Part shown: positions 1 through 64,000 of the stretch, piece by piece
Layout of the letters: each line of letters begins with the position of its first letter
How positions within the stretch are numbered: position 1 is the stretch's first letter
Assembly (NCBI GenBank): GCA_023105745.1
Contig: JALGQZ010000011.1
Location: 50,082,698-50,146,697 of the forward strand
Length of the DNA: 64,000 bases
Reading direction: 5' to 3'
Source: Austropuccinia psidii
Lineage: Eukaryota > Basidiomycota > Pucciniomycetes > Pucciniales > Sphaerophragmiaceae
Translations under genes and position numbers: made by a program
Notes under the pieces: generated by a model
Database searches by the model: none
Told to the model about the DNA's origin: nothing
The model's input: the letters and a program-made list of their open reading frames with translations, nothing else

Positions 1-1413
1 GCTTGAATTTCTTCCAAATCTTCTATTTATAAATTCAGTTTCTTTCCCATCTTCAGCTTACATCCAATTTATCTCCCATTTCAAATTCCAAATGCACCAC
101 CTTCTGTCATGTGTACCCACTTTGCTCATGGTGATTTGGTACTTATTATCCTCCAATTTTTTGCTTCATGAAATTAATAAAACAGTCCGTTTTTAGACAT
201 AACTGAGAATTCCTTTCAAAATAAACTCTATTTACTTATTTACTGTTAACTCATTTAAGCTTACACATATTTCTTTACACAATAATTAAAATAAAAAATA
301 AATTTAATAAGAATTCCAAAATGAGTAAATTTCATAATTATTAATTTATTATATAAAACAATTCCCAAATCAATATAAGATACATTCGTGACATTTCAGA
401 GGTATTAATAATTAATTAATTAAAATATCATCCAGAACTCTGATACTGTTTTTTAATATTTTAATGGGGAAATTCCAAATTTCATTTTTGGTTTCTTTCC
501 TTTACTCTTTTTCATTCTTAAATTCATTTTGTATTTTTTATTTCTTCTTCTCATATTCTATTTTAAAACTTAATTTGATATTATTAATCTTATAAAAAAA
601 TTTGAATTAAATTTTAATCTCCCTTGAAGACTTTTCTTTTCTTATCTAATTCACCTTGAATAATTTTTCCTTTCCAATTTCTCTTATCCTATAAAAAATT
701 TTTGTATTTGAAAACATTTTATTGGAATAAAGAACATAAAGCCATAGATTTATTCAATTGAAAAGAAAAATTAAATAAATAAAATAGATTTATTTTTTTT
801 TTAATAATCATTTTGAAAAATATTTAAAATAAATCTTTTTTTTTTCTTATATACTCTCCACTTCAGTAATCCTTATAGAAATCAAAAAGTCATTTTTTTT
901 TTTTACTTTTGGAGTTGTTCATTAAAACATTTATTTCATTTTAAGCTAAAATATTAATAAAAATAAAGATTATTTTTTTTATTATTTAATGAAAAAAGGA
1001 TTAATTAAATATTTATAATTCATAATTTTATTCCCAAAAAAAAAAAAATTAAAAATCTTTATCATTGATTAGTACTGGAATCTTTTTCAAGTTTCACTTA
1101 AATTTAAAATTTTACAAAAAAAAAAAATATAATCCATTTCATTTTAGAATTTACTTTATGATATATCTACTTATTTAATTTATTTTACGAAAATTTATCT
1201 ACTTAATTATTAAAAGTTTTAACCTACTGTATAAAAAAATAAGTTTAAATTTGAGTCATAATCGACTCCTTTTCAAATTATAAAAAAACTTCATCATATA
1301 ATTCAAGAAATTCTTCCAAAATTCTCTCTTCTTCAATTTAATTTTTTCATTTTATTAAGTTATCTCAGCTTCAGTATAATCTTTTTGAATTTATTTTGTC
1401 TTTCATCTGTCTT
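1..1413. other. AT-rich intergenic sequence, no gene seen
   Basis: This stretch is A/T-rich with long A and T runs and frequent stops in all frames. I see no recognisable protein, tRNA or terminal repeat before the MITE that starts at 1422. Confidence 0.6.
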
Positions 1414-1421
1414 TATATTTA

Positions 1422-1948
1422 GGGTGTTGGTAAACACACGTAAGCTTTTAGTAAAAACACATAAGCCCTTACGTGTTTTTACTAAAAATGTTAAGTCCAA
1501 AAATGACGATAACAATGCCATTTATGGAATTTTTAAGGCTATAAATGCCATTAAAAATGCCATTTATGGAATTGGTAAGGCTATAAATGACATTAACAAT
1601 GCCATTCATGGCATTTTTAAGGCCATTAATGCCATTTATGGAATTGTTAATGTCATTTATAGCCTTGAAATTCCCATAAATGGCATTGTTAATGTCATTT
1701 ATGGCCTTAACAATGCCATAAATGGCATTAATGGCCTTCAAAATACCATAAATGGCATTAACAATTCCATTGATGGAATTAATAATGCCATTAATGGCCT
1801 TAAAAATGCCATAAATAGCCATATTTCATTTAAAAACCACCCCTTATGTCTTTTTAAAATATAATTACGTGTTTTTACCATAGATTGGTAAAAACACGTA
1901 CGTTTTTAGTAAAAACATATAAGGGCTTACGTGTGTTTACCAACACCC
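1422..1948. mobile_element. 527-bp MITE of the MULE family at 2304-6660
   Basis: The element begins GGGTGTTGGTAAACACACG and ends with the inverted counterpart ...GTGTGTTTACCAACACCC. A perfect 8-bp target-site duplication, TATATTTA, flanks it (1414-1421 and 1949-1956). Inside each end lies a second copy of the GTAAAAACACGTAAG-type motif, so the termini are complex inverted repeats. The same ends and an 8-bp TSD of similar A/T composition occur on the coding MULE at 2304-6660, which makes this a non-autonomous derivative (inference). The interior encodes no transposase and consists of an unusual quasi-palindromic repeat. Confidence 0.9.
1508..1830. repeat. Quasi-palindromic minisatellite filling the MITE
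   Basis: The unit is roughly AATGCCATTTATGGAATT with variable spacers such as TTAAGGCC. Because the unit is nearly its own reverse complement, both strands are open over this region and both would read as repeats of Ile-Asn-Ala-Ile-Tyr-Gly-Ile. The open frames at 1385-1864 (plus) and 1469-1822 (minus) are therefore a by-product of the repeat and are not called as genes. Confidence 0.8.
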
Positions 1949-2862
1949 TATATTTATGTCATAATTATTAAATAATTTCTGAATTAGTATTAAATCTATT
2001 TATAAGCTTCTTACTATCTTGAAGAGATCTTTGTTGAGATTCATTTTCTTGTTTAAAAGGTGGAGTTTCAGATAAGTTTCAATCACTTTTTCCAAAAAAG
2101 TATTATTGGATTTTTATTCAATTCTTAACTAAATTATTATACATAGATTATTTGAATGTAAAAGAATTTCCTGAGGGTGTTACAGATATCCTGTATATTT
2201 CTTATAATTATTAATTTGAAAAGTTTCCTCATGTGGTAAATCTTAAATAAATAATTGAAAAAGAGATAAAATTGATTTTAGTTTAAAAAATTTATTATAA
2301 ATAGGGTATTGGTAAAAACACGTAAGCAAATTGGTAAAAACATGTAAGGGGTGCCCTGGGCCCATTTTTAATTAAAAATGAAATACCATTGGGCCTATAT
2401 TGGGCCAAAACATGCCCAAAAGAGGTTTTTTCCCCACAAAACCTCTCTAACTCCAAATCGTTTCAGATTTTTTTTCCAAGCCCCCCCCCCCCAAAAAAAA
2501 CAAACAAGCTCAAACACCCCAATAATCCACATTATCCCCAACCCAAACCATTGTTTTTTTTTGGAAAAACAGCATTACCAAAGCCATTTTGCAAAGCTTT
2601 TCACACTTTTTTTTCTTTTTTTCCCCCAAAGACTGCATTTTCCACCACAACAACCTGCTTTCAAGCCTCTCAATTTTCAATTTTTTACCATCCCTCATCT
2701 ATTAATCCCACATTTAAACCACTTTCTGTCACTCTTAACCACTTCTGTTCATTTTTCACACCTTTCTTCACCTCTTTTTCACATTTCGAAAGGTTCTTAC
2801 CCCATTCCAAATCCCCCAATTCCCCCTTTTTTTTACTTTTATACATAATTTTAATTAAAAAA

Positions 2863-5800
2863 ATGCTTCAACCCCCCACTGAAGGTGAATTTCAGACCCT
2901 TGAGCTTCTTTGGCAACATGTGCATAATGTTTCCAGGGCTCAGGGGTATGCTGTGTCCACCTTGAGGTCCAATATGACCCAAAACCAAATTGAAATATGT
3001 TGTGACAGGTCTGGCACCCCAAATCCCAACAAAAGCCCCTCCAAAACAGTCATCTCAAGAAAGCTTGACTGTCCTTTTGGACTTTATGCCAGGAAATATG
3101 CCAAGAGTACCACTTGGACTCTTAAAGTCAAAAATCCTGAACATAGCCATGATGCCACTGAAAATATCATGGCACATCCTGCTTTCAGGAAATTCAATGA
3201 GCAAGAAACATCCCAAATTTCTCAAATTTCTGAATCACTCCTCATGCCAAGGCAAATTCAGGCCCAATTATGCAGCCAGAGTCAGTCTGACAGGCCTGTA
3301 ATCCTTCAAGACATTTATAACCAAGTCAAGAAAATCAAGAAAGACAAACTGCAAGGCAGAAGGCCCATTGATGCTCTTATTGACACTCTCAAAGAAGAAA
3401 ATTTTGTTTGGTCCTCTGCAAGGGATTCTGAGGGACACATTACCTCCTTGTTTTTTACTCACCCCCTGGCCATAAAACTTCTTCATGGCTTTCCTCATGT
3501 CATTCTTATGGATTGTACTTATAAAACCAATAAGTACAAAATTCCCCTTTTCCATATTGTTGGATTCAGCTCAACAAATAAGACCTTTTCTGGGGCTTTT
3601 TGTTTGATGAAGAATGAAAATGAAACTTCATATACTTGGGCATTAAATCAATACATTGAAAAGGTCCTCAAAAATACCAATCTTGTTCCCCCTCCAGTTA
3701 TTGTTATTGACAGGGATCTGGCCTTGAAAAACTCTATTAAGAAGCTCTTCCCAGACTCCAAAGTCATGCTATGCATGTGGCACATCAACAAGGATGTATC
3801 TGCTCATTGCATAAAGAAAATTGGTCATGGAACTGATTTTGAAAATCTTATGGGCCTTTGGAATCAAGTAATATACTTCTTCACTTTATTTCATTTTATT
3901 TCACTTTTTTTCTTATTATTGTCTTTATTAATGACTTTGGGATTCTTTTCTCAGCTTATGTATTCACCCACTGAAAAGTCTTTGAAAGACAACTGGAAGA
4001 AGCTTCAAAATCAAGTTAAAAATGCTGAGGTCTTGCAGTATTTGGAAAATACCTGGCTTCCTCTAAAGGAGTATTATGTGCCAGCCTGGACCAACCACCA
4101 TTGCCACCTGGGTGTGGGATCCACCTCCAGAGTTGAAGGTGCCCATGCCATGGTTAAACTTTGGCTACAAAAGTCCACTGGTACTCTCCTGGAGGTAGTC
4201 AGGGCACTCCACATGGCATTCAGAAAACAATTTATTGAAATTATCAACAGAATCTCCAAAGAAATGATTGTCCATGTCAATAATTTTCCTCCACACATCT
4301 GTTCCCTCAATGGCAAGGTGTCTCATTAGGCTCTTCAGATTTCCTTTGAAAATTTCAAAACAAAATTTCCTCCAAATGAAAAATGAACCAACAAATACAA
4401 CAATTATAAAGGCATTGCTTGCAAGCTTAAGACCCAAAAGGCATTTGCCAAGCGCCAAAGGCTTGAATTATCAGACTTCCATCCTCAATGGCAGTTGAAT
4501 TTGCCTGTGAGGGTTTTTTAATTTCTTCTTATTATTTTTTTTCTTATTAACTGATTTTATTTGTCATATTCTTCTCAGACTGGTTTTCAAGGTGATGATC
4601 AAAGTTTTGAAAAAGAAAGAATGAATGAAGCCAAGAAAATATTTGAAGACATTGGGGAAGACCTGTTTCAAAGACCAATGGCAGAAATCACTCCAATACT
4701 CCAACATTTTCAAGATTTTTTGACTGGAAAAGTCCCATTTGATCAAATTCCCAAGAGTCAAGAGGATGATCAATATTATGAAGACCCTCTAGAATGCAAG
4801 AATATCTGTGGAAGACCCCAAGGAGCCAAAAATAAAAACAAAAGAGAACCTTCACGATTTGAAATTATTGAAAGTCAATCCAAGAGAAGATGAAGACCCC
4901 CATCAAAAGTGACCAGCACAACAACTTCAAGATCCCAGTCAAATGTCCCCTCTCCAATTATGTAAGTGGACTCATCTGAAGATTCTGAAGATTCTGAGGA
5001 CTCATTATCTAAATCCATCAGTTCATCAGATTCACTACCCTCAGCAACTGAATTAAATAAATCAGAAGTAACCCTTAGAAGGTCAAGAAGATTGGCAATT
5101 GGAAGCAAAACATCACAAAGAAAATCACACAATCCTGCCACCAGTTTGAATATCTATGATGCAATTGACTTGACCTGTGAGCATTGTCAAAGCAATTATC
5201 ACACAAGTGATGAATGCTCCAAGCTGTTTGTGAGTTTCTGATTCTTTTTAATGTAATTTTTTGTTGTTTATTTTGATATTTATTCATTTTTTGAACTTAT
5301 TTTATCAGATAACTGGCTCAGAAGACTTGCCCAAGTTTATATTGAAATACACCTTCAAGGCCATCAATGTCCAGGGTGATGGAAACTGTGGCTACAGAAC
5401 AGTATCCCACTTCATTTACAAGACTCAAGATCAATGGGCTGATTTCAGAGGTGACTTGGCTGAAGAAATTCAACAAAATCAAGACCTTTATGAAGCCATG
5501 AACACCTTAATTCCCTCAGTATCCTCCTATTTGGAAAGAATTGAATGGTATGAAGATGTTGGCCAGGCTCCAAAAAGCAAGTGTATGTCCATGCCTGAAA
5601 TGGGGGATCCAATTGCAAATAAGTATAAAAGACCAGTTTTCTTTTATTCCACAGCCCAATCTTTTTCTTTTTTCCCTTATTTCTGTCCTCCAAATCATAA
5701 TCCCCCCATTTTCATCTGCTTCTTGAATAGTTGTGCTCATTTTGTTCCTTTGGACATCATCATTTCTAAAGTTTATCCAGTCCCCCCCATTACTGTTAAC

Positions 5801-5932
5801 TGGGAGATTCATTCCCAAGCACAAGCCCCCGGGTGGGCTGATAAATTTAAGAAACACAGAATGTTGTATTTGTCCAATCTTCCTCCCCCCTCTCAGAAAA
5901 AACCCACTATTTTGGAGGTTGATTCTGATTGA
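2863..5932 (+). pseudogene. MULE transposase fused to a CCHC knuckle and OTU cysteine protease, with in-frame stops
   Basis: The model has four exons (2863-3867, 3955-4506, 4579-5229, 5309-5932), all joined in phase 0 with GT-AG introns of 87, 72 and 79 bp; the first intron is also open. Domains in order: a FAR1/WRKY-GCM1-like zinc region (CC...DCPF...HSH); a MULE DDE core (VILMDCTYK, VIDRD followed by CMWH, and SRVEGAHAMVK supplying the acidic residue); an acidic/Ser linker; a zinc knuckle CEHCQSNYHTSDEC (C-x2-C-x4-H-x4-C); and an OTU domain with GDGNCGYR (Cys codon 5387) and CAHFVPL (His codon 5738). The DDE core would cut and move the element. The OTU domain is a ubiquitin-removing-type cysteine protease by family. 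Stops lie at 4327, 4384, 4891 and 4963, with clean protein continuing after each. The stops, but not the domain calls, mark this copy as a pseudogene. Confidence 0.82.
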
Positions 5933-6049
5933 ATGATTTTTGTATATACAATTTATGCCAATTATCCCCCTCCTCAGTCATATTTATTGCTTAAATCCCA
6001 CCTCAGTCTCATTTTTTATCAAACATGTGGAACTTTTGTACTTGAAAAT

Positions 6050-6425
6050 AGTCATATTACACACAAGAGAAAAAACAGTTAAAAAAAACACTCATTGCGC
6101 CTTCACTTGTTGTCACACCCAAAAACTTTTCCCAATTCATGAGCTTCTGGTTCTTCATTGTCCAGATTGAACCCTTTAATTTAAAAAAAAAATGGAGGAA
6201 ATTCATAAGTGGCAAGTTATTAAATTCACTTTTTAAAAATAGGCATATTACAATGACGGGAAAAAACATTTGAAAAAAAAACCCTTTTTGGGCCTTCACT
6301 TGTCCCACCCAAAAAAATTCCCAAAATTATGGGATTCTGGTGCTTTATTCTTCACATTGAATTCTTCATTTTAAAAAAAAAATTGAAGGAAATTCATAAG
6401 TGGGAAGATTTTAAATGAATTTTTG
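6050..6425 (+). repeat. Tandem duplication (about 187 bp x 2) in the 3' part of the MULE
   Basis: The segments about 6050-6235 and 6238-6425 share the same order of landmarks: CATATTACA, GCCTTCACTTGT, CACCCAAAAA, ATTC..GGTTCTTCATT-type and GGAAATTCATAAGTGG. They are diverged but colinear, which indicates an old direct duplication downstream of the transposase stop. No protein is evident. Confidence 0.75.
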
Positions 6426-6668
6426 AAAAAAATATGCCATTTTGGCATATTGGCCAAATTTGTGAAATTTGGCAAAAAAAAAAAATTTGAAAAAATTTGT
6501 GCTTATTGACATGCCAAGTCGGGAAAAATATGGCAAAAAAAATTAAAAAAATCCTCAAAACTGAGCCTGAGGAATTTCTTTTGAAAATTAAGGTCACTTA
6601 CGTGTTTTTACCATAAATTGGTAAAAACATGTAAGGGCTTATGTGTGTTTACCAACACCCTATAAATA

Positions 6669-9224
6669 TTATCTTAACAAAATTTATCAATATAATTTTC
6701 AATATGCTTCAGTGAGTTTTTGATATTAAAATAATGTTTTTAAATCAGAATCCAAGGAAGGGCTAAGTAAACAATATTTAGGTTTTTAAATTTGTGATCA
6801 TCACGAAAAACACCACATTATTTTAATTAGAAATTCAGTAAATTTGATATTCCCTATTTATAATGATTTTTTTTAAATCTTAAGTTATTTATGTTAAAAA
6901 AAAAAATATTCAATTTTTTTTTAAAAAAAAAAAAAAAAAACTGTTTATCTCATTAAACATAAATAAAAAGATTATTAATCATTAATAATTTTAATAATCA
7001 ATTTAAATAGAATTTTTTTTCTGAGATTTTAATTTAAATTTGAGAAGATATTTTTTTATCTTTATTTAATAATTATTAGGGAATTAATCTTACTTAATCT
7101 CACAAAAAAAAAAAAAAAAAAAAAATCTAATCAAATTTTATTTTTTTTTGAAAAAGAAAGTATAATTTCATTTCAAATTATTATTTCAAAGTAAAAATTT
7201 TTGAAAAATCTTTTGATTTTTTTTTTTTTTTTAAAAAATAAAATTATTATTAGAAATGATTTAAAAAAAAAAAGTTTAATTTTTAAATAATTTTAATTTT
7301 AATTTCTTTAATAATAGAAATTAAATTAATAAACTTAAAACATAATTTTTTTAATCAAAAGAAAAATCATTATTATAAATTTTTAAATTAAAAAAAAAAA
7401 AAAAAATACTTATCATAAAAAAAAAATTTTTTTTGATAATAAATAAAATAAAAATTTAGGATAATTCTGTATGATTTGTCTTATAAAAATTTTAACAATA
7501 TTATTATTAATTAAAGAAACTATTAAATTTCTTAAAAAAGATAATATATGAAAAAATTATTATAGTTACAGATTAAAATAATTAAATTTTTAATTATTTA
7601 CTTTGATTAATTTATAATACTATTAATTAAATGGTAGGTAGTAACTTTTAATTATTAAAATCAATTACAAGAAGTATATATTTAATTTAACTTCTTTTTT
7701 TTTTTCTTCAAAATAATATAGGATAATTTTGAAGAATTAATTATAAATAATTATTTAAAATTAAAATTGAAAAAATAATTAATAATCAAAAAAAAAAAAA
7801 AAAAAAAACTTGAAATAAAAAAATCAAATATAATTTTAATTTAAAAAAAAAAAAATAGGAGTTAATAAATAAAATTTTATAAATATAATAATTTTTTTTG
7901 TTTACAAAAAAAAAAAAAAAAAAAAAAAATTTAATATTAAAATTTTTTTTAAAAAATTTTTAAAACTTTTTAAAAAATGATTTTAATAAAATAAGTTAAT
8001 TGATTATATTAAAGATAAATTAATTTAATTGATTTTAAGATGTGATTATCTAACAAAAAAAAAAAAAACCAGTTACCATAGGATCTTTTTAAGAATTCCA
8101 AGAATATAAAAGTGGAATTAAATTGATTAGACTTGAAAAAAAAAAAAAAAAAAAATTATTAGAAATTAATTAAATTATTTTTTTTTATTTATGATTAAAT
8201 TAAATGTAAAGATATGTGAGATTATTATAATTACCAAGTTATTTGATTTTATATTAATAAAAAACTAAATTATACTAAATTAATAAATAATTTACTTATT
8301 TAAATCTTCTTTTAATTCAAATAAAACTTTCTTTTTCTCAAATTTATCAATTATATTGTAATTTTTTTCATACATTGTATATTATACCAATTTTTAAAGT
8401 TTTTGTCTTTTATATAAAGGGGGATTATAAATAAATAAAAAAATATTAATTGAGTTTTTGAAATTATAAAGTATTTTTTTAAATTTAATTAAAGAATTTA
8501 TTTTTCTTAATTGGCTCATAGATCTTTATAGGAATTACTTCTCATTAAATTTTGAAGTTTAAATTATTTCTATGTAACAAAATTCTGTAAGTAAAATAAC
8601 ATCATATTTCTAAGTAGTATTTTTATAGATATGAGTGTCAAAAAGGGCTTAATTATTTTTCTTATACCAATTAGAAATAATTAATATTTGATATAGTTAC
8701 AGGATTCTTATATTCCCATTACCTCATTATTGAATGGGACATAGTCTTGATAACTAAGCTCCAAAAAAGAAAAGAAAATGGAGGTTAATTAAATAACTAT
8801 ACTATTAATTATCATAAATAACCACTTTTAAACATTTTTATACTTAATAAAAAAAATTAAAAAAAAATTGTTTGAGTTAACCTTAACTCAATATTTATTA
8901 ATTAACCTTTTTTATCAATTAATTATTATTATTATTATTATTATCATTTTTTTTAAAAAAGAAAAAATGATTAAATCATTCTTTCTTTAAATTTCAACTT
9001 GATTTTGATCAAATTTTAAAACTTTATTTAACAATAAAAAAAAATTCAATGAATTTATATTTAAAAATATTCAAAAAATAACATAATATATATATATATG
9101 TATATAGATATTTTATAAATTTCTGAAAATTTAATTTATTTTTTTTTCTTTTTTGATTAAAATTTTGAATTTCAACTTGAATTTAAGAAATTTAATTTAA
9201 TCAAAAACTAAATGAGAATAATAA
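6669..9224. other. AT desert with long homopolymer runs
   Basis: About 2.5 kb of extremely A/T-rich sequence contains many A or T runs of 10-25 nt and short AT and TAA microsatellites (for example near 8925-8945 and 9217-9255). No open frame of note, terminal repeat or RNA gene was seen. Confidence 0.6.
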
Positions 9225-9397
9225 TAATAATAATAATAATAATATATATATATATTCATCTTTTTCTTTAAAAAAGTAAATTTTGAATTTTGAATATTTG
9301 TATGACTTATATGAGTTTTTCATACTTGAAAAAAAAGGGTTATTTTGAGATAATTTGTGGCCTATTGGAGTATTTAAAACATACCTCAAGGCTCACA
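9225..9397 (-). repeat. Truncated gypsy LTR, reverse orientation
   Basis: Read on the minus strand from 9397, the sequence starts TGTGAGCCTTGAGGTATGTT and continues with the landmarks AATAGGCCACAA, TTATCT and CAAAATTC in the order seen at the start of the LTRs at 29110 and 37478. Similarity fades into AT-rich sequence after about 170 bp. It is therefore a terminal fragment or heavily decayed solo LTR of that family, lying about 1 kb from the 3' end of the kinase gene. Confidence 0.75.
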
Positions 9398-10405
9398 CAT
9401 ACTGATATCATACTAAATTGAAACCAGTTCACACCTTCAAACTTTTCTGCCTTCAATTTCATTAAAAATTCCCTTCCTTTATTTATTTATTTTTATATTT
9501 ATATATTGGATTTATTTTTTTGAAAGACAAATTTTCAACTTTTTGATATAATATTTAAACTTGCATAATAATTAATCAACGAATTAATTGAAATTCTCAT
9601 GAGAATCTTAAGTATATCCTTGGGTCATAGAAATCATCAGGGAAGGACATTGATTACTTCTGAACACATGTTGAATCAAATAGCTCATCAAAGGGGCCTC
9701 AGTTTCTTCATTCAAGAGATTTTCAATCATTACAGCTTGAAAATATACCTTGTTTAGCTATCGTGACAGTCCATTTTGGGTTGTGAGGAAACTGGGTCAT
9801 TTAAATGCTTGATTGATTTTTTTGTTTCCTAAAATTTTTGGCCCTCATATGATATTTTCTTACCCCAAGCTTTTGGTTTGGGATGGTCTTTAAGAATCAT
9901 TTAAATCAAACAAAGAATAATAATTTGCATGAGATTTAACAAGATGATTGCTATCAAACAATCGCTTTAGTTTTTGTTTTCACATTCAAGAAGTCACTTT
10001 TAATTAAATGAATATGCCCAAATTTATCTGGCAAGATTTTGAATCGGTGATATCCAAGTTTTTATAAGTTAGTTCGATTTTTGTTTGTGTGGTGGATTAT
10101 GAAAACGATTTGCTTGAGGAGATTGTAAGTATTATAAAAAAAGATATCTACAACACCTATTCAAGAAGGCCTTATAGTCAAATCCCTCCTTAAGATTCTG
10201 TCCATTGAATTTACTGAGATAAAGTACTGCTTACCTTTCAGAGCTGAAAGCTTCATGAGTGTTGAATTTGAAGAAATTAAAATAAAACAATTATAATAAG
10301 ATTTCTTGGATGGTATATGGTCTTTGATGTTCATTAGTTGTTGTTATTTTATTTTATTTTTGGCGAAGGAAATGAGCTGACTAGAGTTAAGTTGTTTTGT
10401 AATTC
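9398..10405. other. Intergenic sequence downstream of the LCB kinase gene
   Basis: Base composition is more balanced than in the preceding desert. I found only short open frames and no recognisable domain or RNA gene. Confidence 0.5.
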
Positions 10406-12521
10406 TTATAAAAGTTTATCTGGAATCCCTACTAGGCCTAGTCTTGAGCCAGTTAGAGTTAATGTATTTGCCAATTTATCATGAATTTCAACCTGAATTG
10501 GTTTATAAGGTATTAATTCTCCATCGACTACTATATAACTTGGTGAGGTTTTGAAGGAAGAATTCTTGAGGTTTTGATTTTTTGAAGTGTTTTTTGGCAA
10601 TGGGGTAGGGTTTGGGGTTAAACGAAATGCTTTTGTCTTAAAGAATTCATACTAGGATTGGATGGACATTATTGTAAATATCAAGGGAAGATTCTTTAAA
10701 GATTCTTAAGAGTGGAAACTTACGTCTACATTCTTGAATGTTTTACCTTTGTCAGCCCCATCGATACATTTTAAAGTTCTCCAACGATTTGGTGAACGAT
10801 GAATGAGCAAATCAATACTTCCATCACCAGGAATTTTTGCAGGAAATTGTAATAGACTAGACGCCATGAAAGGAAGTGTACCGGAATAAAAGGTGGTGAT
10901 TTGATCTTGAATTGTGAACCAACCATGACTAGAATGGCCATCAGGACCTAGTTCAATTTCAGTTCGAATGTCACCAAACTTTAAAGGTGGTAAGGCAAGA
11001 TTGGTGTCAGCGTCAGCATCGCTAGCGGAGTTTGTTTGATTAGTTTGATCTTGAGGAACGAGATCGATTGAGCGAAGTGATTGAAATTTGTTTTCGATGA
11101 TTTTTTTATCACTTTCAATGATTTGCAAATCCAATCGAACAAGTCGACGACGATTGATTAAAGCGCCCCAAATAAAGCCTACTATGAATCTAGCTTGACC
11201 CATCCATCTCAAATGCTCAGTACCGATATCGAGGTCAGCAATAAGACCAAATGACGTGCTAAGGAAACTGAGTATTCGAGTTGGTTGCTCTGAGGAATCT
11301 GAGGGTAATTGAGTGACGCTGCAGATATCAAGGGGAACTGTTTTACCCTTTAATAAATTTAAAGTAGCCAGACAAGTACGGTGATAATCTTTTGGACCCA
11401 AATGATTAGTTGCCAAAGCGTTACCTGTTCCTAAGATTGACAAGGATAGCAGTCAAAAGCATGAGGTTTTTTGAGATTAAGTGGCAAGAAAGAAGATTTA
11501 AGAGATCCAACTTACCAGCTGGAATGGAAGCCAAGCTTAATTTTTTTAAAGCATGACCAGCGTCAGGTCGACGACCAAGACCATTTAAAAATTCATGAAG
11601 TAAACCATCACCTGAGATACAAGCTACAACGTTAAAGTCATGAATATTTATTTCTTGAGCGATTTGGGCTGCATGACCAGGGTGCGTAGTAGCTAGAGTG
11701 ATAAATTGAATTATCAAGAAATAAATAAATGATTAGGATGATTGCGTGTTGATTGAGTGCTGAGTTTTTTTAAAAAAAGAAACCAACATATAATCTCAAA
11801 CTGTGCAGGAGAAGCCTTCAAGATGGGCTCCAATGTATCAGATGAGATTTTTGAAGCTTTTCCTGAACCACTGAAAGGATTTGAGATGACTAAGATTCTA
11901 CGATGACGAGGTACGCCTGAATGATGAATAAAAGTTTTAAAATGTGAGAGAAGATTAGTTAAGTTTATGAAATGATTGATTACGATGTTTTTTGAAATTA
12001 AGTAGACACCTTGAGCTTCGTAAGCATTAAACAATAAAGATTCGACCCATTTTTGAGCATGAGAAAGACTGATTGAATTTTCTAAAGATCCTATTAAATT
12101 GAAGATTTTCTTGGAGGACTTTTTCCTATTTAAAGCTAAGATTTGAATTTGATGACGATCTTGATGAATTAAATGAGAATTCAAGATATCTAAATAATTA
12201 ATTTTGATTTGATAATTGAATTTATTGCCTGATTTTGTGAAAAATTAAGTTGATAAATGGATTAGTTTCTTTCTCATCTTTTTGTTTTTTTTAATTTGAT
12301 AAGAAATACTCACCTGATTTTAATTTTGATGAGATTGAATTAAATTTCTGATGAATTCTTTGATGCAATGAATTTTTATTAGTGATCTCAGTGATAGGTG
12401 AGATTAAAATTTGATTTTGAGATTGAGAAAGTTTTAATTTAAGTTGATTTGAATTTAATTGGATGATGATCAAAATTGATTGCTGGTGCTGATCCAGTGA
12501 GTCAAAATTTGATGAAGACAT
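10406..12521 (-). CDS. Sphingoid long-chain-base kinase (Lcb4/Lcb5, sphingosine kinase family)
   Basis: The enzyme phosphorylates sphingoid bases with ATP, an early step toward sphingolipid breakdown and LCB-phosphate signalling, normally at internal or plasma membranes. Five exons on the minus strand (12314-12521, 11788-12189, 11516-11692, 10724-11430, 10406-10651) join in consistent phase to 579 residues; the donor at 11787 is the weak GTTGGT. All five conserved blocks are visible: NPFSGSGKA (about residues 173-181), SGDGLLHEFLNG (230-241, Asp of GDG catalytic), IPAGTGNALA (259-268, interrupted by intron 3), a FGLIADLDIGTEHLRWMG block (about 322-339) and VVDGE (about 539-543). ATG at 12519-12521 is the only in-frame Met upstream of exon 1 homology. 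The length is close to yeast Lcb4. This is a host gene with no disabling change. Confidence 0.92.
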
Positions 12522-12699
12522 TGATTTGGATTGAAAATTTTGAAAATAGTGATAAATTGATTCGAATTGAATATGCAAAATAATTTGAGGTGTGAAAATC
12601 AGCTTCCCACAGTTTGAACTTTGAAGTGAAGGTTAATCAAGTAAATTTGGGTTGATGACCTTTTAAATTGACAAAAGTTCAAGGACAACCAAATCAGAC

Positions 12700-12760
12700 T
12701 GAAAAAAGTCAGTGTGAAAAAAGTCAGAGTGAAAAAAGTCAGTGTGAAATCAGATCAGAG
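12700..12760 (-). repeat. 15-bp tandem repeat upstream of the kinase gene
   Basis: Three near-perfect copies of TGAAAAAAGTCAGTG/AG run from 12700 to 12744, followed by a degenerate fourth copy to 12760. They lie about 180 bp upstream of the kinase start codon and just outside the pogo element, so they may fall in the promoter or 5' UTR. No regulatory role is shown. Confidence 0.8.
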
Positions 12761-13000
12761 TGAGTGATTGTGGGAATGTGATAGAGTAAAACTTGTTGAA
12801 ACCCATACCTCTTGGTGCAAGGGTTTTGATATGGGTTTCAGAAGCTCATGGGTTTGGAAAGCTGACCTGTCCAAAACCATATTCAAGCCTATACTTTCTT
12901 TGGAACAAACATTTCTGGTTTTAAAAATCATAATTTAATTGGAAAACATAAAAAGAACTGTAATAACAACATATACTGTACAGTCAGATGAAAAGAAATA

Positions 13001-14960
13001 TTAAAAAAAAAGCTTAAGATTTTTAAGATAATCTAACATTGTAGTCTGTTTCATAGCATTTAATTCATCTAATTCAAGGATTCTTGTATATGCATCCAAG
13101 TAAGCAGTTAAATCATCTGCCTCCTTTGATGATGAATGAGATAGGTGATTTAAAATTTTAACAAAAGCTTTTTTTACTTCAGATATTGGGGAAAGGGGTA
13201 GTAGGGGCTCATGTTCATTGGAATCATTTTCTTCAAGTTCTTCAGAATTAGCCTCCTTCTCATTGAAAACCTCTTCTGGTGTGAGAAGCTTATTTATATT
13301 GACCTGCTCTTTGTTGATTGGGTTCAGAAACTCAGAAATAGATATCCAATTATTCTGGGTAATGAGGCCAAGATCTTGTAATTGTAGGGTTGCTTCCTCA
13401 AGTGAGGCATCAGCTTGGACTAAGCCAAAGTCATCAGATATGTTATTAAGGTTTGAGAGTATTTTTATATGGTTCCAGCAGTTTATGATGGTTGCTTCTG
13501 TAATTGAATTCCATGCCATACAAAAAAGCCACATGGCACTGAGCTGTTTGATATTGTAAATATTGGTTACCATGACCTTTTGATGGTAGTCTTGAATGGC
13601 CATGGGAATAAAATGCGTACAATACTGTGCCTTGAATGCTCAAATAATCCCTGCATTGAGTGGCTACACATGTGCAGTTAGATTAGGTGAAAAAAATAAT
13701 TTCAATGTTTGATAAGCCTTCTGAGGGCTGTTTTTGGCCCTTAAAGCTATCTAACAGTAAAATAATATGTCACTCATTTTCTTGCAGTTGATGATCCAAT
13801 TCTGGAATATTTGCGTATTCATCCAATGCCTGCATAAATGAATAAGCATGACCTATGTGATATCAATTCACACTACTTTGTTTTATTTTTAATAGACCAT
13901 TTCTTACTGATTTAATGTTTTATTTAATATAAACTAGTCATGGTTTATTTAATATAAAATATTATTGGTTTCTTTAATATAAACCAGTCATAGCTTATTG
14001 AATATGAACCTTTCATGGTTTACTTAATATAAGCCATTCTTGGTTTATTTAATATAAACAATTCATGATTCCTCATGATGAGGAATTGATTACTCATGAT
14101 CAGGAATGGACTGCTCATTATTAGTAATTTATTACTCATAATGAGAAATTGATTACTCATCATAAGCAATTGATTGAATGGTTTATATCAAGTAAACCAT
14201 TATGGATTTAAATTAAGTAAACCATGAATGGTTCATATTTATTAAACTATGACTGGTTTATATTAAATAAACCATTAAATCAGTAAAAAATGGTCTATTC
14301 AAAATAAGAAAAAGTAGAATCTGTGCTCAAAACACCATAGACCTTTGAATTCAGCAATGAACATGGGGGGAATAACTTGCTAACTTTTTCATTGCAAGTC
14401 AATGCAACAGTCATTTAGTTCTTTTTCATTTTTTAGCCAGGTCCTTATTGGGTGGAATTCTAAGAAAAACAATTAAGAGTTAAAAGAAAAATAATAATAA
14501 AAAAGGTGGAACTGATGCATAAAACAAATCAGTTTAATCAATATTAAAGATTTTTTCTGGTCAAAATCCTTCTAGAAAAGGCTTTAATCATTCAATTTGA
14601 TCTTGAACTGGTCAGTTCTTCATTGAGGCTGCTTTTTCATGCCTCTTCTAGAATCTTAGATTATTGTGTTGTTTGAAGGAATCTATACAGCTATTTGTGA
14701 CTTGAAATGTTGAAAAGTAAGGAAAATTATTTCCACTATATTTGTAATATATTTTCTTTTATTAGCGGGTTATTCTCCATGGCTTGTTTAACCCCAGCTT
14801 CTGGCATCTTTTCAATTTTTTCATGCTTGACATTTCCTACACATTTTACATCAATTGATCCAAGAATTTGTTTTTCAAAATTTATTCTGAGTTTGTCTTT
14901 GACCCATGTGGACATTCTAGGTTGCTAAAACTACAAATGAAGATATATTTTATTAAAATT
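13001..14960 (-). pseudogene. Pogo/Tigger-like DDE_1 transposase relic
   Basis: Reading 3' to 5' on the plus strand, the relic contains an N-terminal HTH-like piece (MSTWVKDKLRINFE, near 14900), a NID..TDLFYA segment with the first catalytic Asp near 14550, MTVALTCNEKVSKLFPP near 14390, HIILLLDSFKG near 13745 with the second Asp, and FSPNLTAHV..PLNAGII near 13660. There PLN replaces the usual PLD, so the last acidic residue is apparently lost. The final open segment is 13001-13603 and includes WNSITEATIINCW. Stops at 13664-13666 and 13640-13642 stand where related proteins have Gln and Arg. Several frameshifts and the hairpin insertion at 13895-14295 confirm it is inactive. The enzyme would have acted as a cut-and-paste transposase at TA sites. 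Confidence 0.8.
13895..14295. mobile_element. 401-bp hairpin MITE with TA target duplication, inside the pogo gene
   Basis: The left end, TAGACCATTTCTTACTGATT, and the right end, ...CAGTAAAAAATGGTCTA, are inverted repeats that continue inward for about 200 bp with the repeated motif TTTATTTAATATAAACCA and its complement. The centre contains TACTCATGAT/ATCATGAG-like units. TA (13893-13894 and 14296-14297) flanks the arms. The whole element can fold into one long hairpin and interrupts the pogo transposase between conserved blocks. Confidence 0.8.
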
Positions 14961-15704
14961 CTTTGTCAGTGCACTTTTATTGAGACAATTATGATGGTAC
15001 AAATCAAGAATTTTGACTTTTTGGACTAGGGTATTCAGATGGCTTTTAGTGGCTTGTTTGTTTTTCTTTTTTTCTTTTTTTTTGAAGTTGCATTTACACC
15101 CCCACTTGGTTTATCAGCTATGTTATTTTTATTTTTAACTTATTATTCAGGTTTCTGATCCAGTGAATATTGAATCAAACTACATAGTGTTTCAAGCTGA
15201 AAAGATTTCCTTTTTATGGTTTATTGAATATTTTCACTTTCTTCCAACAGTTGATTGACTGACATATGCTCATTGATAAGATTTTCTTCCCAATCACACC
15301 AATCTTCCTCTGCTTGAGTAATTTTAGCCTATTTTGGCTTCTCCAATAATTCATTTTTTTCTTCTAAAGTAAAATCAAATTCAAAAAGGCTTTCTTCAAA
15401 CACATAGATATAATGTTTTTCAATCATGGTCAACAGGTGTAAAGTAGAAAGAGGATTAAAACACAACAAGCTAGAAAAAAAACTCAAAAATAAATTTCCA
15501 CAGCATGTGAATAAATTTGGGAGCTGTTGGTCATTACAAGAATAGATTAACAAGCTATAGAAGAAAGAAGTAGGAAAACATTTCAGAACAATATGGGTTT
15601 CAGAAAAGAAGGATTGAATTATTGGTATGGGTTATGGAATTGGGAGTTTTTCATGGGTTTTGGACCTTTACCCACGGAAAAACAAGCTGGTTCATGTGTT
15701 TTAC

Positions 15705-16693
15705 TATGGCTTTTTGTGGTTTATGCATTTAAGGGGGGATGGGTTTGAACAAGCCTAACTTCATTATGATGTGAGAGGAAGGAGTAGAAGTAGAGGTCCA
15801 GAAGCAGTCAAAGGGATTGGCCAAGATTTATGTAATTATCACCCAAGTAATCAATTTGAGGAGGGAAATAGAACTATTTGAGCTTATTTTTCTGTAAGTT
15901 ACCCAGGACTTATAAAGATGTAACAAAAAATTTACAATAAATTCAATCAAATAAATCCCATCAATACCCAATACTTCCAAATTTTACCTCAAAATTTTTA
16001 ACAAGTCAGTAAACAAATCTTTATTATTTAAAATGAAATTCAAACTTTTTAAAGGAAAAAATTAGGAAAAACCATGATCTAGGAAATAATTAAATAATTT
16101 TTGATTAATTGAATGATAAACACATATTTTCTTATTTCCAATTTTAAAGGAAATATTGAGAATGAGAAAAGTTATATTAATTCAAACTTTAAAATAATCA
16201 AATAATCACAATAAATATTGGTAGAAAAATAAATATTTCTGTTTTAAGAAAGGCTTATCAATAATTCATAAAGCTAGAGATGAATTAAATCAACTTTCCT
16301 ATCAATATTAAGGAGAGGTTCCAGATAAGTATGTGTGAATTGGTGAGTAAACTTCTGACAAGGAAATGGATAATTTCTTCCAATATATTATTTCAATCTT
16401 CAAAAAGACATGCTTTTGGGCCCCAAATGACCATGATCTTAGGAAAATGCAAATCAAGGATCTCCTGGATTAAAAGATTCAGTTGCCTTCATCAATTTGA
16501 ATAGTAAGATATATCAATCATCTTGAGATGGGAAGTTTTAGGGAAAAGGAAAATTCCCCAATGTTATACTAGATGAAATGGCTTTCAAATACTTACACAT
16601 ATTCCATTAATTCTTTTTCAAAACCTGGGGCATTGAATGATATAAATATTATCCACAAGGATAGTTTAATTTCTCAAATTATCTATAGTGAAT
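15705..16693. other. Intergenic sequence, no gene seen
   Basis: This is about 1 kb between the pogo-like element and the Harbinger terminus. I see no domain, RNA gene or terminal repeat. Confidence 0.5.
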
Positions 16694-17189
16694 AATAGGT
16701 GGTGTCAAATAAAGGAAATCCCACATTAAAGAAAGTTTGATTTGAGACCAAAATCCCACATTCCAAAATCAGTAATTTTGTCTCCCAAAAAACACTTTTT
16801 TGAACTCAGTCCCCCAGGGATTTTGAAGAATACCAAATTCTTTCCTATACTTATTCAAACCTAAACTAAATTATTGGATATTTAAATTTTTATTTCAAAC
16901 CTAACCACTTCCCTTCTCCAAAAGTAAATTTTAACCCAACCCCTGGTGTAACCAATTAACCAATCTATTTACAATTCCATTCAATCTCCCCCTTTCTTAA
17001 ATTAGTCAATTACTGATTTATCACCCACTATCACTATCCTTGAAATTCCATGTCACCCAATGAAGCCAAACAAATACACTCCCAAGATTTCATCTGGCCT
17101 TCCCCATCCTTCAGGTCACTTAACTCTGCCTGATTATTTATGTATTATCAATTGGTTGATGCATAAATCACACTTTGATGCATGTTTCG

Positions 17190-18342
17190 GAACCAGTGGC
17201 TCCAAATAGGTGGTAAGTCCACCATCAAGAAAAAAGAATGGATTTCATCTTATGGCCATTGAGGTCAGTAAAAAATTACAACACTGGTTGAATCTCAGTG
17301 CAAAAAGAATTTTTGACCAATGGCATACATATAAGAAAAAATACACAACAGCAAAGTTTGATGATTTAACTGAGGCAGGTATAACAGAAGAGGATGAGAA
17401 AAAAGGGATGCATATTATGGCTGATAAGCTCTAAAGTATGTTCCCATGTTTTTCAGAAATGTATTCACTCTTTGGCCATAATCCAAATGTGACTCCACTA
17501 GCAACACATGATTCTCAAGAGGCTGGATTGATTTCAAATGAGGTTGAGGAAGAACCAATGTAACATGAAGTAAGATATGATACAATATTTTATTATTTGT
17601 GCTAAATTCTGATGTGTTGTTTCTTTTTAGGTTTTGGCAATAACAGAGGAGGGAACAATCACTATTAAACCAAAAATGAATATTTCTGAAGATAACTTGA
17701 ATGAAAATGTGGAAGATCCTGAAGTAAGATTTGTTTCATAAAACCAATACATTGTAATTAACTCTGAAATATTTTTTCTGTAGATAAAGGATAAGATTTA
17801 TTGTTCATCCCAAAAGAGAAAACATAGTTCCAGCTTCAATATTAATAATACCAGTGGCTCACGGAAGAAGGTGTATGATGTGTTGTCTCCAAGTTACTCA
17901 CAAATAATGATTGATCTGAAAAAAGGTTGGTAGGAGATAGATTTATTCTGATGTTCATGCATACTGATAAAAGATTTTTCAGGGAGAGAGGCTCATGATG
18001 AGGCCTGGTTAGAATGGGATAAACAAAAGTGGAATGAAGAACAGAGTTCTCAGATTATGAAAACTGAACAACAGAGATTAATGAAGGAGATGGAAATTGC
18101 ATTTGAACAGGAAAAAAATTCTAAGTGTAGAAAGCTGGAACAGTCTAAAATATAATCACAACTCAATTTTTATAGGGCCAAAGAGGCAAAAAAATGTTGA
18201 TTTTGAAAAAGAAAAATGGCAAAAAGAGGTTGAGATGTGTGAAAAACAACAGAACATGGACTTGACTATAGCATCATTGAATTCCTCCCATCAAATTTCA
18301 GACTTAGAGCTTATTCTAAATTTGATTAATGAAAAAAGTTGA
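17190..18342 (+). pseudogene. Harbinger ORF1: Myb/SANT-like (trihelix) DNA-binding protein, degraded
   Basis: The first recognisable block, around 17250-17435, includes WLNLSAKRIFDQWHTYKK and an acidic segment EEDEKKG. This pattern matches the Myb/SANT-like accessory protein that helps Harbinger transposases reach the nucleus and element ends. GT-AG introns are inferred at 17570-17630, 17724-17783 and 17926-17982. A charged helical tail (EAHDEAWLEWDKQKWNEEQ) follows at 17990-18110 and resembles NAM-associated C-termini. In-frame stops (TAA at 17561 after a Met codon, and others at 17434 and in the tail) show decay. Its position immediately inside the left terminus fits ORF1. Confidence 0.6.
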
Positions 18343-18344
18343 AT

Positions 18345-19489
18345 TAAGTGTTTTTTATTAGATATTATGCTTGTAATATGAGCGGTGACATTTGTTGACA
18401 GAATTTGTTTTCCCAAATAGGCACATTTTTTTATTTTATGGGTAAATGACCAATATATTTTCCAATTTGTGGATGATTAATTTGACAATGGAGGTGTCTC
18501 CTCACATAAGATGAGTAGGTACACCCATAGATTCAAATTATCAATTTCAAAGGATGTTGTTGTTTCTTATGGCATGTTTGGCCTTTAAAATTATTTTTGT
18601 GGAATTTAAAAAAATCTAATATATCCAGTGAGGAAGCAGAGGCTATGGTCATTTGGCCTTTTAATAAATGTGAATCAGATTTTTAAATGCTGAAAATGCA
18701 ATGCTAGTAAGAAAAATTATTGCCTATTTTTCTGAGGTTGAGAATAATTGATCCCTTGTTTAAAAATTGACGACATGTCCTTTGGAAAAGACAAATAGTA
18801 AGTTCCTCATTTTATTAATCCTTTTCATCATTTTTCATTTTTAAATAAATTCCTCCAGCTTTAATTTATCAATTGATTTCAAATTTAGCAGTCTTATCAA
18901 CAGACTCTTTTGTTTTGGAAGGATTTCAGCTCTTCAATAGGCCCAGAACTTGTAAGTGCATACACTTCCACTAATATTAATTTCCTTTTACTGTTGTTCT
19001 TTCAATCTTCACAGATTTTATTTGATCAAAAACCTTCTGTTGGGGTCCTTTGGTGACTGTTTTGTTGCATAATATCAGGTTACTCTTTGATAAGCAAGGG
19101 TATGTAAAGCCTTTGGTTTTTTTAATTACTTCATTGCACATTACCATAATTACTAATGCTCACTGTTGTACTGCCACATCCACCACCAATACAACCAACC
19201 AACTCCCACCACCTCCTCCATCACCACCATCATTCCAAAGCCTCCACCACCTCACCTAATCCAACAAAGCAAATGCCACAACCTCCACCACCCAACTAAC
19301 ACGACCTCCTGCAGCATTGGTCCAACACCTCCAACACCACCACCATTGCTTCAACATTTCCACCACCACCATTGATACAACAAAACTACTACCAACCACT
19401 TTACCATTAACACCAATCTACCAAATCTTCCATTAATGCAACCCTTATCTGACCACCATGGATCCACCATCTCAACCATTTATTGAAAT
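18345..19489 (+). other. 5' segment of the split TET-like gene, with intron and Pro/Thr/His-rich repeat
   Basis: From about 18760 this stretch is colinear with 24531-25070 upstream of the second dioxygenase copy: the shared landmarks are CTTGTTTAAAAATT, GTAAGTGCATACACT and a CACAG acceptor. The probable intron starts GTAAGTGCATAC near 18953 and ends at a CACAG near 19013. From 19150 to 19480 the DNA is rich in ACC/CCA triplets. It is cut at 19489 by the hAT insertion and resumes at 27476. Between 18345 and 18760 I see no gene. Confidence 0.55.
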
Positions 19490-19697
19490 CAATGCATAGC
19501 TTTTTGAAAATTTGTCGAATTTTAAGGGTCATCAAATATTCAATATTGAATTTCTGTCATGACCGAATATTAAGAATCGAATTTCACCTACCTTCAAATA
19601 TTCAAAATCAAATGTTTGAATATTTGAATATTCGGAAGTGAATTTTGAATTTTCATGGATACCTTCATTTATATATAATTAACCCTTTTGGGCATTT

Positions 19698-20040
19698 GGT
19701 AAAACCATAAAAACCCATTGGCCCTTAAGTTTTTTTGCGATAAATTATTAAATACACATAAAAAAACACTATGGGCTCCTTGTTTATGAAATAAATGGAA
19801 TTCTTATTCCATAACACAATTTATGGTATTTTTAATTCCCTTCAAGCCATTAATTTTATGTATGCATTTTTTATTCCATTAATTTCATTTATATTATTGA
19901 TGATACCATTAATATTACTTATGAAATTGTTGAGGCTATTCATGTTGCTTATGGAATTGCTGATGCTATTCATACCATTTTTATTGCATTTATCATGAAA
20001 TTCATGTGATTTATGGCATTTCAACAATCATTCAACCCAA
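19698..20040. repeat. Degenerate relic of the MULE-type MITE (left side of hAT)
   Basis: The segment begins GGGCATTTGGTAAAACC, similar to the GGGTGTTGGTAAA end of the MITE at 1422, and is followed by diverged units of ATTTATGG/GGCATT/ATTAAT like the MITE interior. No TSD could be fixed. Confidence 0.45.
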
Positions 20041-20111
20041 GAAGTTTCAAAAAAATATAGGCTTCTTGTTTTTGATTCTTAAGATTGAATGGATTTTTTA
20101 AAAATAATGAT

Positions 20112-20245
20112 GATTATTTATTTCAAAAATAGAATTCAAACAGAAAGGATCATTCATTTCAAATATATAATTCAAACAGAAAGGATTTTCTATTTCAAAA
20201 ATAGAATTCAAACAGGAAGTATTATTTATTTCAAAAATAGAATTG
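20112..20245 (+). repeat. 36-bp minisatellite
   Basis: Three to four copies of a unit containing TATTTCAAAAATAGAATTC and AAACAGAAAGGAT run in tandem with few changes. They lie between the left hAT end and the transposase stop. Confidence 0.8.
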
Positions 20246-20444
20246 TGATTTTTGGTCAGAAAACACTTATATCACTTGAATTTTAATTAGAGAAATTGCT
20301 AAATAATAATGTTCTGATTAATAGATTGAATCTAAAATCACTATAATAATAAGAAAAAATATTTTAATTTGCATAATTTTGGGATTTATTAAATTTTTTG
20401 ATTTCAAGAGAAATTCATTTAACGAGTAAAAATAATAAATGGAA

Positions 20445-22660
20445 TTATTGAAGATTATCATACCAAGCATACATACTTTCATAAATTCCATTATTTAACC
20501 AAGAACGTAAACACATATTTGCCTCCACAGAATCACAGGAAAGTGATGTGCGTTTGTTATTAATCAAGTTTCCAGCTTCTGAAAATACACCCTCACTAGG
20601 TGCTGAGGTTGCAGGTATTCCAAGGTAGTCTCTTGCAATTTGGGATAATATCAGAAACCTATTTTTGTGGCTCTTCCACCATTCAAGAATACATATTGAA
20701 TAATGTGGTGAATCAGTTTGTAAATATTCAAGAATTTCATTAGTTTTATTTTTTTGTTGGGAAATTCTTTCTTCAAAAGGATGCAATTGCTTCAGATTAG
20801 TCGGAACTGTTTCAGAAACCTGAGGTTCTTGTGGAAAGTTGATTGTGTATTCAGAAGAATATTCAGCATATACTTCTTTGAGATGTTTGAGTGCTTTGTC
20901 CTTATATCTTATTGGATTGGTATCACTGTTTCTTTCATCTTCTTGCAACAAATCATGCTGAGTAAACCATGTAAGCTTGAATCGTGGGTCAAGAATAAAG
21001 CACATAGCACAGGAATTTGATCTAATATTGTAATAAATTTCAAGCTTTGAATATGCTTGATCAGCTGCATCATAAAGTTGGGATTCCCTTGAGACTTAAT
21101 TTTTTGTTTTTTGACATGTTTCAAGGAGTAGTTGGTACCAAGGCATTACTAACCCAAGTGAGGGATAAGAATAACCTTGAACTTCATTGGTTGCAGTGGC
21201 AAAGACCTTCAGAAATTCTGATATTTGTTGAAAAAATGTCCAGTCCTCTTCCAAAATTACATCCTGAATAGTTAGAAAGGAATGAAGTGAGATTTATTAT
21301 GCAGAAAAATAATCAACTAGGCAGACGTACAAGGCGTATATCATGATGAATGTCTGCTTTTTCTATTGCCTGGTAAATCGTTTTCTGTTTCTTGCTGCTA
21401 AATATTTTTTGGCTTGAACTTTTAAAGTGATTTGTTTTTTGCTTTGATGTTTGAGACTTATTGTACTCATAAATAAAATCATCAAAAGAGCTCTTCTGCT
21501 TTAATGCTGAACAAAGCATTGAATATGTTGAGTTCCATCTGGTGGAATTGTCAGCCATTGGCCGGTTTGGTGGATCTTTATTTTTTTTCACAGATGCTTT
21601 TGAAGTGTTTCCATGAGGTGTTTGATCGATGTATTAAGTGAACCACCTTCTTAACCTTATCAATTGATCCATCAAGCTCCTTTAAAGAATCCTTTGCAGC
21701 TAAATTAAGAATATGGGAAAAACATCAAATGTGTGAGTCAAAACCTTTCAGCAAATTATTTTTAACAGAAAGGTCCATAAATGTTGTATTTGAGGAAGCA
21801 TTATCCAATGTTATGGCCATGATTCAATTACCAATGGATGAGATATCCAAACTATAAAAATCATTTGACAAATTGGACAAATTGCTTTCAGTTTCTGAAG
21901 ATGAATCACTTGAGGTATCTATTTCAATTGCATCACGCTTTGATCCCCTTGGCTTTTGAGAGTGTTCAATAAAGAAATCATTAAGCATATCCACGATTTT
22001 TGTGTATATTTTTTTACCAGTATGAGCTTCTGTGAACTTGGAAAATCCAACGGTTGCAGTGAATGGTTTCCAATCAGATGATATGTAATGAGCTGTGAGA
22101 ATAATATACGACATTCCACCTGGACCAGACCAAATGTCAGTAGAAAATGAGAACCGTGGTGCTTGTGAATTGATAAAGGCAAATATATGTTCTTTATCAT
22201 TCAGAAACTTTTTCTTGATCCGTTTGGAAATTGTGGTTTCAGAAATTAAGTTAATGTCCTTGTTGAGGGTGTGAATAAGCTTTTGAAATGATTTTGATTT
22301 AACTAATGCATATGATTGTTGATCTTGAATTATGAATCTGACAAGATTATCAGTGGAATTATTCTGTAAGTGGACATTCATACTTTTTATTATGCTTCTT
22401 CCATGTGAATTTGATAAGTTACTTTGTCCTTCAGTGTTCTTTTTGGCAATTGCTTCAGCCCATAGCTCCTTATGAAATGCTTTCAAATGAGATACCAGTT
22501 TTTTCTTGGTTCCTTCATGTTGCTTAATTTTCTTTGAGCATTCATCGACTAGGCATAACTGGTATCCATTCTTTGCTTGGGAAAAATAACATTGTGCAAT
22601 CTGACTTTGGTTTACTTTGGAGTTTGAAGAGTGATTTTTTGTGCAAGACCGTGAAATTTG
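20445..22660 (-). pseudogene. hAT transposase (BED finger, DDE, dimerisation domain), broken
   Basis: The N-terminal BED zinc finger is read from about 22650 to 22490 (CLVDECSKK...HLKAFH). An open segment at 21824-22486 covers the start of the catalytic region (FSFSTDIWSGPGGMSYI). A broken middle follows. The segment 20445-21005 carries MCFILDPRFKLTWF and the C-terminal hAT dimerisation domain, with WWKSHKNRFLILSQIARDYL and PATSAPSEGVFSEAG. Frameshifts near 21010-21125 and 21590-21820 and several stops separate the open pieces. As the only transposase inside ends with an 8-bp TSD, it is the likely mover of the element at 19490-27475. Confidence 0.85.
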
Positions 22661-22904
22661 ACTGGCTTATTCATTGGGATTTATTAGGGAGCTTATTTGA
22701 CTCATATTAAGAATTAGATAAAGATGTATTAGGTAAAATGAATATTAGTTTGAAGAGAGTGGATCAAAAACAAATTCAACATGCCCAAGCCATATAAAAT
22801 AATTAGGGTTAGGATGTATTTAATGTGGAAACATATTCATTATGCATAAATTTGCATGAAATTTAACAAATCACTATCAGACTTGATTAATTTAATAATG
22901 ATTC

Positions 22905-24530
22905 ACTCATTATTTATTATTTATTGTTTGATTACTTATTAATTTATATAAATAAAGCAAAAATACAAAACAAATGAATAAAAATCAAATAAAAGATCAT
23001 AAAAATAATGAATGTCATTAATTGTCATTCATCATAATTAATTTCAATTCATTATCATTAATGGTCATTAATTCTCATTAATTATATTTTAATTATTATT
23101 TATAATTAATGAAAAATAATGAAAATTAATTAAAATTAACTATAAATAATGGCAATTAATGATAATTAATTAAAATTAATTATAATTAATAATAGTTAAT
23201 TAAAATTAATTATAATTAAAATATAATTAATAAAAATCAAATAAAATTAATTATAAAATGAGAATTAATTATAATATAATTAATGAAAATTAATGAAAAT
23301 TAATTAAAATTACTGATAATGAATTAAAATTAATTATAACTAATGACATTTAATGATAATTAATTAAAATGAATTATATTTTCATTAATTATCATTAATT
23401 TTCATTTTATAATTAATTTTGTTTAATTTTCATTAATTATATAATTAATAATAATTAATTTTATTTAATTATTCTTAATTATAATCAATTTTAATTAATT
23501 TTAATTAATTATCATTAATTATAATTAATAATAATCAATTTTAATTAATCTTAATTAATTATCATTAATTATAATTAATTTTAATTAATTTATTAATTTT
23601 AATTAATTTTCATTAATTATAATTAATTTTAATTAATTATCATTAAATTAATTATAATTAATAATAATAATTATTATTTTTAATTAATTATAATTAATTT
23701 TAATTAATAATTAATTAATAATTGATTATAATTAATTTTAATTAATAATTAATTAATAATTAATTAATAATTAATTAATAATTAATTAATAATGAATTAT
23801 AGTTAATTTTAATTAATAATTAATTAATAATTAATTAATAATTAATTATAATTAATTTTAATTAATAATTAATTAATAATTAATTATAATTAATTTTAAT
23901 TAATAATTAATTATAGTTAATTTTAATTAATTATAATTAATTAGAATTATAATTTCTTTTAAATTAATTTTAATTTTGATTATAATTAATTTTAATTAAT
24001 TATAATTAATTTTCTACATTTAATATTAATTATAATTAATGAAAATTATTCAAAATTAATTATAAATAATTATAATTAGTTTCAATTAATTATAATTAAT
24101 AATTAATTAATAAATAATTATAGTTAATTTTAATTAATTATATTTAATTATAATTACTTTTAATTATAATTAATTCTAATTATAATTTACTTTAGTTAAT
24201 TATATAATTAATTTTAATTAATTATAAATAATTTTCATCAAATAATATTAGTTATAATTAATTATAATTAATGAAAATTATATCAAATTAATTATAAAAA
24301 ATTATTATTAGTTTTAATTAATTATAATTAATAATTAATTAATAAATAATTATAGTTAATTATATTTAATTATAATTACTTTTAATCATAATTAATTCTA
24401 ATTATAATTTACTTTAATTAATTATAAATAATTTTCATGAAAATTATATCAAATTAATAATAAATAATTATTATTAGTTATAATTAATTAATAATTAATT
24501 ATAGTTAATTTTAATTAATTATAATTACCC
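22905..24530. repeat. A/T satellite based on TTAATTATAATTAA
   Basis: About 1.5 kb is almost free of G and C and built from variants of AATTAATTATAATTAAT. Up to about 23365 the plus strand is A-biased (AATTAATTAAAATTAA). After a palindromic centre near 23370 it becomes T-biased (TTTTAATTAATTATCATT). The two halves are thus in inverted orientation. It directly abuts the truncated Harbinger/TET copy at 24531. Confidence 0.85.
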
Positions 24531-25133
24531 CTTGATTAAAAATTCACCACACATCTTTTGTATAAGATTACTAAATTCTTCAATTGGGTAATTTTTTTCA
24601 ACAGTCTTTCTTTTTAAAACAGTTCCTCAAGTTTTGATTGATCAATTCATTTCAAAATTTTTTTTTTGGAAGCTGTAGGTGCATACACTGCAACTGATCT
24701 TAACTTTCTTGCACTGATGTTCTTTCATTATGCACAGATAGTACTTTTGAAAAAAAAACGTGTTGGGGGGCTTTTTTTTTAATAGCAACGGTAAGCCCTT
24801 TCTTTTGTTGTATTTACGCAGTAGTCATTACGGTACTGACTACTGCTTACTGTCCCACCACCTCTACCACCTCCCCCTCCACCCATCCACCATTCCCACC
24901 ACGGCCGACCGGCCACTACCACCACCACCCACTACCCTCACTGCGGATTGGCCACCACTACCACTACCGCCTACCGGCCACCTCCACCACCAACTGGCCA
25001 CCTCCCCCCAACTGTTATTACTGACGCCACACCACCACCTCCTCCACCGCTGCAACAACATATACCACTAATAATTTTTCTTTTGAAATTTAGGGGAGGA
25101 ATGAAAATTTTGGAATATATTATATCTGCAATA

Positions 25134-26405
25134 ATGACATCACCTTCAAACAACCAACTCCCCCTTTCTTTAGCCATTTCTCATCAATCATCTGATCATT
25201 TGACTGTTGGGACTCAACCAAATGACCAGATGATTGTCAATGAGCTGAATGTGCCCAAACTCTCTTTAATTACTCATTATGTGAAGCCTGTTGGGACTCA
25301 ACCTCACAATCAGAATGATATAACAGAAGAGAATTCTCTTAATCATAATCACTCAAATACCAGACAACAAAGAAGAATGCTTTCTTATATGAACCAAACA
25401 GCAGGCCAGCTTGGCCTTTACAATCCCAACTTCTTCATAATTACACTAGACAAGAAGAACAATGAGAATGCCTCCTGGTTAAAGCTTCCTCCACACAAAC
25501 TTCTTCCCAGACCCTATGTACTTATCAATAGACATAACAAGCCTTATTTACCTATTTTCATGTATCAAATTCACCCATTCAGCAGTCCAACACCAGTCTT
25601 CCATAAACTTCAAAAATTGATCATAACATTAAATAAGCTTGCAAAGAACCATCAAAATATCACCACTAACTCTGATATGCTTGATGGCATTATGAAAGGA
25701 ATAGGATTTTGTCAGGGTTCTGATTCTGGTAAATCTGCTGGGGTTTATGCAAGGAAAGCGGGCTTGACTAAAAAAACAATTGATGAAGATAATGAGCAAT
25801 GGTCAACACTTCAAGAATTTGATGAATTCATTCACTCCCGAATTCAAGGTTTTTCACATAATGCACTTAAAGACAATCAAGAAATCATGAATGCAGCCAA
25901 TTTGCCAAACTTCAGCCAACTTGAATGGCATTCCAACAAATCACTGAATTTCAAAACTTATTCTTATGTTATAGTTAATTTCAATGGCTTCCACAATAAA
26001 CCACATACTGATAATAAGGACATCAATTCATGGACATATGGTATATTATCTTTTATCAATAAAAACAATTTCATTCCAATTCCTACAGATTTCACACCCT
26101 CTGGGCATGGATTATCATTTCCCAACCACAAATTCATTTTTGATTTTTCCAAAAAAGAAGGCATTGTTGAAATACTCTGGAAAACGTCTGAAATTCTTCA
26201 TCAAACAACCAGGCCAGCAAAAGAATTGCTTGAAAACCAATCCATAACACACTTTGGTTGTTCTTTTCAAATAAACAAGAAATTATTTCTCACAGGAAAA
26301 AAATTCAAACAACTCAGCTCTGAAGAAATTGAAACAAAAGTCAACAGTCAAATCATGCGGAATGAACAGGATAACAAAAGATTACATAAAAATAAAAAAT
26401 TGTAA
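25134..26405 (+). CDS. TET/JBP-like 2OG-Fe(II) dioxygenase (transposon cargo), intact frame
   Basis: The 423-residue frame begins at ATG 25134 (MTSPSNNQ). I chose this start because the other copy has its ATG at the same point, and the upstream open frame is CCA-repeat plus a likely intron acceptor (TTTAG). The C-terminal half shows a double-stranded beta-helix signature: FHNKPHTD with His291-x-Asp293 as iron ligands, GHGLSFPNHKFIFDFS, and GIVEILWKTSEILHQTT with the distal ligand His356. This layout matches the Tet-like 2OG-Fe(II) oxygenase family that is expanded in rust fungi. Such enzymes oxidise methylated bases in DNA using 2-oxoglutarate and O2; the substrate here is unknown. The N-terminal 150 residues have no assigned domain. 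Another 2OG oxygenase class is possible. Confidence 0.75.
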   Translation: MTSPSNNQLPLSLAISHQSSDHLTVGTQPNDQMIVNELNVPKLSLITHYVKPVGTQPHNQNDITEENSLNHNHSNTRQQRRMLSYMNQTAGQLGLYNPNFFIITLDKKNNENASWLKLPPHKLLPRPYVLINRHNKPYLPIFMYQIHPFSSPTPVFHKLQKLIITLNKLAKNHQNITTNSDMLDGIMKGIGFCQGSDSGKSAGVYARKAGLTKKTIDEDNEQWSTLQEFDEFIHSRIQGFSHNALKDNQEIMNAANLPNFSQLEWHSNKSLNFKTYSYVIVNFNGFHNKPHTDNKDINSWTYGILSFINKNNFIPIPTDFTPSGHGLSFPNHKFIFDFSKKEGIVEILWKTSEILHQTTRPAKELLENQSITHFGCSFQINKKLFLTGKKFKQLSSEEIETKVNSQIMRNEQDNKRLHKNKKL

Positions 26406-26587
26406 ATATTTTAGATTATATATATTTACACATTTGATAATTATGATTCAATTCCAGTCTTAACATTTACCATTCCATAGATATGGATTGAAAATGTATT
26501 ACAAATATTAGTCTTCAGATAATTCTCTTTGAAAATAAACATGTTTTATTAATCTTAAAACATTGTCAGCGCTTGTAATTGATCTAT

Positions 26588-26830
26588 TCATTTATTCCTG
26601 AACCAATCTAAAGTGTAGGGCTTGACTATTTCATGCATATTCAGATGGCCATTTTCATCATCTTGTTGTGTGATATTTTGGAGCTCGGGGGGGTCATTAT
26701 CCTCATATAAATCACTCCATTGGTCACCTACTTGTGCTAATAGATTATGCAATATAACACAGGTTACCACCCACTGTACAAATAATTGTACCTCTTTCAC
26801 ATTACGCATTTGATTTCGCATAATAACCAT
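26588..26830 (-). pseudogene. C-terminal fragment of a PIF/Harbinger transposase
   Basis: The minus-strand frame reads WVVTCVILHNLLAQVGDQW, the conserved end of DDE_4 (Harbinger) nucleases, and is nearly identical to the last part of the transposase at 39483. Only about the last 80 codons remain. The gene is convergent with the dioxygenase gene, with 182 bp between the two stop codons. Confidence 0.85.
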
Positions 26831-26950
26831 TATTTCAAGCCTGGTTATTCAGTTTTATTGTCTTCAATTGATTTCAATTACCTCCAATTTATTGAAATTC
26901 ATTTCAATTAATTGAAATCATTTTCAAATACTCATATTTATATGGGTTAT

Positions 26951-27250
26951 TGGTCAACCCATGTAAGTAATTTGGCAAAAACATTTAATCCCTTATGTGG
27001 ATTTGCCATAAATTGCCAAAATTATGCAATTATTTAGTAACAAAAATAAGGTTTGTCTTCTAGTTGAAGTTAAGCTAAAGAATACAACAGTTGGTAAAAG
27101 CCCAATTTATGGCATTGTTGGTTCCATAAATTGCATAAATGGAATGATTTATGCCAGCAATAGGATAAGTGCCGTTGTTGATGCCATAAATATTCTTTGA
27201 ATACCATTTATGGCATGGTTATCCTGTGGTTGATGCCATAAATATCATTT
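26951..27250. repeat. Degenerate relic of the MULE-type MITE (right side of hAT)
   Basis: The start GGGTTATTGGTCAACCCATG and the next landmarks (TTTGGCAAAAACA, CCCTTATGTGGATTTGCC) follow the order of the MITE terminus at 1422. The interior again has ATTTATGGCATTG-like units. No right end or TSD was found. Confidence 0.5.
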
Positions 27251-27752
27251 TTCACTTTTTTTAATTGATTGATTATAATCATAAAGATTTTTTTCAACCA
27301 AAATTCGAGCTTTTCATTTTGAATTTTGATTTTGAGGTTGAAAAATTTGAATGGATCCTTTTTGCATAATTTTTTATTCGAATTTTTGGGTTTTCATTTT
27401 GCAGTTCAAAAATTTGAATTCAAAGATGAATTTTTCAAATAGTTAAAATCGAATTTTTCAAATAGCTATGCATTGATTGAAATTAACTTCCTCCCCCACC
27501 AAAAATCCACCCATCTGTCCAAAACATATCCCACCTACACCATTGATGGAAATCATTTCCCTTCCCCACTGGTCCACCACTTTCACCACCTCCAAAATCA
27601 TTTGAGCTCAAATCCCATACCATCAATTCCCTCTTGGTTCATGTGGTTTTTTATGCAATACTTATTAGAAATGATTCTGTATCCACTTTTTTTTTGTTTT
27701 AATTTAGGGGAGGAATAATATATATTTGGAATATATTACCTAGTTTGAAATC

Positions 27753-29005
27753 ATGATATCACCATCAAACAATAAACTCACCACTTCTTTAGCCATTCCT
27801 CATCAATTATCTGATTATTTGACTGTTGGGACTCAACCAAATGACCAGATGATTTTCAATGAGCTGAATGTTCCCAAACTCTCTGTAATTCCTCATGAGG
27901 TGAAGCCTGTTGGGACTCAAACTCAAAATCATAATGATTTAACAGATGAGAATTCTCTTAATCATAATCACACAAATTACAGACAACAAAGAAGAATGCT
28001 TTTCTATATGAACCAAATAGCAGGTCAGCTTGTCCTTTATAATCCCAAATTCTCCATACTTACACTATACAAGAAGAACAATGAGAATTCCTTCTGGTTG
28101 AATCTTCCTTCATAAAAACTGCTACCCAGACCCTATGTACTTATCAATGGACATAACAAGCCCTATTTGCCTATTATCATGTATCAAATTCACCCATTCA
28201 GCAGTCCAACACCAGTCTTCCATAAACTTTAGAAATTGATCATAACATTAAATAAGCTTGCAAACAACCGTAAAAATATCACCACTAACTCTGATATGAT
28301 TTATGGCATTATGAAAGAAATAGGATTTTCTCAGGGTTCTAATTCTGCTAAATCGGCTGGGGTCTATGCAAGGAAGGTGGGCTTGACCAAAAAAACAATT
28401 GATGAAGATAATGAGCAATGGTCAACACTTTAAGAATTTGATGAATTCATTCACTCCTGAATTCAAGGATTTTCAAATAATGCACTTAAAGACAATCAAG
28501 AAATCATGAATGCAGCCAACTTGAATGGCACTTCAACAAATCACCCAATTTCAAAACTTATTCAAATGTTATAGTTAATTTCAATGACTTCCACAATGAA
28601 CCACATACTGATAATAAGGACATCAATGCATGGACTTATGATATATTATCTCTTATCAATAAAAAAAAATTCATTCCAATTCCTACAGATTTCACACCCT
28701 CTGGGAATGAATTATCATTTCCCAACCACAATCTCATTTTTGATTTTTCCAAAAAAGAAGGCATTGTTTAAATATCCTGGAAAACATCTGAAATTCTTCA
28801 TTAAACAACTAAGCCAGAAAAAGAATTTCTTGAACACCAATCCATCACACACTTTGGTTTTTCCTTTCAAATCAGCAAGAAATTATTTCTTACAGGAAAA
28901 AAATTCAAACAATTAAGCTCTAAAGAAATTGAAACAAAAGTCAATGGTCAAATCATTTGTAATGAACAGGATAAAAAAAGATTACGTAAAAAGGAAGCCT
29001 TGTAA
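27753..29005 (+). pseudogene. TET/JBP-like 2OG-Fe(II) dioxygenase, degraded copy
   Basis: This is colinear with the intact frame at 25134-26405, from MISPSNNK at ATG 27753 to the stop at 29003-29005. In-frame stops relative to the intact copy are at 28113, 28230, 28431, 28458, 28769 and 28802. At 28431 and 28802 CAA has become TAA, and at 28458 CGA has become TGA. A 19-bp deletion near 28520 lies between direct repeats of CAGCCAA. The iron motif has changed from PHTD to an equivalent CCACATACTGAT reading, so the ligands themselves remain. It belongs to the composite Harbinger element, whose transposase lies beyond the gypsy insertion. Confidence 0.85.
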
Positions 29006-29109
29006 GTACTTTAGATTATATATATTTACAAATTTGATATTTATTATCCAATTCCAGTCTTAAAATTTACCATTCCATACACATATATTTAAAATTTATT
29101 ACAAATATT

Positions 29110-31032
29110 TGTGAGCCTTGAGGTATATTTTACATACCCAAATAGGCCACAATTATCTTAAAAAGAAATTTTGAATTATACATAACTCATAAATCATGCA
29201 TATATTCAAAATTCATCATTTTTGATTTCAGAAGAGATGAATAACTTTTTATTGAGTAAGTAAATCCATGGATTTAAGGCCAGATTTGGATTCTACACAA
29301 AAATTCACCTAGGGTAGCTCCATATAGTGAATAAGCTCAAATTAACTCTTTAAGGTGGTAATATGGAAAATACTTCAACACCACATCATTAATACCACAT
29401 AAGAGATCCGTGAAAATTTTTGTTTTTCTTGATTTTACGCCAAAATAATGGGAAAGTGAGAAATCCCATGTTACATATACACTAAGAATAGTGTTATACA
29501 TGTTTTGAGCACTTAATATTATGGTATTCTTACATTCACTTTTGGTACACCCATAGTGGATATCTCACTTGAAGCTTAAATTTCTATTTTTACGTGAAAA
29601 ATAAGCAAGGGGGACAAAAGACATCAAAGAGAGCCAGGGTACCCAACTTCTGAGGCCCCAGAGGCGTGGATAGCTCCAAAGCTTGGTTCCATGGCTGATC
29701 TTGACCCAATTGGTAAACTAAACCTCTTTGAAAACTTGGTTACCAAGTTACAACTACTGTAAAACACCAGAAAATAGCAAATAACCTGCTATTTTGATGT
29801 GCCAAGGAGGTAAAAAGCTACTTACACTCCTGTAACCATGTCAATTACTAATGACTTTCCATGAATAAACCCCAAAAGAGTAATCAAAACCCTTTCTGGA
29901 CTAGTATCCATTGATTTACCTCATAACAACCAGTCAAACACTGATATTTGCAATTCTATGTAGAAATGAGGTAAAAACTTCAAAAATTCATTAAAAATAC
30001 AAATCTTGATGAATATTTCTGAAAAATTCAGGACCAATTGAGAACTGTATTATCTATGGTACAACCAAAAAGAATTACAGTTTTACTAAGAAAATTAAAA
30101 GTTTTACTTACAGTCCATTTTTGGTTATTCTACGTGAAACACTGAATCTTCAAAAATTCACAGTAATTAAAACCTGTGATGAAATTGGAAATAACATTGA
30201 TAACTTTGAGAAATCAATGATTATTTTGGAATAAAAGAAGATTTACTGATTTTACTCCTTTTATTCTTAACCATATTGGGGTTGGTAGTCACGTAAAAGC
30301 ATCAATTAAGCAATTATGACAATTTTACGTGACAACAGATGATGTAAGTACTAATCCAAAAGGGTTTAATGATTTCTCACTCACTGGTTTTTCAGTTTGC
30401 TCCATGGCACGCCTCTGTGAGCTGTTTTTGACTTGAAAGAGGCCTTCTCTTGCTGTTTTTTCCGTATCATCATCTTATTATCATTTTATATCATTGTTAC
30501 CAACAAGTAAGTATTAGTTAAACTATTCTTAAGTGTTTTAAATCTTTCAGAATCAACCAGAAAGACGTGAAATCATAGAATACAACTATATATTGTTGTA
30601 ATCCTGCTATAAATCATTTTGATCTTATAAATCCACAATTCTACGTCAAATTTCTCTACTTTTATCTATCAATAAGTTCTTTGGAGTATTAGTGAGTCAT
30701 TTATCTTTAATTCTTAAAGTTTTTCTCTAGTAATAGTTTTCTTCAAGGATTATCTTTATAATTATTCTTGCAAAAGATAATTATATACTAAAATAATTTT
30801 ATTCTTTTAATAAAAGAAGTTTTTATTATTAAATTCTTCTTGTAATTGATTCTTGTAGACAATTACTTGCTCACTGTTAAAATCACTAGTAGTGCTTAAC
30901 ATGTGAAAGAAATAATTATTTAATTATTTAATTGTGGTTATAATAATATTTTATTATTATATTTCATAAGAACAGACATAGTACTGTTGATTAATAGTAA
31001 TATTATCATCAGTTTCATAGACACATCTTACA
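29110..31032 (+). repeat. 5' LTR of the gypsy element
   Basis: 1923 bp, TGTGAGCCTTGAGG...CATCTTACA, the same length as the 3' LTR. It should carry the promoter and polyadenylation signals; I did not identify a convincing TATA box by eye among many AT-rich candidates. Confidence 0.97.
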
Positions 31033-31047
31033 TTTGGGGGCCTGGCC
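31033..31047 (+). promoter_or_regulatory. Primer-binding-site-like sequence
   Basis: TTTGGGGGCCTGGCC lies directly after the 5' LTR. The identical 15 nt follow the LTR of the gag-only element (61540-61555, minus strand). TGGGGGCC would pair with a tRNA ending in CCCCCA, but I cannot name the tRNA. Confidence 0.6.
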
Positions 31048-31420
31048 ATGTTTTTTGAACCTTGTACCCTTAATTAATATATTTTTAAGTTCTAAAATAT
31101 ATTAATTTAATATTTTTTTTCTTCAATTTAAAGAAAAAATTATTTTTATTTTTGAAATTGTCTTAAAATCTTATTTCATTGAGGAATTTGGTTTAATGTT
31201 GTACTGTTTTTACATGTGGCTTTTTCACATCCAAAAACTTATAAAATTATTCTTTGAGTTACTCTGACTTAATTTTTTATTCAAATTCTTAAATTTTAAT
31301 ACTTTTTTCTTTGAAAAGAATATTTTTTTTAATATCAAAAAATAATAAAACTTATAAAAAATCTTTTAAAATATCTTGAATCATAAAAAATAATTTCTTT
31401 TATCATATTTTCTCTTTAAA

Positions 31421-32401
31421 GTGTCTTTAATAAAATACTGTGCAGCTGGCAACAGACTCAGTAAAAGATACATCACTAGTCCTGAATCTTCAGAAGCAGA
31501 ATCTGAAGAAAGTATTGAGGTGCAAATTGCTAAAAGAGGCACCTTATACAACTCAGAAAAGAATAAATTACTACCAAAAGGTGTGTTTTTATCTTTAAAT
31601 TTACTCTTTATCCTTGAATTGACGTAAAAATGGTGCATACCAGAAATGGAAGCAACTATTCATTCCAACCAGATGGATGTGGACACGCAAGAGGCAAGAC
31701 CAAATCCAGAAGTGCCAAATCTTCCACAAGAAAGACACATCTGGAGGATGCCAGAGTTGCCCCCCATTCCCCAAGGTCTGTACCAACAGATTTTGACGTG
31801 AATTCTGAGCCTGAACTAATTCATGATATTATTTCCAGGGCTAAACCATTTTCAAGTGGCAGCAATAGAAATATATCAATTCCAGTACAAGAATTGGTTC
31901 AGAGCAGCCAAAGAGGAGGAGTGGGAAATCTGCCCAAGCCTTTGGCAGGGGGCCATGAACTCCTACTTACACATAAAGAGCTTTCTGGGTCAGGAGAAGA
32001 CCATAGAACTCTTAGGAGGATGGAGCCCCCTGTCTTGCAAAGACAAGGTCAAAAAGATAAAGAATTGGTTGAAGAACCAAAGTCTTTTATCCATAGACCA
32101 GAAGAAAGAGTTGGAAATGACTCCAGCTTTGGAGACAGAGGCACCAGTGGCATCCACCAGCTCCAAACCAGCTCCCAAAGTGTCCAAGGACAAGCCCAAG
32201 GGACCTCAGAAGAAGCAGAAAGGTCCCAAGAACCATCGAGGCAAAGGAAAAAGCAAAGCCAATTGGCACAGACCTTACCCACAAGGGTACAGGATCCCCA
32301 AATTGGAGCCTTCAGCCATGGACAGTGTCTTTAATATGGCCAGGACTCTGATGGAATTCACAGCCAAAGAGCAGGAAAGGATGAACAGAAACTTTCCATG
32401 A
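31421..32401 (+). CDS. Gypsy leader/gag-like protein in the second frame (spliced)
   Basis: Open sequence 31421-31580 (acidic/Ser: PESSEAESEESIEVQ) joins in exact phase to 31839-32401 through a GTGTGT...TTTCCAG intron of 258 bp, to give LLPKG/LNHFQ at the junction. The second exon has a globular-looking part (QYKNWFRAAKEEEWEICPSL, then WSPLSCKDKVKKIKNWLKNQ) and a very basic tail (KGPQKKQKGPKNHRGKGK), suggesting an RNA-binding Gag-like role. It ends at TGA 32399-32401, which overlaps the ATG (32398) of the frame leading to the gag core. The first exon has no clear ATG (the frame opens with GTG), so an upstream exon or other start is needed. It overlaps a different open frame, 31630-32334, and which one is translated is unresolved. 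Confidence 0.5.
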
Positions 32402-34092
32402 AAATAATTGGTGTACAGACTAGTATTAATGTAGAAATTGGTAAACTTGATGGCAAGTTAACTAAAATTGCATCAGATATAGTTGAATTAAAGAAAAATG
32501 ACAAGAAATACATTGAATTGAACCAAGTGACAAATGCCAAACTTGACTCAATTACCAATTCTTGCATAAGAATTGAAAACATGTGCCAAGTTCAGCATGA
32601 GGAGATGGAAGATCTTTCCATTTTGAGAATGAATGATCAACTTAAGACTCTGCAAGACCATGTCTTGAAGATAGTTGAGAATACCAATCAATTTGCTATA
32701 CAATTAGCGAAAAGTGAAAGTGAAAGGCAGAAGTTGAAGAGTGAAATAATTGCAAGTGTGGAACAAATTCATAAGGATCATGAACCACATATGCCAAGAC
32801 ATTCTACACCTTTAACTGAAGAAAAACTTTCTGTTAAAGAAAGTCTCACCCCATTCTTGGGAGAAAATGCCTACTCTGCAAGAGATATTCCCAAAATAGA
32901 ACAATGGCCAACATTCTCTGGTGAAGGAGAATACAACCATATTGAATTCATCAGGACTATTGACATGTTGCAAGAAGACTTTAATATACCTGATGAAATC
33001 ATAGTGGGAAAATTACATTGTCTGTTTACCAGAACTGCAAAGAAATGGTATTACAAAATGAGGATTGATCATGGTAAACATGATTGGTCTTGGTGGAAAT
33101 CTGAAGTGATCACCAAATGGGCCAACGATTCTTGGAGGTTTAAGATAGAAAATGCCTTTGAGAGTGCCATTTTTACCTCAGAGAAAGATAAACCACTTAC
33201 TTGGTTCTTCACACAAAAAGACAGATTATCTGCTTTACAACCAGATATGTCTGACACTATGATTAATATGAAAATATTAAGAAAGTGTGGAGGAGAATTA
33301 GAACATGCTATCAAAAGCAGATGTGTAGAACCCTGTTCAACAGAAGACTACATTAATGCTATGGAAGATATCATTGCCAGAACAAGAATTGGTAAAACTT
33401 GGTCTAAAATCCCAGCAGAATCCAAGATGACCTCCAAGATTCCCAGGGAGGATAAAAGACCAGAAAAACCTGTCTTGAAGTGTCATAAATGTGGAAGAAC
33501 TTCACATTTAGCCAACACTTGCACAAAAAAGACAAAAATCAATGAAGTTCAAGTCATTGAAGAAGTTCAGTGTACTGAAGAGAAGGAAGAATCTGATCAA
33601 GGTTCTGCAATCTCTGAAGATACACCAGTGGAGGACTATCCCATTGAAAACATCACAGCTTTTTTTGAATTCACTGAAGTCCATACCCACTTGCCACAAT
33701 ATAGTGAAGATTGCTACAACCTTATTAATGTTCAGGATGCCAGAATGTGTAAACCCAAACCTGCTAAAGGAAAAGGTTATACTTCTGGAGCATCTTGTAT
33801 CACATCAATTCTGATGAATAATGTTGAAGCCAAAGTCAATTTGGATACAGGAGCATTTTGCACTTGTGTAGGAAAAGATTATCTCCAAGCTATACTTCCT
33901 GAATGGAAAAACCATCTATTACCAATGAGAGGTGTACAATTTAGTAGTGCCAGTACCAATATGTACCCTTTGGGTATACTAGACACTACTCTTGTATTTC
34001 CCCATCCAACAGGAAGTATAAGAATGAAAGCTGAGGTTGTAGTAATGGACAACTGCACATCTCAACACACATTCTTGGAAATGATTACCTAA
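31630..34092 (+). pseudogene. Gypsy gag and aspartic protease frame, with one stop
   Basis: The frame starts at ATG 31630 (AAAATGG context), reads a Ser/Gln/Arg-rich segment to TAA 32332-32334, and resumes in the same frame. The ATG at 32398 begins the part with clear Gag features: a coiled-coil-like stretch, WPTFSGEGEYNH, a capsid-type region (LHCLFTRTAKKWYYKM), and a zinc knuckle CHKCGRTSHLANTC (C-x2-C-x4-H-x4-C, near 33480). The protease core is LDTGAFCTCV at 33841. It ends at 34092 because of a frameshift just before the conserved end of the protease. Gag packages the RNA and the protease would mature the polyprotein. The TAA stands where I would expect CAA in intact relatives (inference). 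Confidence 0.85.
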
Positions 34093-34178
34093 GTATTTAT
34101 GGTATTGACATCAATAACCATAAAGACAGATATTTCACAATTGGGGATAACAAAAGACAGAAATTTTCCTTCTCCAAT

Positions 34179-35348
34179 ATGCCAAAGCAAATATCAGTAG
34201 TATCTTCTGAGAAAGATACCTATAAAGAAGAATTTGTGTCCACACAACTTGTTGAAGCACAAATTAATCAATCATTGTCACCAAAAATGAGGAATGAACT
34301 TATTGATGTGTTATACACGTACAATACTGAATTTGCCTCTGATAATGAACCATTGGGTGCTATAAGAGGACATGAAGTTGATATTACTCTTAGTATTGAC
34401 AGACCATATCCCCCACTACTTAGGAGACCAGCTTATCCAGCCAGTCCCAGAGCTAGAGAAGCCTTGGAGAAACATATCCAAGAGTTAATTCAACTTGGTG
34501 TACTAAGGAAAGTAGGCCATAATGAGGAGGTTGAAGTAACAACACCTGTTATCATTGCTTGGCATAATGATAAGTCAAGAATGGTTGGAGATTTTAGAGC
34601 TTTGAATACCTACACAGTTCCAGATAGGTATCCAATCCCTAGAATCCAAGAAACCTTGACTCAATTATCTAAAGCCAAGTATATAACATCAATGGATGCA
34701 TTAAAAGGTTTTCATCAGAATGTTTTGACGCCTAAAGCTAAGAAATTACTTAGAATTATCACTCACTGTGGTATTTTTGAGTATCTTAGAATGCCATTTG
34801 GCATTAAAAATGCTCCATCTCATTATCAAAGAATGATGAATACCATCTTCCCCACAGAATTGTCTGAAGGATGGCTTATTATTTATATTGATGATATTAT
34901 CATATGTTCTGACTCATGGTCTTTGCACCTTGAAAGACTTGCAAAAGTACTCCACAAAGTTGCAGAAGTGAATATGAAAATTTCACTTAAGAAATGCAAC
35001 TTTGGTTTTGAAGAACTTAAAGCATTAGGACATGTTGTTTCTGGTTTGAGCTTGGGTATTGACAAGAATAAAGTGGCAGCAGTGCTACTTAAGCCAATAC
35101 CCCAGAATAAGAAGGAAATGATGTCTTTTCTTGGATTTGCTAGTTACTATAGGCAACACTTAAAAAACTTTGCAATTCTAGCCAAATCACTCTATAGAAT
35201 CTGTGATCAACAGACTATATTTGAAATGACACAGGAGAGAATTAAAGCTTATGAGGAAATAAAGAAAGCCCTTACAGAAGCACCTTTACTCCTCATGCCT
35301 TACTGGGATATTCCTTTTAAGTTGTACATTGATGCATGTGGAGATTGA
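34179..35348 (+). pseudogene. Gypsy reverse transcriptase
   Basis: This is the RT domain of the pol polyprotein. It contains the [15 protein letters not shown] entry motif, [17 protein letters not shown], the [16 protein letters not shown] palm motif and the catalytic box YIDDIIICS (near 34887), followed by the RNase H start LYIDACGD. The frame is shifted by one register relative to gag (break near 34070) and stops at TGA 35346-35348 within RNase H. Both are single lesions, consistent with the young LTRs. Confidence 0.95.
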
Positions 35349-37337
35349 TTAGGGGCAGCCCTACATCAAGTCCAAATTATTAATGACAAACCTACAGAAG
35401 GACCAGTTTGTTATATCTCAAGACAAATCAAACCAACAGAAGCCAGATATGGTGCAAGCCAAATGGAGTGCTTATGTTTGGTATGGGCACTTGAGAAATT
35501 ACACTATTACCTTGATGGCAGTGTTTTTGAAGTGATAACTGACTGTAATGCAGTAAAATCACTTCTTAACATGAAAAATCCCAACAGACATATGTTGAGA
35601 TGGCAAATAGCTATTCAAGAATATAGAGGAAACATGACAATAGTTCATAAAGCAGGAAACATTCACAAGAATTCTTATGGACTTAGTAGATGGGCTTTAG
35701 CCAACACTCCTGATAACCCAGCTTATGTACCTTTGGAAGCTGAACCACAGATTCCAATTGAAGGAATTAACATAACTGATATTGGGACTGAATTCTTTGA
35801 GGAGGTCAGAGAATCTTATAAACAAGACAAGAATTGCCATATCTTGACTTCTTTATTAGATAAAGACTGCAAGGACACATCTTTAGTTAATGCACTTGAT
35901 GAAGTTTGGAAAAATTCCTATTCTGAAGGAAGATTTCACTTGTTTGATGGGATCATTTACCACAGAACAAAACATTCTTTTGTTATGACATTGTGCAGTA
36001 GATTACTTATCAATACCATTCTTCATGAATGTCATGATAGTATCTACTCTGGACACCTGTCAGAAGACAGAACACTTGAAAAAGTGAAGAACTGTGCATG
36101 GTGGCCATCTTGGAGAAAAGAAACCATTGAATATTTCCATACCTGTGACAGATGCCAAAAAGCAAACAGGAGTACAGGCAAGAAATTTGGACTTATGATC
36201 CATATTCAAGAACCAAAATCCCCATGGGAAGTTGTTCACATGGATTGGGTCACAGCACTTCCTCCAAGTGGTGACAGAAGTTATAATGCTTGTTTAGTCA
36301 TAGTAGACAGATATAGCAAAACTCCCATATTCTTACCATGTCATAAAGATGACACTGCTATGGATACAGCTCTTCTTTTATGGAGTAGAGTTATTTCTCA
36401 TACAGGATTATTTAATAATATCATAAGTGACAGAGATCCTAAATTCACATCTGCACTTTGGACCAATCTTCATAGATCGTTTGGGACTAAGTTATCATTC
36501 TCTACAGCATATCACCCTCAAACAGATGGGCTAGCAGAGAGGATGATTCAAACTTTAGAAGACATGATCAGGAGATTTTTTGCTTATGGATTAGAATTCA
36601 AAGACTCAGATGGCTTTACCCATGACTGGTGCACTCTGATACCTGCATTAGAATTGGCATATAAGACATCAGTCCATTCTTCCACAGGACAAACTCCTGC
36701 TATGTTAGAGAAAGGATGGAATCCAAGACTCCCAGCAGACACACTGAGAAAAGACTTGATTGAAATTCATACTACAGCTTCCAGCTTCAAAATAATGCTT
36801 GATAAAGTAAGACTTCATGCAAAACAAAGTATGGATGATGCTTTTAATTATGCAAAACAGAAGTGGGACAAGAGTCATAAAGTACCAGACTTCAAAGTAG
36901 GGGACTTAGTTTTAGTTTCAACCTTGAATTTTAATAATATCAGAGGCCCAAAGAAACTTAAAGATTCTTATGTAGGACCTTTTGTTATTGTTGCTTTACA
37001 TGGAACCAATGCAGTTCAAGTGGAATTGAGTGGTGAATTGGAAAATAAACACCCCACCTTTCCAGTCAGCTTGATAAAGCCTTATCAACCAGCTGATAAA
37101 GAATTGTTTCCTTTAAGAAACCCAACTCCTTTAACTGTAACACCTGTGGAACAGAATGAAGACAAAAAGATAAAGAAAGTCATTAAAGAAAGGAGACTTA
37201 GGGGTAAAAATCAAAGAGAATATCTTGTCAGATATAGAAATCCAGTACATGAAGATGAATGGATGGCAGAATCAGAAATACCTGACTCAGATAAACTCTT
37301 AAGAAGATTTAGACATGAAAGAAGGCCACAAGCCTGA
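35349..37337 (+). pseudogene. Gypsy RNase H, integrase and chromodomain
   Basis: This continues the RT frame after the stop at 35346; the first Met is at 35463. RNase H motifs include [11 protein letters not shown] and [15 protein letters not shown]. The integrase has an HHCC zinc region (HECHD...SGH ... CDRCQ), catalytic DWVTALP, SDRDPKF and the Glu of [14 protein letters not shown]. The C-terminal segment around [14 protein letters not shown] and [11 protein letters not shown] is a chromodomain, which in chromoviruses directs integration to modified chromatin. Except for the single upstream stop, the reading frame is intact. Confidence 0.93.
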
Positions 37338-37465
37338 ATATGTCTATAAATGTGCTTTAAATTACTTGATCTGAGTGATGTGAAGAGGTTGGACAGTGGA
37401 CATTAACCCCCTTTGAGGCCTTATTCTTTTATCACTAATAAAATTGTAGTACAATTTTATTTCTT

Positions 37466-37477
37466 GGTGGGAGGGAA
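37466..37477 (+). promoter_or_regulatory. Polypurine tract
   Basis: GGTGGGAGGGAA lies directly before the 3' LTR, the expected plus-strand primer site. Confidence 0.9.
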
Positions 37478-39400
37478 TGTGAGCCTTGAGGTATATTTTA
37501 CATGCCCAAATAGGCCACAATTATCTTAAAAAGAAATTTTGAATTATACATAACTCATAAATCATGCATATATTCAAAATTCATCATTTTTGATTTCAGA
37601 AAAGATGAATAACTTTTTATTGAGTAAGTAAATCCATGGATTTAAGGCCAGATTTGGATTCTACACATAAATTCACCTAGGGTAGCTCCATAGAGTGAAT
37701 AAGCTCAAATTAACTCTTTAAGGTGGTAATATGGAAAATACTTCAACACCACATCATTAATACCACATAAAAGATCCGTGAAAATTTTTGTTTTTCTTGA
37801 TTTTACGCCAAAATAATGGGAAAGTGAGAAATCCCATGTTACATATACACTAAGAATAGTGTTATACATGTTTTGAGCACTTAATATTATGGTATTCTTA
37901 CATGCACTTTTGGTACACCCATAGTGGATATCTCACTTTAAGCTTAAATTTCTATTTTTACGTGAAAAATAAGCAAGGGGGACAAAAGACATCAAAGAGA
38001 GCCAGGGTACCCAACTTCTGAGGCCCCAGAGGCCTGGATAGCTCCAAAGCTTGGTTCCATGGCTGATCTTGACCCAATTGGTAAACTAAACCTCTTTGGG
38101 AACTTGGTTACCAAGTTACAACTACTGTAAAACACCAGAAAATAGCAAATAACCTGCTATTTTGATGTGCCAAGGAGGTAAAAAGCTACTTACACTCCTG
38201 TAACCATGTCAATTACTAATGACTTTCCATGAATAAACCCCAAAAGAGTAATCAAAACCCTTTCTGGACTAGTATCCATTGATTTACCTCATAACAACCA
38301 GTCAAACACTGATATTTGCAATTCTATGTAGAAATGAGGTAAAAACTTCAAAAATTCATTAAAAATACAAATCTTGATGAATATTTCTGAAACATTCAGG
38401 ACCAATTGAGAACTGTATTATCTATGGTACAACCAAAAAGAATTACAGTTTTACTAAGAAAATTAAAAGTTTTACTTACAGTCCATTTTTGGTTATTCTA
38501 CGTGAAACACTGAATCTTCAAAAATTCACAGTAATTAAAACCTGTGATGAAATTGGCAATAACATTGATAACTTTGAGAAATCAATGATTATTTTGGAAT
38601 AAAAGAAGATTTACTGATGTTACTCCTTTTATTCTTAACCATATTGGGGTTGGTAGTCACATAAAAGCATCAATCAAGTAATTATGATAATCTTACGTGA
38701 CAACAGATGATGCAATAATTACTCCAAAAAGGTTTATTGTTTTCTCACTCACTGTTTTTTCAGTTTGCTCCATGGCACGCCTCTGTGAGCTGTTGTTGAC
38801 TTAAAAGAAGCCTCTTATTGCTGTTTTTTCCGTATCATCATCTTATTATCATTTTATATCATTGTTACCAACAAGTAAGTATTAGTTAAACTATTCTTAA
38901 GTGTTTTAAATCTTTCAGAATCAACCAGAAAGACGTGAAATCATAGAATCCAACTATATATTGTTTTAATCCTGCTATAAATCATTTTGATCTTATAAAT
39001 CCACAATTCTACGTCAAATTTCTCTACTTTTATCTATCAATAAGTTCTTTGGAGTATTAGTGAGTCATTTATCTTTAATTCTTAAAGTTTTTCTCTAGTA
39101 ATAGTTTTCTTCAAGGATTATCTTTATAATTATTCTTGCAAAAGATAATTATATATTAAAATAATTTTATTCTTTTAATAAAAGAAGTTTTTATTATTAA
39201 ATTCTTCTTGTAATTGATTCTTGTAGACAATTACTTGCTCACTGTTAAAATCACTAGTAGTGCTTAACATGTGAAAGAAATAATTATTTAATTATTTAAT
39301 TGTGGTTATAATAATATTTTATTATTATATTTCATAAGAACAGACATAGTACTGTTGATTAATAGTAATATTATCATCAGTTTCATAGTCACATCTTACA
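37478..39400 (+). repeat. 3' LTR of the gypsy element
   Basis: 1923 bp, the same ends as the 5' LTR, followed immediately by the ATATT duplication at 39401-39405. The densest differences from the 5' LTR lie at 38670-38825. Confidence 0.97.
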
Positions 39401-39482
39401 ATATTAGTCTTCAGTCAATTTTCTTCCAACATGAACATGTTTTAGTAATCTGAAAAATGCTCCGCATTTTTAATTAATTCAT

Positions 39483-40681
39483 TCATTTATTATTGAACCA
39501 ATCTAAAGTGTAGGGCTTGACTCTTTCATGCGTATTCAAATGGCCATTTTCATCATCTTGTAGTGTGATATTTTGGATCTTGGGAAGGTCATTATCCTCA
39601 TGTAAATCACTCCATTTGTCATCTACTTGTGCTAATAGATTATGCAATATAACACAGATTACCACCCACTGTACAAATAATTTTACCTCTTGCACATTAC
39701 ACATTTGATTTAGAATCTCATGAAAAGATGACCACCACCCTTTCAAAACACCAATGGAATGTTTGATCTGTACTCTTGATATTTCCAAAAATAGATTGAA
39801 TTTTTGATTATCTTCTTAGTGGGATGTCAAACCTTTGTATGCTGGCACAATCCAATGGGAGCTTGAATAAGCTGAATCTGAAAGTAGATATTCATCTTTT
39901 CCATAATATTTATGTGGATATTTGGATCTTTTAATATGTTGGTACATATTTTAATCATGAAGAGACCCCGCACAGCCAAAATGTAGTGAAATAAACATTC
40001 TATTGACATAAAAAACTAATTGAATTTACATTGAATACCTAAATCACATCTATTATCAGCTCAAAAATGGTTCAATAAAATATGAATAGAATAAATACCT
40101 CTTCTTGTGATCAAAGTATTCCTCACCATCTCTGGGTGTCCTTTGAGACAAAGGTATAAAAATACCATCTATAAATCACACACATCCAGGAAACCCTTTG
40201 GCTTGAATTACTTGGGAAGTCTCCAATCACTATTGTGAATTGGGCCACATAATATATTCCTTTTCATACTTGATTAATGCTTTGATTATATGTTGTGTAT
40301 ATAATACAATGGCCCCATGACTAACTCCAAATAGCATTCCTAGTTTTCGCAAAGAGGCCCCATTCTTATTGAATCCTAATTGTGTGGTTGGATCTCTCTT
40401 TTTAGATCTTGATGAATTGTGAAAAATTGTATCATCTTGAATCAGGGAAACTAACCACTAGAGAGATTCATGAGTAGTAGAGCAGAGTTGTTTTAATTTA
40501 TGATTTGATAACTGGACCAAATCGCTGGAGTTGTATATATATATGCAGTTTGGGTAATGAGATAGTGTAACAGTGATACATCTTCTTCCAGTTCTGAATC
40601 AATATCAGATTCTATGAGAAGGATATTCTTCATGGCATTTAGTTGATGAAGTAATGGGATTCTTGCTGATGTTTTTGGCAT
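39483..40681 (-). pseudogene. PIF/Harbinger (DDE_4) transposase, degraded
   Basis: Reading the minus strand from 40681 gives an N-terminal segment; FNKNGASLRKLGMLFGVSHG (near 40330); FPGCV.FIDGIFIPLSQ (near 40165, first catalytic Asp); an intron from about 40103 to 40042; YLLSDSAY..HWIVPAYKG (near 39880, second Asp); ISRVQIKHSIGVLKGWW (near 39750); and WVVICVILHNLLAQVDDKW (near 39640). Stops (for example at the TAG near 40458 and in MWPNSQ) and frameshifts disable it. By family it would bind the TIRs with the Myb/SANT protein and insert at 3-bp sites. It faces the dioxygenase gene; removing the gypsy insertion leaves 181 bp between them. Confidence 0.88.
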
Positions 40682-40739
40682 TTTTCAATATTTATATATT
40701 TGAATTCTATTGAAAAGAATTTTGTCTAAAGAAATTTAT

Positions 40740-40979
40740 TCAAAGCTAAACTCCCTGGGTGAGGTTTTTGTGCACCATTTTTAAAAATTCAGCCATCATA
40801 GACTGGGATTTCAAGGGTTATAATTTGGGATTTTCAGACAAAAATATAGGTTTTTACATGTTAAAAATACCACTTGTCAGGGGGTGTGTTATTTGGAAAA
40901 TCTCAGAAATTGAATTCCACATTTCAGGAAAAAAATTTCAAGATTTAAAATGCAGGATTTCATATGTTTGACACCCCCT
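40740..40979. repeat. Right terminal region of the Harbinger element
   Basis: The inverted terminal sequence ends GTTTGACACCCCCT at 40979, matching AGGTGGTGTCAAA at 16697. A second CAGGGGGTGTG-type motif at 40875 faces the terminal one, giving a roughly 100-bp sub-terminal inverted repeat; a small MITE at this place cannot be excluded. Confidence 0.6.
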
Positions 40980-40982
40980 AAT

Positions 40983-42489
40983 ATGATTTTTAAAAAAGCT
41001 TTTGATTTTGAGTTGAGTGATATTATTTTATAGAAGTGGCTTAAACCAACATCCAATAATTCAAAATTATTTAATTAATCACCTATTTATCATTCATTAA
41101 AATATAAATCCAATCATCAAAAAAATAAGAAATAAAAATTTCTATTAAAATAAATATTTCTTGATTCAAAATATGAATACATCTTCAGGAAATTTGAAAA
41201 ACTCATCAAACTACAGTAGCTTCTTCAAATAAGATTTCTAATTTTCAATACAGTTAAAATTCTATCAATAATTTTTATATTCAATCGATTAAACTCTCAA
41301 AAAAAAACAAAAATTCTTAAGAAAAAATACTTCAAAAACATATTAATTTGTTCATTTTTAAATTCATAACAAATATAATAAACAATATATATTTATTAAT
41401 GAATTGTAAAAGATTTTTGTTGAATCAAATATTAGACTTTGATTTTTGAAAAAAACCTATTTTTAGTGCGTAAAGAATGATTTTCATTTTCCACTTATAC
41501 TACCTATAAATGCTTTATAATCTGGAATACTTTTCTACCAATAATTTATTAAAATGGATTCATGATATTGAAGTAAATGGCACAAAAAATGAGTTAATTT
41601 ACAATTTGAAATCTGGACTAATATTTTATAAAATATTATATATAGACTTTTCTCATTTTTACATTAAACTCACTTTTTTTTTGATATCTTAAGAATAAAA
41701 AGCTTTAAGATTAATAATTCTTTTATTAATTTTTATCAAGAGTTAAAAACCCTTTTTTTTCAAAAAAAGAAAGGAGAATTAAAATTACTACCTCTCCTTA
41801 AATTTTAAATTAATAATTATTTCTTTGATTATCATTAAAGGAACAAACAAAACCCATACATATGTATTTATTTCATTTTTGAAAAGATACCCAGAAATTC
41901 TGAATATTTTAATACACAGAAAAAGATTTATTGAATCACATGTGTCATTTCCAAAAAATGTATCTCATATCCAATGATGGAAGAGATAATTAAAAATAAT
42001 GAGAAAAACATGGTAGAACACACCTTCCCAGCTTCTTCTTGGTTTTTACCCTCATAAAGAAGGCTTTAGATTGTGTGAGCCATAATTCAAAATCCAGAAA
42101 TTTTTAAATAACTTATTCTATCAGAAATGGTTGTCACTTGAGCTAAAATGAATTACTTCTATAGCTTTTAAATCCACTATTTGATAGAATTTATTTCTTG
42201 AAGTACTTCTCTTGCTGATTTTGGCAAGGAACTTTATTACTTTTGATTTCTATAAGTGCCTCCTCTGTCTGAGAAATGAGTCATTCAAGGAAAACTTTCT
42301 TTTAGTATTTCATCAAAATTCAACTGCACTAAAATTCACTCTAACCAAATAAAATCAAATCAATTCACAGGTTTTTAATTTCTCAACTCCCTATTCTGAG
42401 AGATTTTTGAGTTGTTTGGTTCAATTTGAGCCAAATCAGACAATTTTCCCAAGAGGGAGTCGCTGCCACCTGTAAATGGCGCAGATCTC
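40983..42489. other. Intergenic sequence upstream of the Fyv7-like gene
   Basis: This is A/T-rich, without recognisable domains or terminal repeats. The open stretch at 41510-41692 is short and compositionally biased. Confidence 0.5.
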
Positions 42490-43319
42490 ATGTCTCCACT
42501 GGCGCGCCACAACCCGGTCTCGCCAGCCTCCTCAAAACCATCTTCCTCAAAAAATTTGTTCCTTAAAAAATTTGTTCCTCAAAATAATTTCCTTCTTGAA
42601 GTTCTCATCAAATTCATGGCCTCAATAAATCAATCTTTCCAACGAAAAACTTCAAACAATCAATATAAAAACAATCATTCATCTCAAAAAGGTTTTAGAA
42701 TAGGAAAGAATAAAATCAATCGACATCATCATCAATCAGTTTATCTTGGTAAAGGTCAGTCAATCAAATCCTTTCAATTAGACTTCTTAATCTTAAACTT
42801 ATCGATTTTAATTTTCAAAATAATTTAGCCGAAAAAATAAAAAAGACTTTAATTCATAAAGCTAAATGGAAAAAACAACGGGCAAAAGAAATCTTAAAAT
42901 CAGAACTTGATTCATCAAATTTAATCATTTCATCATCTACTTCTTCAATCGATAATCAAAATCATCATTCAATAAATCAAGAGAATAATGTAAATCAATC
43001 ATCAAATTCTAAAAAAAATAATCAAATTCCGAATAAACTAAACGAAAATCTTTCAAAAATTGGTCAATTTGAAAACCAAAATCAAAATTCTCAAAATTCC
43101 AAAATCACTCAAATCTCCAAAAATCAAAATCAAAATCCTCAAAATCTCAAAATTAATCAAACCTCAAAAAATCAAAATCAAAATTCTCAAAACGTTAAAA
43201 TTAAGCAAATCTCAAAAAATCAAAATCTGAAATCAACCAATTATCATCATTCCAATGGTCAACCAAAATTATCTCATCGAGTTCATAAAATTTTAAATCA
43301 ATTAACTCGCCAATCTTAA
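42490..43319 (+). CDS. Fyv7-like rRNA-processing protein with Gln/Asn-rich tail
   Basis: Two exons (42490-42748 and 42829-43319) flank an 80-bp GT-AG intron and join in phase to 249 residues; a second in-frame ATG at 42616 (MASINQ) would give 207. Around residues 67-108 the protein reads GFRIGKNK, VYLGAEKIKKTLIHKAKWKK and QRAKEIL. This basic pattern matches Fyv7/CCDC59 nucleolar proteins needed for 18S rRNA maturation. The C-terminal half is low-complexity, with three imperfect repeats of a KNQNQNSQN-type unit, and ends LNQLTRQS. There are no disabling changes, so this is called a host gene. The second exon lacks an ATG and is easily missed. The family call is moderate, because the conserved core is short. 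Confidence 0.72.
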
Positions 43320-44352
43320 ATTAAAATCCAAAATCATTTATTGTAATTTAAGGAACTTGTCATAGTTTTGAAAACAAAAATATCTATAAAAAAAATGCTA
43401 GAAAAAGAAACAATCAGCGAAAGCAAGTAGTTTTAACCAAAAATCAGCTCACCCTAGTGTTGATTGTTATATGAATTCCATGTATAACATAGATACATTT
43501 CCTCAATTGCTATTATTTATTTTGATCAATCTTAGAAATCATTTATGGGAAATTGAAGCAAAAAACGCGATTGGTAGCAAATTTAACTAAAGCAACTTAA
43601 ACCTATCTATGTGTCTGCAAAAATCCATGATCAAAGTATCACACTTTTTAAAATTAATATATATAAACATAATGTGTGGAGACTTAGCAGTTTGATCAAT
43701 AACTGCTACTTATCTGAGCAGTCAAGCTAGAGTTTCTCAACTCTCCTTACTACTACTGAAAGGATCAATCGACAACAAACAAAACCAACCAACTTAAAAA
43801 ACTTAAGATCAAAGGTATCACAATCAAGATATGATAAAACTTCTCACCCAATTTTATAGTCAAAACTCTCTTTTGATATATATGTCCTACTCTCTATGAT
43901 TATAAAATTGCTAGAGAATTTAATTTTCTTACAATTTTTTTTTCTATCTATCATCTTAAATTTCAATTTGCGTATTATTCAATTAGTTAATCTTTTAATT
44001 TTTTTTGTTAATTCTAAGAAACTTGCATAGTAACTATAATGATTAAAAGATGGAATTCAATTTTTAAGTATGTTATTGTAGACAAAAATATATAAAGATT
44101 TTTACCTTTTAGAAACTCATAACAAAAAAATCATTTGAAAGCAAAAAAAGAAAAAACCATTAAAATTTGACGGATTACTAATTTATGATTAGGGGAGTTT
44201 TTTCTCTTAGTTAATTAAAATATTTAAATCTATTTCATTATTTTTTTTTCAATCTTGAATTAAAAAAAGCTAATTTTGGTGCCTGTCAATTCGAGAATTT
44301 ATATTTCAATCTTTCAATTTTCAATATTGAATTGAGTCCTGAAGGTGTCACA
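43320..44352. other. Intergenic sequence, no gene seen
   Basis: About 1 kb downstream of the Fyv7-like gene up to the copia LTR. No domain or RNA gene was recognised. Confidence 0.5.
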
Positions 44353-44612
44353 TGTAACGTAAGAAAGTCAGGCTACAGCTTCTCTCCATTCTTTGTGAAA
44401 TCCACTTGGGTTACATTACATCATAAAGTTACTAACCTGTAAAATAAGGAAGTCAGGCTATGGCTTCTCTTTGTTCTTTGCGTATTCCAATTGGGTTACA
44501 AAAAGTGGAGGGAGGCGGGATTGTATGGTTTATAAACTATTCACAAATCAACTGCGCCGCAGACAGGGAAGTAGTATAACCTTGTTGGGGTTGGTCTATC
44601 ACTCTTCTTACA
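44353..44612 (-). repeat. 3' LTR of the outer copia, with internal duplication
   Basis: This 260-bp LTR contains a tandem duplication of about 90-100 bp: each unit has TAAG..AGTCAGGCTA, TTCTTTG and TTGGGTTAC in order. The same duplication is in the other LTR, so it preceded insertion. Confidence 0.88.
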
Positions 44613-46120
44613 TCCCCTCCCAAGGTTATATGGTTGGAACTTAAGTTCAAGGTCCTCTGGGCTCTTTCCATCTTCATGTTGCCAAGAGCCTTGGTTAGTA
44701 CATTGGTGTCCAGCTGAGTTTGACATTGAATTTCCAAACGAAGTCACTCACAAAATAGAATTCCCTATCCAAATATTTCATCCGCTTCTTCAAGAGGTTG
44801 TCTTCCGCTATAAGTAATTCTGCTTTTTTGTTGCAATGAATTGAAATTGGCAAGTGGGGTACCAGTTGTTCCACAGTTGTACATAGCAAAGTTAAGAGTT
44901 GGGTACCATCCACCAATGCTACATATTAAGCAGAAAATATCAATATTGCCACTACCTTTTTCCATCTTGAACCCCATGCAATCACATTTTCAAATGCCTT
45001 GACTATAAGCCCCAAGGTACTTCTCTTGTTCTCTCCCCCAGCTCACATCTGTCCATAGAGAGAGCCCCATATTCTTGCCTTCATATACTAGCAGTTGGTT
45101 CTTGTGACATTTTAGATAGCCAATAAGATGGTACAACCTCAGAAAATGCTTCTGGTCAGGATTAGAGGGAAGCCGCGCCAAGAAATTTATGGAATAAGTC
45201 AGATATGGTCTGAAACCAAGAGATTCATACATGAGGGAACCAAGAACAGATGAATAGGCAGTTGGATCCAATGCTTACTTGTTATTGGTAGACAAGTCAA
45301 TACCAGGGAGTTTAGTGAACTTGTCCCTTATCGTCCTTTTGTAGTCACAAATGATTTTCTCAATCAATAAAGGCTGAATTATCACAATATTGCTGTCTTC
45401 TACATTAAGGTTTAGCCCTAAACTTTTATCCACCTACTTAGACCACTTTAAGTTGAGCTTAGAAATAAGCTTCTACTTGAAATCTTGCATGTTAGTGGCA
45501 AAATTTGAAAACAAAATACCATTGTCAAAATGTAACCATACAGCTACAAAAACATTCCTCTTTCTGAATAAGCAGATCAAGGGTTCTAGCTCATCACAAC
45601 AGAAACCCAGTGATTTCATGACTGCGTGAGAGTAGTGCCACCAGCACCTGGCAGCTTCTTTAGTGCCATAAAATTCCTTCTTCAGATGCATAACTTTACC
45701 AGTTAGGTCAGGCTGTAGTTTGACAGGTGCTCGTACAAATACCTCTTCTTCAATAGGATTGTAGAGATAAGCTTCATTGACATTGAAGCCAGCCAGAAAG
45801 AAGTTGTATTTCACCTTCAGAGCTAGTAACAAAATTAGAGGATTAAGGATAGATGTAGGTGCATATAAATCAATAAAGTCAATACTGGGTCACTGAGAAA
45901 TTCCCCTGGAAACATATAAAGCCTTTAATTTTTCTACTTCCCCACTTGCATCCCATTTTGAACCCAATACCTTAGTGTTAGGTTTAGGATTGAATGTCTC
46001 CCATACATCCATTTTGAAAAATTTCTGAAGTTCTACCTCTTCTACTCTTTTCCAAGATTCTACATGAAATGATTTAAGTTCTTGCGTAATAGTCCGCAGA
46101 TTGTCAAAGGCAGCTGTTCA
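44540..46120 (-). pseudogene. Outer copia reverse transcriptase and RNase H, degraded
   Basis: Recognisable pieces on the minus strand are FNVNEAYLYNPIEEEVFVRAP and LKKEFYGTKEAARCWW (45470-45832), where the YVDD box region reads HFDNGILFS, so the second Asp is replaced. RNase H follows (YSSVLGSLMYESLGFRPYLTY, 44990-45271), and a C-terminal part to about 44540 is in shifted frames. Multiple frameshifts show an old inactive copy. Confidence 0.85.
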
Positions 46121-46819
46121 GCTGCCTTGTCCTGGTTGGAGTGAAAGGTGTTGGTAGGCACATGATCAAGATTGAGGTGATTAATTATGAAAGCAAGACT
46201 GCCTTTGTTGGAATCAGAAACTACTGGAAAATGTTGATAATAAGGGAAAATAGCTTATGTTGAGTTAAATATCCTTCTCAAATGCACATTTAATAACGTC
46301 CACACTTTTCCTGATTTTGGAAAAGTAAGGAGAGCACAATCAGTAGCATGTGGGTCTAGATTTGACTTCTTTTTTCTGGAACATGTACCCAATCTCGTGT
46401 GCCAAAAGGATAGAGTTGGGAGGAATCTTGTTTTATGTAAAATAGCTACTCCATACGAGTAAGAGGGGAAATCAATTTGTTAGGAAGTAAGTTTTGCACA
46501 TGGGTTTCAAACAAGTAAGAATAGCTCCATAATGTTGGAAGAATGAAGCATTTTACGTTCCATGTCATCAATAGTCCTATTGAAACTCTATTCCTCCCTG
46601 TTCTTTTCAGGTTTATAAGGCTTGGTTGGAACTTACTCAGTTCAAAATTCCTGAAGTTCTTTTACTAGCCTCCCTGAGTATTCACCAGAATTTTCCATAG
46701 GTAGTCTTTCAGGGTATTTGTAAGAATAAAACTTCAAGTCTTGGATTGGAAAGACAGTATTTCTTAGCCAGCAGATTAGGACAAGGAGTGGCACAGGAAC
46801 AACAAATAACTACCTTTTG

Positions 46820-49615
46820 TTTGTGAATTATTCAGCCAAGGGTTCTTCGATATTATATTCTGGATGCTGAGAAGGATTTGAATTCCTCACTTCCTTCCCA
46901 ATCACTGTTGGTGAATCCCAGGATGTGGTTTTCTTGATTTTTGAGTAGATTTTGACCTTTTAAGAGGTAATAGTGTTTTGTGCTTTTGAGGTAGACTACA
47001 AGGTGTTTTAACTCTTTGAAGTTTATTTATTTAGGATCTTCTAGGAATTTGGAGAGAAATTACATGGAAAAGGCCAGGTCTGGTCTGGTGCATTGGACCA
47101 GGTGTCAGAGTAGTCCAATTTCTCTGGAATAGTTGAATGGGTGAGGAACAGTTTTGGAGGGAAGGTGTTTGATAGATTTCAAGTTCCCAGGTAAGGGGAT
47201 AGTGGTGTTTCAGGAGTTGGAGAGATCAAATTTTTCAAGGATGTTCTGAACAAATCTTTCTTGGATGGGGCTGAAATAGTCTTCAAGTTGGGTTATTCTG
47301 ATGCCTAGAGCATAATTAATTTTCCATAGGTCTTCAATTTCAAAAAATTGGTTGATTTTGGTTTTGAATTTGTTGTTCCAGGATCCTCCAAAGACTAAGT
47401 CATATACATGGACAAACAGCCACATCAGCTTATTTTTGAAATTTGAGTAGAAGAGGCAGGGGTCAGTGAGTGAAGCAGTGGTTCCAAAGCAGATTAAGGA
47501 TTTCTTAAGTTCCTTGTGCCAGCATCAAGGACTCTTCGTTAGGCCATAGAGGGATCTGTTTAGGATGAAATATTTATTGGGATGGTGAAATTTGTAACCA
47601 TTGGGTTAAAGTATGTAGAGATCTTTGTCTGGTTTTCCATTTAACAAAGTGCATTTTACATTTATTTGTTTTATTTTCAATTTATTCAGGTGACACAGGG
47701 TGAGTTGTGGTCATAGTGAGGTGAGAATACCTTGTTGTAATCAGTTCCTTCTTTCTGGTGAAAGCCATCGACAAATAGTTGAGCTTTGAATTTGGTAAGG
47801 TTTCTATTTTCATCTGTTTTTATTTTGAATACCCACATTGTGGAAAGTGGTTTAACATTTCATTTGATGGTTGTTGGTGACCAGACCTGGTGCTTCTACA
47901 TGTTCTATAATTAGTTTTAAATTGAATTCTTCCATTTTTGGTTCAATTCAAACTTAATAGCTTTCTGGTAGAATCTTGGATTGGAATTTTTGAGGATAGT
48001 TGCGGCATTTTACAAATGTTTGGGTTGTTGTCTGTATTCAATGATTTTTCTTGGAGCACCAATCTCCCCATGGATTTAACTTGAAGGTGGTTGGTTTTCA
48101 GGGATAAATTTGTAGTTGTCTCTTCCTTTCTTGTTTAAAAGATTGGTGTTGGAATTTGGGTCTGAAGGCGTAGTGGTAAGTGGTTCAGGGTGGCTTTCCT
48201 CCAGGCATTCAATGTTGATAGTGGTGGAGTTGTCACTAGTTATTTGAGGTTCTAGATCTGCAGTGAGTTGAGGAAGGTCAGTAATTATATCGTTTTCAGA
48301 TCTAGCTTTTTTAGGAAAAACATGTGGGACAAATCTAGCATTGTTAGTGATTTTAATGTTACCTGTCTGCCTTTCCAGGAGTTGGTATTCCATGTGCCCC
48401 TCCTTGTATCCTAAGAGTACTCCCTCATATCCTTTTTCTGAAAATTTTCCTAGAGATTGATTGTTAAGATAATAGCACAGGCAGCCAAATGGTTGCAAGT
48501 GATGATAGGTGGGGTCTCTTTTGAAACATTGGTGGAAATTGGTGAATTAGTTCAGAGATTTCTTTGGAGTAATGTTTTTTCAATAAGGGGCGGTTCTGAC
48601 AGCTTCAGAACAAAAAGATTTGTCAAGGACAGAGTCTCTTAGAGAGAAACTGCGTTTGGTGATAGTGATACAGTTTCTCCTTTGGGAAAAGGGATTTTGT
48701 TGTGGGGTGTATGGTTCAGTGATAAGGTGGGTAATACCTTTGTTTTGGAAGAAAGTTTTGAGTTGTTAGTTTTTAAATTTGCTTCCATTGTCTGATAAAA
48801 ATTTGGCAATCTTTTATTTACATTGGTTTTCAATGCATTTACACAGTTTTTGAATATGGAAGCTGCTTTCTGATTTCAATTTTAGAAAAGAGGTCCATAT
48901 GTATCTGCTGTAGCCATTGACTACTCTAAGGCAGTATTTTTAACCCAAATTTAAGGGGATCTTGACATGTCCAGAAAGGTCAGTGTGTATTAATTTTAGT
49001 ATTTGTTGTGGTGTTGGGAAAGTTCCTTTAAAGGTGGATTTGGTTATTTTAAAAAGATTACAGGTAGGGCATTGGAGGTTTGAAAAAGTTAAAAGTTAAG
49101 GTTGGGAAAGTTTTGTTTAGGTACTCAGAAAAAGGGTGTCCAGTGGCTTGGTGTAGGCTAAGAATTTTTTCTGGGTTTTTTAGGGAAGCTAGGGCTTGGT
49201 TTTGTTCAAAAGTTACTTCAAAATTTCCGGAGTTGAAAGTTCTGTTTAGTAGTATGTCATTTTTGTGGTCAAGAAGCTTGAGACATTTGTTGTTGTGAGT
49301 GAGAATATTGTGATTTTGTTTCATTATTTCACCTAGGCTGATGAGGTTGTAGGATAGGTCTTTGAAAAGGAGACAATCTGAGAGGTCCAGGAAACAATTT
49401 GTAGTTCAATTTGTACTGTTCCAGTTCTAGAGGATTGGATGGTAGAACCATTGGCTAGTTTAATTGGTTGGGTTAGTTGGGTGATGGTGGTAAACATTTT
49501 GGGATTGTTGAACATAGAGGTAGTTTCTATGTAATCTAAGATTATTGATTTAGGACTGTTTTTTCCAGTGGATGCAACAAGGGATTGGATAGGTTTGTTT
49601 CTTCTGAGACTAGTA
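46820..49615 (-). pseudogene. Nested copia protease, integrase, RT and RNase H relic
   Basis: In minus-strand order: a protease-like region (49333-49615); the pre-integrase motif LSLHQATGHPFSEYLNK (49058-49324); integrase pieces ending with MQPFGCLCYYLNNQSLGKF and KGYEGVLLGYKEG (48076-48498); RT (KPLSTMWVFKIKTDENRNL near 47850, then DLWKINYALGIRITQLEDYF in 47210-47425); and RNase H (LGFTNSDWEGSEEF near 46890). Stops and frameshifts break all pieces. Confidence 0.8.
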
Positions 49616-49914
49616 TTGTCCCCTTTTAGAAAGTTACAGTAAATTTGATTATAATTGGTGAGGGGCTTGTGCCAACACGGGGAAAACTTTGGGTAATTTC
49701 CATATTGTATTCTCTTGTTCTGGTTATTGTTTGTATTATTATTCTTAGAAGCCAGTAGGGCTTGATTGGAGTGTTCATTTTTATTTTCAAATCATTGAAA
49801 AAATTTCTTTTATGACTTCCTAAGTATTTCATAATGATGGTGATTTATTTTCTATCTCACATTTTCCTAGCCATACTTCCATTGTTGTTTTGAATCTATC
49901 AGGTAGGTTAATTA

Positions 49915-50373
49915 TTACCCACATAGAAATGAAGGAAGCAATAAGGTTTTCTGGAGAGATAGCGAGTCCAGAGAAGTGGGTTCAGAGGTGGACGTGTTTT
50001 CTAGGATGAAGCAAATGGCTTCCTTTATATTTTCATCGATTAGGTGTGTGGAGAAAACTTTATTGAGGTAGGAGGTTTGGTTTTGAATAGATTTTGGCTT
50101 GTAAAATTCCTGAGCTAGTTTCCAGAAGATAGCTGGATCCTTTTTTGAGTTGGTGTAAAAATTGTTCCCCAGTCTTACTATACAGTTAATCTTAAGGAGA
50201 GAAGCAGCTTTATGTTTCCTTGGGGGCTCAAGTTTATCATTCTCAGCTGATTCCTCAGGGGTTTTGGTTTTGGTAACTAGTCCATAGTAATTTTTCAAGG
50301 TAAGGATTCCATCCATCCTAGAGACCCAATCTAGGTAGTTGGTGTCATTGAGATCTATGGTTAATTTGCCCAT
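49915..50373 (-). pseudogene. Nested copia Gag fragment
   Basis: The minus-strand frame starts MGKLTIDLNDTNYLDWVSRM, typical of the copia Gag N-terminus, and runs 152 codons through WKLAQEFYKPKS. The rest of Gag is shifted or lost. It would have formed the particle shell. Confidence 0.8.
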
Positions 50374-50428
50374 GGTTTCAGAAGTTGTTAGTAAAGGAGC
50401 GTTTTAGAGCTTTTCCAGTCTCATAATA

Positions 50429-50781
50429 TGTAAGAATAAAATTTCACGTCTTGGATCAACAAGAAAATATGTCTTAGCCAGTGGATTAGGAGAAGGAGTG
50501 GCACAGGAATGAAAAACCTAGCGGAAATAAGAGTAAAAGAAACACAAACACTAGGGTTAAATTGCTAATAGTATATTAAGGTAATGGTAAGGACTTGATC
50601 AAGTAATCTACCTTGGATTGGAAAGAAAGTATGTCTTAGCCAGTGGATCAGGAAGAGGAGTGGCACAGGCACGACGAACCTAGTGGAAATAAGAGCAAAA
50701 AACACACAAACAATAGGGATTCTAGGCACAGGAGTTTGGGTTTTATATAGTATTGAAACGGTGGTTAAGTTGGTCAACAAG
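50429..50781 (-). repeat. 5' LTR of the nested copia, with internal duplication
   Basis: The LTR starts TGTAAGAATAAAA on the plus strand. Two units of about 165 bp are repeated in tandem, each with TATGTCTTAGCCAGTGGAT, AGGAGTGGCACAGG, CCTAG.GGAAATAAGAG and ACACAAAC. The far end is set only by the GTATT repeat, so the boundary is uncertain by a few bases. Confidence 0.7.
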
Positions 50782-50844
50782 GTATTACATCATTGGTTAT
50801 ATGAATTTGACGTCAGATGTGATATTTATCACTCTTATTTTCTT

Positions 50845-51605
50845 TCAGTATTTATTTAGGAAGTTGAAATTAAATCGTATCCAAAATAGGATCTGATATG
50901 GCACTGCTTCTCTTGAATTTAAAGCAGAATTGAAGATGTAAGTTGATGCATGATATCGGAGAGTCAAGAGAAAAAAATTCCCCTCTGGATCTTTGTTGAA
51001 TGGCCCTTCAACATCAGATACCAGAAAGTCTAATAACTCCAATATTTCAATGTTGGTTGTAGGCCCATTGGTGCATCTTACACTTTTTGACACTGCACAT
51101 CTTTCACAAAAAGAATTTTGCCAGTCTTCCACCTTTGTGGTTGGTAAAAAACTCCGGAGAAATAGTTCGATAGTTTTTTTAGAGGCAAGTCCTAGCCTCT
51201 TGTTCCAGGATTTGGAAATAGCATTGACTAGGTACCAACAATGATCTACATAAGAGGTAGTTAATTTCACATTGTCGCGAGATATCAGACACAAAGAGGT
51301 TGACTGAAACACCGGATGATAGCAATCCTTCATCAATTTCCCAAGGCATAGAATAGTACTTGAAATTTCTTTGAAGTAATAGATGTTTCTTACTGTCATT
51401 ACACCGCTAGGAGTCAGAATCCTCAGACTGCCAATACACGTCAAGTAGGTGGAGGTTTTACCTGATGAAATTTTTAGGATTGGAGGTGAAGTTAGTACGG
51501 TTTCCAGAGTGAATTAAGGACTGTCACCACTAAAATGAATGTCAGCTTCTGAATCAACTAGAAAACCATCAGCCATTCCTTCTGCCGAGACATTGTAGAC
51601 TTTCT
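50845..51605 (-). pseudogene. Outer copia protease and start of integrase
   Basis: The protease is near 51575 (MADGFLVDSEADIHFSGD, where DSEA replaces the usual DSGA). The open segment 50845-51444 has ILCLGKLMKDCYHPVF and the integrase zinc and catalytic starts WQNSFCERCAVSKS and LDFLVSDVEGPFN. The frame is lost at the nested copia insertion, after which RT of the same element follows at 46.1 kb. Confidence 0.8.
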
Positions 51606-51647
51606 TTTTCTTTGACTTATTAGTATTGTGCTTAGGTGAATGAAAAT

Positions 51648-52259
51648 TCATTGGCACTTTGATTTTTCTGGCATCAACATCTCCCCAGAATACCTTTCAG
51701 TCGGAATACCAATGTTGAGCTTTCCAACAGTACAAGAAAACCAATTCATATCTATCAATAAGCGAGTTTGATTCCCCCCTCCCCCTAAATTTCGTAGCTT
51801 TCCGCATGACATGGTCCGGGATGTTAGGTGGCGTAGGATTTTTGCCCGCAGGCTGGGATGCTTAATAGATAGAGTTATGGTTGGAAGTTGGTTGTGAATA
51901 ATGTTGCCCAGGAGGGTAGTAGTTTCTTCAGAGATACTGGAACCCTGATCAATCGGTGCTGAAGGGACTGCAAGAATGGCTGTTGTCTCGGAAGATTGGA
52001 TGCTATCAGAGACCATGTCAAAGGTTGGATTAATACCCTGAGAATTCAGTTGTTGGTGAATTAGGCTTTCAAAAATGTTGTGGTTTACTGAGTCTGGGAT
52101 TTTGATACCCTTTTGTACTAGCAATTCGCAAAAATAATTCTTAGTTATGTCCCATTCAACAAGTTTGGAAAAGATGTCTTGGTGGTGTTGAAGCCAAGTC
52201 AACATCTGTCTTCGCTGATTATTTTTTACCATAGTGATGAGATGCCAAACGGTGTCCAA
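51648..52259 (-). pseudogene. Outer copia Gag-like frame
   Basis: A 203-codon minus-strand frame directly precedes the protease of the same element. It has a helical N-terminal part (WHLITMVKNNQRRQMLTWLQ) and ends TERYSGEMLMPEKSKCQ. Position, not a clear domain, supports Gag. Confidence 0.6.
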
Positions 52260-52879
52260 CTTATCAAGTAAAGCGGAAAGATCTCACTGTTGTTTGAGAG
52301 TTAAGAAAAAGGTTGATTGATTGGAATCAGGTCTCGACAGTAGATTTCTTGTCGAGTCCCCAATGGTTTGAAGAAGGACAATCATCATGCTGCTGGCATT
52401 GTTGCCAGTTAAGGCTGCAAAGAAATTGTCAATCAAGATAGTTGGAATTTTAAATAAAACGTTTATTGAGGTTGAAAAGCTTTCGAGCCATGAGCTGTAA
52501 TTGTGTCCATAAAAGCGGAGCGTTACATGCTTTGGGTTTAAAGAAAAATGCAGAGCCGGGGGGTCTTCCCAGAACCGCCTCTCGACAGGATTAGTTCTGT
52601 TATGATTTTATGGAGCTTTCAAAAGCTGATTATTGATTTGCTTTTGACTATCAAGGTCTAGCTGCAGTGGCTGTGCCTTGTTGGTAAGTGAGCTAATGGC
52701 ATTCAGAAGTCAAGGCAGTTCATCGACTGTTTTCTCCAGTTTCCCGACTCCAAGATCGTCCATTTGTTTTCTTGGTGGTATGTTTCTGCCAGATTACAAA
52801 TCAATTGATGGAGAAAAGGCAGGAAATACTGTAGCTGTTACTATTGTTCTAGACTTTCTGGCAGAGCCAGCTTTTAACC
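52260..52879. other. Outer copia leader region
   Basis: This lies between the Gag-like frame and the 5' LTR of the outer copia. There is no clear primer-binding match by eye and no gene. Confidence 0.5.
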
Positions 52880-53139
52880 TTTAAAATAAGGAAGTCAGGC
52901 TATGGCCTCTCTCCATTCTTTGTGCAATCCAATTGGGTTAAATTACATCATAAAGTTACTAAACTGTAAAATAAGGAAGTCAGGCTACGGCCTATCTCCA
53001 TTCTTTGCATAATCCAATTGGGTTACGGAAATTGGAGGGAGGCGGGATTGTATGGTTTATAAACTATTTACAATTCAGCTGCGCCACAGACCGGGCAGGA
53101 GTAACACGTTGTTAGGTTTGGTCTATCACTCTTCTTACA
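52880..53139 (-). repeat. 5' LTR of the outer copia
   Basis: 260 bp, colinear with 44353-44612 and including the same internal duplication. The first bases have decayed (TTTAAAATAAG in place of TGTAACGTAAG). Confidence 0.88.
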
Positions 53140-53144
53140 CTACA

Positions 53145-53490
53145 TACTTGCGGTATTAGAGAGCCATTCAGGGTATATTTGCATCAAGGAAGACCACACA
53201 GTCCCCGAATTAAGTTTTACTGAACCAAAATCTATTCTTTGATGATCTGGACTATGCTAAGTTTGGAGTGGCTCAAAAATACCATCTACTAGGGAAGGGG
53301 CTACCAGGCTGAAACTTATAGGATCAATAATATGAATTGGGATTGATAACAAGATTAAAAAATCCACATTGTACAGGAAACTACCACCAATATTCTGTCA
53401 AAGATGGTTGAACCATTTGACACCAGATTTTAAATTTGTAATTTTAGTCTCCTCATCATAATTGTCAATCACTACAATTTCCCAAATGTT
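53145..53490 (-). pseudogene. Unidentified protein relic
   Basis: One minus-strand frame stays protein-like for about 115 codons with only two stops (a TGA and a TAG). It includes NIGGSFLYNVDFLILL, DPISFSLVAPSLVDGIFE and TVWSSLMQIYPEWLSN. I do not recognise the domain. It abuts the copia LTR, so that element may have inserted into or beside it. It could be part of an older retroelement or a lost host gene. Confidence 0.4.
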
Positions 53491-56400
53491 AAAACCTGGT
53501 CAATACCTTTACAGATTGATTCTTAATTTTTTTTAATTTTTTTTACCAACAATCCAAATATCATCCCTATAAAGATTAAATTCTTTAAAAGTCTAAAACC
53601 CATAAATATAAAATAAAAAAATTTAACTTATGCCTTGTGTTTTTTATCTCATCTGAGATCAAATTTTATATAATTTTAATTGATCAAATTTTCCTCATTT
53701 TTCAATTATTCGGAGTTTTTTGGATTCATCTCATATCTTTGAAATAATAAGAATTTTTTTTTTCAATATCACAAGCAGTGTGGAATACATGAAAAATATT
53801 TCTGTGGGTTAAGTGAATGAAAATGGCTCTTAAGTCAATGATTAAGACTTTAATATATTTTTTCTCTAGAAATTCCTTTGTTTAAATTTATTTTAAATTA
53901 ACATTATATTAGCTGTGCCAAGGCTTAGTGACTCTCTTTAATAAGATATGATACTTACCCCAAGGGCACCTGTAACTCTATCATGAAGTAATAGTTACTT
54001 AGTCAATGATAAAATGATTTTGATATCCAATATTTAACTATAATCTGCAGAAATTAAATTTTAAATGAAAACAATAGAAAAATTAATATCAAATATCAAT
54101 ATTGTAAAAAGGAGGATCCATGATGAATAAGTAGACAAGAATACCAGAAGGTGGTGAAAATCAAGTTTCAAAAAGAACAGGAATTGATTTTGGAATATTG
54201 ATTTCTTGTCTCAAATCCCTTTCAATATATTAAAGGAAATTTATATTTGTAAATTTTCACATAACTTATAACTATGTTTTGTGTAGAATCTTAAATTCTG
54301 AATTTCTCAATTTTTTTGATAACTTATATCATATTTGAAATTACTCACAAATCTTTTAATAAAATGTCAAAGGATATGTTTATCTCTTCTGAATTTGATT
54401 CAGAGATAAGAAAAAATTATTTTTACTGATAATTTCCCATTTTGGTTCAACAAATTGGGTATAAAAATAAGTTTTATTGAGTTTGAATTAGCAAATGCAA
54501 GCCTTAGAGGTATTTTCATCTACCCAAAAGACTACAAAGAACTGAAGTAATTTATAAGTAAAAATAATAAATAAATTTTTAATATAAAAAAAAAAATTGA
54601 ATAAAAAATAAAATTTGCATATAAACATAAAAATTAAATGAAAAAAGAAAATTTATAATGGAAATTTAACAATAAATTTAAATTAAAATTTGAAAATGTA
54701 AAAATAAACATAAAATAAATGTTCATCAAAAATATTAAAATTGAAATATTTTTTGGAAAAAAGTTGATAGAAATTATTATAGAGTTTTATCCAAAGAATA
54801 GACTTATGTAAGTTGTTCAACCATTGGATTCCTCATAAAAAATCATATGGGGTCACCTCTGAGTGAAAAGTTTGTAACTCAACCCTATATAAGCTTAAGT
54901 TAAGTTTTTCATATTTTTTGTATGAAAATGTGAAAATCCTCAAAAGCTTAAGTTAATTAGCACCACATGTGGTATTAAACATCAATTTTTGTGTTGAACT
55001 TGAGGTGTGGTGTGTAGCTTAGAAGTTATGAGGAATTGAAGTATTTTCAATTGAAAGGTCAAAATATGTGCATGTATTACATAAGTGAACTTGAATTTAC
55101 ATATGTGGAATCAATAATTACAGTTGTTTACTGTACATTTTCAATCAAATTACATATGTAAATTTTCAGTATAATAAATGATGAGGAGTTAAAGAAAAAA
55201 TACATTGGGATGATTAATTCTTAGGGGAAAAAGAAATCCTGGCTCCAAGGGTGCCAGCCTCCCCAAAATTCCTTGCTGACAGGCATGGGATGTCAAAATT
55301 AACACAAACATTCATCACTTTTTGCCCTTAATTGAGGCACAGGGTCTGTGAATAAATTGATGATGAGGTTTTGCTACAACCCAGGGAAGTTCTAACTGTT
55401 TCCAAGAGGTTAAAACTACCATTAAGCTGAAACAAGTATAGTAAAAACAGTTTTAAATTATTTTAAGGTCTATTACACAAATTATGATGTGTTTTGAAGG
55501 CTTTAAAAAAAGTATTTGTATAGCAATGGCTGGCTTACAGGACTAAAGTGGTTGAAACAAGCCCTTTTTTGGAGCAAACCAGGGTTCAGTGATGCCATAA
55601 TTGGATTTTCTGTTGTCAATGTGTTTCTCACAAATGATTAGATTAAATTCTAATTTTGTAGTAAGAGAATTGGTGGATATGTAATAATCTCTTGTTTGCC
55701 CCACTTTTGTCTTCATGTCAGAATCTTTTCCTTTTATAATTAATTTGAACACTGTTAAAACAATAAATCAAAGATTTAAAACACCCTTTTTAAATCATGT
55801 TAAAAATCTTGACCACATGAAAAAATCATCATAATTGTAAAGCTTGACTATGAAACAATAAGTAAATATTATTAATAGTTTACTTATTGTACACTGAATG
55901 TCCTTATTAAAGTAATGAATAAGATAAAGAATAAATATAATAATAAAGAATTATTATAATTAAGGCATAGAAATGTTTATATTATTAAAGAGATAAAAAT
56001 ATAAATCATATCATGAAAAAATAATATGATAAGAATAAATATATTTATGGCAATTTATTATTGCTACTAACAAAAAATAAATGTGTAAAAAATTGTTCTT
56101 TATCAATAAAAAACAATTAATAACAATAATATTACTAATAATAAAGCTATGTATTATATAAATACTTTTTATATTAATGAAAAATTATTAAGAATAATAA
56201 TGAAGAGAAATTATTCTAAAAAGAGAAATATAACCTACCTTAAACAATTAATATAATAATTTTGAGCTAATTTACACCAAATAATGTAAATACAGCTAAT
56301 TCAAATTGTATTTACAAATAAAAAAAAAGAAATTACAACTTTTCTTTATTTTATGTGGAATTAGAGATTTAGACAGAAATTTTAAAAAAAAAATATATAA

Positions 56401-57079
56401 TAGTTTAATCATGTCAAAATTGATGATTAATAGAAAGATGAACTTGAATATTCAAGAATATAATGGAATTATATAAAAAGAATAAAGCTAGTAACTTTGG
56501 AATTAATATTCTTAGTGTTTTTGTTGCATCTGAGGGGGAAATAGAAGAAAAAAAGCTCTATTTATAGAAAAATACTACCTCCTAGAGTCCAGAAGCCTTC
56601 TGGGAGACATTTGATGATGGTATCCACTGGAATAGATCAATAATTTAAGGTTTAGTGATGATTAAATCATAATTAAACCATCTTATCTTGTTATTATTCC
56701 ATTATTTAGAGTTATCACTGTAACTCTAAGTTTTCTGAAATAGCATTGGGAGAAGTCCAAAATTTGTTTATTTCATTAGTTTTAATCATAATCAACTAGT
56801 GTTAAACAATTTTATCACTTATTTGACTCTTGAACTTAAAATAAGGTTACAGTGAGTGATCATAAATGATCATTTTTAAGCTTAAGCTTTGATGATTAAT
56901 AACTTTTGAGTTATTCACACTACAGCCATTCAGAGAGTGAGTTCTGATATCTTGGAATGTCCTCACCAATTTTTCACTAGAGCTTCATTACATCATCAAA
57001 ACAGTATTTTTGATGATTTTCCTTGTAACTCATTTTTTATGTCCAAATTCAAACCATGATTTCAAGGGGTTATACCTTG
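53491..57079. other. A/T-rich sequence, no gene supported
   Basis: About 3.6 kb without a recognised domain. Short open stretches such as 55543-55752 (minus) have no family features. Some patches (54850-55400, 56560-57080) are less A/T-rich and may be old LTR remains, but I found no partner copy in the window. Confidence 0.5.
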
Positions 57080-57084
57080 AATAT

Positions 57085-58501
57085 TGCTAGGGTGACTCTA
57101 TGATATAGCTTTAAATTGATAATAAAAAGCTATAACTATGAGTGTGACACAAAAATAATGATGATGATTGAGTGAGTAGATGGTTAAAAGGGCTATACTA
57201 GAAGAATTTAGTGATGGTGAGTGCTATTGATAGCCCTGGGTGCAGTGTTTATCTGTTGGTTTACAATATTAAACTCTACAGTAATTAAAATTATAATTAT
57301 ACCTGTTTATTTCTAAGGGTACGACTTCTTTCAGAAGCCATACCATGTAAGAACATTGAGAACAGGATGATGGATTGGACTTCTGGTGAGGAAAAGCCTC
57401 CTTTTATCTTGTGCTGGGGTAGTGGGAGGTTGTTTACCTCTGCACATTACCACAGAGTCAAAATTTTCACTACTGTGGGATGGTTTGTGGCTCTAAGCAC
57501 TCAATACAGACTGGTATTGGGTGGAAATGTGGTTTTAGAACCACAAGTTGTCATTTTGACCCTATACAGGGTGAAGATTTTCACCAATGGAATTTACAGG
57601 TGTGTTCTGGTGCTTCTGATGCGTCAGAACCTGTACAGAACCTGTATGAACCCCTGTATTTGAATTAACTATGAGGTATTGAAGTATAAGCAAGATTCTT
57701 CATCTATTTTACACCTTATAATCATACTTATGGAATAGTATCCCACAGTAAAGCTGTATTGGTCTGAATGTGGGATTTTGACCTTAAAGCTGCTATAGCT
57801 TTGTCAGTTTTTAGAATATTGAGCTCAACGTTGGTTCATTGTGTAGCACTTTATGGAATCTATGCAATGGTACCTCATTTGATATGGTCAAAATTAACTA
57901 TGGCAAAGTTATGCCATGTTCAATTTTAGTTATCCAGGTATATATTTAACTCAAAATCTGTATGGAACTTGTTTTCCCCATGTGGCTTTTTCTAGATGAG
58001 ATATGGGGTAATGGATGGCCCCATCAGATAGCCCTGGATATGTTCTTCTCAAAGAGACCCCGCTTTGGGTATCTCACACTAAAGCTGTAGAAGTTGGATG
58101 AGAGGTGAATGTTTCATTCACACTTATTTGAACTTATTTTGGCCATAAATTCTATAGTCTTGGTTCCAGCTCAATTTGGCTATTAACATTAGATATCCCT
58201 GATGTAGAGCTGTAATTTCAATACCCATTTGATGGGGTTCAGCCTCTTTCTATGGATTTTAGATGAGGGGTGAACATTAAGGTTTATGCGCATCAACTGC
58301 TTTAAGCTTGAATAACTTTGTTATTATTTGTCCTATGATTATGGGACTTGCATATTTGGAAAGAGGTGAGTTTCCCCTTCTTTTAATACCTCTTGAGCTT
58401 GTTTGGCTCAGCTACATGTTCTAGTGGTATTTTTCTCTACCATTGGTTTGTGGTACTCTGGAAGTCATGATTGTGCTCTGGTTTTGAGTCCCAGGCTGAC
58501 A
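57085..58501 (-). repeat. 3' LTR of the gag-only gypsy
   Basis: 1417 bp, beginning TGCTAGGGTGACTC and ending CAGGCTGACA on the plus strand. Near 57597-57660 it contains an inverted repeat (ACAGGTGTGTTCTG ... CAGAACCTGT) that is also in the other LTR. Confidence 0.88.
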
Positions 58502-58699
58502 TACCCTCCCTTTGAAAAAAGGCTCATCATTGATGAGATTTTCCTGTCTTCTTTGGGGTACTAGTGTGGTTCATGTGACCTTGAGCAAACAACTTTCTTG
58601 TGGTCATACCCTCCCTGTCTGGTAGTTTATGTTTCAAACCATCCAGATGTTTGGTCATTGGTTTCCTTCTTTCTAAGTGGACTGAACCAATTTCTTTTC

Positions 58700-60640
58700 T
58701 TCCATGGCTCTTAAATTCCACCAAATATTCCTCATTGGGGTTTGCTTCAATGTATTAATCATCTTCACAGCCATTATCCACATCATCACTCAGATTCATA
58801 ACCTTCTTGGTCTTTTCTTGTCTCTTCCGCCCTTGCAAATATATCTTCCCTGTCTTTTGGGAAATTGTCTGCAAAGTGATTGGGTGATTCACAGTTGTGA
58901 AATCCTGTTGTGATTTCAGATTCTGAAAAATAGCTTTATTTGGCTTTCAGCCTTGGATTTTCCATGCTGTCACCAATACTATGGGTGTCATATCTACCAA
59001 TAGATGTTTTAATTCTTAATTCTTGCAGGGTATTCGATATTTCATCCAGGGAGGATTCTTAGAAGAATCTGCATTTTACTGCATGATCTAACTCTCCTAT
59101 CAGCTTGGTCAACAGTTTGTGATTTCTAATTTCTGTTTTTATGTGAGGGTCAATGGCTATTAGCCTTGTTGAGTGTCGCAGACACCAATCATATGGATCT
59201 TTGTCCACTGTGTATATATCATTTCCAAAGGAAAGGGTTTTCTGCCATATCCATGTATCATTACTGTACTTTTGGATTATTTGGCTCTTCCACCATGACC
59301 GGTTTCTTCTACCATGGATTTCTTTCATTTCTGTGTACCAAATACTAGCATGTCCGTTGAATGCTGTATTTAATCTGGAAGTAATCCAGTAATCTGGTAT
59401 ACTTGGAACATAAATGCAGAGTCCATAAATATAATCAATGAGCTACATATGATCATATTCTCCTATGCCAGAGAATTTGGGACAACTTGAGGCCTCTGGA
59501 AGCTGGTTTAATGCTTCCTTCTCTGAATAAGTCATCTTATCTCCATCTTGGTATTGTGATAGAGACCTTGCTTTATTCTCCAACAAGACATCTGGTTTGA
59601 TTTCTTCCTGGTGGTATGGATTATCCAAAACATTCCATTGTGGTTGGGGATTTATGTTTTGGAATACATTGAGCAATTTGTCAATATCCTGATCCAGGTA
59701 TTGCCTATCCCTCTTGCAGTGATTTTTCTCCTCTAAGACTTGATTTAGTCCTCTTTTGGTCTCTTCAGAGGCTTTACTTAATTTAGTATAGTCCTCTTGA
59801 AGGGTATTAATAGTTTTGGTTTGTAAGGTATTAACCTATTGTAATCTTGAAATATTTACATGTAGTCTTTCAGTCTTCTTTTGATTTTGCTCTACAAATT
59901 GGGAAAATTTTAACCATAGAGTATTACTACTTATGGTACTCTCAGGGCTCACAACATTGTGCTCAATATGAGTGGAGATATCATTCCTTATTTTAGGTCT
60001 TCTAGCTTCATTAGAAGTATTTACAACTCTTTGTTTTTTTTGTACTTCTTTCAGCAGGTCCAACAATTTATGGATCATAGGGTCTGACTTTCTCTGCCTC
60101 TGGCTGAAAGAAGTCTTGTTCTTGCCCTATGATCCTCTCCCTATTCTGGATATTACCTGGGATTGGGAAGTATGGTGACTCTTGGCCACTGTTCTACTGG
60201 TGCCTGAGTGGTGTGAAGCCACTGGAAAGTTTGGTTGGATGACCACTCCTTGTAAGCCTGAAAGAGTCAGAGTATTTTATCTCTGGCTCTACTGCTTTTC
60301 TATGATACGTTCTTTGAAGAATATCTCTTTGAGGAAAATCTTCTGAATACTTACAAGTTATTTCTAGTGGAAATCCAGGTTGAATTTCCTGTCTGACATT
60401 CTCCATTGGAGAATTTCTTTGAATATTTGATGGGTTGGAATAAGCTGTCCTATGCAAGCCATTCCTGGAGGTTTTCTGTTGGAAACCATCTTGGAAGGTG
60501 TAGGAAGGTTCATTTGGCCATGTCTTATAACTTTGAGAAACTTCAACTTCTCTCCTTTCCAGGCCTCTGATGGTTGATTCTCTTTGTAAGGAATAATCCC
60601 TTGGAAATCCAAAGTCTCTGAAATGAGGTGGTATCATTTT
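58700..60640 (-). pseudogene. Gypsy Gag of the gag-only element, broken
   Basis: In minus-strand order: a Ser/Arg/Pro-rich N-terminal part (60194-60637, SDSFRLTRSGHPTKLSSGF), a coiled-coil-like middle (59836-60078), CPKFSGIGEYDHM (near 59460), a capsid core (SWWKSQIIQKYSNDTWIWQK, 59059-59328), AVKCRF, and a zinc-knuckle remnant near 58880 (FHNCESPNHFADNF) in which two of the four metal-binding positions have become Phe. Stops and frameshifts separate the parts. Shortly after, the sequence reaches the polypurine tract, so no pol ever followed in this copy. Confidence 0.82.
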
Positions 60641-60713
60641 TGATTTGAAAAGTGAGAGCTTTATCTAGTTGATTCAATACCTGTTTTTCTAAGAATCTAT
60701 AAGTCAGTTTGTA

Positions 60714-61220
60714 CAAATTGTTATTGAAACTATCAATAATAATTGGTAAATCAACTTCCAACACCAATTTGGATGGAAAAACTAAACTATAAGGGCTTCA
60801 CTTGAAGAGAAATCCAAACAATATATACTTTGTATATATTAAAAAAAATTAAGTAAAAGAAATATTATTATATTTTTTTAATAAGTATTATTATTGAAAT
60901 TATCAATAATAATGATAAAAATCATTTTTTTTACACCAATTTGGGTAAAAAAACAAGAATTAGAGTGATATTTTTTCAAGAAAAAAACTCTATCAATATA
61001 TACTTTGTCTATATTATGAAAAAAAGTCAATAATAAAATATGATTATATTTTATTATGAAGTATTATTATTCAAATTATCAATAATAATGATAATAGTCA
61101 ATTTTTCACACCGATTTGGGTGAAAAAATGAATTATAAGAGTTTTTCTTTGAGAAGAATTCAAACAATATATACTCCATATATATTATTCTGAAAAAAAA
61201 AATAAAAAAATATGATTATA
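60714..61220 (-). repeat. Three tandem units of about 170 bp in the gag-only element's leader
   Basis: Units start near 60714, 60883 and 61060. Each contains ATTATCAATAATAAT, ACACCAATTTGGGT, a TTTGAAGAGAA-like stretch, CAATATATACT and TATATT in order. The first overlaps the probable gag start. They lie between the primer site and gag. Confidence 0.8.
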
Positions 61221-61539
61221 TTTTCTTTAGAAAATGGAGTATTGTATAAATATAAATTATATATTTATAACTCTTTAAAATGATGAAAAAATATTATTTT
61301 TCAGAAAGAAATTTTATACAGTTTTTATTATTATTATTCTATTATGTTTTTTTATCTTTTTCAAGTTAAAAATAATTAGAATAAAGAAATAATATGAAAT
61401 TGATTCCCTTCAGGGTTTCTTATGGCTTAGGAAAAGTCAAAGAAAAAAAGAAAAAAATTATAAAAACTTTAAAAGGCATAGAAATAAGCTAAAAATAGTG
61501 AAAAAAGCTAATATATTGTATAAAATAGGTAAAAAACCA

Positions 61540-61555
61540 GGCCAGGCCCCCAAAG
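61540..61555 (-). promoter_or_regulatory. Primer-binding-site-like sequence of the gag-only element
   Basis: On the minus strand CTTTGGGGGCCTGGCC follows the 5' LTR end directly. It contains the 15 nt found after the LTR at 31033. Confidence 0.6.
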
Positions 61556-62968
61556 TGTCAGGGTGACTCTATGATATAGCTGTACAATGATAATAAAAAG
61601 CTATAGTATTAGTGTGACACAAAAATAATGATGATGATTAAGTTAGTAGATGGTGAAAAGGGCTATACTAAAATAATTTAGTGATGGTGAGTGCTATTGA
61701 TAGCCCTGGGTGCAGTGTTTATCTGTTGGTTCACAGTAATAAGCCCTAAAATAATTCAAATTATAATTATACCTGATTAATTCTAAGGGTACAACCGCTT
61801 TCAGAAGCTATACCATGTAAGAATATTGAGAGCAGGATGATGGATTGGCCTTCTGGTGAGGGAAAGCCTCCTTTTATCTTGTTCTGGGGCAGTGGGAGGA
61901 TGTTTACCTCTGCACACGACCACAGAGTGAAAGGTTTCACTACTTTGGGCTGGTTTGTGGCTCTACACCCTCAATACAGACTGGTATTGGGCAGATATGT
62001 GGTTTTAGAGCCACAAGTTGTCATTTTTACCCTATACAGGGTGAAAGTCTTCACCAATGGAATTTACAGGTGTGTTCTGGTGCTTCTTATGCGTCAGAAC
62101 CTGTACAGAACCTGTATGAACCCCTGTATTTGAATTAACTATGAGGTCTTGAAGTATAAGCAAGCTTCTTCATCTATTTTACACCTTATAATCATACTTA
62201 TGGCGTAGTATCTCACAGTAAAGCTGTATTGGTCTAAATGTAGGATTTGACCTTAAAACTGCTATAGCTTTGTAAGTTTTTAAAATATTGAGCTCAAAGC
62301 TGGCTCATTGTGTAGCCCTTGATGCACTCTATGCAATGGTACCTCATTTGATATGGTCAAAATTAACTATGGCAAGGTTATGCCATGTTCAATTTTAGTT
62401 ATCCAGATATATGATTATCACAAAATATCTATGGAACTTGTTTTCCCCATAATGTTTGCTCTAGATGAGATATGGGGAAATGGATGCTCCCATCAGATGT
62501 CCCTGAGTGTGCTCTTTTCAAAGAGACATTGCTTTGGGTATCTCATACTAAAACTGTAGAAGTTGGATGAGAGGTGAATATTTTATTCACACTTATTTAA
62601 ACTTATTTTAGACATAACTTCTATAATTTTCGTTCTAGCTAAATTTGGCTGGTACCATTAGCTATCCCTGATTTAGAGCTGTAATTTCAATACCCATTTG
62701 ATGGGGTTCAGCCTCTTTCTCTGGATTTTAGATGAGGGGTGAAAATTAAGGTTTATGCTCAGTAACTGCTTTGAGCTTGAATAAATTTGTTATTTTTTGT
62801 CCTATGATTATGGGACTTGCATATTTGGAAATAGGTGATTTTTCTCCTTTTGATACCTCTTGAGATTTTTTGGCTCAGCTCCATGTTCTGGTGGTATTTT
62901 ACTCTACCATTGGTTTATGGTCCTCTGGAAGTCATGATTGTGCCCTGGTTTTGAGTCACAGGATGACG
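61556..62968 (-). repeat. 5' LTR of the gag-only gypsy
   Basis: 1413 bp, beginning TGTCAGGGTGACTC on the plus strand and ending CAGGATGACG, where the terminal A of the family end has changed to G. It is colinear with 57085-58501. Confidence 0.88.
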
Positions 62969-62973
62969 AATAC

Positions 62974-64000
62974 AATGATAAAATTTAAATCATTATTAAT
63001 GTATAATCTAGTAGAATCTGAATATATACCTTTTTTCAAGTTTGGACAACTCTCACAAAAAAGTGGTTAACAGCTATAACTCTTTTTATCAATGGACCCT
63101 TGTAATTTATAGCCTTGTTTATAGTTTTCCAAATAAATTCTATATACTAATTCCTAAAGTAATAAAGATGGAAATTTATTCTTGGCTTCACTCTCTATCA
63201 TGCATAATTCAAAAGCTATGAGCTGAAAGCCATGAATATATGTGCTTATCATAAAAGTGAATATATTCAGGTTATATCAGAAGGTATTGAAATTTCAGAT
63301 ATGACAGAAGAATTTTATATTTGTAGTTTCTCATGGGGAATCAAATGGTTGTATTTATTTCAAACATTTATTCATTGGTTTCTGAGATAATCAAGGTTTT
63401 ATGTTTTTTAAGGCACTTTTACATATTTCAAGATAATAATTTCAGCTCTTATCATTAAAAGAAGTATTGTTAAGTTGTTTTGTTACCTTTTTAGATATGT
63501 GGTCATACCTCTAGCACAGGAGCTCTCATGGAAGCAAGAGTGGCCTGGCACTCAGGAATCAAGAACTCACTTGGAGGGCTCCAAAGGATATAAGCAATAA
63601 TAATGATTAAATTTCTTTAAAGAAGAATAAGGGAAAAATATAAGAATCCAAAGGCCAAAGATAATAAGGGAAGCCAACCAAGTGAATCCTCAATTCACTG
63701 TTTCAACCTGCCAGAAAAGGAAATGGACTTAGCAAAGGATATGACCACCAATATCCACTGACAGGTGAGGAAGAAAAGAGAGAAAAGGTGCTGAATGACT
63801 GACTTAAGATTATCAGTATTAACTTTAATAAAGTAAAATAAATTAAAGATAAAAATAAGTCCAGTATATTAATTAACTGGGGAAAGAGTCCCCAGGTGCT
63901 GAAAGGTGGCCAGTATATGTGAGAAGTTGAAAGACTGATCCTGGACAGTGAGTCACCAGCTTTATTGTCTGAATTTGGTCAATACGGATCTGGCCATATT
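62974..64000. other. Flanking sequence, no gene seen
   Basis: About 1 kb to the window edge. No open frame with a recognisable domain; the more G/C-rich patch at 63500-63760 may be part of a repeat that continues beyond the window. Confidence 0.45.

What the first reader, a model, noticed from the sequence alone, without database searches (positions are those of the whole stretch)
16697..40979. A Harbinger-type transposon that carries a TET/JBP-like DNA dioxygenase gene
Seen: two copies have the dioxygenase gene (plus) convergent with a Harbinger transposase (minus), with 182 and 181 bp between the stop codons once the gypsy insertion is removed. Terminal repeats and an AAT duplication enclose the first set together with a Myb/SANT-like ORF1. 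The iron motif H-x-D (residues 291 and 293) and distal His356 are clear in the intact copy. Known: fungal TET/JBP-like genes have been linked mainly to KDZ transposons. Inference: here the enzyme is Harbinger cargo and could remove or alter base methylation on the element or its targets, an anti-silencing strategy.
Basis: partly seen in the sequence, partly recalled or inferred. Interest (0 to 1): 0.88.

Follow-up and report, generated by a model that had tools for sequence, protein, structure and literature searches.

The report
Transposon carrying another transposon's TET gene
In a rust-fungus genome, a high-copy jumping gene of one superfamily (hAT) carries a gene for a TET-like DNA-modifying enzyme that it took, with a cut-off end of the neighbouring gene, from a jumping gene of another superfamily (Harbinger), so such possible anti-silencing genes can be seen passing between mobile elements.

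Summary
The window is nested: a decayed Harbinger B (16698-40978, TA flanks, broken TET-like dioxygenase) holds a hAT element A (19490-27475; ends CAATGCATAGCT; 8-bp duplication ATTGAAAT; hAT transposase) and a gypsy (29110-39400). The intact dioxygenase is in the hAT; the "Harbinger transposase" beside it is a 77-codon stub. Of 30 dioxygenase loci cut out (window included), 29 end in the hAT terminus; 5 of 8 two-ended copies have perfect 8-bp duplications. Other Harbinger copies do carry the dioxygenase. The hAT shares a ~2.3-kb block with them (up to 97.6% identical). In one search, 14 rows all stop at one base inside the Harbinger transposase gene; 9 of these are loci with the hAT end. Best reading: one capture, Harbinger to hAT, then amplification. 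TET-carrying hAT and Harbinger elements in rusts are already published (PMC12730594); apparently new are an 8-bp hAT in Austropuccinia and a recent, directional transfer with a scar. The anti-silencing role is inferred, and hAT copies show strong CpG decay.

The parts
16698..40978 (.). Element B: decayed Harbinger-type transposon (about 6.0 kb without its two insertions); ends GGTGGTGTCAAA / TTTGACACCCCC, TA at 16696-16697 and 40979-40980
   Evidence: right part 84-89% identical to 39 other genomic places
17006..18342 (+). Remains of Harbinger ORF1 and a second reading frame (no Myb/SANT by Pfam)
19482..19489 (.). 8-bp target duplication ATTGAAAT, left of hAT
19490..27475 (.). Element A: hAT transposon, 7986 bp, ends CAATGCATAGCT / AGCTATGCATTG
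20445..22666 (-). hAT transposase in pieces; Dimer_Tnp_hAT in 20445-21005
   Evidence: open pieces of 476 and 282 aa in L045
23095..24527 (.). AT-rich minisatellite (10-bp unit ATTAATTAAA); its right edge is the left border of the captured block
24528..26820 (.). Block captured from a Harbinger: dioxygenase with upstream region plus end of the convergent transposase gene
25134..26405 (+). Intact Tet-like 2OG-Fe(II) dioxygenase, 423 aa from the ATG at 25134 (open frame from 24840; 485 aa from a TTG at 24948); H291, D293, H356
26588..26820 (-). Stub: last 77 codons of Harbinger transposase
   Evidence: 81% aa identity over 75 residues to element B; 98-99% nt identity to L043/L044 over 121 bp
26821..27475 (.). 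hAT right part
   Evidence: present in 36 of 42 loci then held; the 6 without are upstream pieces
27476..27483 (.). 8-bp target duplication ATTGAAAT, right of hAT
27744..29005 (+). Broken dioxygenase of element B (6 stops, 19-nt deletion)
29110..39400 (+). Gypsy-type LTR retrotransposon in element B; LTRs 1923 bp, 98.1% identical; duplication ATATT at 29105-29109 and 39401-39405
39483..40684 (-). Broken Harbinger transposase of element B
   Evidence: DDE_Tnp_4 E 0.0045, below its cut-off; the matching ORF in L044 has DDE_Tnp_4 E 9.9e-20

Best explanation
A rust-fungus hAT transposon with 8-bp target duplications acquired, most likely in one event, a ~2.3-kb piece of a TET-carrying Harbinger transposon: the dioxygenase with its upstream region plus the last 77 codons of the convergent Harbinger transposase. 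The piece joined beside an AT-rich minisatellite in the hAT and spread with it (88 dioxygenase matches scored, a lower bound that includes two Harbinger copies). Shown: both element structures, the shared block, a fixed right border, the high identity, and recent insertions that keep the reading frame. Inferred: a break at the AT-rich tract was repaired from a Harbinger template; the enzyme oxidises a modified base in DNA; and it helps the element at the time of expression or transposition in a genome that methylates young transposons, rather than protecting it for good.
For: hAT ends: 29 of 30 loci (window included; L022 the exception) carry AATAGCTATGCATTG with up to 3 substitutions about 1 kb behind the gene, followed by different flanks. 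Both ends found in 8 copies: perfect 8-bp duplication in 5, 7/8 in 2. hAT transposase: Dimer_Tnp_hAT 6.3e-24, Hermes 9.7e-13. Donor: complete Harbinger copies with dioxygenase and transposase, 24 end-to-end rows, 7 of 7 right ends fetched blind. Block: hAT A matches L043/L044 at 95.5-95.7% over 25074-26820 and 86-93% in pieces over 24528-24873, nothing else at E 1e-8 (minisatellite left out of the query). Border: 14 of 14 hAT-like rows end at base 1486 of 2201; 9 of the 14 are loci with the hAT end. Direction: the stub is the end of a gene that is continuous in L044. Recency: up to 97.6% identity across superfamilies; two young insertions with perfect duplications, dioxygenase open to codon 420 and transposase pieces of 476 and 282 aa. 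Substrate context: young A. psidii transposons carry 5mCpG (PMC12774611, passages).
Against: One of 8 two-ended copies has no matching duplication, and in a ninth (L032/L042) no left end was found. No TET-free ancestor of this hAT was found; that search did not complete. hAT monophyly of the block is not resolved against an X-type hAT plus Harbinger grouping (p-AU 0.588 and 0.325), so repeated exchange is open. 5 of the 14 rows were not cut out. The left border lies at a repeat and is less exact. Function: dN/dS up to 1.0 in single pairs; CpG decay in the hAT copies is strong, so lasting protection is not seen; no activity test; fold models poor.
Confidence: 0.85

Rival explanations
1. One reading: a single Harbinger transposon with the dioxygenase as cargo accounts for both sets in the window.
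For: Harbinger ends enclose everything; other Harbinger copies carry the gene; 182/181 bp spacing in both sets.
Against: hAT ends, 8-bp duplication and hAT transposase bound the intact copy, and the same right end closes 29 of 30 loci. The transposase of the first set is only a stub.
Confidence: 0.02
2. Reverse direction: the hAT had the dioxygenase first and Harbinger took it.
For: The block is a near-polytomy; some hAT copies (L047, L048) are as close to Harbinger as to other hAT.
Against: The hAT holds only the end of the Harbinger transposase gene, which in L044 is continuous with its catalytic domain. The window Harbinger, at 89-91% an older branch, already has gene and transposase together.
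Confidence: 0.04
3. Several captures or later gene conversion between the hAT and Harbinger families rather than one capture.
For: X-type hAT blocks are 97.0-97.6% identical to L043/L044 and 96.9-97.7% to other hAT rows compared; grouping X with Harbinger is not rejected (p-AU 0.325).
Against: One right border in 14 of 14 rows, and X-type copies share it and the hAT backbone. Any later exchange would lie inside the block.
Confidence: 0.25
4. The dioxygenase is a passenger without function for the element, or acts on another substrate (6mA, thymine, RNA).
For: dN/dS near 1 in some pairs; 12 of 30 rows have stops before codon 420; CpG decay continues; substrate unknown.
Against: Triad in 30 of 30 rows and 18 of 30 rows open to codon 420; recent insertions keep it; dN/dS 0.30 between two open lineages; kept in 29 of 29 Harbinger right ends that could be judged.
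Confidence: 0.35

Closest known systems
TET+ PHISTA Harbinger families of rusts, A. psidii included (Kojima 2025, PMC12730594)
   Same: Harbinger-type transposase, TA duplication, Tet-like gene, a third protein without Myb/SANT; same species among those listed. Element B and L043/L044 very probably belong here.
   Different: Sequences of that paper (supplements) could not be compared.
TET+ hAT7 families of Puccinia (PMC12730594)
   Same: hAT transposon carrying a Tet-like gene in a rust.
   Different: hAT7 has 7-bp duplications and is reported in the main text from six Puccinia species; three named families have both genes in one orientation. Here 8-bp duplications, Austropuccinia, genes in opposite (divergent) orientation.
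PHISTA to ESTA-1_PCor transfer (PMC12730594)
   Same: A Tet-like gene moved from a Harbinger to another transposon superfamily.
   Different: There about 80% identity, stated to be the only pair above 70%, and no signature at the ends. Here up to 97.6%, a truncated donor transposase and one right border.
KDZ transposons (Kyakuja, Dileera, Zisupton) with TET/JBP genes
   Same: Fungal transposons with such a gene.
   Different: The transposases found beside this gene are hAT and DDE_Tnp_4.

Membership tests
hAT superfamily (element A) | hAT transposase with C-terminal dimerisation domain | tested here: met
   Dimer_Tnp_hAT 1.4e-21 and 6.3e-24; Hermes match 9.7e-13
hAT superfamily (element A) | short terminal inverted repeats and 8-bp target duplication | tested here: met
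   perfect in 5 of 8 two-ended copies, 7/8 in 2, not in 1
hAT7 (PMC12730594) | 7-bp target duplication | tested here: not met
   8 bp, with perfect CAATGCATAGC / GCATTG ends in the window copy
Harbinger / PHISTA (element B, L043, L044) | DDE_Tnp_4 transposase | tested here: met
   L044 9.9e-20; window pieces only sub-threshold
Harbinger / PHISTA (element B, L043, L044) | TA target duplication | tested here: met
   3 of 3 copies with TA on both sides, in AT-rich flanks, so weak on its own
Harbinger / PHISTA (element B, L043, L044) | place in the PHISTA clade of the transposase tree | not tested
   reference sequences are in supplements that were not available
Nuwa-type Harbinger with Myb/SANT ORF1 | Myb/SANT domain in the second protein | tested here: not met
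   no Pfam hit at E 1 in the window; only DUF7801 E 0.015 in L044
TET/JBP-like dioxygenase | Tet-like 2OG-Fe(II) domain | tested here: met
   PF20515 1.7e-31
TET/JBP-like dioxygenase | HxD...H iron-binding triad | tested here: met
   30 of 30 rows; H291 and D293 invariant in 11 of 11 rows of A2
TET/JBP-like dioxygenase | double-stranded beta-helix fold like TET/NgTET/CcTET | tested here: inconclusive
   models pLDDT 43.1 and 52.4; no Foldseek match at E 0.001; no PDB sequence match up to E 10
TET/JBP-like dioxygenase | oxidation of 5mC or another base | not testable with these tools
   needs enzyme assay

The most novel reading that the evidence does not exclude
Tet-like genes circulate between transposon superfamilies within one genome as a shared counter-silencing module. 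Here a hAT recently robbed a Harbinger, and the capture was followed by amplification of the hAT. The near-polytomy of the block (X-type hAT as close to Harbinger as to other hAT) would fit continuing exchange between the two families, with AT-rich minisatellites as entry points.
Probability: 0.25. Interest if true: 0.78.

Novelty: new variant of a known kind. Interest (0 to 1): 0.58.

Why it matters
How an accessory gene passes between unrelated DNA transposons was so far inferred mainly from trees; PMC12730594 found no signature at the ends of the shared segments. Here donor family, recipient family, right border and truncated donor gene sit in one genome at up to 97.6% identity, so the way of capture and its effect on copy number can be studied directly. 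The genome is reported to methylate young transposons (PMC12774611, passages), so an anti-silencing role can be tested with existing methylation data.

Tried and rejected
Single-Harbinger reading: rejected for the intact copy by the hAT ends. AAT duplication: TA in three Harbinger copies. Myb/SANT ORF1: no support. KDZ carrier: no dedicated search; the transposases beside the gene are of other kinds. Structure route: two poor AlphaFold models and no Foldseek match. PDB sequence searches with the dioxygenase: empty. Protein search with the broken transposase of B: no candidate. NCBIfam: only sub-threshold matches. TET-free hAT relatives: search did not complete. Clade test: undecided. Protection from CpG decay: not seen.
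Full report
ORGANISM. The window lies at G000:C11:50082698-50146697 of a 1.015-Gb genome. All named protein relatives of the dioxygenase are from Austropuccinia psidii MF-1 (41 of 42 hits named, 118 of 120; the rest carry no name), so the organism is almost certainly the myrtle rust A. psidii (inference).

WHAT IS IN THE WINDOW. Three elements are nested. The outer one, B, is a Harbinger-type element, 16698-40978, with ends GGTGGTGTCAAA and TTTGACACCCCC, TA on both sides, and about 6.0 kb without its insertions. A hAT element, A (19490-27475, 7986 bp), has inserted into the region upstream of B's dioxygenase; its ends match over 12 bp (CAATGCATAGCT) and it has the 8-bp duplication ATTGAAAT. 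Behind B's dioxygenase a 10.3-kb gypsy element has inserted (29110-39400; duplication ATATT; LTRs 98.1% alike). From left to right A holds a hAT transposase on minus (Dimer_Tnp_hAT), an AT-rich minisatellite (23095-24527), the intact dioxygenase on plus, a stub of Harbinger transposase on minus, and the hAT right part. B's dioxygenase has 6 stops and a 19-nt deletion relative to A's.

THE REAL CARRIER OF THE INTACT GENE. One search scored 88 genomic matches to the dioxygenase (of 10,236 first-look candidates, so a lower bound). Thirty loci were cut out, L001 being the window copy itself. In 29 of 30 the sequence AATAGCTATGCATTG, with up to 3 substitutions, follows about 1 kb behind the gene and is followed by different flanks; L022 is the exception. 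I looked for both ends in the window copy and six others and in two young ones. Both ends were found in 8 of these 9. The duplication is perfect in 5 (window, L031/L037, L035/L041, L008/L045, L024/L046), 7 of 8 letters in 2 (L034/L039, L036/L040) and absent in 1 (L033/L038). In L032/L042 no left end was found. Random 8-mers from these loci agree 8/8 at 2.8e-4 and at least 7/8 at 2.0e-3. The two young copies (9488 and 12317 bp; 98.2% identical over 5.5 kb) have the dioxygenase open to codon 420 of 423 and hAT transposase ORFs of 476 and 282 aa; the 282-aa piece matches Hermes transposase over 68 residues (E 9.7e-13). The intact dioxygenase is therefore cargo of a hAT family.

THE DONOR. B's right part has 39 further scored matches, 84-89% identical. 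L043 and L044 were read in full. Both have Harbinger ends with TA flanks, an ORF1 and the dioxygenase (PF20515 2.3e-36 and 4.1e-31); L044 has DDE_Tnp_4 at 9.9e-20 on the other strand. Window element A matches them at 95.5-95.7% over 25074-26820 and at 86-93% in pieces over 24528-24873, and at E 1e-8 nowhere else, the minisatellite having been left out of the query. The right border is sharp, after GATTTCGCAT, with 98-99% identity in the last 121 bp. The left border is the edge of the minisatellite and less exact. A Harbinger query across dioxygenase and transposase gave 41 rows for 40 scored loci: 24 match practically from end to end (91-100%, L044 itself included), one covers 353-2201, one is split (1-379 and 467-2201), and 14, the window included, stop at exactly base 1486 of 2201. 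Nine of these 14 are loci with the hAT end; the other 5 were not cut out. One border in 14 of 14 rows argues for one capture. To see whether Harbinger copies without the gene exist, I cross-matched the 40 right ends by hand: 20 have the gene, 1 more, the window copy is split by the gypsy, and of the other 18 I fetched 7 without prior evidence; 7 of 7 have it, two interrupted by insertions. Eleven were not examined.

DIRECTION AND AGE. The stub is the last 77 codons of a transposase that in L044 is continuous with its catalytic domain, so the gene went from Harbinger to hAT. Over 25075-26509 the block is on average 97.5% alike among 30 hAT rows, 94.9-95.0% between them and L043/L044, and 89.5% to the window Harbinger; the 30 hAT rows form one clade in that tree (99.8/100, three Harbinger rows only). 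A further hAT group (L047, L048), noticed because its dioxygenase resembles the Harbinger one, has the hAT backbone and the same right border and is 97.0-97.6% identical to L043/L044 over 25134-26820. With it included, hAT monophyly is not resolved: p-AU 0.588 for it, 0.325 for X with Harbinger. Repeated exchange or conversion inside the block is not excluded.

MECHANISM. Shown: block, right border, direction, spread. Inferred: a break at the AT-rich minisatellite was repaired by copying from a Harbinger. The nesting of A in B is a later insertion, as its perfect duplication and the 88.8% identity of the two genes show. The enzyme has the HxD...H triad in 30 of 30 aligned rows; residue 360 is Arg in the window and Lys in the other 29. 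Six of the other 29 are stop-free and 11 more stop only at codon 421, so with the window 18 of 30 are open to codon 420; 12 are not. dN/dS is 0.43-0.54 in group means and 0.30 to 1.0 in single pairs: weak evidence of constraint. A. psidii is reported to carry more 5mCpG in younger transposon families (PMC12774611, passages seen). In 30 hAT rows, C-to-T at CpG (either strand) is 211 of 1153 cells (18.3%) against 0.55-1.32% at other C, which fits past methylation and decay of this family. CpG observed/expected is 0.25-0.57 in five hAT copies and 0.06-0.12 in parts of B. The cargo thus gives no lasting protection; at most it helps when the element is expressed or moves.

PRIOR WORK. PMC12730594 (Kojima 2025; abstract, parts 1-4 of 7 of the text, figure legends and found passages read; supplements not available) already reports TET-carrying hAT7 (7-bp duplications, six Puccinia species), TET-carrying Harbinger named PHISTA (TA; A. 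psidii included; third protein without Myb/SANT), transfers between superfamilies, and the anti-silencing proposal. It states that only one pair from different transposons exceeds 70% nucleotide identity (~80%) and that the ends show no signature. A search for Austropuccinia, dioxygenase and transposon returned that paper alone; 'TET dioxygenase' with 'hAT transposon' and fungi returned none; KDZ names returned 11 papers, of which only this one has them with TET/JBP in its abstract (listing). Its Table S1 may hold A. psidii hAT families that I could not see.

VERDICT. The concept is known. The particular case, an 8-bp hAT in Austropuccinia with a Harbinger-derived TET gene, a donor stub, one right border and up to 97.6% identity, appears new and is the clearest transfer of this gene that I met in these searches.

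Noticed in passing
2338-4329 (+): MULE transposase domain (PF10551 E 2.6e-28) in a 663-aa open frame: another DNA transposon in the window.
   Followed up: no
29110-39400: Gypsy element with RT, integrase and a sub-threshold chromodomain match (E 0.0014); its LTRs differ at 37 of 1923 positions.
   Followed up: partly
23095-24527: AT-rich minisatellite inside the hAT (GC about 7% over 22900-24600), with inverted arms; possible entry point of the captured block.
   Followed up: partly
57137-58500 and 61607-62967: Direct repeat pieces 88-91% identical, about 4.47 kb apart; nature not determined.
   Followed up: no
50845-52283 (-): Retrotransposon remains (GAG-pre-integrase E 0.0052, below its cut-off).
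   Followed up: no
25134-26405, residue 360: Arg in the window copy, Lys in the 29 other rows; near the distal His356 and perhaps the 2-oxoglutarate site (recalled, not tested).
   Followed up: partly
L004, L006, L008-L012, L015, L018, L024, L025, L029 and others: A hAT subgroup whose dioxygenase ends at codon 421; some members are nearly identical (L008, L010, L024, L029), a sign of recent spread.
   Followed up: partly
proteins P0009, P0025, P0044: At least two further Tet-like lineages in A. psidii, about 55% and 37-41% identical to the window protein; their carriers were not examined.
   Followed up: no
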